Below are positions 1 to 64,000 of a stretch of 64,000 bases of DNA, one piece after another; positions within the stretch are counted from its first letter, which is position 1, and every line of letters begins with the position of its first letter. A program made the translations under genes and the position numbers. The stretch covers positions 6,873,209 to 6,937,208 of the forward strand of contig OZ036000.1 in NCBI GenBank assembly GCA_964035015.1, in the 5' to 3' direction. The notes beneath the pieces were generated by a model, which saw only the letters and a program-made list of their open reading frames with translations, was not told where the DNA came from and did not search any database. The stretch is from Corallium rubrum. Taxonomy: Eukaryota; Cnidaria; Anthozoa; Scleralcyonacea; Coralliidae.

Positions 1-3000
1 GTGTAAAAATATTCTACCTTATCCAAAACACCACTTTTTGGGAAAATATAGAAAGTTGAAAAAATGGCCAAAATGAATAGGGTCCCCCCTTTACATTTTT
101 TCCGATTTTTCAGGTTTTGAAATAAGGCTAAACTATGGCCATTTAGCACGAATAAGTCTCTCTGGCTGCTACAGAAGGTGTAAAAAGCCTCTACATGATC
201 CAAAACACGATTTTTTTAATCAAATATCGGAAGTTGAAAAAATGGCCAAAATGAATAGGGTCCCCCCTTTACATTTTTTCCGATTTTTCAACTTTTGAAA
301 TAAGGCTAAACTATGGCCATTTAGCACGAATAAGTCTCTCTCGCTGCTACAGAAGGTGTAAAAAGATTCTACCTTATCGAAAACACCACTTTTTGGGCAA
401 ATATAGAAAGTTGAAAAAATGGCCAAAATGAATAGGGTCCCCCCTTTACATTTTTTCCGATTTTTCAACTTTTGAAATAAGGCTAAACTATGGCCATTTA
501 GCAAGAATATGTCTCTCTCGCTGCTACAGAAGTTGTACAAAGCCTCTATGTGATCCACAAGACCACTTTTTGAGCAAATATGGAAAGTTGAAAAAATGGC
601 CAAAATGAATAGGGTCCCCCCTTTACATTTTTTCCGATTTTTCAACTTTTGAAATAAGGCTAAACTATGGCCATTTAGCACGAATAAGTCTCTCTCGCTG
701 CTACAGAAGGTGTAAAAAGCCTCTACCTGATCCAAAACACGATTTTTTGATCAAATATCGGAAGTTGAAAAAATGGCCAAAATGAATAGGGTCCCCCCTT
801 TACATTTTTTCCGATTTTTCAACTTTTGAAATAAGGCTAAACTATGGCCATTTAGCACGAATAAGTCTCTCTCGCTGCTACAGAAGGTGTAAAAAGCCTC
901 CACCTGATCCAAAACACGATTTTTTGATCAAATATCGGAAGTTGAAAAAATGGCCAAAATGAATAGGGTCCCCCCTTTACATTTTTTCCGATTTTTCAGG
1001 TTTTGAAATAAGGCTAAACTATGGCCATTTAGCACGAATAAGTCTCTCTCGCTGCTACAGAAGGTGTAAAAATATTCTACCTTATCCAAAACACCACTTT
1101 TTGGGCAAATATAGAAAGTTGAAAAAATGGCCAAAATGAATAGGGTCCCCCCTTTACATTTTTTCCGATTTTTCAACTTTTGAAATAAGGCTAAACTATG
1201 GCCATTTAGCACGAATAAGTCTCTCTGGCTGCTACAGAAGGTGTAAAAAGCCTCTACATGATCCAAAACACGATTTTTTTTATCAAATATCGGAAGTTGA
1301 AAAAATGGCCAAAATGAATAGGGTCCCCCCTTTACATTTTTTCCGATTTTTCAACTTTTGAAATAAGGCTAAACTATGGCCATTTAGCACGAATAAGTCT
1401 CTCTCGCTGCTACAGAAGGTGTAAAAAGCCTCTATCTGATCCAAAAGACCACTTTTTGAGCAAATATGGAAAGTTGAAAAAATGGCCAAAATGAATAGGG
1501 TCCCCCCTTTACATTTTTTCCGATTTTTCAACTTTTGAAATAAGGCTAAACTATGGCCATTTAGAAGGAATATGTCTCTCTCGCTGCTACAGAAGTTGTA
1601 CAAAGCCTCTATGTGATCCACAAGACCACTTTTTTAGCAAATATGGAAAGTTGAAAAAATGGCCAAAATGAATAGGGTCCCCCCTTTACATTTTTTCCGA
1701 TTTTTCAGGGTTTTGAAATAAGGCTAAACTATGGCCATTTAGCACGAATAAGTCTCTCTCGCTGCTACAGAAGGTGTAAAAAGATTCTACCTGATTCAAT
1801 ACACCATTTTTTGACGAAATATCGAAAGTTGAAAGAAATGACCAAAATGAATAGGGTCCCCCCTTTACATTTTTTCGGATTTTTCAACTTTTGAAATAAG
1901 GCTAAACTATGGCCATTTAGCACGAATAAGTCTCTCTCGCTGCTACAGAAGGTGTAAAAAGATTCTACCTGACTCAATACACCATTTTTTGACGAAATAT
2001 CGAAAGTTGAAAGAAATGACCAAAATGAATAGGGTCCCCCCTTTACATTTTTTCCGATTTTTCAACTTTTGAAATAAGGCTAAACTATGGCCATTTAGCA
2101 CGAATAAGTCTCTCTCGCTGCTACAGAAGGTGTAAAAAGATTCTACCTGACTCAATACACCATTTTTTGACGAAATATCGAAAGTTGAAAGAAATGACCA
2201 AAATGAATAGGGTCCCCCCTTTACATTTTTTCGGATTTCTCAACTTTTGAAATAAGGCTAAACTATGGCCATTTAGCACGAATATGTCTCTCTCGCTGCT
2301 ACAGAAGGTGTAAAAAGCCTCTATCTGATCCAAAAGACCACTTTTTGAGCAAATATGGAAAGTTGAAAAAATGGCCAAAATGAATACGGTCCCCCCTTTA
2401 CATTTTTTCCGAATTTTCAACTTTTGAAATAAGGCTAAACTATGGCCATTTAGCACGAATATGTCTCTCTCGCTGCTACAGAAGTTGTACAAAGCCTCTA
2501 TGTGATCCACAAGACCACTTTTTTAGCAAATATGGAAAGTTGAAAAAATGGCCAAAATGAATAGGGTCCCCCCTTTACATTTTTTCCGATTTTTCAACTT
2601 TTGAAATAAGGCTAAACTATGGCCATTTAGCACGAATAAGTCTCTCTCGCTGCTACAGAAGGTGTAAAAAGATTCTACCTGATTCAATACACCATTTTTT
2701 GACGAAATATCGAAAGTTGAAAGAAATGACCAAAATGAATAGGGTCCCCCCTTTACATTTTTTCCGATTTTTCAACTTTTGAAATAAGGCTAAACCATGG
2801 CCATTTAGCACGAATAAGTCTCTCTCGCTGCTACAGAAGGTGTAAAAAGATTCTACCTGACTCAATACACCATTTTTTGACGAAATATCGAAAGTTGAAA
2901 GAAATGACCAAAATGAATAGGGTCCACCCTTTACATTTTTTCCGATTTTTCAACTTTTGAAATAAGGCTAAACCATGGCCATTTAGCACGAATAAGTCTC

Positions 3001-5502
3001 TCTCGCTGCTACAGAAGGTGTAAAAAGATTCTACCTGACTCAATACACCATTTTTTGACGAAATATCGAAAGTTGAAAGAAATGACCAAAATGAATAGGG
3101 TCCCCCCTTTACATTTTTTCCGATTTTTCAACTTTTGAAATAAGGCTAAACTATGGCCATTTAGCACGAATATGTCTCTCTCGCTGCTACAGAAGGTGTA
3201 AAAAGCCTCTATCTGATCCAAAAGACCACTTTTTGAGGAAATATGGAAAGTTGAAAAAATGGCCAAAATGAATAGGGTCCCCCCTTTACATTTTTTCCGA
3301 ATTTTCAACTTTTGAAATAAGGCTAAACTATGGCCATTTAGCAGGAATATGTCTCTCTCGCTGCTACAGAAGTTGTACAAAGCCTCTATGTGATCCACAA
3401 GACCACTTTTTGAGCAAATATGGAAAGTTGAAAAAATGGCCAAAATGAATACGGTCCCCCCTTTACATTTTTTCCGATTTTTCAACTTTTGAAATAAGGC
3501 TAAACTATGGCCATTTAGCACGAATAAGTCTCTCTCGCTGCTACAGAAGGTGTAAAAAGATTCTACCTGATTCAATACACCATTTTTTGACGAAATATCG
3601 AAAGTTGAAAGAAATGACCAAAATGAATAGGGTCCCCCCTTTACATTTTTTCCGATTTTTCAACTTTTGAAATAAGGCTAAACCATGGCCATTTAGCACG
3701 AATAAGTCTCTCTCGCTGCTACAGAAGGTGTAAAAAGATTCTACCTGACTCAATACACCATTTTTTGACGAAATATCGAAAGTTGAAAGAAATGACCAAA
3801 ATGAATAGGGTCCCCCCTTTACATTTTTTCCGATTTTTCAACTTTTGAAATAAGGCTAAACTATGGCCATTTAGCACGAATAAGTCTCTCTCGCTGCTAC
3901 AGAAGGTGTAAAAAGATTCTACCTGATTCAATACACCATTTTTTGACGAAATATCGAAAGTTGAAAGAAATGACCAAAATGAATAGGGTCCCCCCTTTAC
4001 ATTTTTTCGGATTTTTCAACTTTTGAAATAAGGCTAAACTATGGCCATTTAGCACGAATAAGTCTCTCTCGCTGCTACAGAAGGTGTAAAAAGATTCTAC
4101 CTGATTCAATACACCATTTTTTGACGAAATATCAAAAGTTGAAAAAATGACCAAAATGAATAGGGTCCCCCCCTTTACCTTTTTTCGGATTTTTCAACTT
4201 TTGAAATAAGGCTAAACTATGGCCATTTAGCACGAATAAGTCTCTCTCGCTGCTACAGAAGGTGTAAAAAGCCTCTATCTGATCCAAAAGACCACTTTTT
4301 GAGCAAATATGGAAAGTTGAAAAAATGGCCAAAATGAATACGGTCCCCCCTTTACATTTTTTCCGATTTTTCAACTTTTGAAATAAGGCTAAACTATGGC
4401 CATTTAGCAGGAATATGTCTCTCTCGCTGCTACAGAAGTTGTACAAAGCCTCTATGTGATCCACAAGACCACTTTTTTAGCAAATATGGAAAGTTGAAAA
4501 AATGGCCAAAATGAATAGGGTCCCCCCTTTACATTTTTTCCGATTTTTCAACTTTTGAAATAAGGCTAAACTATGGCCATTTAGCACGAATAAGTCTCTC
4601 TCGCTGCTACAGAAGGTGTAAAAAGCCTCTACCTGATCCAAAACACCATTTTTTTAATCAAATATCGAAAGTTGAAAAAATGGCCAAAATGAATACGGTC
4701 CGCCCTTTACATTTTTTCCGATTTTTCAACTTTTGAAATAAGGCTAAACTATGGCCATTTAGCAGGAATAAGTCTCTCTCGCTGCTACAGAAGGTGTAAA
4801 AAGCCTCCACCTGATCCAAAACACGATTTTTTGATCAAATATCGGAAGTTGAAAAAATGGCCAAAATGAATAGGGTCCCCCCTTTACATTTTTTCCGATT
4901 TTTCAGGTTTTGAAATAAGGCTAAACTATGGCCATTTAGCACGAATAAGTCTCTCTCGCTGCTACAGAAGGTGTAAAAAGATTCTACCTTATCCAAAACA
5001 CCATTTTTTTAATCAAATATCGAAAGTTGAAAAAATGGCCAAAATGAATAGGGTCCCCCCTTTACATTTTTTCCGATTTTTCAACTTTTGAAATAAGGCT
5101 AAACTATGGCCATTTAGCACGAATAAGTCTCTCTCGCTGCTACAGAAGGTGTAAAAAGATTCTACCTTATCGAAAACACCACTTTTTGGGCAAATATAGA
5201 AAGTTGAAAAAATGGCCAAAATGAATAGGGTCCCCCCTTTACATTTTTTCCGATTTTTCAACTTTTGAAATAAGGCTAAACTATGGCCATTTAGCACGAA
5301 TAAGTCTCTCTCGCTGCTACAGAAGGTGTAAAAAGATTCTACCTTATCGAAAACACCACTTTTTGGGCAAATATAGAAAGTTGAAAAAATGGCCAAAATG
5401 AATAGGGTCCCCCCTTTACATTTTTTCCGATTTTTCAACTTTTGAAATAAGGCTAAACTATGGCCATTTAGCACGAATAAGTCTCTCTCGCTGCTACAGA
5501 AG

Positions 5503-7140
5503 GTGTAAAAATATTCTACCTTATCCAAAACACCACTTTTTGGGCAAATATAGAAAGTTGAAAAAATGGCCAAAATGAATAGGGTCCCTCCTTTACATTT
5601 TTTCCGATTTTTCAGGTTTTGAAATAAGGCTAAACTATGGCCATTTAGCACGAATAAGTCTCTCTGGCTGCTACAGAAGGTGTAAAAAGCCTCTACATGA
5701 TCCAAAACACGATTTTTTTAATCAAATATCGGAAGTTGAAAAAATGGCCAAAATGAATAGGGTCCCCCCTTTACATTTTTTCCGATTTTTCAACTTTTGA
5801 AATAAGGCTAAAGTATGGCCATTTAGCACGAATAAGTCTCTCTCGCTGCTACAGAAGGTGTAAAAAGATTCTACCTTATCGAAAACACCACTTTTTGGGC
5901 AAATATAGAAAGTTGAAAAAATGGCCAAAATGAATAGGGTCCCCCCTTTACATTTTTTCCGATTTTTCAACTTTTGAAATAAGGCTAAACTATGGCCATT
6001 TAGCAAGAATATGTCTCTCTCGCTGCTACAGAAGTTGTACAAAGCCTCTATGTGATCCACAAGACCACTTTTTGAGCAAATATGGAAAGTTGAAAAAATG
6101 GCCAAAATGAATAGGGTCCCCCCTTTACATTTTTTCCGATTTTTCAACTTTTGAAATAAGGCTAAACTATGGCCATTTAGCACGAATAAGTCTCTCTCGC
6201 TGCTACAGAAGGTGTAAAAAGCCTCTACCTGATCCAAAACACCATTTTTTTAATCAAATATCGAAAGTTGAAAAAATGGCCAAAATGAATACGGTCCCCC
6301 CTTTACATTTTTTCCGATTTTTCAACTTTTGAAATAAGGCTAAACTATGGCCATTTAGCAGGAATAAGTCTCTCTCGCTGCTACAGAAGGTGTAAAAAGC
6401 CTCCACCTGATCCAAAACACGATTTTTTGATCAAATATCGGAAGTTGAAAAAATGGCCAAAATGAATAGGGTCCCCCCTTTACATTTTTTCCGATTTTTC
6501 AACTTTTGAAATAAGGCTAAACTATGGCCATTTAGCACGAATAAGTCTCTCTCGCTGCTACAGAAGGTGTAAAAAGATTCTACCTTATCCAAAACACCAT
6601 TTTTTTAATCAAATATCGAAAGTTGAAAAAATGGCCAAAATGAATAGGGTCCCCCCTTTACATTTTTTCCGATTTTTCAACTTTTGAAATAAGGCTAAAC
6701 TATGGCCATTTAGCACGAATAAGTCTCTCTCGCTGCTACAGAAGGTGTAAAAAGATTCTACCTTATCGAAAACACCACTTTTTGGGCAAATATAGAAAGT
6801 TGAAAAAATGGCCAAAATGAATAGGGTCCCCCCTTTACATTTTTTCCGATTTTTCAACTTTTGAAATAAGGCTAAACTATGGCCATTTAGCACGAATAAG
6901 TCTCTCTCGCTGCTACAGAAGGTGTAAAAATATTCTACCTTATCCAAAACACCACTTTTTGGGCAAATATAGAAAGTTGAAAAAATGGCCAAAATGAATA
7001 GGGTCCCCCCTTTACATTTTTTCCGATTTTTCAGGTTTTGAAATAAGGCTAAACTATGGCCATTTAGCACGAATAAGTCTCTCTGGCTGCTACAGAAGGT
7101 GTAAAAAGCCTCTACATGATCCAAAACACGATTTTTTTTA
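5503..7140. repeat. Higher-order block of the satellite (copy 2 of 3)
   Basis: This multi-monomer block matches 11,342-12,980 at an offset of exactly 5,839 bp. Shared rare variants include GGGTCCCTCC at about 5,581 and 11,420, AAAGTATGGCC at about 5,811 and 11,650, and CTCTCTGGCTGC near 5,665 and 11,504. A related but less exact block begins at base 1 (offset 5,502). The offsets correspond to about 31 and 33 monomers. One clear difference is a CAACTTTTG/CAGGTTTTG change near 6,500. Confidence 0.85.
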
Positions 7141-10100
7141 TCAAATATCGGAAGTTGAAAAAATGGCCAAAATGAATAGGGTCCCCCCTTTACATTTTTT
7201 CCGATTTTTCAACTTTTGAAATAAGGCTAAACTATGGCCATTTAGCACGAATAAGTCTCTCTCGCTGCTACAGAAGGTGTAAAAAGCCTCTATCTGATCC
7301 AAAACACCACTTTTTGAGCAAATATGGAAAGTTGAAAAAATGGCCAAAATGAATAGGGTCCCCCCTTTACATTTTTTCCGATTTTTCAACTTTTGAAATA
7401 AGGCTAAACTATGGCCATTTAGCAGGAATATGTCTCTCTCGCTGCTACAGAAGTTGTACAAAGCCTCTATGTGATCCACAAGACCACTTTTTTAGCAAAT
7501 ATGGAAAGTTGAAAAAATGGCCAAAATGAATAGGGTCCCCCCTTTACATTTTTTCCGATTTTTCAACTTTTGAAATAAGGCTAAACTATGGCCATTTAGC
7601 ACGAATAAGTCTCTCTCGCTGCTACAGAAGGTGTAAAAAGCCTCTTCCTGATTCAAAACACCATTTTTTGACGAAATATCGAAAGTTGAAAGAAATGACC
7701 AAAATGAATAGGGTCCCCCCTTTACATTTTTTCCGATTTTTCAACTTTTGAAATAAGGTTAAACCATGGCCATTTAGCACGAATAAGTCTCTCTCGCTGC
7801 TACAGAAGGTGTAAAAAGATTCTACCTGACTCAATACACCATTTTTTGACGAAATATCGAAAGTTGAAAGAAATGACCAAAATGAATAGGGTCCCCCCTT
7901 TACATTTTTTCCGATTTTTCAACTTTTGAAATAAGGCTAAACTATGGCCATTTAGCACGAATAAGTCTCTCTCGCTGCTACAGAAGGTGTAAAAAGATTC
8001 TACCTGACTCAATACACCATTTTTTGACGAAATATCGAAAGTTGAAAGAAATGACCAAAATGAATAGGGTCGCCCCTTTACATTTTTTCCGATTTTTCAA
8101 CTTTTGAAATAAGGCTAAACTATGGCCATTTAGCACGAATAAGTCTCTCTCGCTGCTACAGAAGGTGTAAAAAGCCTCTACCTGATTCAAAACACCATTT
8201 TTTGACGAAATATCAAAAGTTGAAAAAATGACCAAAATGAATAGGGTCCCCCCTTTACATTTTTTCCGATTTTTCAACTTTTGAAATAAGGCTAAACTAT
8301 GGCCATTTAGCACGAATAAGTCTCTCTCGCTGCTACAGAAGGTGTAAAAAGCCTCTTCCTGATTCAAAACACCATTTTTTGACGAAATATCAAAAGTTGA
8401 AAAAATGACCAAAATGAATAGGGTCCCCCCCTTTACATTTTTTCCGATTTTTCAACTTTTGAAATAAGGCTAAACTATGGCCATTTAGCAGGAATAAGTC
8501 TCTCTCGCTGCTACAGAAGGTGTAAAAAGCCTCTACCTGATCCAAAACACCACTTTTTTGAGCAAATATCGAAAGTTGAAAAAATGGCCAAAATTTATAT
8601 GGTCCCCCCTTTTACATTTTTTCCGATTTTTCAACTTTTGAAATAAGGCTAAACTATGGCCATTTAGCACGAATAAGTCTCTCTCGCTGCTACAGAAGGT
8701 GTAAAAAGCCTCTACCTGATCCAAAACACGATTTTTTGATCAAATATCGAAAGTTGAAAAAATGGCCAAAATGAATAGGGTCCCCCCTTTACATTTTTTC
8801 CGATTTTTCAACTTTTGAAATAAGGCTAAACTATGGCCATTTAGCAGGAATAAGTCTCTCTCGCTGCTACAGAAGGTGTAAAAAGCCTCTACCTGATCCA
8901 AAACACGATTTTTTGATCAAATATCGGAAGTTGAAAAAATGGCCAAAATGAATAGGGTCCCCCCTTTACATTTTTTCCGATTTTTCAGGTTTTGAAATAA
9001 GGCTAAACTATGGCCATTTAGCACGAATAAGTCTCTCTCGCTGCTACAGAAGGTGTAAAAAGATTCTACCTTATCCAAAACACCATTTTTTAATCAAATA
9101 TCGAAAGTTGAAAAAATGGCCAAAATGAATAGGGTCCCCCCTTTACATTTTTTCCGATTTTTCAACTTTTGAAATAAGGCTAAACTATGGCCATTTAGCA
9201 CGAATAAGTCTCTCTCGCTGCTACAGAAGGTGTAAAAAGATTCTACCTTATCGAAAACACCACTTTTTGGGCAAATATAGAAAGTTGAAAAAATGGCCAA
9301 AATGAATAGGGTCCCCCCTTTACATTTTTCCGGATTTTTCAACTTTTGAAATAAAGCTAAACTATGGCCATTTAGCACGAATAAGTCTCTCTCGCTGCTA
9401 CAGAAGGTGTAAAAAGATTCTACCTGATCAAAACACCACTTTTTGGCAAATATAGAAAGTTGAAAAAATGGCCAAAAGGAATAGGGTCCCCCCTTTACAT
9501 TGTTCCGGATTTTTCAACTTTTGAAATAAAGCTAAACTATGGCCATTTAGCACGAATAAGTCTCTCTCGCTGCTACAGAAGGTGTAAAAAGATTCTACCT
9601 GATCCAAAACACCATTTTTTGACGCAAATATCGAAAGTTGAAAAAATGGCCAAAATGAATAGGGTCCCCCTTTACATTTTTTCCGATTTTTCAACTTTTG
9701 AAATAAGGCTAAACTATGGCCATTTAGCACGAATAAGTCTCTCTCGCTGCTACAGAAGGTGTAAAAAGCCTCTACCTGATCCAAAACACGATTTTTTTTA
9801 TCAAATATCGGAAGTTGAAAAAATGAACAAAATGAATAGGGTCCCCCCTTTACATTTTTTCCGATTTTTCAGGTTTTGACATAAGGCTAAACTATGGCCA
9901 TTTAGCACGAATAAGACTCTCTCGCTGCTACAGAAGGTGTAAAAAGCCTCTACCTTATCCAAAACACCACTTTTTGAGAAATATGGAAAGTTGAAAAAAT
10001 GGCCAAAATGAATAGGGTCCCCCCTTTACATTTTTTCCGATTTTTCAACTTTTGAAATAAGGCTAAACTATGGCCATTTAGCACGAATAAGTCTCTCTCG

Positions 10101-11341
10101 CTGCTACAGAAGGTGTAAAAAGCCTCTACCTGATTCAAAACACCATTTTTGAGCAAATATCGAAAGTTGAAAAAATGGCCAAAATGAATAGGGTCCCCCC
10201 TTTACATTTTTTCCGATTTTTCAACTTTTGAAATAAGGCTAAACTATGGCCATTTAGCACGAATAAGTCTCTCTCGCTGCTACAGAAGGTGTAAAAAGCC
10301 TCTACCTGATCCAAAACACCATTTTTTTAATCAAATATCGAAAGTTGAAAAAATGGCCAAAATGAATACGGTCCCCCTTTACATTTTTTCCGATTTTTCA
10401 ACTTTTGAAATAAGGCTAAACTATGGCCATTTAGCACGAATAAGTCTCTCTCGCTGCTACAGAAGGTGTAAAAAGCCTCCACCTGATCCAAAACACCATT
10501 TTTTGATCAAATATCGGAAGTTGAAAAAATGGCCAAAATGAATAGGGTCCCCCCTTTACATTTTTTCCGATTTTTCACTTTTGAAATAAGGCTAAACTAT
10601 GGCCATTTAGCACGAATAAGTCTCTCTCGCTGCTACAGAAGGTGTAAAAAGATTCTACCTGATCCAAAACACCATTTTTTGATCAAATATCGAAAGTTGA
10701 AAAAATGGCCAAAATGAATAGGGTCCCCCCTTTACATTTTTTCCGATTTTTCAACTTTTGAAATAAGGCTAAACTATGGCCATTTAGCACGAATAAGTCT
10801 CTCTCGCTGCTACAGAAGGTGTAAAAAGATTCTACCTTATCGAAAACACCACTTTTTGGGCAAATATCGAAAGTTGAAAAAATGGCCAAAATGAATAGGG
10901 TCCCCCCTTTACATTTTTTCCGATTTTTCCACTTTTGAAATAAGGCTAAACTATGGCCATTTAGCACGAATAAGTCTCTCTCGCTGCTACAGAAGGTGTA
11001 AAAAGATTCTACCTTATCGAAAACACCACTTTTTGGGCAAATATAGAAAGTTGAAAAAATGGCCAAAATGAATAGGGTCCCCCCTTTACATTTTTTCCGA
11101 TTTTTCAACTTTTGAAATAAGGCTAAACTATGGCCATTTAGCACGAATAGTCTCTCTCGCTGCTACAGAAGGTGTAAAAACCTTATCGAAAACACCACTT
11201 TTTGAGCAAATATGGAAAGTTGAAAAAATGGCCAAAATGAATAGGGTCCCCCCTTTACATTTTTTCCGATTTTTCAACTTTTGAAATAAGGCTAAACTAT
11301 GGCCATTTAGCACGAATAAGTCTCTCTCGCTGCTACAGAAG

Positions 11342-12980
11342 GTGTAAAAATATTCTACCTTATCCAAAACACCACTTTTTGGGCAAATATAGAAAGTTGA
11401 AAAAATGGCCAAAATGAATAGGGTCCCTCCTTTACATTTTTTCCGATTTTTCAGGTTTTGAAATAAGGCTAAACTATGGCCATTTAGCACGAATAAGTCT
11501 CTCTGGCTGCTACAGAAGGTGTAAAAAGCCTCTACATGATCCAAAACACGATTTTTTTAATCAAATATCGGAAGTTGAAAAAATGGCCAAAATGAATAGG
11601 GTCCCCCCTTTACATTTTTTCCGATTTTTCAACTTTTGAAATAAGGCTAAAGTATGGCCATTTAGCACGAATAAGTCTCTCTCGCTGCTACAGAAGGTGT
11701 AAAAAGATTCTACCTTATCGAAAACACCACTTTTTGGGCAAATATAGAAAGTTGAAAAAATGGCCAAAATGAATAGGGTCCCCCCTTTACATTTTTTCCG
11801 ATTTTTCAACTTTTGAAATAAGGCTAAACTATGGCCATTTAGCAAGAATATGTCTCTCTCGCTGCTACAGAAGTTGTACAAAGCCTCTATGTGATCCACA
11901 AGACCACTTTTTGAGCAAATATGGAAAGTTGAAAAAATGGCCAAAATGAATAGGGTCCCCCCTTTACATTTTTTCCGATTTTTCAACTTTTGAAATAAGG
12001 CTAAACTATGGCCATTTAGCACGAATAAGTCTCTCTCGCTGCTACAGAAGGTGTAAAAAGCCTCTACCTGATCCAAAACACCATTTTTTTAATCAAATAT
12101 CGAAAGTTGAAAAAATGGCCAAAATGAATACGGTCCCCCCTTTACATTTTTTCCGATTTTTCAACTTTTGAAATAAGGCTAAACTATGGCCATTTAGCAG
12201 GAATAAGTCTCTCTCGCTGCTACAGAAGGTGTAAAAAGCCTCCACCTGATCCAAAACACGATTTTTTGATCAAATATCGGAAGTTGAAAAAATGGCCAAA
12301 ATGAATAGGGTCCCCCCTTTACATTTTTTCCGATTTTTCAGGTTTTGAAATAAGGCTAAACTATGGCCATTTAGCACGAATAAGTCTCTCTCGCTGCTAC
12401 AGAAGGTGTAAAAAGATTCTACCTTATCCAAAACACCATTTTTTTAATCAAATATCGAAAGTTGAAAAAATGGCCAAAATGAATAGGGTCCCCCCTTTAC
12501 ATTTTTTCCGATTTTTCAACTTTTGAAATAAGGCTAAACTATGGCCATTTAGCACGAATAAGTCTCTCTCGCTGCTACAGAAGGTGTAAAAAGATTCTAC
12601 CTTATCGAAAACACCACTTTTTGGGCAAATATAGAAAGTTGAAAAAATGGCCAAAATGAATAGGGTCCCCCCTTTACATTTTTTCCGATTTTTCAACTTT
12701 TGAAATAAGGCTAAACTATGGCCATTTAGCACGAATAAGTCTCTCTCGCTGCTACAGAAGGTGTAAAAATATTCTACCTTATCCAAAACACCACTTTTTG
12801 GGCAAATATAGAAAGTTGAAAAAATGGCCAAAATGAATAGGGTCCCCCCTTTACATTTTTTCCGATTTTTCAGGTTTTGAAATAAGGCTAAACTATGGCC
12901 ATTTAGCACGAATAAGTCTCTCTGGCTGCTACAGAAGGTGTAAAAAGCCTCTACATGATCCAAAACACGATTTTTTTTAT
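11342..12980. repeat. Higher-order block of the satellite (copy 3 of 3)
   Basis: Near-identical to 5,503-7,140 at a 5,839-bp offset, including single-base variants that are rare elsewhere in the array. Similarity becomes ordinary after about 12,990, where monomers carry CACCAATAGG and a seven-C tract. Upstream, at about 11,148-11,180, the monomer carries small deletions that copy 2 lacks, which marks the left limit of the block. Confidence 0.85.
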
Positions 12981-14525
12981 CAAATATCGGAAGTTGAAAA
13001 AATGGCCAAAATGAATAGGGTCCCCCCCTTTACATTTTTTCCGATTTTTCAACTTTTGAAATAAGGCTAAACTATGGCCATTTAGCACCAATAGGTCTCT
13101 CTCGCTGCTACAGAAGGTGTAAAAAGCCTCTATCTGATCCAAAAGACCACTTTTTGAGCAAATATGGAAAGTTGAAAAAATGGCCAAAATGAATAGGGTC
13201 CCCCCTTTACATTTTTTCCGATTTTTCAACTTTTGAAATAAGGCTAAACTATGGCCATTTAGAAGGAATGTCTCTCTCGCTGCTACAGAAGTTGTACAAA
13301 GCCTCTATGTGATCCACAAGACCACTTTTTTAGCAAATATGGAAAGTTGAAAAAATGGCCAAAATGAATAGGGTCCCCCCTTTACATTTTTTCCGATTTT
13401 TCAACTTTTGAAATAAGGCTAAACTATGGCCATTTAGCACGAATAAGTCTCTCTCGCTGCTACAGAAGGTGTAAAAAGATTCTACCTGATTCAATACACC
13501 ATTTTTTGACGAAATATCGAAAGTTGAAAGAAATGACCAAAATGAATAGGGTCCCCCCTTTACATTTTTTCCGATTTTTCAACTTTTGAAATAAGGCTAA
13601 ACCATGGCCATTTAGCACGAATAAGTCTCTCTCGCTGCTACAGAAGGTGTAAAAAGATTCTACCTGACTCAATACACCATTTTTTGACGAAATATCGAAA
13701 GTTGAAAGAAATGACCAAAATGAATAGGGTCCCCCCTTTACATTTTTTCCGATTTCTCAACTTTTGAAATAAGGCTAAAATTATGGCCATTTAGCACGAA
13801 TAAGTCTCTCTCGCTGCTACAGAAGGTGTAAAAAGATTCTACCTGACTCAATACACCATTTTTTGACGAAATATCGAAAGTTGAAAGAAATGACCAAAAT
13901 GAATAGGGTCCCCCCTTTACATTTTTTCCGATTTTTCAACTTTTGAAATAAGGCTAAACTATGGCCATTTAGCACGAATATGTCTCTCTCGCTGCTACAG
14001 AAGGTGTAAAAAGCCTCTATCTGATCCAAAAGACCACTTTTTGAGGAAATATGGAAAGTTGAAAAAATGGCCAAAATGAATAGGGTCCCCCCTTTACATT
14101 TTTTCCGAATTTTCAACTTTTGAAATAAGGCTAAACTATGGCCATTTAGCAGGAATATGTCTCTCTCGCTGCTACAGAAGTTGTACAAAGCCTCTATGTG
14201 ATCCACAAGACCACTTTTTTAGCAAATATGGAAAGTTGAAAAAATGGCCAAAATGAATAGGGTCCCCCCTTTACATTTTTTCCGATTTTTCAACTTTTGA
14301 AATAAGGCTAAACTATGGCCATTTAGCACGAATAAGTCTCTCTCGCTGCTACAGAAGGTGTAAAAAGATTCTACCTGATTCAATACACCATTTTTTGACG
14401 AAATATCAAAAGTTGAAAAAATGACCAAAATGAATAGGGTCCCCCCTTTACATTTTTTCCGATTTTTCAACTTTTGAAATAAGGCTAAACTATGGCCATT
14501 TAGCACGAATAAGTCTCTCTCGCTG

Positions 14526-17500
14526 CTACAGAAGGTGTAAAAAGATTCTACCTGACTCAATACACCATTTTTTGACGAAATATCGAAAGTTGAAAGAAAT
14601 GACCAAAATGAATAGGGTCCCCCCTTTACATTTTTTCCGATTTTTCAACTTTTGAAATAAGGCTAAACTATGGCCATTTAGCAGGAATATGTCTCTCTCG
14701 CTGCTACAGAAGTTGTACAAAGCCTCTATGTGATCCACAAGACCACTTTTTTAGCAAATATGGAAAGTTGAAAAAATGGCCAAAATGAATAGGGTCCCCC
14801 CTTTACATTTTTTCCGATTTTTCAGGTTTTGAAATAAGGCTAAACTATGGCCATTTAGCACGAATAAGTCTCTCTCGCTGCTACAGAAGGTGTAAAAAGA
14901 TTCTACCTTATCCAAAACACCATTTTTTTAATCAAATATCGAAAGTTGAAAAAATGGCCAAAATGAATAGGGTCCCCCCTTTACATTTTTTCGTGTTTTT
15001 CAACGTTTGAAATAAGGCTAAACTATGGCCATTTAGCACGAATAAGTCTCTCTCGCTGCTATAGAAGGTGTAAAAAGCCTCTACCTGATTCAAAACACCA
15101 TTTTTTGACGAAATATCAAAAGTTGAAAAAATGACCAAAATGAATAGGGTCCCCCCCTTTACCTTTTTTCGGATTTTTCAACTTTTGAAATAAGGGTAAA
15201 CTACGGCCATTTAGAACGAATAAGTCTCTCTCGCTGCTACAGAAGGTGTAAAAAGATTCTACCTGATTCAAAACACCATTTTTTGACGAAATATCAAAAG
15301 TTGAAAAAATGACCAAAATGAATAGGGTCCCCCCTTTACCTTTTTTCGGATTTTTCAACTTTTGAAATAAGGCTAAACTATGGCCATTTAGCACAAATAA
15401 GTCTCTCTCGCTGCTACAGAAGGTGTAAAAAGCCTGTATCTGATCAAAAATAACATTTTTTGAGCAAATATTGAAAGTTGAAAAAATGGCCAAAATGAAT
15501 AGGGTCCCCCCTTTACATTTTTTCCGATTTTTCAACTTTTGAAATAAGGCTAAACTATGGCCATTTAGCACGAATAAGTCTCTCTCGCTGCTACAGAAGG
15601 TGTAAAAAGATTCTACCTGATTCAATACACCATTTTTTGACGAAATATCGAAAGTTGAAAAAAATGACCAAAATGAATAGGGTCCCCCCTTTACATTTTT
15701 TCCGATTTTTCAACTTTTGAAATAAGGCTAAACTATGGCCATTTAGCACGAATATGTCTCTCTCGCTGCTACAGAAGGTGTAAAAAGCTTCTATCTGATC
15801 CAAAAGACCACTTTTTGAGCGAATATGGAAAGTTGAAAAAATGGCTAAAATGAATAGGGTCCCCCCTTTACATTTTTTCCGATTTTTCAACTTTTGAAAT
15901 AAGGCTAAACTATGGCCATTTAGCAGGAATATGTCTCTCTCGCTGCTACAGAAGTTGTACAAAGCCTCTATGTGATCCACAAGACCACTTTTTTAGCAAA
16001 TATGGAAAGTTGAAAAAATGGCCAAAATGAATAGGGTCCCCCCTTTACATTTTTTCCGATTTTTCAACTTTTGAAATAAGGCTAAACTATGGCCATTTAG
16101 CACGAATAAGTCTCTCTCGCTGCTACAGAAGGTGTAAAAAGATTCTACCTGATTCAATACACCATTTTTTGACGAAATATCGAAAGTTGAAAGAAATGAC
16201 CAAAATGAATAGGGTCCCTCCTTTACATTTTTTCCGATTTTTCAACTTTTGAAATAAGGCTAAACTATGGCCATTTAGCACGAATAAGTCTCTCTCGCTG
16301 CTACAGAAGGTGTAAAAAGATTCTACCTGACTCAATACACCATTTTTTGACGAAATATCGAAAGTTGAAAGAAATGACCAAAATGAATAGGGTCCCCCCT
16401 TTATATTTTTTCCGATTTTTCAACTTTTGAAATAAGGCTAAACTATGGCCATTTAGCAGGAATATGTCTCTCTCGCTGCTACAGAAGTTGTACAAAGCCT
16501 CTATGTGATCCACAAGACCACTTTTTTAGCAAATATGGAAAGTTGAAAAAATGGCCAAAATGAATAGGGTCCCCCCTTTACATTTTTTCCGATTTTTCAG
16601 GTTTTGAAATAAGGCTAAACTATGGCCATTTAGCACGAATAAGTCTCTCTCGCTGCTACAGAAGGTGTAAAAAGATTCTACCTTATCCAAAACACCATTT
16701 TTTTAATCAAATATCGAAAGTTGAAAAAATGGCCAAAATGAATAGGGTCCCCCCTTTACATTTTTTCGTGTTTTTCAACGTTTGAAATAAGGCTAAACTA
16801 TGGCCATTTAGCACGAATAAGTCTCTCTCGCTGCTATAGAAGGTGTAAAAAGCTTCTACCTGATTCAAAACACCATTTTTTGACGAAATATCAAAAGTTG
16901 AAAAAATGACCAAAATGAATAGGGTCCCCCCTTTACCTTTTTTCGGATTTTTCAACTTTTGAAATAAGGCTAAACTATGGCCATTTAGAACGAATAAGTC
17001 TCTCTCGCTGCTACAGAAGGTGTAAAAAGATTCTACCTCATTCAAAACACCATTTTTTGACGAAATATCAAAAGTTGAAAAAATGACCAAAATGAATAGG
17101 GTCCCCCCTTTACCTTTTTTCGGATTTTTCAACTTTTGAAATAAGGCTAAACTATGGCCATTTAGCACAAATAAGTCTCTCTCGCTGCTACAGAAGGTGT
17201 AAAAAGCCTGTATCTGATCCAAAAGACCACTTTTTGAGCAAATATTGAAAGTTGAAAAAATGGCCAAAAGGAATAGGGTCCCCCCTTTACATTGTTCCGG
17301 ATTTTTCAACTTTTGAAATAAGGCTAAACTATGGCCATTTAGCACGAATAAGTCTCTCTCGCTGCTACAGAAGGTGTAAAAAGATTCTACCTGATTCAAT
17401 ACACCATTTTTTGACGAAATATCGAAAGTTGAAAGAAATGACCAAAATGAATAGGGTCCCCCCTTTACATTTTTTCCGATTTTTCAACTTTTGAAATAAG

Positions 17501-18075
17501 GCTAAACTATGGCCATTTAGCACGAATATGTCTCTCTCGCTGCTACAGAAGGTGTAAAAAGCTTCTATCTGATCCAAAAGACCACTTTTTGAGCGAATAT
17601 GGAAAGTTGAAAAAATGGCTAAAATGAATAGGGTCCCCCCTTTACATTTTTTCCGATTTTTCAACTTTTGAAATAAGGCTAAACTATGGCCATTTAGCAG
17701 GAATATGTCTCTCTCGCTGCTACAGAAGTTGTACAAAGCCTCTATGTGATCCACAAGACCACTTTTTAAGCAAATATGGAAAGTTGAAAAAATGGCCAAA
17801 ATGAATAGGGTCCCCCCTTTACATTTTTTCCGATTTTTCAACTTTTGAAATAAGGCTAAACTATGGCCATTTAGCACGAATATGTCTCTCTCGCTGCTAC
17901 AGAAGGTGTAAAAAGCCTCTATCTGATCCACAAGACCACTTTTTTAGCAAATATGGAAAGTTGAAAAAATGGCCAAAATGAGAATAGGGTCCCCCCTTTA
18001 CATTTTTTCCGATTTTTCAACTTTTGAAATAAGGCTAAACTATGGCCATTTAGCAGGAATATGTCTCTCTCGCTG
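14526..18075. repeat. Tandem pair of a ~1,775-bp (10-monomer) higher-order unit
   Basis: Monomer order and rare variants at 14,526-16,300 recur at 16,301-18,075. Matching landmarks include TTTTTTCGTGTTTTTCAACG near 14,988 and 16,764, and a CTATAGAAGG variant near 15,060 and 16,836. The step is 1,774-1,777 bp, about ten monomers. The fidelity at this offset is higher than between neighbouring monomers, which is the definition of a higher-order repeat. Confidence 0.8.
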
Positions 18076-18158
18076 CTACAGATGGTGTAAAAAGCCTCTA
18101 TCTGATCCAAAAGACCACTTTTTGAGCAAATATCGAAAGTTGAAAAAATGGCCAAAAT

Positions 18159-20790
18159 GTTTTGTTGGATTTTTCAACTTTTGAAAGAAGGCTAAAGTAT
18201 GGCCATTTAGCACCAATAGGTCTCTCGCGCTGCTACAGAAGGTGTAAAAAGATTCTACCTGATTCAATACACCATTTTTTGACGAAATATCGAAAGTTGA
18301 AAGAAATGACCAAAATGAATAGGGTCCCCCCTTTACATTTTTTCCGATTTTTCAACTTTTGAAATAAGGCTAAACTATGGCCATTTAGCACGAATATGTC
18401 TCTCTCGCTGCTACAGAAGGTGTAAAAAGCTTCTATCTGATCCAAAAGACCACTTTTTGAGCGAATATGGAAAGTTGAAAAAATGGCTAAAATGAATAGG
18501 GTCCCCCCTTTACATTTTTTCCGATTTTTCAACTTTTGAAATAAGGCTAAACTATGGCCGTTTAGCAGGAATATGTCTCTCTCGCTGCTACAGAAGTTGT
18601 ACAAAGCCTCTATGTGATCCACAAGACCACTTTTTGAGCAAATATGGAAAGTTGAAAAAATGGCCAAAATGAATAGGGTCCCCCCTTTACATTTTTTCCG
18701 ATTTTTCAACTTTTGAAATAAGGCTAAACTATGGCCATTTAGCAGGAATAATGTCTCTCTCGCTGCTACAGAAGTTGTACAAAGCCTCTATGTGATCCAC
18801 AAGACCACTTTTTTAGCAAATATGGAAAGTTGAAAAAATGGCCAAAATGAATAGGGTCCCCCCTTTACAATTTTTCCGATTTTTCAACTTTTGAAATAAG
18901 GCTAAACTATGGCCATTTAGCAGGAATATGTCTCTCTCGCTGCTACAGATGGTGTAAAAAGCCTCTATCTGATCCAAAAGACCACTTTTTGAGCAAATAT
19001 CGAAAGTTGAAAAAATGGCCAAAATGTTTTGTTGGATTTTTCAACTTTTGAAATAAGGCTAAACTATGGCCATTTAGCACGAATAAGTCTCTCTCGCTGC
19101 TACAGAAGGTGTAAAAAGATTCTACCTGATTCAATACACCATTTTTTGACGAAATATCGAAAGTTGAAAAAAATGACCAAAATGAATAGGGTCCCCCCTT
19201 TACATTTTTTCGGATTTTTCAACTTTTGAAATAAGGCTAAACTATGGCCATTTAGCACGAATATGTCTCTCTCGCTGCTACAGAAGGTGTAAAAAGCCTC
19301 TATCTGATCCAAAAGACGACTTTTTGAGCAAATATCGAAAGTTGAAAAAATGACCAAAATGAATAGGGTCCCCCCTTTACATTTTTTCCGATTTTTCAAC
19401 TTTTGAAATAAGGCTAAACTATGGCCATTTAGCACGAATATGTCTCTCTCGCTGCTACAGAAGGTGTAAAAAGCTTCTATCTGATCCAAAAGACCACTTT
19501 TTGAGCGAATATGGAAAGTTGAAAAAATGGCTAAAATGAATAGGGTCCCCCCTTTACATTTTTTCCGATTTTTCAACTTTTGAAATAAGGCTAAACTATG
19601 GCCGTTTAGCAGGAATATGTCTCTCTCGCTGCTACAGAAGTTGTACAAAGCCTCTATGTGATCCACAAGACCACTTTTTGAGCAAATATGGAAAGTTGAA
19701 AAAATGGCCAAAATGAATAGGGTCCCCCCTTTACATTTTTTCCGATTTTTCAACTTTTGAAATAAGGCTAAACTATGGCCATTTAGCACGAATAAGTCTC
19801 TCTCGCTGCTACAGAAGTTGTAAAAAGCCTCTATGTGATCCACAAGACCACTTTTTTAGCAAATATGGAAAGTTGAAAAAATGGCCAAAATGAATAGGGT
19901 CCCCCCTTTACAATTTTTCCGATTTTTCAACTTTTGAAATAAGGCTAAACTATGGCCATTTAGCAGGAATATGTCTCTCTCGCTGCTACAGATGGTGTAA
20001 AAAGCCTCTATCTGATCCAAAAGACCACTTTTTGAGCAAATATCGAAAGTTGAAAAAATGGCCAAAATGTTTTGTTGGATTTTTCAACTTTTGAAATAAG
20101 GCTAAACTATGGCCATTTAGCACCAATAGGTCTCTCGCGCTGCTACAGAAGGTGTAAAAAGATTCTACCTGATTCAATACACCATTTTTTGACGAAATAT
20201 CGAAAGTTGAAAAAAATGACCAAAATGAATAGGGTCCCCCCTTTACATTTTTTCGGATTTTTCAACTTTTGAAATAAGGCTAAACTATGGCCATTTAGCA
20301 CGAATATGTCTCTCTCGCTGCTACAGAAGGTGTAAAAAGCCTCTATCTGATCCAAAACACCACTTTTTGGGCAAATATCGAAAGTTGAAAAAATGGCCAA
20401 AATGAATAGGGTCCCCCCTTTACATTTTTTCCGATTTTTCAACTTTTGAAATAAGGCTAAACTATGGCCATTTAGCACGAATATGTCTCTCTCGCTGCTA
20501 CAGAAGGTGTAAAAAGCCTCTACCTGATCCAAAACACCATTTTTTTAAATCAAATATCGAAAGTTGAAAAAATGGCCAAAATGAATAGGGTCCCCCCTTT
20601 ACATTTTTTCCGATTTTTCAACTTTTGAAATAAGGCTAAACTATGGCCATTTAGCACGAATAAGTCTCTCTCGCTGCTACAGAAGGTGTAAAAAGACTCT
20701 ACCTGATCAAAAATAACATTTTTTGCGCAAATATCGAAAGTTGAAAAAATGGCAAAAATGTTTTGTTGGATTTTTAAACTTTTGAAATAA
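18159..20790. repeat. Five- and six-monomer higher-order units marked by a shortened monomer
   Basis: Monomers near 18,159, 19,025, 20,068 and 20,757 lack about 21 bp: AAAATG is followed by TTTTGTTGGATTTTTC instead of the C-rich block and the AT-rich stretch. The first three are spaced 867 and 1,043 bp apart. These fit 4 or 5 full monomers plus one of about 157 bp. The 18,159 and 20,068 copies are followed by the same CACCAATAGGTCTCTCGCGC variant. Confidence 0.8.
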
Positions 20791-23700
20791 GGCTAAACTA
20801 TGGCCATTTAGCACGAATAAGTCTCTCTCGCTGCTACAGAAGGTGTAAAAAGCCTCTACCTGATCCAAAACACGATTTTTTGATCAAATATCGGAAGTTG
20901 AAAAAATGGCCAAAATGAATAGGGTCCCCCCTTTACATTTTTTCCGATTTTTCAGGTTTTGAAATAAGGCTAAACTATGGCCATTTAGCACGAATAAGTC
21001 TCTCTCGCTGCTACAGAAGGTGTAAAAAGATTCTACCTTATCCAAAACACCATTTTTTTAATCAAATATCGAAAGTTGAAAAAATGGCCAAAATGAATAG
21101 GGTCCCCCCTTTACATTTTTTCCGATTTTTCAACTTTTGAAATAAGGCTAAACTATGGCCATTTAGCACGAATAAGTCTCTCTCGCTGCCACAGAAGGTG
21201 TAAAAAGATTCTACCTGACTCAATACACCATTTTTTGACGAAATATCGAAAGTTGAAAGAAATGACCAAAATGAATAGGGTCCCCCCTTTACATTTTTTC
21301 CGATTTTTCAACTTTTGAAATAAGGCTAAACTATGGCCATTTAGCACGAATATGTCTCTCTCGCTGCTACAGAAGGTGTAAAAAGCCTCTATCTGATCCA
21401 CAAGACCACTTTTTGAGCAAATATGGAAAGTTGAAAAAATGGCCAAAATGAATAGGGTCCCCCCTTTACATTTTTTCCGATTTTTCAACTTTTGAAATAA
21501 GGCTAAACTATGGCCATTTAGCAGGAATATGTCTCTCTCGCTGCTACAGAAGTTGTACAAAGCCTCTATGTGATCCACAAGACCACTTTTTTAGCAAATA
21601 TGGAAAGTTGAAAAAATGGCCATTTAGCACCAATAGGTCTCTCGCGCTGCTACAGAAGGTGTAAAAAGATTCTACCTGATTCAATACACCATTTTTTGAC
21701 GAAATATCGAAAGTTGAAAGAAATGACCAAAATGAATAGGGTCCCCCCTTTACATTTTTTCCGATTTTTCAGGTTTTGAAATAAGGCTAAACTATGGCCA
21801 TTTAGCACGAATAAGTCTCTCTAGCTGCTACAGAAGGTGTAAAAAGCCTCTACATGATCCAAAACACGATTTTTTTTATCAAATATCGGAAGTTGAAAAA
21901 ATGGCCAAAATGAATAGGGTCCCCCCCTTTACATTTTTTCCGATTTTTCAACTTTTGAAATAAGGCTAAACTATGGCCATTTAGCACCAATAGGTCTCTC
22001 TCGCTGCTACAGAAGGTGTAAAAAGATTCTACCTGCTTCAAAACACCATTTTTTTTACCAAATATCGAAAGTTGAAAAAAATTACCAAAATGAATAGGGT
22101 CCCCCCTTTACATTTTTTCCGATTTTTCAACTTTTGAAATAAGGCTAAACTATGGCCATTTAGCAAGAATATGTCTCTCTCGCTGCTACAGAACTTGTAC
22201 AAAGCCTCTATGTGATCCACAAGACCACTTTTTGAGCAAATATGGAAAGTTGAAAAAATGGCCAAAATGAATAGGGTCCCCCCTTTACATTTTTTCCGAT
22301 TTTTCAACTTTTGAAATAAGGCTAAACTATGGCCATTTAGCACGAATAAGTCTCTCTCGCTGCTACAGAAGGTGTAAAAAGCCTCTACCTGATCCAAAAC
22401 ACCATTTTTTAATCAAATATCGAAAGTTGAAAAAATGGCCAAAATGAATAGGGTCCCCCCTTTACATTTTTTCCGATTTTTCAACTTTTGAAATAAGGCT
22501 AAACTATGGCCATTTAGCACGAATAAGTCTCTCTCGCTGCTACAGAAGGTGTAAAAAGCCTCTACCTGATCCAAAACACCATTTTTTTAATCAAATATCG
22601 AAAGTTGAAAAAATGGCCAAAATGAATAGGGTCCCCCCTTTACATTTTTTCCGATTTTTCAACTTTTGAAATAAGGCTAAACTATGGCCATTTAGCAGGA
22701 ATAAGTCTCTCTCGCTGCTACAGAAGGTGTAAAAAGCCTCTACCTGATCCAAAACACGATTTTTTGATCAAATATCGGAAGTTGAAAAAATGGCCAAAAT
22801 GAATAGGGTCCCCCCTTTACATTTTTTCCGATTTTTCAGGTTTTGAAATAAGGCTAAACTATGGCCATTTAGCACGAATAAGTCTCTCTCGCTGCTACAG
22901 AAGGTGTAAAAAGATTCTACCTTATCCAAAACACCACTTTTTGGGCAAATATCGAAAGTTGAAAAAATGGCCAAAATGAATAGGGTCCCCCCTTTACATT
23001 TTTTCCGATTTTTCAACTTTTGAAATAAGGCTAAACTATGGCCATTTAGCACGAATATGTCTCTCTCGCTGCTACAGAAGGTGTAAAAAGCCTCTATCTG
23101 ATCCAAAAGACCACCTTTTGAGCAAATATGGAAAGTTGAAAAAATGGCCAAAATGAATACGGTCCCCCCTTTACATTTTTTCCGATTTTTCAACTTTTGA
23201 AATAAGGCTAAACTATGGCCATTTAGCACGAATAAGTCTCTCTCGCTGCTACAGAAGGTGTAAAAAGATTCTACCTGATTCAATACACCATTTTTTGACG
23301 AAATATCGAAAGTTGAAAAAAATGACCAAAATGAATAGGGTCCCCCCTTTACATTTTTTCGGTTTTTCAACTTTTGAAATAAGGCTAAACTATGGCCATT
23401 TAGCAGGAATATGTCTCTCTCGCTGCTACAGAAGGTGTAAAAAGCCTCTATCTGATCCAAAAGACGACTTTTTGAGCAAATATCGAAAGTTGAAAAAATG
23501 GCCAAAATGAATAGTGTCCCCCCTTTACATTTTTTCCGATTTTTCAACTTTTGAAATAAGGCTAAACTATGGCCATTTAGCACGAATAAGTCTCTCTCGC
23601 TGCTACAGAAGGTGTAAAAAGCCTCTACCTGATCCAAAACACCATTTTTTTTTATATCAAATATCGAAAGTTGAAAAAATGGCCAAAATGAATAGGGTCC

Positions 23701-25695
23701 CCCCTTTACATTTTTTCCGATTTTTCAACTTTTGAAATAAGGCTAAACTATGGCCATTTAGCACGAATAAGTCTCTCTCGCTGCTACAGAAGGTGTAAAA
23801 AGCCTCTACCTGATCCAAAACACCATTTTTTTAATCAAATATCGAAAGTTGAAAAAATGACCAAAATGAATAGGGTCCCCCCTTTACATTTTTTCGGTTT
23901 TTCAACTTTTGAAATAAGGCTAAACTATGGCCATTTAGCAGGAATATGTCTCTCTCGCTGCTACAGAAGGTGTAAAAAGCCTCTATCTGATCCAAAAGAC
24001 GACTTTTTGAGCAAATATCGAAAGTTGAAAAAATGGCCAAAATGAATAGGGTCCCCCCTTTACATTTTTTCCGATTTTTCAACTTTTGAAATAAGGCTAA
24101 ACTATGGCCATTTAGCAGGAATATGTCTCTCTCGCTGCTACAGAAGTTGTACAAAGCCTCTATGTGATCCACAAGACCACTTTTTGAGCAAATATGAAAA
24201 GTTGAAAAAATGGCCAAAATGAATAGGGTCCCCCCTTTACATTTTTTCCGATTTTTCAACTTTTGAAATAAGGCTAAACTATGGCCATTTAGCACGAATA
24301 AGTCTCTCTCGCTGCTACAGAAGGTGTAAAAAGCCTCTTCCTGATCAAAAATAACATTTTTTGAGCAAATATCGAAAGTTGAAAAAATGGCCAAAATGAA
24401 TAGGGTCCCCCCTTTACATTTTTTCCGATTTTTCAACTTTTGAAATAAGGCTAAACTATGGCCATTTAGCACGAATAAGTCTCTCTCGCTGCTACAGAAG
24501 GTGTAAAAAGCCTCTACCTGATCCAAAACACGATTTTTTGATCAAATATCGGAAGTTGAAAAAATGGCCAAAATGAATAGGGTCCCCCCTTTACATCTTT
24601 TCCGATTTTTCAGGTTTTGAAATAAGGCTAAACTATGGCCATTTAGCACGAATAACTCTCTCTCGCTGCTACAGAAGGTGTAAAAAGATTCTACCTTATC
24701 CAAAACACCACTTTTTGAGCAAATATGGAAAGTTGAAAAAATGGCCAAAATGAATAGGGTCCCCCCTTTACATTTTTTCCGATTTTTCAACTTTTGAAAT
24801 AAGGCTAAACTATGGCCATTTAGCACGAATATGTCTCTCTCGCTGCTACAGAAGGTGTAAAAAGCCTCTATCTGATCCAAAAGACCACTTTTTGAGCAAA
24901 TATGGAAAGTTGAAAAAATGGCCAAAATGAATAGGGTCCCCCCTTTACATTTTTTCCGATTTTTCAACTTTTGAAATAAGGCTAAACTATGGCCATTTAG
25001 TAGGAATATGTCTCTCTCGCTGCTACAGAAGTTGTACAAAGCCTCTATGTGATCCACAAGACCACTTTTTGAGCAAATATGAAAAGTTGAAAAAATGGCC
25101 AAAATGAATAGGGTCCCCCCTTTACATTTTTTCCGATTTTTCAACTTTTGAAATAAGGCTAAACTATGGCCATTTAGCACGAATAAGTCTCTCTCGCTGC
25201 TACAGAAGGTGTAAAAAGCCTCTACCTGATCCAAAACACCATTTTTTTAATCAAATATCGAAAGTTGAAAAAATGGCCAAAATGAATATGGTCCCGCCTT
25301 TACATTTTTTCCGATTTTTCAACTTTTGAAATAAGGCTAAACTATGGCCATTTAGCACGAATAAGTCTCTCTCGCTGCTACAGAAGGTGTAAAAAGCCTC
25401 TACCTGATCCAAAACACGATTTTTTGATCAAATATCGGAAGTTGAAAAAATGGCCAAAATGAATAGGGTCCCCCCTTTACATCTTTTCCGATTTTTCAGG
25501 TTTTGAAATAAGGCTAAACTATGGCCATTTAGCACGAATAACTCTCTCTCGCTGCTACAGAAGGTGTAAAAAGATTCTACCTTATCGAAAACACCACTTT
25601 TTGGGCAAATATAGAAAGTTGAAAAAATGGCCAAAATGAATAGGGTCCCCCCTTTACATTTTTTCCGATTTTTCAGGTTTTGAAGTAAGGCTAAA

Positions 25696-27122
25696 AGTGC
25701 ACCTAACCCCAAATATTTTTTTTTCTAAAATCAAATTACTGTGGTTTGTTGAGTACCTCAGTCCAAAATTTTTTTGATTTGGGTGAATTCTCGAGTTTCT
25801 ATGCCCTGTTGAAATGTCGAAAATCGCCGACATTTTGGTTCACGGCCGAGTTCTCAAAAGGCATGGGAACCAGCACATTTATGACGTAGATTCCGGAACG
25901 CCTAGATTGCTTGTTCACTTTTAACAATACTGACTAGTATTTTGTGGGATGTCTACTTTTCTCTATCATGAGAAGTGAGAACAGGTACGTGCGTTTGATT
26001 TTTAATTTTTCTGATCATATAAACTAAAGCTATACCCTTCAGGCAGTTATACGTCGCGAATGACAAATTTCTGATCTTAATGCTATTGTATTTTGTACGC
26101 ATTGTCAGGTATAAATACTATACCGCTCCATAGCTTCTATATCTACAGACTCTTTCTCTAGAACTAGGATGAGCCAAAAACATAAGATGTTCCTTCAAGT
26201 CAGCCGTGGTTTACTATCTGGAAAGCTGTGCGTGTAGCCCTGAAGGGAAAGCCGTGCGAAGTGAATATCAAGCTGCGATTCTGCGGATATCAAAGCCGTG
26301 CGAGAGCGCCGAGAACGTTCGTCTATTGTTATGGTTTGTCTTCTCTTGCTTATTTATTATTCTAATATCTTTCATTAAATCTGATTCTACACTAGTTTAT
26401 GCTTCTAAAGTTTTATGTATATGTCAACAACGTTCTTTAATAATGTTTAATAAAAATATGATGAAATTGGATATTTGTTTGTTTTCATTTGCGTGAATTA
26501 TTCTTTATACATTACTATTTATTATATTTCGGCGGTTTCTCCGTCTGTTGGATTTGTTACTTTGTTGATATCGTAACTATTGCTACAAGAATAGTATCCG
26601 ATGTATAGTATATGTCTATAAACTCTTGCAAGCAGTCCAAAGACAACGAAGACAGCCAAGTCAGCTGAGAAACGTTTGGTGAAAAATATATACGAAGTGA
26701 TTTCATACTTCAAAGCTGAAAGCGAAAATTCTTTGAATAAAATAATTATATTGGTCTCCGTGCTTCCAGTATTCTTTTGGACATCTCACTGTCTTAAGCT
26801 TTTCACAAAATTGCCAGAAGACAGAACTCAGAAGCATATTTTTAACATCTAACTGTGCGAATTGAAATAAGAATATCAAGTGATGGTATCAAGCACTAAT
26901 AATCGGGCGTTCCGGAATCTACGTCACAAATGTGCTAGTTCCGTGCCTTTTGAAACTTTGCTTGCGACTCGGCCGTGAACGAAAATGTCGGCGATTTTCG
27001 ACATTTCAACAGGGCATAGAAACTCGAGAATTCATCCAAATCAAAAAAATTTTGGACTGAGGTACTCAACAAACCACAGTAATTTGATTTTAGAAAAAAA
27101 AATATTTGGGGTTAGGTGCACT
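25696..27122. mobile_element. Long-TIR DNA element inserted in the satellite, 5-bp target duplication
   Basis: The element starts AGTGCACCTAACCCC and ends GGGGTTAGGTGCACT. The terminal inverted repeats extend about 207 bp on the left (to about 25,902) and about 217 bp on the right (from about 26,906), with only a few mismatches and one short indel. The satellite sequence CTAAA is duplicated on both sides (25,691-25,695 and 27,123-27,127), and removing the element restores a normal monomer. The interior, about 1 kb, has only ORFs under 100 codons and no transposase motif I recognise, so it is probably non-autonomous. A five-base duplication fits several superfamilies. I cannot assign one from the termini alone. 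Confidence 0.9.
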
Positions 27123-28130
27123 CTAAACTATGGCCATTTAGCACGAATAAGTCTCTCTCGCTGCTACAGAAGGTGTAAAAAGATTCTACCTTATCCAAAA
27201 CACCACTTTTTGGGCAAATATAGAAAGTTGAAAAAATGGCCAAAATGAATAGGGTCCCCCCTTTACATTTTTTCGTGTTTTTCAACGTTTGAAATAAGGC
27301 TAAACTATGGCCATTTAGCACGAATAAGTCTCTCTCGCTGCTACAGAAGGTGTAAAAAGGCTCTATGTGATCCAAAAGACCACTTTTTGAGCAAATGTCG
27401 AAAGTTGAAAAAATGACCAAAATGAATAGGGTCCCCCCTTTACATTTTTTCGGATTTTTCAACTTTTGAAATTAGGCCAAACTATGGCCATTTAGCACGA
27501 ATAAGTCTCTCTCGCTGCTACAGAAGGTGTAAAAAGGCTCTATGTGATCCAAAAGACCACTTTTTTAGCAAATGTCGAAAGTTGAAAAAATGACCAAAAT
27601 GAATAGGGTCCCCCCTTTACATTTTTTCGGATTTTTCTAGTTTTGAAATTAGGTTAAACTATGGCCATTTAGCACGAATAAATCTCTCTCGCTGCTACAG
27701 AAGGTGTAAAAAGCCTCTACCTGATCCAAAACACCATTTTTTTACCAAATATCGAAAGTTGAAAAAATGGCCAAAATGAATAGGGTCCCCCCTTTACATT
27801 TTTTGCGATTTTTCAACTTTTGAAACAAGGTTAAACTATGGCCATTTAGCACGAATAAGTCTCTCTTGCTGCTACAGAATGTGTAAAAAGCCTCTACCTG
27901 ATCCAAAACACCATTTTTTGATCAAATATCGAAAGTTGAAAAAATGACCAAAATGAATAGGGTCCCCCCTTTACATTTTTTCTGATTTTTCAACTTTTGA
28001 AATAAGGCTAAACTATGGCCATTTATCACGAATACGTCTCTCTCGTTGCTACAAAAGGAGTAAAAAGCCTCTATCTGATCCAAAACACCATTCTTTGACC
28101 AAATATCGAAAGTTGAAGAAATGACCTTCA
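27123..28130. repeat. Satellite array continues to the right of the insertion
   Basis: The monomers resume in phase with the copy broken at 25,695 and in the same orientation, about 5.7 copies. Divergence rises to the right: GGCTAAAC becomes GGCCAAAC and GGTTAAAC, TTAGCACG becomes TTATCACG, and CTGCTACAGAAGGTG becomes TTGCTACAAAAGGAG at about 28,046. Confidence 0.95.
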
Positions 28131-28380
28131 CATTTTTTTTTCAACTTTTTAAATAATCTCAAATGTGAATATTTAGCCCAAATACAGCCTTCTCCTTCCC
28201 ACAGGTCTAAAAATGCTTTATTTGACATTTTTTAATCCTATTTCAAATGTTCGAAAAATGGTCAAAATCAGTCAAAAAGTAACATTTTAACTGATGTTTT
28301 CAAGTTTTTAAAAAAGGCTAAAATATTATAATTTAGCACAGCTTTTTTGCTATCGAAGGGACAAAAAGGCTTTATTCAGC
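28131..28380. repeat. Strongly diverged satellite edge monomers
   Basis: Recognisable monomer fragments remain in the right order: TTTTTCAACTTTTTAAATAA, then ATTTAGCCC for ATTTAGCAC, GGTCTAAAAATGC for GGTGTAAAAAG, and a second weak copy with AAAAAAGGCTAAAATAT, TTTAGCACAG and GGGACAAAAAGGC. Spacing is close to one monomer. This is the expected decay at the edge of an array. Confidence 0.75.
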
Positions 28381-28408
28381 CTATTGTAGCATTTGTTGTC
28401 CGTATTTG

Positions 28409-28848
28409 TTGCAATAGACGACTTTCAGGCTCATGCGCAGTAGCAACTTTACTTCAAATTTTCATCGGAGGTAAAAACAACTGTTTTAGTTGGAAAGATC
28501 ATATTAAAAATAGTAAAAGTGCTAAGTTTAAAATAAATCGGACAAATAGTGCGAAAGCTACGCTCTTCGGAAGTTTTGCTCTCCACTAGGGATTTAATAG
28601 GGATTTTGGCTTGGCGTGCAACTCCCGCCCGCCAAGCCAAAATCCCTATTAAATCACTAATAAATCCCTGTTGGAATGGTCAACTTTCCGCTTGTGAAAC
28701 CTTTCCATTTGTTAAGCAATTCGTTTCAAACTTTGCACTTCTACTATATTCAATATGCTCATTCCAGCTAAAACAGTTGTTTTTATCTCCGACGAAAATT
28801 TGAATATTTGTTGCTACTGCGCATGATCGTGAAAGTCGTCTATTGCAA
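28409..28848. mobile_element. Foldback/MITE element with about 87-bp inverted termini
   Basis: TTGCAATAGACGACTTTCA at 28,409 is mirrored by TGAAAGTCGTCTATTGCAA ending at 28,848. The match continues inward through CATGCGCAGTAGCAA, AAATTTTCATCGGAG and AAAACAACTGTTTTAG to about 28,495, and on the other side from about 28,763. A second, tighter palindrome sits at the centre (28,590-28,656). No transposase is encoded and no clean target duplication was found. Confidence 0.8.
28590..28656. repeat. Central hairpin of the foldback element
   Basis: GATTTAATAGGGATTTTGGC is followed after about 15 bp by GCCAAAATCCCTATTAAATC, giving stems of about 27 bp. It lies in the middle of the 28,409-28,848 element, so the whole could fold as a nested hairpin. 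Confidence 0.8.
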
Positions 28849-29124
28849 GAAAACTCACATCATGTAACTAGTTTAAACCGTTACCTCAAAGCTTGACGTC
28901 TTCCAAGACCTCGAACAGTACATTCATTCCAAAATGCGAACACAAACAATGCAAACACAAACAATGCAGTCCCACACACCTTTTTATAGTCTTCAAGAAG
29001 GCTTTCTAAAAACAGGAATATAGGATTAAAATTTTGTTCAACAAAATTCAAAAAGGTTCCAAAACTGGATAGCAAAAAAGAAAAAAATACTAAAATTTTG
29101 TCATTACCAGAAATTAATTGTACG
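28849..29124. other. Spacer between foldback element and 48-bp minisatellite
   Basis: AT-rich sequence with a short repeated phrase (ACAAACAATGCA twice near 28,942). I see no gene, splice structure or known repeat. Confidence 0.5.
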
Positions 29125-30436
29125 CTCATGAGCTGACTGGGGATTGTACCAAAAACCTGGAAATTTTGTACGCTCCTGGGCTGACTTGACTGGGGATCGT
29201 ACAAAAAATCTGAAATTTTTGTGCGAAAGCCAGTTAGGTGGGGAGGGAACAAAAAATCTGAAATTTTTGTACGAAAGCCAGTCAGTTAGGGAGTGTACAA
29301 AAAATCTGAAATTTTTGTACGAAAGCCAGTCAGGTGGGGAGCGTACAAAAAATCTGAAATTTTTGTACGAAAGCCAGTCAGGTGGGGAGCGCACAAAAAG
29401 TCTGAAATTTTTGTATGAAAGCCAGTCAGGTGGGGAGCGTACAAAAAATCTGAAATTTTTGTACAAAAGCCAGTCAGGTGGGGAGCGTACAAAAAATCTG
29501 AAATTTTTGTACGAAAGCCAGTCGGGTGGGGAGCGCACAAAAAATCTGAAATTTTTGTACGAAAGCCAGTCAGGGGGGAGCGTACAAAAATTCTGAAATA
29601 TTTGTACAAAAGCCAGTCAGGTGGGCAGCGTACAAAAAATCTGAAATTTTTGTACGAAAGCCAGTCAGGTGGGGAGCGCACAAAAAGTCTGAAATTTTTG
29701 TATGAAAGCCAGTCAGGTGGGGAGCGTACAAAAAATCTGATATTTTTGTACAAAAGCCAGTTGGGGGGGGGGGGGGGGAGTGTACAAAAAATCTGAAATT
29801 TTTGTATGAAAGCCAGTCAGGTGGGGAGCGTACAAAAATTCTGAACTTTTTGTACAAAAGCCAGTCAGGTGGGGAGCGTACAAAAAATCTGAAATTTTTG
29901 TACAAAAGCCAGTCAGGTGGGGAGCGTACAAAAAATCTGAAATTTTTGTACAATTAAGCCAGTCAGGTGGGGAGCGTACAAAAATTCTGAAATTTTTGTA
30001 CGAAAGCCAGTCAGGTGGGGAGCGTACAGAAAATCTGAAATTTTTGTACGAAAGCCAGTCAGGTGGGGAACGTACAGAAAATCTGAAATTTTTGTAAGCC
30101 AGTCAGGTGGGGAGCATACAAAAAATCTGAAATTTTTGTACGAAAGGCTGTCAGGTGGGGAGTGTATAAAAAATCTGAAATTTTTGTACGAAAGCCAGTC
30201 AGGTGGGGATCGTACAAAAAATCTGAAATTTTGTATGCTCTTGGCCTGACTGGGGATCATACAAAAAATCTGAAATTTTGTACGCTCTTGGCCTGACTGG
30301 GAATCATACAAAAAATCTGGAAATTTTGTACGCTCTTGGCCTGACTGGGGATCATACAAAAAATCTGGAAATTTTGTATGCTCTTGGGCTGACTGGGGAT
30401 CATACAAAAAATCTGGAAATTTTGTACACTCTTGGC
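29125..30436. repeat. 48-bp minisatellite, about 27 copies, two subtypes
   Basis: The unit GTACGAAAGCCAGTCAGG-TGGGGAGCGTAC-AAAAAATCTGAAATTTTT repeats at exact 48-bp steps (for example GTAC at 29,317 and 29,365). Both ends (29,125-29,210 and about 30,232-30,436) carry a second subtype with GCTCTTGGCCTGACTGGGGA instead of the CAGTCAGGTGGGGAGC core. A G9-G13 tract interrupts the array near 29,763. The length is a multiple of three, so both strands have long open frames of low-complexity peptide. These are not genes. Confidence 0.95.
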
Positions 30437-31440
30437 CAGCACCCACCCTTATGGAAGACAGTTGCTAGAGAAGCTTGTGGGATGTGCAATAGATTTGAAT
30501 TCGTCACTTAATAGTGCAATTTTCAGAAAAAAAGTTCAATTAATAGGCAGTATTATGATTATTCTGACCTTATAACGTTAGCAGGATCTCCATGCTGGCT
30601 ATAAACCAACGCTTTAGAAGAACATGGGATAGTTAGTCTAGATCCACAGTTAGCTCTTGTCAGTGTTCTGTACTTCTGTTTAAGGTTTATTCTGGCTAAC
30701 GCCAGACGATTTTATTCAGCACGGGGAGAGGTGCAGGCCTCAAAGTGTTAAATAAAGGTCGCTCTCTTTTCCAACCGAGTGTTTTTGAAACAAATTCTGT
30801 GTCTTCCTCGGCATCCCAAGAGCCTTAAAATATTAGAGAAAAACTACATAAATACGTCTTAATCATTGCTAGAACGTCTAGATGGTAAGTTACCTACCCA
30901 TCCTTGATAAACTGGCCAAATGACGTGGCGAGCTGGGTGGAATGGTGGAATCGAAGAAGACAATTTCAACATTATTTCAATTCGCCGCCATGCCCATGTT
31001 TGTCTTTTTAATTTAAATCTTGATGCTGAGCCAGACATATAACTGCACATCGGTTAAATTATTTAGGATTCTAATTGGTCTACGCTAATTTATACTCCCC
31101 CAACCACCCCACCCCCTTTTTTGAGCTAGAAAAATTTGAACAGTTATAGTGGGGATTGTGAATTGTAATATAAAGTATAAGTAATCCAAATATGTAACTT
31201 TTTATACTGCTAAGTGCTCAAATGTTGCGCTCAATATGCTGGAAATGCCATTCCAGACACTCAAGATCCAAAAAAACCTACTGCCGTAGAAGACTTGGGC
31301 TTTGTCACCACTTGTGACCACTGCGCACATCTCAGAACCATTAATAATGATCTTAATTTGTTATACATCTCCAAATCTAATACTTTTATTTTCTATAATT
31401 ATACCTGTAACTAGTAAATTAAATGTGCAAAATCATTAAA
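30437..31440. other. Unassigned non-coding stretch
   Basis: About 1 kb with only ORFs under 70 codons in random frames. No repeat family, RNA gene or exon is recognisable. Confidence 0.5.
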
Positions 31441-31468
31441 ATCTGAAATCTGAAATTGTCTTCGGTCA

Positions 31469-31487
31469 CCCCCCCCCCCCCCCCCCC
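31469..31487. repeat. Poly-C homopolymer (19 C)
   Basis: An uninterrupted C run follows TTCGGTCA. It encodes proline or glycine runs in the overlapping frames, which explains the spurious short ORFs here. Confidence 0.95.
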
Positions 31488-32095
31488 TCCGCCTCTGTCA
31501 TCTTTGAGCTTCACAAACTGGACTTTCTTTGTTTTTGAGTTCTTGCGATCAGCTCTAGTTACGCTCAGGGGCGCAACTAGAAAATTTCGAGGGCAAGGGT
31601 TGAACTCAAAAAAGGGCAAAGTCGTTCAGTATTCTAAACAATTTGGGATACTAGATATCCTTGTTATGCTTCTTCGAGAACACTCAAGAACCACAACAAC
31701 AATCAGTGCCGCACCAAGGTGTCAAAAAGTGGGGGGAAAGTGGGGGGCAGTAGTGGCAATTTAATAGTGACTGCGTTTGTAGGGGTGTTCGGGGGTCCTC
31801 CCCCGGAAATTTTTGAAATCTAGAAGCAATTTGAGCGAACTTTTTCATCTAATTCTACAGTGAGTATATTTGAAATTTTACTGTAAAAACGAAGAAATTA
31901 TCACACCAACATACCTTACAGGGTGCCAAAATCCAGCTCTATCCCTATGATTGGTTCATTTTCGCCAGGGTACGAGATTGAAGAGCCGAACTAGAAACCT
32001 CTGAGTCTCACCACAGATTTGCGGAGAATTGTATTGCGTACTACAACAGACGATTAATTATTTGTTTATCTAATGTCTAACCTAGTATTAGAGGT
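31488..32095. other. Transposon debris between poly-C and G-rich minisatellite
   Basis: CAGGGGCGCAACTAG at about 31,566 and GGTCCTCCCCCGGAAATTTT at about 31,794 resemble the CAGGGGCGTAGCC-type elements found intact at 55,113 and 62,189. GGGTACGAGATTG at about 31,966 matches one arm of the hairpin element at 60,562. The phrase GAGGGCAAGGGTTGAACTC at 31,589 resembles the unit of the neighbouring minisatellite. Confidence 0.4.
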
Positions 32096-32734
32096 CTCAC
32101 AAAGAGGGCAGGGGTTAAAAAGGGCAGGGGTTAAAAAGGGCAGGGGTTAAAAAGGGCAGGGGTTAAAAAGGACAGGGGTTAAAAAGGGCAGGGGTTAAAA
32201 AGGGCAGGGGTTAAAGAGGGCAGGGGTTAAAGAGGGCAGGGGTTAAAAAGGGCAGGGGTTAAAAAGGGCAGGGGTTAAAAAGGGCAGGGGTTAAAAAGGG
32301 CAGGGGTTAAAAAGGGCTGGGGTTAAAAAGGACAGCGGTTAAAAAGGGCAGGGGTTAAAGAGGGCAGGGGTTAAAAAGGGCAGGGGTCAAAAAGGGCAGG
32401 GGTTAAAGAGGGCAGGGGTTAAAAAGGGCAGGGGTAAAAAAGGGCAGGGGTTAAAAAGGGCAGGGGTTAAAGAGGGCAGGGGTTAAAAAGCGCAGGGGTT
32501 AAAAAGGGCAGGGGTTAAAAAGGGCAGGGGTTAAAGAGGGCAGGGGTTAAAAAGGGCAGGGGTTAAAAAGGGCAGGGGTTAAAAAGGGCAGGGGTTAAAA
32601 AGGGCAGGGGTTAAAAAGGGCAGGGGTTAAAGAGGGCAGGGGTCAAAAAGGGCAGGGGTTAAAAAGGGCAGGGGTTAAAAAGGGCAGGGGTTAAAAAGGG
32701 CAGGGGTTAAAGAGGGCAGGGGTTAAAAAGGGCA
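32096..32734. repeat. 16-bp G-rich minisatellite, about 40 copies
   Basis: The unit GTTAAAAAGGGCAGGG repeats with almost no length variation. About a quarter of units carry AAAGAG in place of AAAAAG, and there are rare single changes (GGACAG, GGCTGG, GCGCAG). All G runs (GGG and GGGG) lie on the plus strand, separated by CA and by TTAAAAA, which fits the usual G-quadruplex spacing rule. Confidence 0.97.
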
Positions 32735-32814
32735 CTATACTAGTCTTATAAGTTAAGTATTAACTGAGCTACGCAAGATTCTGAACATGTTTTGTGGACT
32801 TTCGTTAAAGCATA

Positions 32815-33114
32815 GTCAATCGAGATATGGTCTGGAAACTCAGCTAAAGTCTTTGGTCGATCTTTTTGTTCGCCTTTATGCATTTTTGTGCACGGTGCAC
32901 GGTCACTGAACACATTGTATTTTAGTATAATGAACGAATTGTCCAATAGCAACGTTTCAGTTCAATCACTCAACCGTGCTATTTAAACATTAATAAACAT
33001 AAAACAAAGGATGTGCACGGTAAAAGGTACGGTTCAACATAAAGTCACAGCTCATTATAGGCGCTTTGAAGTTTGCCGATTTTCCAGGCCATTATCTCGA
33101 TTGACTATGGTTAA
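32815..33114. mobile_element. TTAA-bounded MITE, copy A
   Basis: TTAA at 32,815 is followed by AGCATAGTCAATCGAGATA. The right end has TATCTCGATTGACTATGG followed by TTAA at 33,111-33,114. The inverted termini span about 30 bp. The interior contains GTGCACGGTGCACGGT and ATAATGAACGAATTG. A diverged copy of the interior lies inverted at about 35,196-35,275. TTAA target use is known for piggyBac and Kolobok transposons. No transposase is present. Confidence 0.7.
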
Positions 33115-33546
33115 AGTGTCTATGAAATGAAAAATTCGTTGGCATTTTTTGTTGCTTTATTGTACAGAGGAGCATGGCAAGAACACTCACTGAAAATTTC
33201 AAGAGAATCTGATGCGTAGTTTTCGCGCTACAAACTCTCAAAGTTTGCCATGGCTAGTTTGTTCTTGGAGAAAAATTGGGCATTCGGAAACAATGCTTAT
33301 GACGTACGCAGATGGGAACTATGCATAAGAACAATATATTTCACTATTAATGATCCACCTGCGTACGTCATAATGGCATTGTTACCAAGAAGCCCAAGTT
33401 TCCCCAAAACAAACCATCCACGGCAAATTTTGAGAGTAAACTACGCATCAGATTCTCTTGAAATTTTCAGCGAGTGTTCCTGGCATGCTCCTCTGTACAT
33501 AAAACCACAAAATGCCAACGAATTTTTCACTTTATAGACACCTTAA
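33111..33546. mobile_element. TTAA-bounded MITE, copy B (different family), abutting copy A
   Basis: TTAA at 33,111 is followed by AGTGTCTATGAAATGAAAAA, and the right end has TTTTTCACTTTATAGACACC before TTAA at 33,543-33,546. The inverted match continues through CGTTGGCATTTT, CAGAGGAGCATG, TTTCAAGAGAATCTGATGCG and TATGACGTACGCAG to a short loop near 33,310-33,355. The whole 436-bp element is therefore nearly one imperfect palindrome. Its left TTAA is also the right TTAA of copy A. Confidence 0.85.
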
Positions 33547-33554
33547 GTTGCCAA

Positions 33555-33600
33555 AAGTCCCATATATATAACCCAAAGCGGGGTTATATATATGGGACTT
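33555..33600. repeat. Perfect 19-bp inverted repeat (hairpin)
   Basis: AAGTCCCATATATATAACC and its exact complement GGTTATATATATGGGACTT are separated by 8 bp. Confidence 0.9.
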
Positions 33601-33674
33601 AGTCTTTCAATCTTACTGATTTTAGTTGTCTGAGGTGCCCAAACTTCACATGTGTGGGCCAGGTTTCGACATTA

Positions 33675-33707
33675 TTTTTTTTTTTTTTTTGGGGGGGGGG
33701 GGGGGGG
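33675..33707. repeat. Abutting T16 and G17 homopolymers
   Basis: Sixteen T are followed directly by seventeen G. The same arrangement occurs at 47,621-47,663. Confidence 0.95.
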
Positions 33708-34256
33708 TGTTCCACAAAATGGCATTATGGCATCATCCCGTCAGGCCTTGCGAAACTGTAAGGCATGTAAGCATGGTGCGTGCTCGATTTTCGATTTCTT
33801 TCTTTTCGACAGTTTTGTCTTTGATCGAGTTGGGTTGAGTGATTTCCGCGGTATTGGTGAATTCATCAGTAGTTGATCAATGTTGCTGACATTTGGAACT
33901 GATGTGTTACAAAAATGCATGTTTAAATATTTTCTGTTGGTACGATTTACATGAATTCTATATCGGAACCATCGCTTAGCTTGAATCTGGCGAATTCAGC
34001 ACTGTAGGTTTTGTGGTTTTGTCTAAGTTACATAACACAGCTTAATGATTGCTTCTGAGAGATTCTTACTTTTTAACAAACACTTATATCACGATTGAGT
34101 CGGTTTTCTTTGATGTGCCGCGGGATATATACAGGTTATATCCCGTGAATAAATAATTAGATAAAACTTGTGGATATAACTCGAAAAATCTTGATCGAAA
34201 CTCTTCGAAATTGACGAAACCTTGTTCGAAAACCTCCTCAATCGTGATATAAGTCG
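33708..34256. other. Non-coding stretch with a small hairpin
   Basis: I see no gene. CGGGATATATACAGGTTATATCCCG at about 34,121 is a short imperfect hairpin whose sequence is related to the larger inverted repeat at 34,257. Confidence 0.45.
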
Positions 34257-34362
34257 GTTATATACCTCGAACTTGGGATATAAGTCATATATTGACCCTC
34301 GGGACCTTCGGCCCCTCGGGTCAATATATGACTTATATCCCGCGTTCTCGGTATATAACCTA
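34257..34362. repeat. Inverted repeat / small foldback element
   Basis: The inner arms are GGGATATAAGTCATATATTG (from 34,275) and CAATATATGACTTATATCCC (to 34,341), with a loop containing CCTCGGGACCTTCGGCCCCTCGGG, itself partly palindromic. Imperfect outer arms GGTTATATAC and GTATATAACC extend it to about 34,362. Confidence 0.8.
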
Positions 34363-34537
34363 TACTTAATATGCGCACGCTGTTCCACAGATTTTCTAGC
34401 AATGTGCGATGTGGCAATATTTGCAGAAATCAGTAGCGCGAGTGAACGCCTGAGCAGGCGTCTTGTTAAATATCAACACAGCTATAAGATCAAGATACCT
34501 CTGTGAACACACTGAACATGTCCAAGAAAGAACACCC

Positions 34538-34596
34538 TCACTTCACTTCACTTCACTTCACTTCACTTCACTTCACTTCACTTCACTTCACTTCAC
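34538..34596. repeat. (CTTCA)n pentanucleotide microsatellite
   Basis: About twelve uninterrupted CTTCA units. Confidence 0.95.
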
Positions 34597-34756
34597 ACAA
34601 CTTGATCAGACATCAAGAAAGCGAAGAAAGAACGTATGAAGTAATGAATATTATTTAAAGCATTTTAGCACGCATTAGTTTCGCAAAGCCTGACGGAGGA
34701 CGTAATGATTGCTAATTGGGTAGCCAGAGTAATAAATAAATACACAAATACACAAA

Positions 34757-34950
34757 TAAACAAACAAACAAACAAACAAACAAACAAACAAACAAACAAA
34801 CAAACAAACAAACAAACAAACAAACAAACAAACAAACAAACAAACAAACAAACAAACAAACAAACAAACAAACAAACAAACAAACAAACAAACAAACAAA
34901 CAAACAAACAAACAAACAAACAAACAAACAAACAAACAAACAAACAAACA
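34757..34950. repeat. (AAAC)n microsatellite, about 48 units
   Basis: An almost perfect CAAA repeat, entered through degenerate ACAAATA units at 34,740. The tract causes open frames on both strands, which are not genes. Confidence 0.97.
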
Positions 34951-35010
34951 TAAGGTGGTCTATATTATAAGTTTGTATTATAAGGTCGTCTATATTATAA
35001 GTTTACATTA
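34951..35010. repeat. 30-bp unit, tandem pair, also present at 44,971
   Basis: TAAGGTGGTCTATATTATAA plus GTTTGTATTA (34,951-34,980) is repeated with three changes at 34,981-35,010. A third copy with TAAGGTCGTCGACATTACAA lies at 44,971-45,000, immediately outside the retrotransposon nest. Confidence 0.75.
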
Positions 35011-35195
35011 TCAAATTTATTAAAAATTCATAAGAATTTACAAGGCGAGCTGCAAGCGAGTCGTAGATACCATAGTCCTTAGAATTATATTGTCTGGAGA
35101 CGCGGCGAACATCAAAGCGGTTAACAATGAGCTACAATTTAGGTTGAGGGTGGCAAATAAGGTGGACAATCTTTTGTTTTACGTTAATTAATATT

Positions 35196-35275
35196 TATAA
35201 AGCAACGCTGCTATTGGTTGATTGCTTCATTATACCAAAAATACAATGTGTTCAGCAAGCGTTAAGGTGAAATAA
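35196..35275 (-). mobile_element. Diverged inverted copy of the interior of TTAA MITE copy A
   Basis: Read on the minus strand, this segment has TGAACACATTGTATTTTTGG, TATAATGAAGCAAT, and CCAATAGCAGCGTTG. These match the 32,900-32,955 segment of the 32,815-33,114 element with scattered substitutions. Confidence 0.6.
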
Positions 35276-35351
35276 GGTGCACAAACGTGAACAAAAACCT
35301 AGAACAAAAACTTTGGCCGCGTTTCCAGACAATTTATTTCTAGGGACTATG

Positions 35352-35555
35352 GGCTTATGCACTTATCAATTGAAAGCCCGACTCCCCCCACCCCGGGACA
35401 AGGTGGAGAAATGTAGGGGAATTTTATAGCATTTGAAAAGATTTTTTGCCCCTCGAGATTGGGGAAAGATCAAATCCCCACCCTGTCCCGGGGTGGGGGG
35501 TGTGGGGTGTGGGGTGTGGGGTGTGGGAGCCGGGCTTTCAATTGATAGGTGCATT
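35352..35555. mobile_element. 204-bp MITE with 9-bp target duplication
   Basis: The target GGGACTATG is present on both sides (35,343-35,351 and 35,556-35,564). The termini share ATGCAC(C/T)TATCAATTGAA and AGCCCG in inverted orientation. The interior contains inverted C/G-rich arms (CACCCCGGGACA and TGTCCCGGGGTG) and a short GGTGTGG run. A 9-bp duplication fits Mutator-like elements, but the family is not proven. It is inserted in the retrotransposon end repeat at 35,559-35,639. Confidence 0.8.
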
Positions 35556-35558
35556 GGG

Positions 35559-35639
35559 ACTATGCGTGTTATTTCCGGCGGAAATACGTAGTCTGTTTTT
35601 AGCTCAATCTCTAGTCTGTTTTTAGCTCAATCTCGGACA
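35559..35639 (-). repeat. Putative LTR fragment of the outer (BEL) element, low-coordinate copy
   Basis: On the minus strand it reads TGTCCGAGATTGAGC, then a 23-bp duplication of the CTGTTTTTAGCTCAATCTC phrase, then the near-palindrome around TATTTCCGCCGGAAATA, to CATAGTCC. The same sequence without the internal duplication occurs at 44,909-44,970. A TGT start and matching copies at both ends of the nest suggest LTR remnants, but similarity stops after about 60 bp. Confidence 0.5.
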
Positions 35640-35773
35640 CACTCCCCCATGTATATTCTCGTTAGAGATATACATGCTAACACTCATCTCCACGTAATCT
35701 CATACTAGATTTACTTTATAACAAACAATTTTAACAAAACAAGTTTAAGTTGTTGAAATACTTGACAAAGGTT

Positions 35774-36990
35774 TCACAAACGTTTGTTCAATCTTCGTTT
35801 TCTGCTATTTCTTGCAGCCGCCACCGCAGAATCTCTCCGAGCTCTTGGTGAGATCTGCTTCCGATCACAGGACAACTCCAAGGGAAATAAGTGTTGGATA
35901 GCTCGTTCCATGGTACTCTTGCCAGTTTTCAATATTGCTCCCTGTGCAACACCGTCTCTCCCCTTTATCAATCGGGTTACCACAGCTAGTCTCCAAAGGT
36001 TTTTTGGTTTCTGCTCATCTCGGATAATGACTACCTCTCCGATTTTGGGGTAGGGTGTTTCCTTTCCTCCTGCTGGTCGATGCTGTTCCTGTAGGCTTAT
36101 ATATCCCGCACATATTCCCGACTCCATTCCACATAGCTTGCTTGCACATTCTGAGGAACTTAGCACGTTTCTTCAGGTTCTTGTCAGCTATATGTGGTGT
36201 GGTTCAAGTCCAGGAATGTAGCTTGGGTTGATCTGGAGCATGGAGTTTGGTGTAAGCACTGGTTGTTGAATGTCATCTTCGAAATAAGTAAGCGGACGGT
36301 TATTTAGAGTGACCTCCACGTCTAGCACCACTTCCTCTAGCTCCGACCACTTGAGTATGCCATTCCCAATTGATTTGTAGAAGGCGTTCTTGAACAACCC
36401 GATAAGTCGTTCAAACTGATCCCCCACCCACCCACCAGGGGGATGGACTTAAATTGAAACGCCAGTTGATAGCTAGACCCGCAAGGAAATTCTTGAACTG
36501 TTCATCTTCTCTCACTTTCTGTAGCCATTTCACTGCAGCCTTGAAGGTGGCCCCGTTGTCGGAATACACCAGCTCTGGTCTTCCCCTCCTTGCGACAAAT
36601 CTCTTGAAGCACGCGATGAAATCTTCCGTCTCTAATGACCTTATCAATTCCAGATGGACAGCTCTCGTTAAATTACAGGCAAACAAGGTCAGATAGGATT
36701 TTCCTTCTCTTTTTGCGTTGATTTGGTACTTGATTGGGCCGGCAAAGTCCACTCCTAACATTTGAAACGGCGTAGTTCCCTCAGTTCGGGTACTTGGTAG
36801 GTTTCCTGGAGGAGGTGCTTGGAATGCCTTTGTTTGGAATCTTACAGCTGGGACAATCCTTTCTAATTTTCTTAACGAGGCGTCGAAGTCGTGGTACCCA
36901 GTAACGCTCCCGTACCTTAGCCATAGTTAATCCGACACCGCAATGAAGAGTGGAAAGGTGTGCTTAGACTAACAATGATGTGAAGGGATG
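35774..36990 (-). pseudogene. BEL/Pao integrase and C-terminal domain, frameshifted
   Basis: From high to low coordinates: a zinc-binding region ending in ERYWVPRLRRLVKKI and KDCPSC (about 36,950-36,850); an integrase core with LGVDFAGPI (first catalytic Asp) and ELVYSDNGATFKAA (second Asp) within 36,411-36,761; a frameshift in the CCCACCCACCCACC tract at 36,421-36,434; then GDQFERLIGLFKNAF with the expected catalytic Glu (36,188-36,427); then a segment with PYPKIGEVVIIRDE typical of the DUF5641 tail (35,774-36,166). Another frame change and a short gap separate the last two. All three catalytic acidic residues remain, but the reading frame does not. Confidence 0.85.
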
Positions 36991-37653
36991 CTTGTCTGGA
37001 AGGTATATCGGGTACTCTCCGCTTATTCGACCACGAACATTCCAAGATCTCTTGGTCGTTGGGTTGAAGATTCAACTGGATTTGATCCGCTTGGAAGTGG
37101 GTGTCTTGTTGTGCTGCTTGCTGGACCCGCTTAATCCACCATAGCCTCTGCTGTTCAACCTCTTGATTGTTGATTAGAGCGCTTTTCCTCTCTCAGGATT
37201 GGCTCCTACAATTCCAAATGAATCGTTGTATAAACGCTCCAATTCTTAAAACTTTAGGCAGGTCGTTGTACTTGTCAAGCAGGGAATCGAAGGCATCTTG
37301 TTTGGTGGTAACTGCAGCGAAGACTTCCCTGTTCACCTTAGCCTCAGCTCTGGCTGCTTCTGTGGATTCTACAGTTGCATCTGGTGGCCATTTGGGAGGA
37401 TTTCTTAACCATGTAGGACCCTCACTCCACGGTTGGTTTTTTACGACGTCTCCCCCTCAACTCCCCAGGTCAGCAGGATTTTTTGAGGTAGGTTACCCTC
37501 CATGATTGTCAGATAGTGTGGTGTGGTGTGGTGTGGTGTGGTGTGGTGTGGTGTGGTGTGGTGTGGTGTGGTGTGGTGTGGTGTGGTGTGGTGTGAGTGA
37601 GTGAGGTATTGTGAAGTTTTCGACCAATGAGTCACTCTAATCTTTCCAACGTT
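36991..37653 (-). pseudogene. Degraded BEL/Pao RNase H-like linker region
   Basis: This stretch lies between the RT/peptidase A17 part and the integrase, where BEL elements carry RNase H. No long minus-strand frame remains and the region is split by the pentanucleotide tract at 37,516-37,595. The assignment rests on position rather than on clear motifs. Confidence 0.5.
37516..37595. repeat. (GGTGT)n pentanucleotide microsatellite inside BEL pol
   Basis: About sixteen GTGTG-phase units lie within the retrotransposon, breaking its coding sequence. Confidence 0.95.
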
Positions 37654-38475
37654 TCAAAATCGTCTCTGGTAGCCTTGCATCCCAGGGCAATTTGGTCTCA
37701 CAAATGTCACGATACAGTAGTTTGGCAACCAGTGTGGTCGGTAACGCGAGAGCCAAAGGGTCGTAGATTTTAGCAAGTTGGGAAAGGATGACACTGATAG
37801 TGTCTCGTCCTCTATTCCAGGGTAGTCCAGTAATTTCCCGACATTTGGTTCAGCTCCTCCTAGTTGTTGTTTGGCGTACGTTATTTCTTCAGTACCACGC
37901 GATGACTTGCCACTTTCTTCCCGTTCTGTTGCGTTAGAATGCCACTTATTAATGGAGAATGTCCCGCTTTCAAACACATTCGTAGCGATTACCTTCTTTC
38001 TTCTTGTTTCTGCCACTGTAACGCCGCCAGTCATCAGATCATCGACATAGAGACGGTCACGTAGCTCTTGAACAACCTCGGGGAATTGGTCTTCCAAGTT
38101 ATCAAAGTGCTGGTTGAGAACTCCTGCGAGAAGAAATGGTGATGATGTGAGGCCGAACAGTGCTCTCGTAAACCGGTAGACTTTCATCTCGTCACTGTTT
38201 GGCTCTTTCCAATGAAAACGTACAGAGTCCCTCTCTTCCCCCTTGATTCTGATCTCAAGGAATGCCTTTTTAAGGTCACCAGTTAAAAGAATTGGGTAAA
38301 ACCTCGATTTCACTAAAATGTCCCAGAGCCGGTTCTGAAGAGGGGGACCAGAATGTAGACATTCATTCAACGAAGGCTGGTCGTTGTTCTCCCTCGCCGA
38401 CGCGTCATAGACAGTGCAGAGTTTTGTGCTCTCTGCATTTTTCTGGACAACACCCTTGTGAGGGATGTAGAACAC
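37654..38475 (-). pseudogene. BEL/Pao reverse transcriptase plus peptidase A17-like segment
   Basis: This 273-codon frame includes KLCTVYDASAREN, LTGDLKKAFLEIRI (first RT aspartate), LFGLTSSPFLLAG and RLYVDDLMTGG (catalytic YVDD), followed by FSINKWHSN, a phrase characteristic of the Pao region after RT. Below about 37,840 the peptide shifts out of the family pattern and the expected sequence continues in another frame, so the C-terminal part is frameshifted. Sense codons upstream to about 38,560 belong to the same element. The catalytic core of RT looks intact although the polyprotein is broken. Confidence 0.88.
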
Positions 38476-38594
38476 TTTTCCACTTGGCTCTTCAGGTGCG
38501 GTTTCAATTATTCCTTCCTGAAACTGCTCTTGTATTATGCTGTTGTACTCTTCATATTGGTATCACTTCATACTTCGCGAGCAGCTTCTTGTAG

Positions 38595-39157
38595 TTAGGG
38601 GTTTCTGGTCATCATAATTTGAGGTTTGTGTACTTTTGACAACTCGATCTCCATTTTGAACTGCCCGTCAACTGCTGCGAGATTGGCTGAATATATTTCC
38701 ACTTTGGTGGTCGTAGAACTCAACATCATGTCCACCATTCTCGTCTTCACTTGCTTTGGTCTTTTCTTGAGAGCATGAATCAGTTTGGCCGATGCATAAG
38801 AGCTACCAGACCCTGTGTCCAACAGTGCATGGGTCTTGATTCCATCGATTTCAATAACAACTATTGGGTAGATTATCTCATGGTCTTCTTGTCTGCTAAC
38901 TGTAAGCCCTGCCTCCGGGTCTGGTTGGCCGGGTTCGTGGTTAACATCACAAATCGAGGTGTGATGTCTTTTGCTGCAGTTCTTACACATCGTTGTACTT
39001 TTGCACTCTGGTGTGAATGTCCTGTGCAGTTGAAACACAACTTCTTTTTTCCAAGATTTCTTCCGTTCTTCTGCAGTCGTAACTGAGCCACACTACGAAG
39101 ACCGATGATTACCTTCGTTATACAATACGCACACGCTTTTGGTTTCCTGGCTGTCAA
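38595..39157 (-). pseudogene. BEL/Pao zinc knuckle and aspartic protease
   Basis: In one frame (38,873-39,157) there is KKLCFNCTGHSH, a zinc-knuckle type sequence. In another (38,595-39,038) there is CKNCSKRHHTSIC followed by THALLDTGSGSSYASAKL, an aspartic protease active site (DTGSGSS), and further DUF1758-like sequence. The two frames overlap, which indicates a frameshift near 39,000. It would process the gag-pol precursor in a working element. Confidence 0.85.
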
Positions 39158-40162
39158 CCTTTCCTTTGTTGTGCTTCGTCGATCTCGTTTCTTCGATGGG
39201 TCTCCTCATTTAGCATCTTGTATGACTGGATTTCGTCGGGTCCAGAGTCGCAAAGCTTCAGTAAATTGTACGAAGTTCCAGCTTCCCAGTTAGAGTCGCT
39301 TCTAACGAGATCTCCTCTGATGGCGGGCAATTTATCCAGAATCATTGAGACAGTGCCATTGACTGCGTCAAGTTAATTGTTTAAGTGTTTCCAACGACTG
39401 TACACAGTACGCCAGTTTCTCGAAAAACTCGTGGCGATAGGAGGCAGATCCAGTATTTCTTTTACGTAGGTTTTCACAATTTCACTTTCCTTTCCAAAAC
39501 GATCTTTAAGAATGGCAATGGCTCGGTTATAGCCTTCGACTGTATGCGGTAAAGCTTCTATGGTTTTCTTTGCCTTTTCACACAACAATTCTCTTAGGTA
39601 GGAGAACTTACTTACAGGAGGTACGCTGGTCTTGTCGATAGTTTCGGAATACAGACTCCAAAACCGAGGCCAGTCGCCATAAGTTCCGTTGAACTCAGTT
39701 ATTTGAAGTTTAGGTAACCTCGCTTGTAACTTGAGCGCTTCGTTGTTTGTCCGCGGTGTATCCGGTTTAATTATTTCGGTTTGTAGTTTCACTTTCGCTT
39801 CGGGTAGTTTAAGCTCAAAGTGTAGTCGTTCTTCTCGCTCTTGATTCTCTCTTTCGACTTTCTGATCACGCTGTAATCTTTCTATCTTTGCGTCTTGTTC
39901 TTCCAACCATCCTAACATTTCAATCATAGCGCTCGGCTGTTTCAATCTTGTTTACGACATCGTCGTTCCACTTGTCGATTTCACACGCGTCTATGCTTTT
40001 AGCGATTTTCTCTGCCTCGACGTCCCTTCGCAATCGGTTTACTTCAGACAGAGTTTCTTTCAAGGTATCGACGTACCTGGCAATTACTCGTTTTTTCTCC
40101 GTTTGTATAACTGTTTTAACTTTTCCCGTAGCTCGCTCAAGCTGTGTAATCTTCGTCCGAAG
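39154..40162 (-). pseudogene. BEL/Pao gag (DUF1759-like), truncated at its start
   Basis: The peptide LPKLQITEFNGTYGDWPRFW and the following YLRELLCEKAKKTIEAL are characteristic of DUF1759 gag proteins. The N-terminal part is a charged coiled coil (39,920-40,162), and the C-terminal part continues in another frame at 39,154-39,345. The first residues of the open frame are encoded by gypsy LTR sequence, so the true start has been lost at the 40,162/40,163 junction. Confidence 0.85.
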
Positions 40163-40230
40163 AATAAGCGAACTCACAACAACAACGGAAGGGGCTAATG
40201 AGCCCCAGACCCCGAGCGCATACCGTTACA
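40163..40230 (-). repeat. Truncated gypsy 3' LTR
   Basis: It starts TGTAACGGTATGCG on the minus strand and matches the 5' LTR through GGGGCTCATTAGCCCC to GTGAGTTCGCTTAT, where BEL sequence takes over. It lacks the 23 bp between CTTCCGTTG and TTGTTGTGAG found in the 5' copy. Confidence 0.85.
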
Positions 40231-40243
40231 TCCCTCTCCTTCA
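40231..40243 (-). promoter_or_regulatory. Polypurine tract of the gypsy element
   Basis: The minus strand reads TGAAGGAGAGGGA immediately before the TGTAAC LTR start. A purine tract directly next to the 3' LTR is where plus-strand DNA synthesis is primed in LTR retrotransposons. Confidence 0.8.
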
Positions 40244-40484
40244 GAGTTTGTTCGTTTATTTACGTGTCCGTCACATAGTCCACTTGAGGTTCTGCTTGTA
40301 GGAGAATTAGGGATTATAGCCGTTGGAACTAGATTGTTCTCGACTTGTGGGGGAACCTGTTGCTCTGGGGCTGGCATTGACTGTTGGTCTGACTCGTGAT
40401 TCTTGTCGTTCGTTTTCTCTCAATGGCACATCTGTATCCGTTACATCCTCGTCTGGTTCTGTCGTTCCTCGGTTTCTTCTCTTC

Positions 40485-40614
40485 TGTACTGTACTGTACT
40501 GTACTGTACTGTACTGTACTGTACTGTACTGTACTGTACTGTACTGTACTGTACTGTACTGTACTGTACTGTACTGTACTGTACTGTACTGTACTGTACT
40601 GTACTGCACTGTAC
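40485..40614. repeat. (GTACT)n pentanucleotide microsatellite inside gypsy
   Basis: About 25 GTACT units with a single interruption (GCACT) near 40,605. It lies after the integrase C-terminus and makes several long artificial ORFs on both strands. Confidence 0.97.
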
Positions 40615-41087
40615 TCCATCTCCAGATGTAACAATATACGATCTTGGACTGATTACTGTCTTCACTTTCGCCTTTTTCCATGTTTTCTCTCCTTGGTTGG
40701 GCTTCATTCGGACAACCTCACCTACCTTGAAAATTAGGAGGGTTTTAGCTCCTCTGTTGTAGTAGTAGGCCTGTTTCACTTTAGCTTTTTTCAGCTCTTT
40801 ATTCACCAACTTTACAGAGATAGCATGCTCCAGCAATTGACTCGATGTTGGGACTCTGGTTCGTGTTCGTCTTCCGAACAACCGCTGGTTGTGTTCTAAC
40901 AGTGCTAGGTAAGGATCCAATCCTGTAGCTGAGGCCTTTTCCATGATTCTTTTGGCCGTCTTGACGGCGCTCTCTGCTTTTCCGTTTGATTGAGGATACC
41001 ACGGCGATGAGGTCACATGTTCGAACTCATACTTTATGGCAAAGGCTTGGAACTCTTCGGAACTGTATTGTGGCCCATTATCGCTTA
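40615..41087 (-). pseudogene. Gypsy integrase C-terminal part, after a frameshift
   Basis: The frame contains VTSSPWYPQSNGKAESAVK, with the catalytic Glu of integrase, then a chromo-less C-terminal region (AYYYNRGAKTLLIFKVGEVV). The SDNGPQYS motif with the second catalytic Asp is encoded at about 41,060-41,085, in a frame different from the pol ORF upstream. A single-base indel near 41,095 explains the break. Confidence 0.85.
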
Positions 41088-43541
41088 CTATAACCTTTGC
41101 GGAATTCCATGTCGTGCCATGTGCGCTTTCAATTTGTTGATGATCGCTGTGCTAGTTTTCACATATAACTGGTCCACTTCAATAAAGTTGGAGTAGTAAT
41201 CCACTGTGACCATGTAATCTTTGTCTCGTAGTTGGAATAAATCAGTTGCGATGGACTCCCATGGTCGTGTGGGAACAGGATGGCTCATGAGAGGTTCTTT
41301 CTGGTTTGCTGTCTGATACGCCGAACAGATGCTGCAGCTGGTGATGAACTTATCGATGTCTTTATTCATACCTGGCCAGTAGAAGACGTCTCTTGCTCTT
41401 CGTAGAGTTGCTTGAATACCACCATGGTTGCAGTGGAGCTTTTCCTTCATCTCTGTTTTCATTCCTTCTGGCACGATCAACCTTTCTCCTTTGAAAATGA
41501 CTCCATCCTGAACCACTAGCTCGTCTCGAAAGGAATAGTAGAGACGCAGTGCTGGGGGAAGCGCATCGATTCTACTTGGCCATCCTTCTTTAATAATGGT
41601 TATCAGGGCTTGCAGGTTGTTGTCGGCCGCCGTTTGTTGTTGAAGTATGGTCAGGGTGCTTAGTTTTACAGACAGGTTTTTTAGCAAATCAATTTGCTCC
41701 ACTTCCTTTTCCGTGGCTGATCGTGTATAAGCATCACATCTTCGGTCTCTTGATATCGTTCGTCGCTTGGCTGAGTAATGGTTGCGCGACTCAACGTATC
41801 TACCATGTACATAAGGGGGCCCTTCTTGTAAACGACTTCTAATTCGAATTTCTGGAGCCGTAGCATCATTCGTTGTAACCGCCATGGTGTACTTTTTTAG
41901 AATGGACTCTGATGACGGCTTGTTATCTGATTCCACTGTCACTTTTCGACCATATAGATAACTTTCAAACTTATCCATTCCAAACACTATGGCCAGCATT
42001 TCCTTCTCGATCTGTGCATAGTGGACTTCAGTAGCTGTTAGGGCTCTGGACGCATATGCCACTGGTTGATTGTTCTGTAACAGACAGGCCTCCAGTCCGT
42101 TCATGGAAGCATTACACTGCAGCCGCGGTGTGATAGTTGGATCAAAGAACCTTAGAACTGGTGGCCGTGAGAGAATCTGTTGGAATTCCTCTAAGGCTTT
42201 ACTATGTGTATGCTCCTCCCAGATGAATTCGTTTCCTTTCTTGATCAACTCACAGAGAGGTGTGGTGATTTCAGCAAGCTTTGGGGCAAACTTTTGGACA
42301 TAGTTTACCATGCCAAGTAGACGTTGTACTCCCTGCTTGTCTGTGGGAACTGGCATGTCTCGGATGGCCTTGGTCTTTTCTGGATCCACCTTCAGCCCGT
42401 CGGCGGTAATGTGATGGCCCATGTAGGTTACCTCCTTGAGTCGTAGCTGCATCTTTTCAGCATTCAGCTTTAAACCCTTATCCTTACAACGCTCCAGCAA
42501 AGCTCTGGGGTTTCTGTCGTGGTCTTGCACTGCTTCCACGTCTGTTTTTCCACTGCCAAAGACAAGAATATCATCTGCGATTACTTTGATTCCCGGGCGG
42601 CCTACCAAGATAGCGTTATCTCGACGTTGAAACTCCTCTGGTGCTGGTGACAGGCCAAAAGGCATCCTCAGCCAACGGTACTGTCCCCAGGGAGTGCCGA
42701 ACGTGGTCGCAAATGAACTTGGCTCATCCAGGAGGACATGCCAGAAACCATTCTTGGCATCCAGGACTGAGAAACAACGAGCATGGGCCAAATCTGGCAA
42801 GATGTCGTCGATTGTTGGTAAGGGATAATGATTACGTTTGAGAGCTTTGTTCAATGGCTTGGGGTCGATGCACAATCGTATGTTACCATTCTTCTTCACT
42901 GTAATCACAGTGGCCGAGATCCAGTCTGTGGGGACGTCAACGGGTGTGATGACGTTTAGCTGAACTAGGCGGCTGAGTTCTGTTTTGAGTTTATCTTTTA
43001 CAGTGATTGGTATTCTCCGTGTAGGTAGTTGAACTGGAGGGACTGTTTTGTCAATTTCTAAGTGCATCGTACCAGGTAAAATACCCTCACCACGGAAAAC
43101 TTCTGGATACTCCTCAATAAGTTGTTGGGTGGTGAGAGGCTTGGTAGAGACTAGGGAGGGGGCTTCAGCTCCTGTCTCCGAGGCGAAAATGTTCTCTTTG
43201 TTGATCAGAAGTAACTTCATCTGTTGGCTAGCTTTCGCCCCAATTATTGACTTGCAATTCTCTTCGACGACCATGAATTCGACGCTATATTTCGTCAAAT
43301 TCTTAGGGTTAATGACTTGGACTCTTGTTTTTCCAACTGGTTTTATTTCGGACCCATTGTACATGACTAGGATTGTGTTGTTTTTTTCAATTCTTTTCTC
43401 TACTGGCTTTCGAAATAAATGCCTAAGTGTTCTTTTGGACAAAACGTTGACTGTAGCTCCACTGTCAAGCTGAAACGTTTCCAGCCTGCCATTAATCATC
43501 AGCGTGGCATTGGGCTTGTGGTTGTACTGCTGTGAAGTCAT
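41088..43541 (-). pseudogene. Gypsy pol: protease, reverse transcriptase, RNase H, integrase N-terminal part
   Basis: An 817-codon open frame. Near residue 27 there is FQLDSGATVNVL (aspartic protease). RT begins around residue 170 and has FSVLDAKNGFWHVLLD, RWLRMPFGLSPAPEEFQR and VIADDILVFG (a catalytic DD box in the IADD form). RNase H has LQCNASMNGLEACLLQ, where gypsy elements normally have Asp at the Asn position, then YAQIEKEMLAIVFG and VTVESDNKP. The integrase part has the HHCC-like zinc region (CNHGG through CSICSAY) and ATDLFQL with the first catalytic Asp. It ends at a frameshift close to 41,095. The Asn change would be expected to disable RNase H. Confidence 0.9.
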
Positions 43542-43568
43542 GCATATTCCTCTGATGAATCTGTGTCG

Positions 43569-44427
43569 TCATCCACGCCGGATACCGATTTTCTGGGCCA
43601 AACGGTTTGGTTTGGCCTTACATGCAACTGCGAAGTGGTTCTTTCTTTTGCATAACGAGCATGTTTTTCCCCAAGCTGGACATTTGAACTTATCTCTGGG
43701 GTGACTTTTGCTGAAAAACTTACACTTGATCAGGCCTTCCTCTGTCGTTTTCTCGCGTATCCCGTGCTCTTTGCGAGTTTCTCTGTCGAATGCCAGTACG
43801 TCTTTGGCGGTTTTCATCGATTGGACTTGTTTCGTCGTTTTTTCATATGATCTGCAGATTTCGATACTTTGGTGTAGAGTAAGGTTTGAAACTTGTAACA
43901 GCTTCTTCCGTGTCGAGCTATCCTTGACACCAATCACGATCCTATCCCTTATCAGATTGTCCTCGAGTTGACGAAAGTTGCACGTTTTGGCTAGAGCACG
44001 AAGGGCTGTAACATAGGCATCGACTGTCTCGTTGGGCTCTTGCTCGCGCTTATTGAAACGATACCTTTCATACGTTTCATTTGTCTCACCGATGCAGTAC
44101 TTTTCCAACTTCTTTAACACAACGTCGACGTCCTTCTTCTGGTCTTCATTTTCGAAGTCAAGGCCGTCAAAAACATCAAGTGCATCAGCACCAATACACG
44201 TTAACAACGTCGCTGTTCGCAGCTCTTTGTTCGTTCCTGGATTCTTCGGATCTTTCAAACGAGCGGCGGTTTCGTAGCCTTCCAGGCTCTAGAGAATCGC
44301 TTCCAGTTAGTGGCTATATTACCGCTCATGTCCAGTTGGGATGGCATGGGTAAATTCACGGGAATTTGTATTACTCTGGTCTCTGGAGGTGCCATCGACG
44401 GCTCGGGTTCGTCATGGTCGGCCATAT
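43569..44427 (-). pseudogene. Gypsy gag with CCHC zinc knuckle, frameshifted near its start
   Basis: The likely start is ATG at 44,427 (MADHDEPEPSMAPPE...). The frame shifts near 44,288 into the long frame from 44,258, which carries a retrotransposon gag domain (RYRFNKREQEPNETVDAYV, LEDNLIRDRIVIG) and a zinc knuckle CSLCKRKNHFAVAC near the end. The gag stop lies just before the pol frame (43,541), so pol is in a separate frame. Arrangement and length (about 285 residues) fit an Mdg1- or cigr-like invertebrate gypsy lineage. That lineage is a guess. Confidence 0.85.
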
Positions 44428-44517
44428 TTTTCGCACTTCGCTCGAGTCGAAAGAAAGTACTTCTGGTTTTTTACCACTGGTAACCATAACGTGGAGTTCA
44501 CAAGTATGATTTAATTT

Positions 44518-44530
44518 ACTCCTGGTACCA
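44518..44530 (-). promoter_or_regulatory. tRNA primer-binding site of the gypsy element
   Basis: The minus strand reads TGGTACCAGGAGT directly after the 5' LTR end CTAAACA. A TGG start is the complement of the CCA end of a tRNA. I cannot name the tRNA with confidence. Confidence 0.7.
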
Positions 44531-44697
44531 TGTTTAGTTACTTAACTAATGAACCCTTCAGAACAAAGCAACTTTTAATCTAAAGGTTTGTCTACAAACA
44601 GCTCTGTATAAGCGAACTCACAACAACAACGATCTGGGTGGCCCGGTTACAACGGAAGGGGCTAATGAGCCCCAGACCCCGAACGCATCCCGTTACA
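44531..44697 (-). repeat. Gypsy 5' LTR, 167 bp
   Basis: It starts TGTAACGGGATGCG and ends CTAAACA on the minus strand, the usual TG...CA boundaries, followed immediately by the primer-binding site. It contains the palindrome GGGGCTCATTAGCCCC. Confidence 0.88.
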
Positions 44698-44970
44698 ACT
44701 GTCACGTATCCTGAATCTTTTCGCTTATCCAAGATAAATCACAAAAGGTTTTAAAGGTTTAATTCACAGTTCACAGTCACAGTTTAGTTTAATACTCTCG
44801 CTCGAAGCACGGCCTCACAACGAATACACTCAATTCCCAGAGTAACCCTTCGAGAAAAGTCAAAAGATAGCCCTTGTTTACAATGGAGTAGGGTGACGGT
44901 CTTCGACTTAGGACTATGCGTGTTATTTCCGGCGGAAATACGTAGTCTGTTTTTAGCTCAATCTCGGACA
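44698..44970 (-). repeat. Putative 5' end/LTR remnant of the outer element
   Basis: The minus strand starts TGTCCGAGATTGAGC at 44,970 and shares about 60 bp with 35,559-35,639. It continues to the gypsy boundary at 44,697. The rest has no match at the low-coordinate end, so the pairing is incomplete. The CACAGTTCACAGTCACAG phrase near 44,766 is a small internal tandem. Confidence 0.4.
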
Positions 44971-45000
44971 TAAGGTCGTCGACATTACAAGTTTACATTA
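44971..45000. repeat. Third copy of the 30-bp unit, flanking the retrotransposon nest
   Basis: TAAGGTCGTCGACATTACAA followed by GTTTACATTA corresponds to the tandem units at 34,951-35,010, with about four changes. Confidence 0.7.
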
Positions 45001-45084
45001 TAAGGTTTGTGTTGGGGTCAGGCCTAGACAATGCAAAGTACCTGTTTGCGTGTATTACATAATCACAAAAAATACTGAAGCGGA

Positions 45085-45312
45085 CTACAATCCTGGACAA
45101 AAATAGTGGCAAAAACCAGTTCTTTCTTCAAAATCTAACTTTCAGGGGCCCCCTCCCCCGACTGTCGCCCCCCTCCCCCCAATATCAATGTTTTCCTAAG
45201 TCATCTGGTCTGGAATCCAACAATCAACATTGATAATGGGGGAGAGGGGAGATTTCAAAGATATTTATGAATTTTTCACACTTTTGCCAATAATTTATGT
45301 CCGGGATTGTAG
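45085..45312 (+). mobile_element. Mariner-like MITE, copy 1
   Basis: Termini CTACAATCCTGGACAAAAAT and ATTTATGTCCGGGATTGTAG are inverted repeats, with TA at both ends as expected for Tc1/mariner targets. The whole 228 bp matches 46,806-47,023 in reverse complement, including CTTTCAGGGGCCCC, AATATCAATGTTTTC and ATCTGGTCTGGAATCC. Confidence 0.85.
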
Positions 45313-45613
45313 CTTGTCTGAGAGGTAGAGGAGGATGGAAGTACTCCAGACCGCGCAACAATTGAAAGCTGTGCTGTCGGGTACCCTAGATAATACAAAG
45401 CTAATTGACTACAGCTACAGATTGCATCAAATAGCTAGCATTTCTGCGAACCAAATTTCAAAAAAATTCCGGGGAAGGCATACCCCCAGACCCCCCTAAA
45501 ATGTGGATAATAAAAAGTTTGACTAAAACAAAAAAAATCCTAGATCCGCCTGTTCATTTTTCTATTCAAAAAATAGCTCAAATAAATTAAGTCGTTAGTA
45601 AAAAAAGATCTAT
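45313..45613. other. Transposon-like debris
   Basis: The phrase AATTCCGGGGAAGGCATACC with CCCAGACCCCCC is of the kind seen in degraded DNA elements elsewhere in this window (for example 51,755). There is no gene. Confidence 0.4.
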
Positions 45614-46012
45614 TTACTTAATATCAATCCTACCTGACAAACACGTTTGTGGTAGGTTCATTAATCGCTCAGCAACAGGCCTATCTTTCTCGACATTCAA
45701 AGCGATTTCATGGGCCTTTCCCTTTAAATGACGATCTACATTATATTTTGTTACTCCATTTGTTCCGTCCATAAATTTCTTCATTGCATTTTTCGCTGAT
45801 CCGTTGCACGTGGGATGCAGCAAAATAGAGGATGAATTCTGTCTGTAAACATTGGACAACAATGACCAACATTGACACAACGAGTGTAGATCCTTCGATT
45901 TCTTCGGTTTTATATCTCAGGATGTCACCTCTACACCAGGATTTAAAAGTAGAAAGCTTTGCTTTTTTCCCTTTGTGATTTGATGATGCCATCGTGATGA
46001 CGATTATCTTTT
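45614..46012 (-). pseudogene. Zinc-finger-like protein fragment, probably hAT-transposase-derived
   Basis: Two overlapping minus-strand frames: an N-terminal one (45,741-45,992) starting MASSNHKGKKAKLSTFKSWC with RGDILRYKTEE, and a second (45,614-45,880) with HPTCNGSAKNAMKKF, TNGVTKYNVDRHLKGKAHEI and a basic tail. Together they look like one Cys/His-rich N-terminal finger split by a frameshift near 45,870. Similar N-termini precede domesticated hAT-like proteins of the zinc finger 862 kind. That likeness is from memory and unverified. The rest of the protein is absent. Confidence 0.4.
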
Positions 46013-46146
46013 AATTTACATGTCTTTTTTAAAATACTCAACGTTTAATACACAAATTCTGCGCCATTTTTGTTCTGAGCAGTCACTGCATATAATACAC
46101 GATATAGAGCCCTACTATATACTAGTCTATACACAACAAAACACAC

Positions 46147-46256
46147 GTGGCGCGCAAAAAATGTGGCGCGCAGAAATGTGGCGCGCAAAAATGTGGCGCG
46201 CAATAATGTGGCGCGGAAAAATGTGGCGCGCAAAAATGTGGCGCGCAAAAATGTGG
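46147..46256. repeat. 15-bp CpG-rich minisatellite, about 7-8 copies
   Basis: The unit AAAAATGTGGCGCGC repeats with few changes (one GGCGCGG, one CAATAATG). Each unit has the self-complementary core GCGCGC. Confidence 0.93.
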
Positions 46257-46805
46257 ATGACATGTTTGATGACGAGTTATCCGATGAAGGGCTTGGGGAT
46301 GGTTATAACATGAGCGTTGGAGTCATAGACCACAGTCATATTGTCAACAGTCAGAGGTGGGTCCAAACCCCTGATGTTTTTGACTGCAACGTCAACACTT
46401 GACATGAGCAAAAAAAAACAATGAAAGTTTCATGGCAAGACGGTTGCTACACTAAGACCAAAAGCTATCAGTTTAACGCAGCACGAGTTTCTACTTTTTT
46501 TCCTGTTCATCACCTAATGTTAGTCTAACACTCACCGAATGACATTATTCTGCTGTTTTGAAATCCACGATTAAAAAAGAATGTCTTGGACGTCTGTAAT
46601 CTATTGTCTCAAAGAAGTATGAAACTGACTTATTTCTATATATTTTAGTTTGTATAAATGCCCATACAAATCTGCGAACATATATTATGATTGCTTGATG
46701 ATGTGTTGCCGAAGGACCGATTTGATATACATGCATGTATCGAATTTGATTCAAATGTCTATATCTCAAGTGTACGAAAATTGAAAACAACAAAAATTTT
46801 AGTTT
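46257..46805. other. Non-coding stretch
   Basis: Only short ORFs in unrelated frames. I see no repeat or exon. Confidence 0.5.
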
Positions 46806-47023
46806 CTACAATCCTGGACATAAATTATTGGCAAAAGTGTGAAAAATTCATAAATATCTTTGAAATCCCCCCCCCCCCCCCCTCTCCCCCATTATCAATG
46901 TTGATTGTTGGATTCCAGACCAGATGACTTCGGAAAACATTGATATTGGGGGGAGGGGGCCCCTGAAAGTTAGATTTTGAAGAAAGGACTGGTTTTTGCC
47001 ACTATTTTTGTCCAGGATTGTAG
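46806..47023 (-). mobile_element. Mariner-like MITE, copy 2, opposite orientation to copy 1
   Basis: It begins CTACAATCCTGGACATAAAT and ends TTTTTGTCCAGGATTGTAG, and is the reverse complement of 45,085-45,312 with scattered changes and an expanded C-run (about 18 C at 46,867). It abuts a LINE fragment at 47,024. Confidence 0.85.
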
Positions 47024-47545
47024 AAAAGATACAGCGTCGTGCTTTACGTATTCTCCATCCGTATCTGTCTTACTCCGCTGCCCTTAAAACCTCTGCTCTT
47101 CCCCGCCTGTCTGATCGCCGTGACGTTCTTTGAATGAAAATCCTGAACAAAATTACTGTACGATCCTCGCGCCTCAACCATCTCCTACCTCCGACCCGGG
47201 CCGCGTCACACGGTAGAGCGTTGCGATACACCAGTCATTATAGCCTCTTTAGATGCAGAACCGACAGGTTCAAGAAGAGTTTCTTCCCATCAATGTGTTC
47301 ATCGAACTGTAAATAATTACTGATTGTCTTAATATTTGTAGCATAGCTTTTATAAATAGTTTTCCCTTGTATTATAGCTGAATTAGTTATTGTAATTTAT
47401 CTATTTAATATTGTAATACCTGTTCCTCGAAACTTTTAAATTGTTACTTTTGTTTTATCATTGCAAAAATACGGCAATTCACGCTAAGTGAGAAAGTATT
47501 TTAAATAAACCATCTATTATTATATTATTATTATTATTATTAATT
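47024..47545 (+). pseudogene. 3' end of a LINE (non-LTR retrotransposon), frameshifted
   Basis: The first frame reads IQRRALRILHPYLSYSAALK to a stop at about 47,133, and the next reads NKITVRSSRLNHLLPPTRAA through CRTDRFKKSFFPSMCSSNCK to a stop near 47,316. These are typical C-terminal phrases of Jockey/CR1-type LINE polymerases (RALRIL; SRLHNLLPP; RFKNSF). About 200 bp of 3' UTR and an (ATT)n tail (47,518-47,544) follow. Only the last 100 or so codons remain. Confidence 0.75.
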
Positions 47546-47620
47546 TTGCTGCGTGGGTATCGAGATTGGGTTTGCACGTTCTTGTACGGTTGGCACTACA
47601 GACAGGCTTTCGCATTTTTA

Positions 47621-47630
47621 TTTTTTTTTT

Positions 47631-47661
<31 letters not shown>

Positions 47662-47663
47662 GG
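47621..47663. repeat. Abutting T20 and G23 homopolymers
   Basis: Twenty T directly followed by twenty-three G. The upstream phrase CTTTCGCATTTTTATTTTT resembles GTTTCGACATTATTTTT before the other T/G junction at 33,690. Confidence 0.95.
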
Positions 47664-49636
47664 TCAGCCTGGTCATGGACCAAGGACCCACAGCTAAATT
47701 AAGGGAGTTATTGTCAATCAAAGTAAACAAAAGAATACATTATTGAAACTGTTTAAATGATAAATTTGGCTTTGTTACTATTGGCACTGGGGACAAATAA
47801 ATTTTCTTGTGACACCAGTACATGTGTTTCTCTTTTTGATCAGCAAAGGGGGTGGGAAATATCTGTTTTGACAGACAGTGACTAATATAATGTCACGAGG
47901 TTTCTTTTTGCGTAACTTTAATGTACAGTAATCATTAAAATAAAGCTAACATTATTTGGTAGTCAAGTGCGACTTACGTAAATTTCAAATTAAATCTCTG
48001 AAACATTGGATCAGGCATCTGTTGATGTTGTAAAAAATATTGGCCATTGTATTAGTAAAATGAATGCAAAAACTATTGGCTTGGTTTAAACTTCGTTTTT
48101 CAAAAGGAAGCATGGTACAGGTAGGACAGGAACGTAGGGAGGAAGGGAGGACGTTAGGAAGGAAAGGAGGAAGGGGTGGAAGGAGGGGGTGAAGAAGAGA
48201 GGGAGGGAGGAATGAAAACTATCTACAGTTTGAGCACTCTGGCCCTATACCACCTCATGCTCTCTAGATGTGCACACTTACTGTGCGCACTTCTAAGGTA
48301 GTTTATTTCTATATGCACATCTTGGGGAAGAACACCTATTATACACCTTACGCTGTATAGCCCCATTATAACCATTTCTTTTCATAAGTTATATCTTTAT
48401 TGCCCTGTTTTTTGCTCATTTGTTTGCACTTCAGAAAAATGGGACCAAAATCCTGCGGGAGACCAAAATCAATTCATACAGGGGCCAAAGGAGGGACTGG
48501 GGGGCCTTGCCCCAGTTATATAGCTAAAAGAGGCCCTGTTTCAGTTGACCTCTAATTGCATCTACCATATTTTCCAGATCAAAAAATTGAATGTGATCAG
48601 TTAATTATATTATTACACCAGATAGTTTTGTGATTGGTTACGCATTACAGTTTAATCGGTACTTCGGCCTTGTCCACACATATCCATTTTCATTTCAAAA
48701 CGCAATTTTTTTTACATCACCAGAAATTTGGGTTATTTGTGCCGCCGCTCTCGGTCGCCTGACAAGATAATTATGTATTCTAATGCATTTGATTCTACTT
48801 ATTCAGGTCATTGAGTTCTTTAGAATTCGCCTAAATCGTGCATGTATGTATATGTAAACAACCTGTAAATGACTATAAGAACTGTGAAATCAAGCAAGTT
48901 CAAACGCTTTTGGAAGTACGTACTATGCTAGGGACAAATCGGGATATTTATGTAACGTTCTTAGTCAATTTGACCAATTTCTAGCACCTGTTTACAAAGA
49001 TTACTATCATGGCTAACACTATGGATAGTGGCGCTTTTAGTGCAAAAATAAGTTGAGCCAGGGAAGTACTTTGTTATCGAGGTATGGTTTTTTAGTTATA
49101 ACTGTTGCTTAGTCCATGCTGAAGTCAGATGGAGCTGCGCAAAGAAGAAATATATCACCGTTTAAGCAAAATTTGAATTATTGTGTGCTCTCCTTATTAT
49201 TTACTGTTGAGAATCGCCATTATTATGGTCGTTAATGCGCATGCGCGCCACCATCTTGTCCCAAATTTCTGGCAATGATCTGTTTTAAAAAAAAATCCAC
49301 ATCCACACGAGAACAGGAAAACGGCATTTTCAAAAAGTTCCACTTTGGAGACCATCTTTGAAAAGTTCCATTTTTGATAACCACTTCATCATTTACGTGT
49401 GGATGAAATTCATGGCAGGCCAATCCATAACAAAAAAGTTGTGTTTTCCAAAAAATCACGATACGTGTCAGTGAGGTTTAAATGTTTCTGAATAATTTTA
49501 ATTTGACAGGTTTTAAAAACTTGAATTATGCTGTATACCTGTATGTTATAAAAAGAATTTCTAAACCAGTACATTTGAGTAATTTGTTGTACCCTGGCTG
49601 TTGAATTTCATAGACCACAGGTGTAGAGTAGTAACA
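47664..49636. other. Gene-free stretch upstream of the RING exon
   Basis: About 2 kb. It contains a purine-rich GGA/GGAA-type low-complexity tract (48,118-48,215) and phrases of degraded DNA transposons: GGCCTTGTCCACACATATCC near 48,667, and a segment at about 49,290-49,405 with ATCCACACGAGAACAGG and an inverted ACGTGTGGATG. No promoter element for the RING exon can be named. Confidence 0.5.
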
Positions 49637-49816
49637 ATGGATGAATCCCTCCGAAGTAAAGTTGAGGAACATTTGACTTGCTCTGTTTGTTTGGAACAAC
49701 TAAAAGACCCCAAAGTTTTGCCTTGCCTTCATTCCTATTGCCACGAATGTATTGTAAGACTTGCAAGGAATGCAAAAAGTATAACTTGTCCTGAATGTCG
49801 AATGATTGCCGTAAAG
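49637..49816 (+). CDS. RING-finger (C3HC4) first exon, TRIM-type E3 ubiquitin ligase, partial
   Basis: The start is ATG at 49,637 in the context ACAATGG. The 60 codons give MDESLRSKVEEHLTCSVC and continue through CLEQLKDPKVLPCLHSYCHE, CIVRLA and ITCPECR. The ring ligands appear in order: Cys-x2-Cys, Cys-x-His-x2-Tyr-Cys-x2-Cys, and Cys-Pro-Glu-Cys, all present. The spacing is that of TRIM proteins, which transfer ubiquitin to substrates. The exon ends at GTAAAG|GTAAGA, a strong splice donor in phase 0. No B-box, coiled-coil or NHL exon is visible downstream on this strand before 64,000, and LINE and MITE sequence follows. Either the intron is very long or this is an orphan exon. Confidence 0.75.
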
Positions 49817-50115
49817 GTAAGATACTTAATGTATTTTTTAATCAATTTTTGTCAAATCCATTGATTTCCATGTTTTAAGTTTTTGGTTTACAAAAATTTC
49901 AGAGTCCGAATTAGCGCTTCGCAAATCGCAAATTGCGAAGATTTTTGACTGCGTGATTTTTGATGACGTACTATATCACATTCGCTAAAGCGCAATTCGG
50001 CTTACATTCGTGAGCGTTCGTACAACGTTCGCACAACGAATAAGGCTTCTGATCGATGATCTTTCGCCTTGACCACGTGATTGACGAAAACATCACTACA
50101 TAGTCAAGTGCAACC
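49817..50115. other. Putative intron sequence after the RING exon
   Basis: Starts with the splice donor GTAAGATACTT. The rest is AT-rich with CGCAAATCGCAAATTGCGAA near 49,920. No other feature is visible. Confidence 0.5.
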
Positions 50116-50280
50116 GAGCTCATCCGCAAAAGGGTTTCTAGAGCTGACAAAAATAATTATCGACCAATATCCGTGTTATCAATTTTCAGTAAAATTTTTG
50201 AAAAACTTGTGTATAAACGTGTATATAGTTACCTAGAGTACCTTGATATTCTCAATGAGCATCAATTCGGATTTAGAGCC

Positions 50281-50762
50281 ACCGTAATGATTCGAATAAG
50301 CGCCGTCCTTCCACTACATTTTTTGAAATAAGCGCCCCCTCCCGAATAAGCGCTTCCCCCCTTCCTCTCGATAGGGAACTACTGTATGTAAATGATTACC
50401 CAACCGATAAGAGACGCATGAACATCGGTATAAAATCAACTGTCCTTCAACATTTTATTTGTCACAAATATATGCATTGCGCATATTAGAACTTGTCATT
50501 GATTGATTGAGAACAATTAGCTACATTATAAATATAACTTGTATTCTATCTACTAGAGAAGAGAACTAGGGTTTCAGTTGGGTTTTTTTAAATCCTTGTT
50601 ATCTTATTGTTATAAGATTGTTATTAAAGTTCTGCCTTTTTATGGAATCAGATTGCGGTGTTTGCTAAAACATTAAATAAGCGCCCCCTCTCGAATAAGC
50701 GCCCCCCATCGACCTCCTAAAATTAAATAAGCGCCCCAGGCGCTTATTCGAATCATTACGGT
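50281..50762. mobile_element. MITE with 22-bp inverted termini, inserted in the LINE
   Basis: The left end ACCGTAATGATTCGAATAAG continues CGCC, and the right end GGCG continues CTTATTCGAATCATTACGGT. The interior repeats AATAAGCGCC several times near both ends (for example 50,327, 50,344, 50,677, 50,695, 50,727). LINE coding sequence lies on both sides. Confidence 0.85.
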
Positions 50763-51287
50763 AATCGTTCTATGCCTTGTTTGATGAAGGTTCTTTTGGA
50801 TTTGGTTTATTCATAGATTTAAAAAAAGCCTTTGATACTGTAAACCATGATATTCTCTTAAATAAACTTGAATTTTATGGAATTGGAGGTGTCGTTAATA
50901 AATGGTTTCAATCGTACTTGTCAGGAAGAAGTCAATATGTATCAATTAATGGTCATAACTCAAGACTTAAGTCTATTTCTTGTGGGGTACCTACTTTATA
51001 TTAATGACCTGCCATATTGTTCCAACAAGTTAGTATTTCATTTATTTGCTGATGATACCAACATATTTTTTTCCCCAAAATCTCGATTTGGTTCAAACTA
51101 CTTTAAACGCAGAATTGAAACATGTTTCACAATGGCTGTATGCCAACAGGCTGGCATTAAATATTGAAAAGACAAGTTTTGTTGTTTTCCATTCTCTAAA
51201 AAATTTAGAAACCTTATAAAGCCTTATCAATTCTTATTGGCAACAAAACTTACTGTGAAGCTAATTCTGTCAAATACCTTGGTGTTC

Positions 51288-51854
51288 CAGGAGGGGGGGG
51301 GTGTGGCTGGTGTTTATGCCTTGATAAAAAAATTTTAAAATATGCCATGCTCTAGGGGCAATGAGCTGGGAATATATATCCCATGCATGCATTGCATTAA
51401 CGCCATTAAGAAGGTTCCTAAGTAATTTGTTCTGAAGTGAATGTGTTCCGGAACTCGTCAGTTTTACGTTTATGAGACATTTGTATTTAAGGGTCATTAT
51501 TCTACACCACTTTTAGCCCAGGCAAAAAATAAAAGCTTTGAAAAATTTAAACTGTCATGTACGCCACTGCATGTTAGGGAATGGTTTGCATGTATAAACT
51601 GTTGATTCTAAAATGTGGTAATTCGCAGTTGTTTCTAACTTTCTTGTATAGTCCAAAGCATCCATTCCTAAAGTAAAATGCGCCCAAACAACCCAAAAAA
51701 CTCAAAAAAATATGAATTGTTTTTAGGGGGAGGGGGTGGGGTGGGGTGGGGGGTGGGGCATGCCCCCAGACCCCCCTAGAAAGCCTCGTGCCTACAGTGC
51801 TTGAAATCTGCTCCTGTTTAGCCCCCCAACTTTAAAAGACACTCTGCAGGCCCT
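51288..51854. mobile_element. Insertion in the LINE with a 6-bp target duplication
   Basis: GTGTTC occurs at 51,282-51,287 and 51,855-51,860, and removing the insert restores the LINE frame (KYLGV joined to LIDSTLSW). The ends are CAGGAGGGGG and CTCTGCAGGCCCT, sharing only a short CAGG inverted end. The interior has GGGGTGGGGTGGGG and CATGCCCCCAGACCC, typical of degraded DNA elements here. No superfamily is assigned. Confidence 0.8.
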
Positions 51855-52516
51855 GTGTTCTTATTGATTCTACTTTATCTTGGAGATCTCATATTTATAA
51901 ATCTGTTGGTATAAGATCTAAATTACGATACTATGTAACCACTAATATTTTAATTTCAGTTTATTACTCGTTAGTATATATTTTTCTCACATATGGTATT
52001 GAAAACTGCGGTCTAACATACGCTTCTTATTTAAAACCTATTTTTATTCTACAAAAGAAAGCAATCAGAATAACCCTCAATCCCATAGTGAGCCAATATT
52101 TAAGACATTAAATCTATTAAAAAATTGTTGGGTTTTTTTTTTGTTTTTTATTTGTTATTATTCAGGGTGGACAAGCTAGTATGGCTCCTTTGTTCCTTTC
52201 TGGTCCTTCCCCACTGCATTTATCTACTGTATTTATTTATTTATTACTTATTTATTTATTATTTATTTATTTTTATTTATTAACATTTGTATGCAGTGAA
52301 AATGGATTAAATTAAATTAAATTAAATTAAAATTTACTGACTTAAGTAATTCTTACCTCTTAAAATTTGCTTTTTGCTGGAAGAAAAAGCTGTTACCACC
52401 TACAGCATTTATTCAAAATGGCTGCCAGCCAAGTTGTCAATGCGAAACACGAGGAAATTAATAATTTTAAAGAAAATGTTGTTCCTAAAAGTACGAAAAT
52501 GTGTATTTATACTAAA

Positions 52517-52608
52517 ACAATTATTCGCCTCAGGCTCAGTGAATATCGGTGAATAATAACCTCAACTTTGTTCACCGATATTCACCTCGCCTTCGGCGAA
52601 TAATTGTT
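52517..52608. repeat. Inverted repeat (hairpin element)
   Basis: AACAATTATTCGCC and GTGAATATCGGTGAA on the left are matched by TTCACCGATATTCAC and GGCGAATAATTGTT on the right. The arms differ by a short indel (TCAGGC versus TCGCCTTC). Confidence 0.85.
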
Positions 52609-53373
52609 ATTGACTTTTCTACAGTACTTTCTTTCTTATTATACATTTATTCTCGTATTTAGTTTTCACTATATTAGGATATCCTGTACTCATCTTATTA
52701 ATTTATTGTATCTCTCTGTTTCTCTGGGTTTTTTACTTCATTATCTTTATGTAATTTATCTACTGTAATATCAAGATGAGTAAATAAAAAAAAACTTATT
52801 ACCTTCAGTTGTAAAACGTAGAACCTACTATGCTGTAAAAACCTGGAACTGCTGGAAGCATGATTGTCTCGTCGAACACCTTTCACGTAGAAACAAACTA
52901 GAAAAGAAAACCATTGTTTATTTCAATGGCCCAAGCTCGCACGAATGAGAAAAAGAACCACGGTAGTTCGAACAATACTCAAAGAAATTGAAAATGGTCA
53001 ATGTGCCATTTCATACAGACATCTTACCTTTGTCATCTCGTCGAAAATGTACAATATAAAATGTACAAAAAACACAAATATTACTTCTAGGCCACAGCTT
53101 AACCACCAGCAAATCTTTAAGGACTTCGTTAAAGGTTTAAAAAACGAGGATGGAAGGGATTTTTAGTGATTCAAACGAAAGAGTTTGCTGCGTATTTTTC
53201 CCACCTGTTGCTGTTGTTGCTGAGAGAGTGAGGACTTTAAATTTTTAAATTTCCCGGCGTACGGCACTTTCCGAGTGTTTCCGGGGGAAATAACACGGGC
53301 GAACTGCACGCGCTCCGCGCGGGACTTCATCCAAAACACGCATTCTCGTCGAATTCCCAGCTTGGGCCTTGAC
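52609..53373. other. Non-coding stretch
   Basis: AT-rich with short random ORFs. I see no exon or repeat family. Confidence 0.5.
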
Positions 53374-53507
53374 TTATTTTTATTATTATGATTATGATTA
53401 CGATTATGATTATGATTATGATTATGATTATGATTATGATTATGATTATGATTATGATTATGATTATGATTATGATTATGATTATTATTATTATTATTAT
53501 TATTGTT
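53374..53507. repeat. (ATGATT)n hexanucleotide grading into (ATT)n
   Basis: About 17 ATGATT units with one ACGATT, then about nine ATT units. The minus-strand His-Asn repeat ORF here is an artefact of the tract. Confidence 0.95.
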
Positions 53508-54017
53508 GTTGCGTTGCTCTGGCAAGATAGCTGCTGAAGGTAGCTAGAGACAGCTAGAGCGTTTATTAGATCGCATTAATCGTATTATATATATATATAT
53601 ATATATTCTGAATGTGCGCTTTCGGGATCAATAATCAAAAGTACGGTTTTTTAGCGATTCGACTTTTTGGACGCCGTAGAGGGCAACCGAAATTAAATTA
53701 AGTTCAGTCGCCACTGGCGATCCCAACTAATCAAATAATGTAATAATAATCTAATGTGTTTTTGTAACTCACCGCCCAATGACAACATTCTAAAGATTTT
53801 ATATTTTGAATGCAGAAGACGTTATAATAGGCATACATGAAGTACCAACCCCGACTGGTTTGTCCGGGCACACTATATATATTATTTACTTCAAAAATAA
53901 TTACAGAACTATTTACATTTTAACGAGCAAATTGGGGATATAACTTGTACGTAAAAGTTTAATACTGACAATGACATTTTACTCCTTTAATTTTTTTGCA
54001 ATAAATTTCATGCAAAA
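53508..54017. other. Non-coding stretch with an (AT)n tract
   Basis: A run of about ten TA units at 53,587-53,606 and otherwise unremarkable AT-rich sequence. Confidence 0.5.
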
Positions 54018-54202
54018 TAGACCTTATTCAAAAATGGCCGCCGAATTAGAATTGTTTTATGTGCATATAAATTAGCCCTTATGACCTCGTTTTAAAGTAA
54101 AAATTATTTTGAATGTCACACATGAAAACGAGTTCATAAGGGCTAATTTATATATATATATAAAATAATTTTAATTCGGCGGCCATTTTTGAATAAGGTC
54201 TA
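54018..54202. mobile_element. Short palindromic MITE with TA ends
   Basis: TAGACCTTATTCAAAAATGG with CCGCCGAATTA on the left, and TAATTCGGCGGCCATTTTTG with AATAAGGTCTA on the right. The inverted match continues through ATAAATTAGCCCTTATGA to a loop of about 40 bp. TA at each end suggests a Tc1/mariner-type target. Confidence 0.85.
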
Positions 54203-54422
54203 TTAAAACAAAAGAATTTCTTTATATTTTGGTATTTTTAATTCTTAAAACTTATGTCATTTTCCCTCTAAATTGAAATGTAAAAAATGTAAATAATTCC
54301 AAATGAATGTAGTCATTGGATGCTAAATGTTGGCATATTGGTTATGTAAATCAAGAGGATTTTTATCAATTATAAAATCACCAATATAGTAATGATTTCC
54401 TTTCTGTTATTAAAATAAATTA

Positions 54423-54892
54423 TTAAAGGATTGGCATAAAAAAATAAGTTTGTCTAATTTGAAAGAACTCATAAAATTGTAATAGAAGATCCTTTACAAC
54501 TTTTTCGTATCTTTCTGCGTTTTCAATCAAGATATTTCAATTTGTTTGATATGTAAATGATGGTCTCTGACGTTAGGAGTGGGGTAAAATATTTTCATAC
54601 AGAGCAAAATCACTTACATATCTAACATGAAATGTTTAGCGGCACAAGGAGTTTTTATATGCACAGTTTCAAATGATTTCGCTGAACAGACTTAGAAATG
54701 TAACTGGTTTTGCTACATGTGAAAATATTTTACCCCACACCTGACGTCAGAGACCACCATTTACATATCAAACAAGTTGAAATATCTTGAAAACGAAGAG
54801 AGATACGAAAAAGTTGTAAAGGATGTTCTATTACAATTTTATGAGTTCTTTCAAATTAGACAAACTTAAATTTTACTGCTATTGCCCTTTAA
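54423..54892. mobile_element. TTAA foldback element, family 1 copy 1
   Basis: TTAAAGGATTGGCATAAAA on the left, and TTTTACTGCTATTGCCCTTTAA on the right (ending 54,892). The arms then share AAGTTTGTCTAATTTGAAAG, GATATTTCAA and GATATGTAAATG, and converge on a centre near 54,650. The same arm phrases are found in the two other copies at 54,919 and 59,465. Confidence 0.85.
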
Positions 54893-54918
54893 TGAGCTTT
54901 TTAAGTTATCTACAATCT

Positions 54919-55862
54919 TTAAAGTGCATGCACAAAAACTAAGTTTGTCTTATTTGAAAAAAACACTTAAAATGACAGAGTGACGTATTTTGCAGTTTTT
55001 CGCTTTCTTCTTCATTGTTGAGATATTTCAGTTTGATATGTAAATGACACATGTTGTGGCGTGCACGTGCATGACTTATCGGAGAAGAATATATGTCTTT
55101 GGCACTCTTTGCCATAGGCGTAGAGTTTTGCTTTCGTCTAGGGGGGCTGAAGTGCTGAACAGGGCCTTTCTAAGAATTTTCTTGTGGGGGGCGTTTACAA
55201 AAAGGGACTCTTCTAGGGGGATCCTGGGGCATGCCCCCGGAAATGTTTGAAATTTAGAGTCTTGAAAGTGCCATTTCCTGCATTCTGGTGGGTTGATTTT
55301 TAAGAACACTGAAGGTCATGAAATGTCATAAAAACTAGTTAAAATACAACACATTTCAACAATTTTTCGATGTTGTGTTTACTGGATTGACTTATGACGG
55401 TATATGGGTGCTTTGGATGACAGGAATGAGGCTGTAACAGTTACTTTAGCCTAACGAGTAACCTATAATTTATGAATGGTGATTGATGAGTCAGTTACTG
55501 CAAAATTTCTCACACACCCCCATTGAGATTTCTCCGCCCCCCCCCCCCCCCATACTCTACGCCTATGCGCTTTGCTATTATCAAACTAAACTTAATTCGT
55601 AGGGAGCATGTGCGTGTGTTCCTCCCACAACACCAAACATGTAGAATTTCAAGTGATTTCGTTTGATAGTAGCAAAGATATATATCCTCCCGGATAACTA
55701 ATTTATGCACATGTGACATCACATGTGACATTTACATATCAAACAAACCGAAATATCTCAACAACGAAGCGAGGAAACGAAAAACCGCAAAAGTTGTTAC
55801 TTTGTCATTTTAAGTGTTCGTTTAAATAGGACAAACTTGATTTTTGTGACATATAGGCACTA
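54919..55862. mobile_element. TTAA foldback element, family 1 copy 2, with a nested insertion
   Basis: TTAAAGTGCATGCACAAAAA and AAGTTTGTCTTATTTGAAAA on the left are mirrored by GTTCGTTTAAATAGGACAAA and a TTTTTGTGACATATAGGCAC end on the right. The right TTAA is eroded. The centre is split by a separate 455-bp element (55,113-55,567). Confidence 0.8.
55113..55567. mobile_element. hAT-type MITE nested in the foldback element
   Basis: Inverted termini CATAGGCGTAGAG and CTCTACGCCTATG. The 8-bp flanks CTCTTTGC and CGCTTTGC match at seven of eight positions, as in a hAT target duplication. The interior has GGGGCATGCCCCCGGAAATG at 55,218 and a C16 run at 55,535. Confidence 0.8.
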
Positions 55863-55922
55863 TGTTTGGCTATGTTCCAGCCGTCCTACAAAATTTCGCT
55901 CGTACAAAAAAAATCCTACATG

Positions 55923-56766
55923 TCAAACTGTCGTGTTATTTCTCAAAATAATTTCCACACTCGACACGTAACGGGATTCATTCTTAACTGTATACTCGAC
56001 CATTCCTGGGTGCAAAATTCTCAACACGATTTCTTCTTTGACAACGAAGTCGCTTTTCGGACTTGCAGTGTCTTCGCATACGATCTCAAAATCAGCAGGA
56101 GAGCTTTCCATGAATGTAGGAATGCTTCTTGTGTTTTCTGGAGCCGTATTCAATGGGACTACTTCTTTTACAGCAAAACCACTGTTCATATTTCCAGTCT
56201 CCTCGTATCCCATCTCAAAGTCAGTAACTGGGATTTTGTATGGGGAAAAGTTACTCGTGTCGTTTTCTGGGAACGTTTTCAGCATGAACGCACTCTCTGC
56301 ACTCTGACTGTCGACTTTGTTGTCAACGTTGCTGCTCGCGGTATAATTTCCATCTCTCGGAGAAGCGCCTTGCGAGTCGAGTTTCCCAACCTGACCTCTC
56401 AAATTCACCGTCTTCTTTCGCAAGAAATCTCTCCATTGTTTTCTGGTTCCAGATGATAAGATGCAGTAAAAAACAAAAACACAGAAACCTTGAAGGGAGT
56501 TGAAAATACAAAATAGATACTGGAAGACTACTTTGGCATCGTTGATCGCCAGGATTCCGAATAACCAGGTTAGACCAAGTAAAACCATTATGGCGACGCC
56601 CTGTCGGACTTGCTGGTATCCCGCTGTTCTTCGGTCCGAGGTGACCTTACTTCCAGAAGTTAGAAGTGAGCGCAAGATGAGGACGAAAGCGATAGTGTTT
56701 CCAAGCAGGATAAGCAAAATTGGAGCTAGGAAAGACACCAGGAAAGCGGTGCCAAAAAGACGACAG
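55923..56766 (-). CDS. aGPCR last exon: TM5-TM7 and cytoplasmic tail
   Basis: Acceptor TTTTGTGTTTTAG|CTG, stop TGA at 55,923-55,925. It encodes CRLFGTAFLVSFLAPILLIL (TM5), RQGVAIMVLLGLTWLFGILA (TM6) and VVFQYLFCIFNSLQGFCVFV (TM7), then RKQWRDFLRKK and a tail of about 175 residues with repeated short phrases (FEMGYEETG, FEIVCEDTA; VKEVVP, VKEEIV). Confidence 0.93.
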
Positions 56767-59700
56767 CTAAAACACAAAATCATTCGTTACCATTTAGTTG
56801 GCTTTGATTTCTAATGTTTGATTGACTGGTAAATTACTGCAAGTTCATCTTTATTATTCACGACTCCCAACTGCAAAAGCAACATCTTCAACTGAAATGT
56901 ATCCCACCCTCCCTCCCGCACTCCCTCCTCCCTCCCTCCCTTCCTCCTTTCCTTTCCTTTCCTTCCTTTCCTTTCCTTCCTTCCTTCCTTCCTTCCTTCC
57001 TTCCTTCATTCCTTCCTTTTCTTGCTTGCTTCCTTCCTTCCTCTCAGTCTTTCCTTCCCTCCCTCCCTCCCTCCCTCCCTCCCTCCCTCCCTCCCTTCCT
57101 TCCTTCCTTCCTTCCTTCCCCCTCCTTCCTTCCTTCCTTCCTTCCTTCCTTCCTTCCTTCCTTCCTTCCTTCCTTCCTTCCTTCCTTCCTTCCTTCCTTC
57201 CTTCCTTCCTTCCTTCCTTCCTTCCTTCCTTCCTTCCTTCCTTCCTTCCTTCCTTCCTTCCTTCCTTCCAAATTATATATACAAGATAATATTACTCACT
57301 ATTTGTCATCGCCATAATCATCAAGAGCCACTCCGATAGTTATTGAGACGATCACAACTGGTACTCCTAAAACGGCAAGAACATTTTATGAGGAGAACTA
57401 CAGTAATAAAGTATTGAGTAAAGTGCCTTTTTTAAAAGGTTACTTTACTCAATAAAGTAAAAAAACGTATTAAACATGTCTACCATAAACTAACTTATTT
57501 TATACTGGACAATCCTATCAGTCGTATCTAAACTGTTCTCCTTAAAGGTCCAGTAAAGGTTATCCCTTATTGATCCAGTGTTATTACAGGAAGAAACCAG
57601 ATTATGCGGAGAAAACCTGCGATGTCTGATAACTTGAAACTGAAAGCACTCTTCTCGTATACGGTCGAAGGAAAATTTTAATGTAATAACTTCATCGAAC
57701 AGAAAGTAAACACAACTAACAGAAGGTGAACGGCTCCGATGCGCTAACCCACTGTGCCATCAACACCAAGCAGAAAGCATGGTCCTTCGATCGTTCTGTA
57801 CCTTGGATGGCTGATCGACTTACGGCCTAGGCAAAGCATTTTAAATTTAAGTTGTGTATAGTAAATTACTTTCCCAAGTGTTGTGTCATTATCAGGTTGC
57901 GGTTCGATCTCTGTCTGGGGCTCCAGAAACATTTCCTAAGCATTTGAGCTTGACGAACGTCTGTTACGATACACCGGGGCATTGGTGCAGCCGCCCCCAC
58001 GAAACCTAAAGGCTGGGGGGGATGAGCCCAGCCTTATACTCATAATTTATTAATTATTGTCATTCCATCATCCATGTGCCTGCAAAATGACTATTCAAAA
58101 CGCAGGGAATTTCCCCGAACGCAGGAAATGCTGTTTCCGAGACTTGCTAATTCACAAATTTTCCAGGGGCATGTCCCCGGATCCCGCTACATGTCTTGGG
58201 CCTTACATTCTCACCCCCACCCTATATTTCAACTATTCCGCTGCCCTTGCCAAGCTCCCAACGTACCACGTGCATTACGTGTAGACATACCAATTCTTAA
58301 TAATACGTGTTTGAACAATATAATGTTATGTCATATACAAAGAACTTTTGCAAATGACGGTCGTTGACAACGTAGAAAAAGCATTTTTACGTTGTAAAGA
58401 CAACGCGAAACCTTAATCACTACAGACGCCTTGGGAAAGCTTAACCTTACTCTCGCGACTAACATAGAATGAACAAGTGTATCGCTTCAAGAATTTAAGA
58501 ACAAGGCAAGTCCGTGCGATAATGTATCTTGAAATTTGAATGTATAAATACACCACCATTCAATATCACTGTTAAACTTACTACCGTAGCCGTAGTCCGT
58601 TGCCGTGAATCTTAAAGTCCCTAATACTCACCCCAAGCAACAACACAGCACTTTAGCATAAATTTTGGAACATATGTAGGAAGAACTTTAACGAATGCTA
58701 GGTACATGTTAAAAGCTTCTATAGCCATCCACATGAATGCCACTAGTAAAAAATAATGCAATGCTATCGCGGCTGCACGACAACTAGCCAAAGAAGAGGT
58801 CTTGGATCTTTCAGCAGCGGCAAGGAAGACAATCAATGTTAAAGACAACGCGATGCAGAAGTTGAGTAAGATTTGACCGGGAATCTTACTTCGAAACTCT
58901 CTGCAAAAGAAGGAAAGTTGATAAGTAATATATAAAGCATGAGCAGTGATCTGTATCTGATTTACAAGACGAGCACTTATCAAATGGACGCATCTAAATA
59001 GCCATGTTTTCAAACTATTTTTCAAGTTGGAGTGATTTTAGCTAAGTAAAGTGAAGTTAGTTTATGTAAATCTTTTTGTATGCGATTTACAGATATTGAT
59101 TAAATATTCATTTCTTTTGAATTTTCTTTATGAATTTTTAATGCTGGAATTTGACTTACAGTTTACGTACTGTTTAATAAACGAGCAGGAGTGTTTTATC
59201 AGATATAAAGACACGAGGCGAAGCCGAGTGTTTTTATTTCTGATAAAACACGAACTGCGAGTTTATTGAACGGCTTCAAAAACGAACCACTTGGTAAGTT
59301 CATTGGTGGAGTTAGTTTGAAAAATAACCTTGTCTAAGCCCAGAAAATCAAAGCTAAAGTTTATGTAAATCAGGAGAAATCTTTATCACATATAAAGATA
59401 CGATACGGTCATGACTTTCTTTTGTGTTTTCCTCATGAATTATTAATGAGTTTTTGAAGGCTCCTTAAAGGGCACATGACTCGAAAATTAAGTTTGTCTT
59501 ATTGAAAAGAACATTTAAAATGATAGAATAACATCTTTTGCAGTTCTTGGTTTCCTTGCTTCGTTTTTGAGATATTCCAGTTTGTTTGATATGCAAATGA
59601 CACAACTTTTTATGTCACACGTGCATGCATAATGAGTATTATGAGTTACCGAGGGAAGTTACATATCTTTGCTATTGTGAAACGAAATCACTTGGAATTC

Positions 59701-62700
59701 TACATGTTTGGTGTTGTGGGTAGAAATACGCACATGCTTCCTTTGAGTTAAGCCCATGTTTTCATAATAGCAAAGATATGTAACCTTTTCTGGTAACTCA
59801 TTATGCACATGTGACGTAAAAAGTTCTGCATTTGCATATCAAACAAGCTGGAATATCTCAAAAACGAAGCAAGGAAACCAAAAACTGCAAAAGATGTTAT
59901 TTTATCATTTTAAATGTTCTTTTCAATAAGACAAACTTAATTTTCGAGTCATATGCCCTTTAAGGCCCTGTTAAACGGTGCAACATTGACGTATCGTTGC
60001 AAGACAAGTTGCATAAACCATTGCAGCGTGTAACATGCTATGCAATGGTCAAAATCGTTGAGAGACAATTAAGTTGCATAAACCACTGCAATGGGCAACA
60101 TGCTGTGCAATGACCAAGGTCATTGTCAGACAACTTGCATAAACCATTGCAGTGTGTAACATGCTGGGCAATGGTCAAATTCGTGCGGGACAAGTTGCGG
60201 AAATCGCTGCATAAGTAAATAGAGTTATTCTCTGTTCAACGTTGCAAAAACGTGTCTCGCACCGATCTTGACCATTGCACAGCATGTTTACACACTGCAA
60301 CAGCTGCAGCATCAAGGACAACAACAACAACAGCAACAACAACAGCAACAACAACAACAACAACAGCAACAACAACAACAACAACAACAACTTTTTACTC
60401 ACTTCAGAACCAATATTGTAATTATGGTCAACACTAGTCCTGCCAGTGACAGCCCACATCCAATATAACTGATTAAACCAAGTATTTTGTCATGGGATGT
60501 TTCTTCATGGGGAGATATGTCCTAAGGAATAAACAAATAAGATTATTTTTGCAGTCAGAATCAATCTCGTACCCAGACCCTGCGATCCTTTTGCTTGGTA
60601 CTGACCAAAAGGATCGTAGGCTCTGGGTACGAGATTGAGTCCGAATAACCCAGAGTGAAACAACGTTAAGTAAGAGTAGCTATGAACTAACAGCATATCT
60701 TCTCACCTAGAATTCAGGATTTTCCTAAATTCTAAACCCTAACCCTAATCTTGTTTTGAAGGGTCAAGATCTGTTGCCCCGCACCCCCATGAGGGAGCCG
60801 CGTTAGTGGGATCAGCTCTTCCGCAGAGCCTTTACCCACTCGCCAGTCAACCCGTCGGGCATCTGGAGTGCCATAGGGACGTGCATTGGCGCCATACGGG
60901 AGCAGTGCATACCCCCGACAGCCCGTCTGTTAGGACTGCCTACGCTTTAAGTGAAATATCGGGCTCCCTAAAGCCGAACCTATTGCCGTCGCTAGTAATC
61001 CGAAGACTACATCATAGATCATAGGCGAGGCTAGTCTTGCCATCACTAGTAGCCGAGGAGCATGCGAGCTACATCGTAGATCATAGGCGAACTGGTTTCC
61101 ATCACCGGAATCCGTTCTTAAGGCCCATTTCCACTCAGGAGAATTTTCCTTGGACAGGAAATTTCCCTTTGTCTTGTGAGCTCTTGGGCAGAACTAATGA
61201 GTTTGAGACAAAAGAAAATGTCTTATCCGAGGAAAATTCTCCTGAGTGGAAATGGGCCGATAGACATAGCCAATGACCTTAATCTTACCTCTAACTGACC
61301 CTAAACGTAACCTAACCCTAAACTTAACGACAGTCCCAGGGAGTACGACCATTACACTAATACACCCTACTTATATGCTTTTCAGTTTAACGTACTGCAT
61401 GTGGGACAGAGAAGATGCCTAGGATGCATGTGATTCACACAAAAGTGAGAGGACGCATGTCGGATCCTTAGAAAAATAGCACACCATTACAGCAAATACT
61501 AGATACATGATTTCTCCAGCAAGCTTTCTAACTTTTAATATAAAAGAAAGTGTCCTGTACGCACGTTCTGATTGACCAAGTCCCGAGCATTTATAAGAGT
61601 ATGGAAATCATGAATGACGTAAAATGACATACAATGGTGTAAAATAGCGTTACGAGCGGGAGAAGCCAGCCATCTTCCAAAAGTGTACAACTTTGAGCTT
61701 GTTTTTTCTTCAGTCTTATTTTATAAAACAATAAAACATATCGCTCCTGCACATATTACTCTTTTATAAAATAAGGTGCCCTCTACGCACGCTCTGATTG
61801 GCTGGGCCCCGTGCATTTATAAGAGAACATAGATCATGAATGACGTAGAATGGCGTCAGCAGGCCGGAAAAGCCCGCCAAATTCCTAAACTACCTCACTT
61901 TTAGTTTGATTTTTCCTCTTCTTATTTTATAAAACAAATAAAACATATCGCTCCTGTGCATATGTACTCTTATAAAGGTACATTTGACGTGATTTGAACA
62001 CGAAAGAAGTGTAAAGGCACTCGGCTATCGCCTCGCGCCTCTACTCAACTTCTTTCGTGTTCAAATGACGTCAAACGTGCCTTTATAAGAGTACATATGC
62101 ACGGAGTTTTATGTTTTATTTGTTAAATAAAGGTACGTTTGACGTCATTTGAACACGAAAAGAAGTGTAAAGGTTCTCGGCTACCGTCCAGTGGCGTAGC
62201 CAGGGGGGAGCTGGGGGAGTCGCGGCTCCCCCCTTTAGATATAATACAACAGACAGAAAACTGATGCAATATGAATTATGTCAGGAAATAAACCATAAAC
62301 AGTGTATTCAATCTGATGAGTGTATGCATTTTGAGTATCTATGTGACGTTTGCATGTTTTGAGTATTTTATATGACGTTTTTTAACCTTTAGAGTCTGTA
62401 AAATCTTTCTCTAAAAGCCAGGAAATGACATTTCAGTGACTCTCGATTTCAAAATTTCCCGCGGGAGCATGCCCTCGGAAACCCCCTAAAAATTTATTCT
62501 GATTTCGGCTCCCCCCTTTTCAAAATCCTGGCTACGCCCCTGCTACCGTTTGGTGCTTCTACTCAACCTTATGCGGCGGAGCTTTTAGAATATGCAGAGT
62601 TGGAAAAAAGCTGCGAGTATGCGGGTACCACCCGGAGGAAGGTTTACTTTAGTAAGGAAGGTTTGAAGTGAAAACACGTGAAACAACACATTCGGTAATC

Positions 62701-63733
62701 TGAGAAAGTTACAATTGATCAAGAAAGGTGTCGAGAAGAAAAGCGATTTGCAGCAAAACATTGGCTAACCAACAATTATGCAGCACTGGCAGTGGCAGCA
62801 GTTACGTGTGTGAGACATGTATGCTGATGTCTGCTGTGATGTCTGTATCTTCACAGTTGTCGAGGGTAGTTAGTAGGCTGTCAGTCAGCAGCGGTCAGTT
62901 ATTATAGTAGCTATTGTAGCATGCCAAAGCTTACCTAGGAAAACCTAGAAAACCAAGGTACTGTAAAAGTCACGCAGTATTTATGAACGTTGCAAAACAC
63001 AAAATTCTCGCTATATGTTTTGAGGAAGGTTATCTAAACTTAAAAACCCATCCGGAGGAAGGTTGAATACTTTTTCCAACTCTGAGTATATGTTAAATGT
63101 AACTTTTCACTACTTACCATTAACATAGCAAAATTTGTGAGGTGATTACAACTGCAAATTATCCTCCCATCTTGACCAACGCCTCGAAATTCACAACCTT
63201 CTTGAGACCAATTTCCCTGAGTAAAATTCCAGAAGCTGCACAACGTACTATTTTTGTCGCCAGGCTGCAAAGTCGCAAACGATATCTCAACCGGGTTTCT
63301 TAAATTCGAAACGGATAACGCTTTAATGCTACCGGCAATAACATAACTGTTTAGTTGACGTTTGGAGGACTCCGTTTCAGATTGATTGGAAGTCACTCGA
63401 AAGAATTTTGATTCCTTGTAAATAGCTAAGATAACTTTTTGTGGGCTAGAAAAATTTGTTAGGGAAGACTCGTTGAATATGGTGGGAGGAATACGAATCG
63501 TTGTTGCTTTCGATGCAGAAACTTTCTTGTCGTTTGAGAGTCCTTTCACAATACTCGTATTCCTTAGTAGTGCAATCTTCGTGTCGTTTATTATTCCTGC
63601 GAATGTTAGCCCAAGAAACGAACGTGGTTGAACGCGGGATACTTCGACAGCGTAATTTTTCAGCGTTCTCTGGAAAGAGTTTTCTAAGCTGATTGTTAAT
63701 GTCCCGATAAGAGTGTTCAACGCTTCAACAATC
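55923..63733 (-). CDS. Adhesion G-protein-coupled receptor (family B2), 3' part of gene, five exons
   Basis: Spliced from 63,733-63,118, 60,521-60,403, 58,900-58,632, 57,366-57,300 and 56,766-55,923. All four introns have GT and AG ends and the codon phases join exactly. The product has the C-terminal part of a GAIN domain, a GPS with Cys-x-Phe-Trp, Trp-Ser, Gly-Cys and Cys-x-Cys-Asn-His-Leu-Thr, seven hydrophobic helices, and an approximately 175-residue acidic/Ser-rich cytoplasmic tail without an obvious PDZ ligand (it ends NNTTV). The cysteine in the TM3 exon (SLASCRAAA) and the one before TM5 (KYCRLFG) are the conserved disulfide pair. Family knowledge: such receptors self-cleave at His-Leu|Thr and are activated by the tethered peptide. 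The ligand-binding N-terminus lies beyond the window, so the subfamily is unknown. Confidence 0.93.
56906..57269. repeat. (CCTT)n/(CCCT)n polypyrimidine tract in the aGPCR intron
   Basis: About 360 bp of nearly pure CCTT and CCCT repeat on the plus strand, which is GGAA/AAGG on the coding strand. It fills two-thirds of the 533-bp intron between the TM4 and TM5-7 exons. Confidence 0.97.
57300..57366 (-). CDS. aGPCR exon: TM4, 67-bp micro-exon
   Basis: Acceptor CTTGCCGTTTTAG|GAG and donor AAATA|GTGAGT. It encodes VPVVIVSITIGVALDDYGDD followed by K and the first two bases of Tyr. Phases match on both sides. A polypurine microsatellite starts 30 nt after its donor on the sense strand. Confidence 0.9.
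57412..57454. repeat. Small hairpin in the aGPCR intron
   Basis: TATTGAGTAAAGT and ACTTTACTCAATA are separated by about 17 bp. Confidence 0.85.
57455..58631. other. aGPCR intron between TM4 and TM2-3 exons
   Basis: About 1.2 kb with no exon visible. A tRNA-like A-box phrase lies on the minus strand near 57,760 and a GGTTCGATC phrase on the plus strand at 57,900, but they do not form one promoter. GGGGCATGTCCCCGGATCCC near 58,166 is transposon-like. Confidence 0.5.
58632..58900 (-). CDS. aGPCR exon: TM2 and TM3, start of TM4
   Basis: Acceptor CTTCTTTTGCAG|AGAG, donor TTGGG|GTGAGT, 269 bp. It encodes FRSKIPGQILLNFCIALSLT (TM2), SLASCRAAAIALHYFLLVAF (TM3 with the conserved Cys), and MWMAIEAFNMYLAFVKVLP, then FMLKCCVVAWG leading into TM4. 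Confidence 0.93.
59174..59268. repeat. Inverted repeat in the aGPCR intron
   Basis: TTAATAAAC and GTGTTTTATCAGATATAAA on the left are matched by TTTATTTCTGATAAAACAC and GTTTATTGAA on the right, with the loop ACACGAGGCGAAGCCGAGTG. Confidence 0.85.
59465..59963. mobile_element. TTAA foldback element, family 1 copy 3
   Basis: TTAAAGGGCACATGACTCGA on the left is mirrored by TCGAGTCATATGCCCTTTAA on the right. The arms continue through AAGTTTGTCTTATTGAAAAG, TTTTGAGATATTCCAG, TTTGATATGCAAATGACAC and ATGTCACACGTGCATGCATAA. The best-preserved copy of the family. It lies in the intron between TM1 and TM2-3 exons. Confidence 0.9.
59985..60300. repeat. ~62-bp tandem repeat with an inverted half-unit
   Basis: Three units containing AGTTGCATAAACCA, GCAATGGTCAA and AACATGCT start near 60,007, 60,072 and 60,132. 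The end, at about 60,262-60,300, runs in the opposite direction (TTGACCATTGCACAGCATG). Confidence 0.75.
60318..60391. repeat. (CAA)n microsatellite next to the TM1 exon donor
   Basis: CAA with occasional CAG units on the plus strand, so (TTG)n on the coding strand, starting 11 nt after the splice donor at 60,402. Confidence 0.95.
60403..60521 (-). CDS. aGPCR exon: linker and TM1
   Basis: Between the acceptor TTTATTCCTTAG|GAC and the donor GAA|GTGAGT. It encodes DISPHEETSHDKILGLISYI followed by a hydrophobic helix GCGLSLAGLVLTIITILVL. 119 bp. It ends with two bases of a Lys codon completed by the next exon. This exon is too short to appear as a long ORF. Confidence 0.92.
60562..60637. mobile_element. 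Hairpin MITE
   Basis: CAATCTCGTACCCAGA and GCGATCCTTTT on the left, AAAAGGATCGTAGG and TCTGGGTACGAGATTG on the right, with a 14-bp loop. A fragment with the same GGGTACGAGATTG end lies at about 31,966. Confidence 0.85.
60733..60750. repeat. Short telomere-like sequence
   Basis: TAAACCCTAACCCTAATC contains about two and a half CCCTAA units. CCTAACCCTAAACTTAA occurs again at about 61,311. Too short to call an interstitial telomere. Confidence 0.5.
60983..61092. repeat. Diverged tandem duplication, about 60 bp
   Basis: TTGCC(G/A)TC(G/A)CTAGTA and CTACATC(A/G)TAGATCATAGGCGA occur twice in the same order. Confidence 0.6.
61122..61258. mobile_element. 137-bp MITE in the aGPCR intron
   Basis: GGCCCATTTCCACTCAGGAG with AATTTTCCT on the left, and AGGAAAATTCTCCTGAGTGG with AAATGGGCC on the right. 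Confidence 0.87.
61541..61985. repeat. Tandem pair of a ~230-bp repeat
   Basis: GTACGCACGTTCTGATTG, CATTTATAAGAG, ATCATGAATGACGTA, TCTTATTTTATAAAACA and ATAAAACATATCGCTCCTG occur in this order at 61,556-61,750 and again, with changes, at 61,793-61,960. Confidence 0.8.
61960..62101. mobile_element. Long hairpin at the end of the tandem repeat
   Basis: GTGCATATGTACTCTTATAA with AGGTACATTTGACGT and TTGAACACGAAAGAAGT is mirrored by ACTTCTTTCGTGTTCAA, ACGTCAAACGTGCCT and TTATAAGAGTACATATGCAC. The loop is about 40 bp. A third, truncated arm (62,125-62,185) repeats the same sequence. Confidence 0.88.
62189..62542. mobile_element. hAT-type MITE with 8-bp target duplication
   Basis: The left end CAGTGGCGTAGCCAGG and right end CCTGGCTACGCCCCTG are inverted repeats. 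The flanks CTACCGTC (62,181-62,188) and CTACCGTT (62,543-62,550) match at seven of eight positions. The interior has GCGGCTCCCCCCTTTAG and GGCTCCCCCCTTTTC near the two ends. Confidence 0.88.
62590..63091. mobile_element. Element with inverted ends just outside the GPS exon donor
   Basis: ATATGCAGAGTTGGAAAAAAG near 62,590 is mirrored by TTTTTCCAACTCTGAGTATAT ending at 63,091. The phrase CCGGAGGAAGGTT occurs in the same direction near each end (62,633 and 63,052). The right end is 27 bp from the donor of the GAIN/GPS exon. Confidence 0.6.
63118..63733 (-). CDS. aGPCR exon: GAIN subdomain B and GPS
   Basis: The acceptor TTTTCCCAG|GATTG gives a start at 63,733 in phase 1 and the donor ATG|GTAAGT ends it at 63,118, phase 0. 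About 205 codons. Near the end are STLCSFWNFTQGNWSQEGCE and CSCNHLTNFAMLM. The GPS cleavage triplet His-Leu-Thr is intact. The open frame runs on to 63,040 past the donor, which is intron. Confidence 0.93.
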
Positions 63734-63964
63734 CTGGGAAAATATGAAAGAAAATTCGATACAATATATTAAGATATGTTAATTATTTTTTTTGTAATTC
63801 TGGTTGTTTTCATAAATTGTGATGATATTATGATATTGAGTTATTAATATTGTAAACAAGGAGGCACTCGGAGAATATATACTTCCACTAATGGGTTATT
63901 GAGACTCCAGTTTAAGTTACACAATACCGGACTGCATGCATATCGGTTATATAAGGCATAAAAG
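63734..63964. other. aGPCR intron at the right edge
   Basis: AT-rich intron sequence upstream (in the sense direction) of the GAIN/GPS exon. No further exon is visible before the window ends. Confidence 0.6.
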
Positions 63965-64000
63965 CAGACGGACAGACAGACGGACGGACAGACAGACAGA
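63965..64000. repeat. (GACA/GACG)n microsatellite at the window end
   Basis: CAGACGGACAGACAGACGG continues with GACA units to the last base and probably beyond. Confidence 0.9.

Follow-up and report, generated by a model that had tools for sequence, protein, structure and literature searches.

A large head-to-tail 177-bp satellite array in Corallium rubrum, probably kept uniform by concerted evolution

Human alpha satellite has a monomer of 171 bp, and the centromere repeat of Arabidopsis a 178-bp monomer, as stated in a work on candidate centromere repeats (PMC4053949). The satellite described here lies in a window of 64,000 nucleotides of Corallium rubrum (the whole stretch of DNA that was analysed) and resembles both in monomer length and in head-to-tail order, but unlike alpha-type satellites it showed no canonical CENP-B box and no regular higher-order repeat. 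Dyad-symmetry satellites of Tribolium, as described in PMC13081366, likewise carry inverted repeats inside the monomer; the dyad of the present satellite, in comparison, spans about 70 bp, and anchor and profile searches of the window revealed no array copies in inverted orientation. A 188-nt coral satellite of Porites (PMC10236652) is similar in length, tandem and also partly palindromic, a likeness drawn from its description and not from aligned sequences. The Porites satellite is described as holding a palindromic telomeric sequence (PMC10236652), whereas the tiled 177-bp consensus contains no TTAGGG or CCCTAA. The satellites of Meloidogyne (PMC3694981) include monomers of about 170 bp and have conserved domains too, which are proposed there to act in array rearrangement. 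These are two short domains, one of them CENP-B-box-like, whereas the conserved part of the monomer studied here comprises 125 columns.

Tandem Repeats Finder (TRF) reports a period of 177 at 1–21622 (122.4 copies), 21616–25695 (23.0 copies) and 27123–28126 (5.7 copies). A profile built from 139 monomers gave 155 plus-strand matches from 1 to 28401 (counted if starting before 28500), with 143 at full length, two being degenerate copies, and a total of 26,931 bp, or 42% of the window. The original prediction of a large, nucleosome-length, head-to-tail satellite of about 177 bp, with some 150 copies over more than 40% of the window, is thus borne out. The extent of 1–28130 given for it needs a correction, since an insert breaks the array (Table 1). 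That the monomer is not a recognised published satellite gains a little from a search confined to the main text of a set of papers, in which six monomer strings had no match. Apart from the insert, the satellite runs in a single orientation (plus) across 1–28126; it starts mid-monomer at base 1 and therefore continues past the left end of the window. Monomers were split at a conserved anchor, which has 147 matches in the window (146 in the array, one at 50692); after six of the 145 intervals had been left out as being 230 bp or longer, the remaining 139 monomers displayed a mean pairwise identity of 0.933. Weak minus-strand profile matches coincide in position with the plus-strand ones. We attribute them to the monomer being self-complementary, because no minus-strand match to the anchor string exists at up to 2 errors. 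The array is real and large, and of a kind ordinary for eukaryotic genomes.

The insert is flanked by the target duplication CTAAA (25691–25695 and 27123–27127). Its inverted ends show no difference over at least 60 bp, which is as far as the exact check extended, and align over 207 and 217 bp with few mismatches, one 11-bp gap and one 1-bp gap. A second candidate duplication, GTGCAC, was set aside, being palindromic and located within the inverted ends. The 107-aa plus-strand open reading frame (ORF) of the insert had no Pfam match.

Table 1. Features of the 177-bp satellite array and its interruptions (window coordinates).
Feature	Position	Strand	Basis
Main block of the satellite (177-bp monomers, homogenised and in head-to-tail order)	1..25695	+	TRF, profile matches
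Four monomers with an identical 20-bp deletion (columns 5–24, loop side of dyad) among normal ones	stretch 18156..20913	+	
71-bp deletion near 21616, monomer column 169 joined to 64	21510..21729	+	TRF
1427-bp transposon-like insert	25696..27122	.	5-bp target duplication and inverted ends
Satellite continued, 5.7 copies	27123..28126	+	TRF
Two degenerate, incomplete monomers past the edge	28125–28265 (25.0 bits), 28282–28401 (24.0 bits)	+	profile

The sharp right edge that had been predicted is found as an abrupt step at 28126, but not as the end of the repeat family. Because two degenerate monomers run on to 28401, the edge marks a step from homogenised to degenerate copies. Within the array, the monomers with the 20-bp deletion lie at about 18160, 19027, 20070 and 20761. 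The dyad, or hairpin, of the monomer is touched by the 20-bp deletion, by the 71-bp deletion and, as judged by eye, by the edge junction. As a candidate breakpoint hotspot the hairpin was rejected: it makes up 40% of the monomer and contains the starting points of 11 among 24 distinct indel types, hence there is no clear enrichment.

Regarding the order of monomers, TRF scores a period of 355 above 177. A dimeric higher-order repeat was rejected, the mean identity at lag 2 (0.9306) being lower than the overall value (0.9326). The highest mean identity among lags 1–24 occurs at lag 10 (0.9437); lag values are slightly off where an anchor is missing, those intervals having been dropped. At lag 33, a run of 15 successive monomers is alike at 0.975 or more each. 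Lag identities, class order and self-matches revealed no regular higher-order repeat in the array, only irregular block duplications. Among the 14 longest matches with an identity of at least 96%, the block 1–3017 is duplicated at 11697–14712 (96.9%) and 17299–19026 at 18167–19892 (97.2%); blocks in this set reach about 3 kb, with 96–97% identity and several different spacings. Some monomer pairs are identical. Cut at 4 mismatches, a threshold of our choice, the 153 rows (the 155 matches minus the two degenerate copies, partial monomers kept) fall into 14 classes, with five large ones (A 31, B 22, C 20, D 42 and E 23 monomers). Class order along the array is irregular, and neighbouring classes are non-random, as block copying gives: their mutual information reaches 0.838, whereas 2000 shuffles average 0.426 and do not exceed 0.611.

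Differences between monomers are concentrated in one part of the sequence. Counting a column as variable if more than 10% of the 153 rows depart from consensus, gaps included, there are 27 variable columns, 20 of them in columns 107–158 and 7 in the other 125. Since this segment was picked from the data, the scan was run across all 52-column windows; none of 20,000 random placements reached 20 variable columns, a figure that overstates certainty, as linked columns are not independent. Variants present in at least 10 monomers are found in columns 107–158 in 25 of 31 cases (9.1 expected), while singletons are found there in 7 of 49 (14.4 expected; p 0.018 for depletion, one of several tests). 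There is no sign of a mutation hotspot in the segment; with many shared variants and few singletons, it carries shared, presumably old differences. The five main classes differ at 5–15 positions within columns 107–158 and at 0–3 outside, which is partly so by construction because the classes were defined on that segment, while the scan is free of this. Outside it, G in column 42 is shared by classes A, C and D and G in column 32 by A, D, E and F, a pattern that exchange between classes would produce. Other outside columns are class-bound as well, with A in column 173 in 30 of 31 monomers of class A and 5 of 5 of class F, and T in column 84 mainly in B and E. A work on Arabidopsis by Hall et al. 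from 2003 (PMC420371) reportedly has 'Conserved and variable domains' in its title.

The strong dyad comprises 70 bases from monomer column 156 to column 48. Across 143 monomers, its folding energy averages −22.6 kcal/mol and that of dinucleotide-block shuffles (10 per monomer) −9.3 kcal/mol, the monomers being copies of one another and thus not independent tests; one of the 143 is weaker than the mean of its own shuffles, and two other 70-base pieces fold at −13.6 and −9.5. For the consensus, the z-score of the fold is −4.71 under RNA parameters, where the phase was set so that the arms stay together, and −2.58 under DNA parameters in another phase. Perfect inverted repeats (arms of at least 8, loop up to 60) contain 0.182 of the bases in 1–25690, compared with 0.036 in 30438–64000 and, in 10 tiled shuffled monomers, a mean of 0.019 and a highest value of 0.10, so that inverted repeats in the array are above chance. 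At the 27 stem pairs, 3818 of 3998 cells are paired and the departures are one-sided, without any two-sided compensatory change (rows taken in order; a small number of cells thus extend across the insert or truncated monomers). The dyad arms hold 7 singletons, with 9.4 expected. The sole degenerate stretch tested, 28247–28316, has a folding energy of −7.7, which 58 of 300 shuffles match (41 of 300 for 28253–28312). Hence, the dyad is real, and no sign of selection maintaining it was found. A shorter palindrome around columns 53–75 looks, by eye, to be kept in one of the two degenerate copies. With the canonical CENP-B box motif in its usual form, no match was obtained on either strand of 1–28130; the best match in the tiled consensus, which may reflect chance, agrees at 7 of 9 fixed positions on the minus strand. 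An A/T dinucleotide period of about 10 bp is the strongest of 19 in the array and the third on the consensus, a weak signal with 40 of 2000 shuffles as high, uncorrected.

Based on this dataset, we favour, at a probability of roughly 70%, a conventional satellite array that is uniform by concerted evolution through the duplication of blocks and the exchange of short tracts. Blocks of several monomers would be duplicated by unequal exchange and replication slippage, and short-tract conversion may even out the other 125 columns across classes. The 52-column segment would stay class-specific either if conversion tracts rarely cover it or if the classes represent mixed, previously diverged arrays, and copies at the edge would decay because exchange fails to reach them. 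These data call for no sequence-specific cellular function, although the satellite may play a part in heterochromatin. However, neutral homogenisation alone leaves the clustering of diverged positions in one segment unexplained. The class-bound outside columns 173 and 84 and the depletion of singletons also count against this reading. Selection on the other 125 columns, through binding sites or nucleosome placement, would be expected to give the same picture. Concerted evolution as a mechanism does not exclude that the satellite is centromeric or that the array is local, which are questions of location and role.

To the right of the degenerate monomers, the window contains a foldback element (28405–28852) whose imperfect inverted ends measure about 130 bp. 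It is followed by a 48-bp minisatellite (29191–30437) whose consensus unit is a dyad as well (−13.8 kcal/mol, compared with −6.2 kcal/mol for shuffles, 1 of 300 of which did as well), and by a 16-bp minisatellite (32101–32734, 39.6 copies) that is G-rich on the plus strand. Retroelement pieces lie on the minus strand at 36411–39951 and 41088–43568. One of them has a DUF1759 match, together with RVT_1 and rve matches just under curated cut-offs, and is presumably BEL/Pao-like. The other, which we take to be Gypsy-like, is a single ORF matching reverse transcriptase, RNase H and the integrase zinc-binding domain; for its reverse-transcriptase piece, no relative was confirmed among 36 pattern matches in genome_contigs and 2 in viral_contigs. 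Farther on, there are an exon-like RING-finger ORF on the plus strand (49583–49864) and exon-like ORFs on the minus strand (55923–63768) with two 7tm_2 matches and a GPS match, the latter probably forming one adhesion-GPCR-like gene. The Pfam search covered 10 of the 102 ORFs of the window. No tRNA gene was found in the window.

The retroelement pieces and exon-like ORFs that occupy this surrounding sequence, some 8 to 36 kb past the edge, argue for a local, interstitial array at one or a few loci, a reading that we regard as possible, if tentative. An exact 27-mer had no match in the viral, bacterial and archaeal sequences of viral_contigs and genome_contigs, which says little given that scope, and the array runs off the window, which counts against a local array. 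That the satellite is the CENP-A centromere satellite of this species, with dyads in place of CENP-B boxes, appears unlikely. The monomer length of 177 bp, the strong dyad and inverted-repeat share reported above and the missing CENP-B box would fit. According to an earlier study summarised in PMC9070824, green monkey, chicken and fission yeast have centromeres that are enriched in dyads, whereas human centromeres, with their CENP-B boxes, lack dyads. On the other hand, dyads are no common feature of Drosophila melanogaster centromeres in the account of PMC9070824, and the length of a monomer says little about centromere identity, as it is not conserved among the candidate centromere repeats of PMC4053949. 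Moreover, just one array, at least 28 kb long, was observed, the nearby 48-bp minisatellite exceeds it in inverted-repeat share (0.356), and the exon-like ORFs with RING and 7tm_2 matches are located about 21 and 28 kb from the edge. Decidedly doubtful is a centromere-competent animal satellite in which the 70-bp dyad would replace recognition of a protein box and a variable 52-bp cassette would mark subfamilies, for example by chromosome.

It is highly improbable that the length of the array is an artefact of assembly: near-identical blocks are easily collapsed or expanded and identical monomer pairs occur, but the longest duplicated blocks among the matches listed differ at about 3% of bases, and the class order is irregular. 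A functional RNA hairpin (small-RNA source or ribozyme) is scarcely credible, for besides the consensus folds it has in its favour a MIR821 match of 41.7 bits (E 7.4e-06) from a permissive Rfam search of 1501 bases, whereas the MIR821 cut-off is 249 bits, every repeat is matched on both of its strands, as expected of any long hairpin, no Rfam match at gathering level was found in the window, the stem lacks two-sided compensatory change, and the degenerate stretch folds no clearly better than shuffles.

If the satellite is abundant, its monomer would serve as a FISH and ChIP probe for this genome; if it is local, the array is an ordinary one. The combination of an even 125-column part with a class-specific 52-column part makes it a clean case for weighing exchange tracts against selection in the shaping of satellite monomers.
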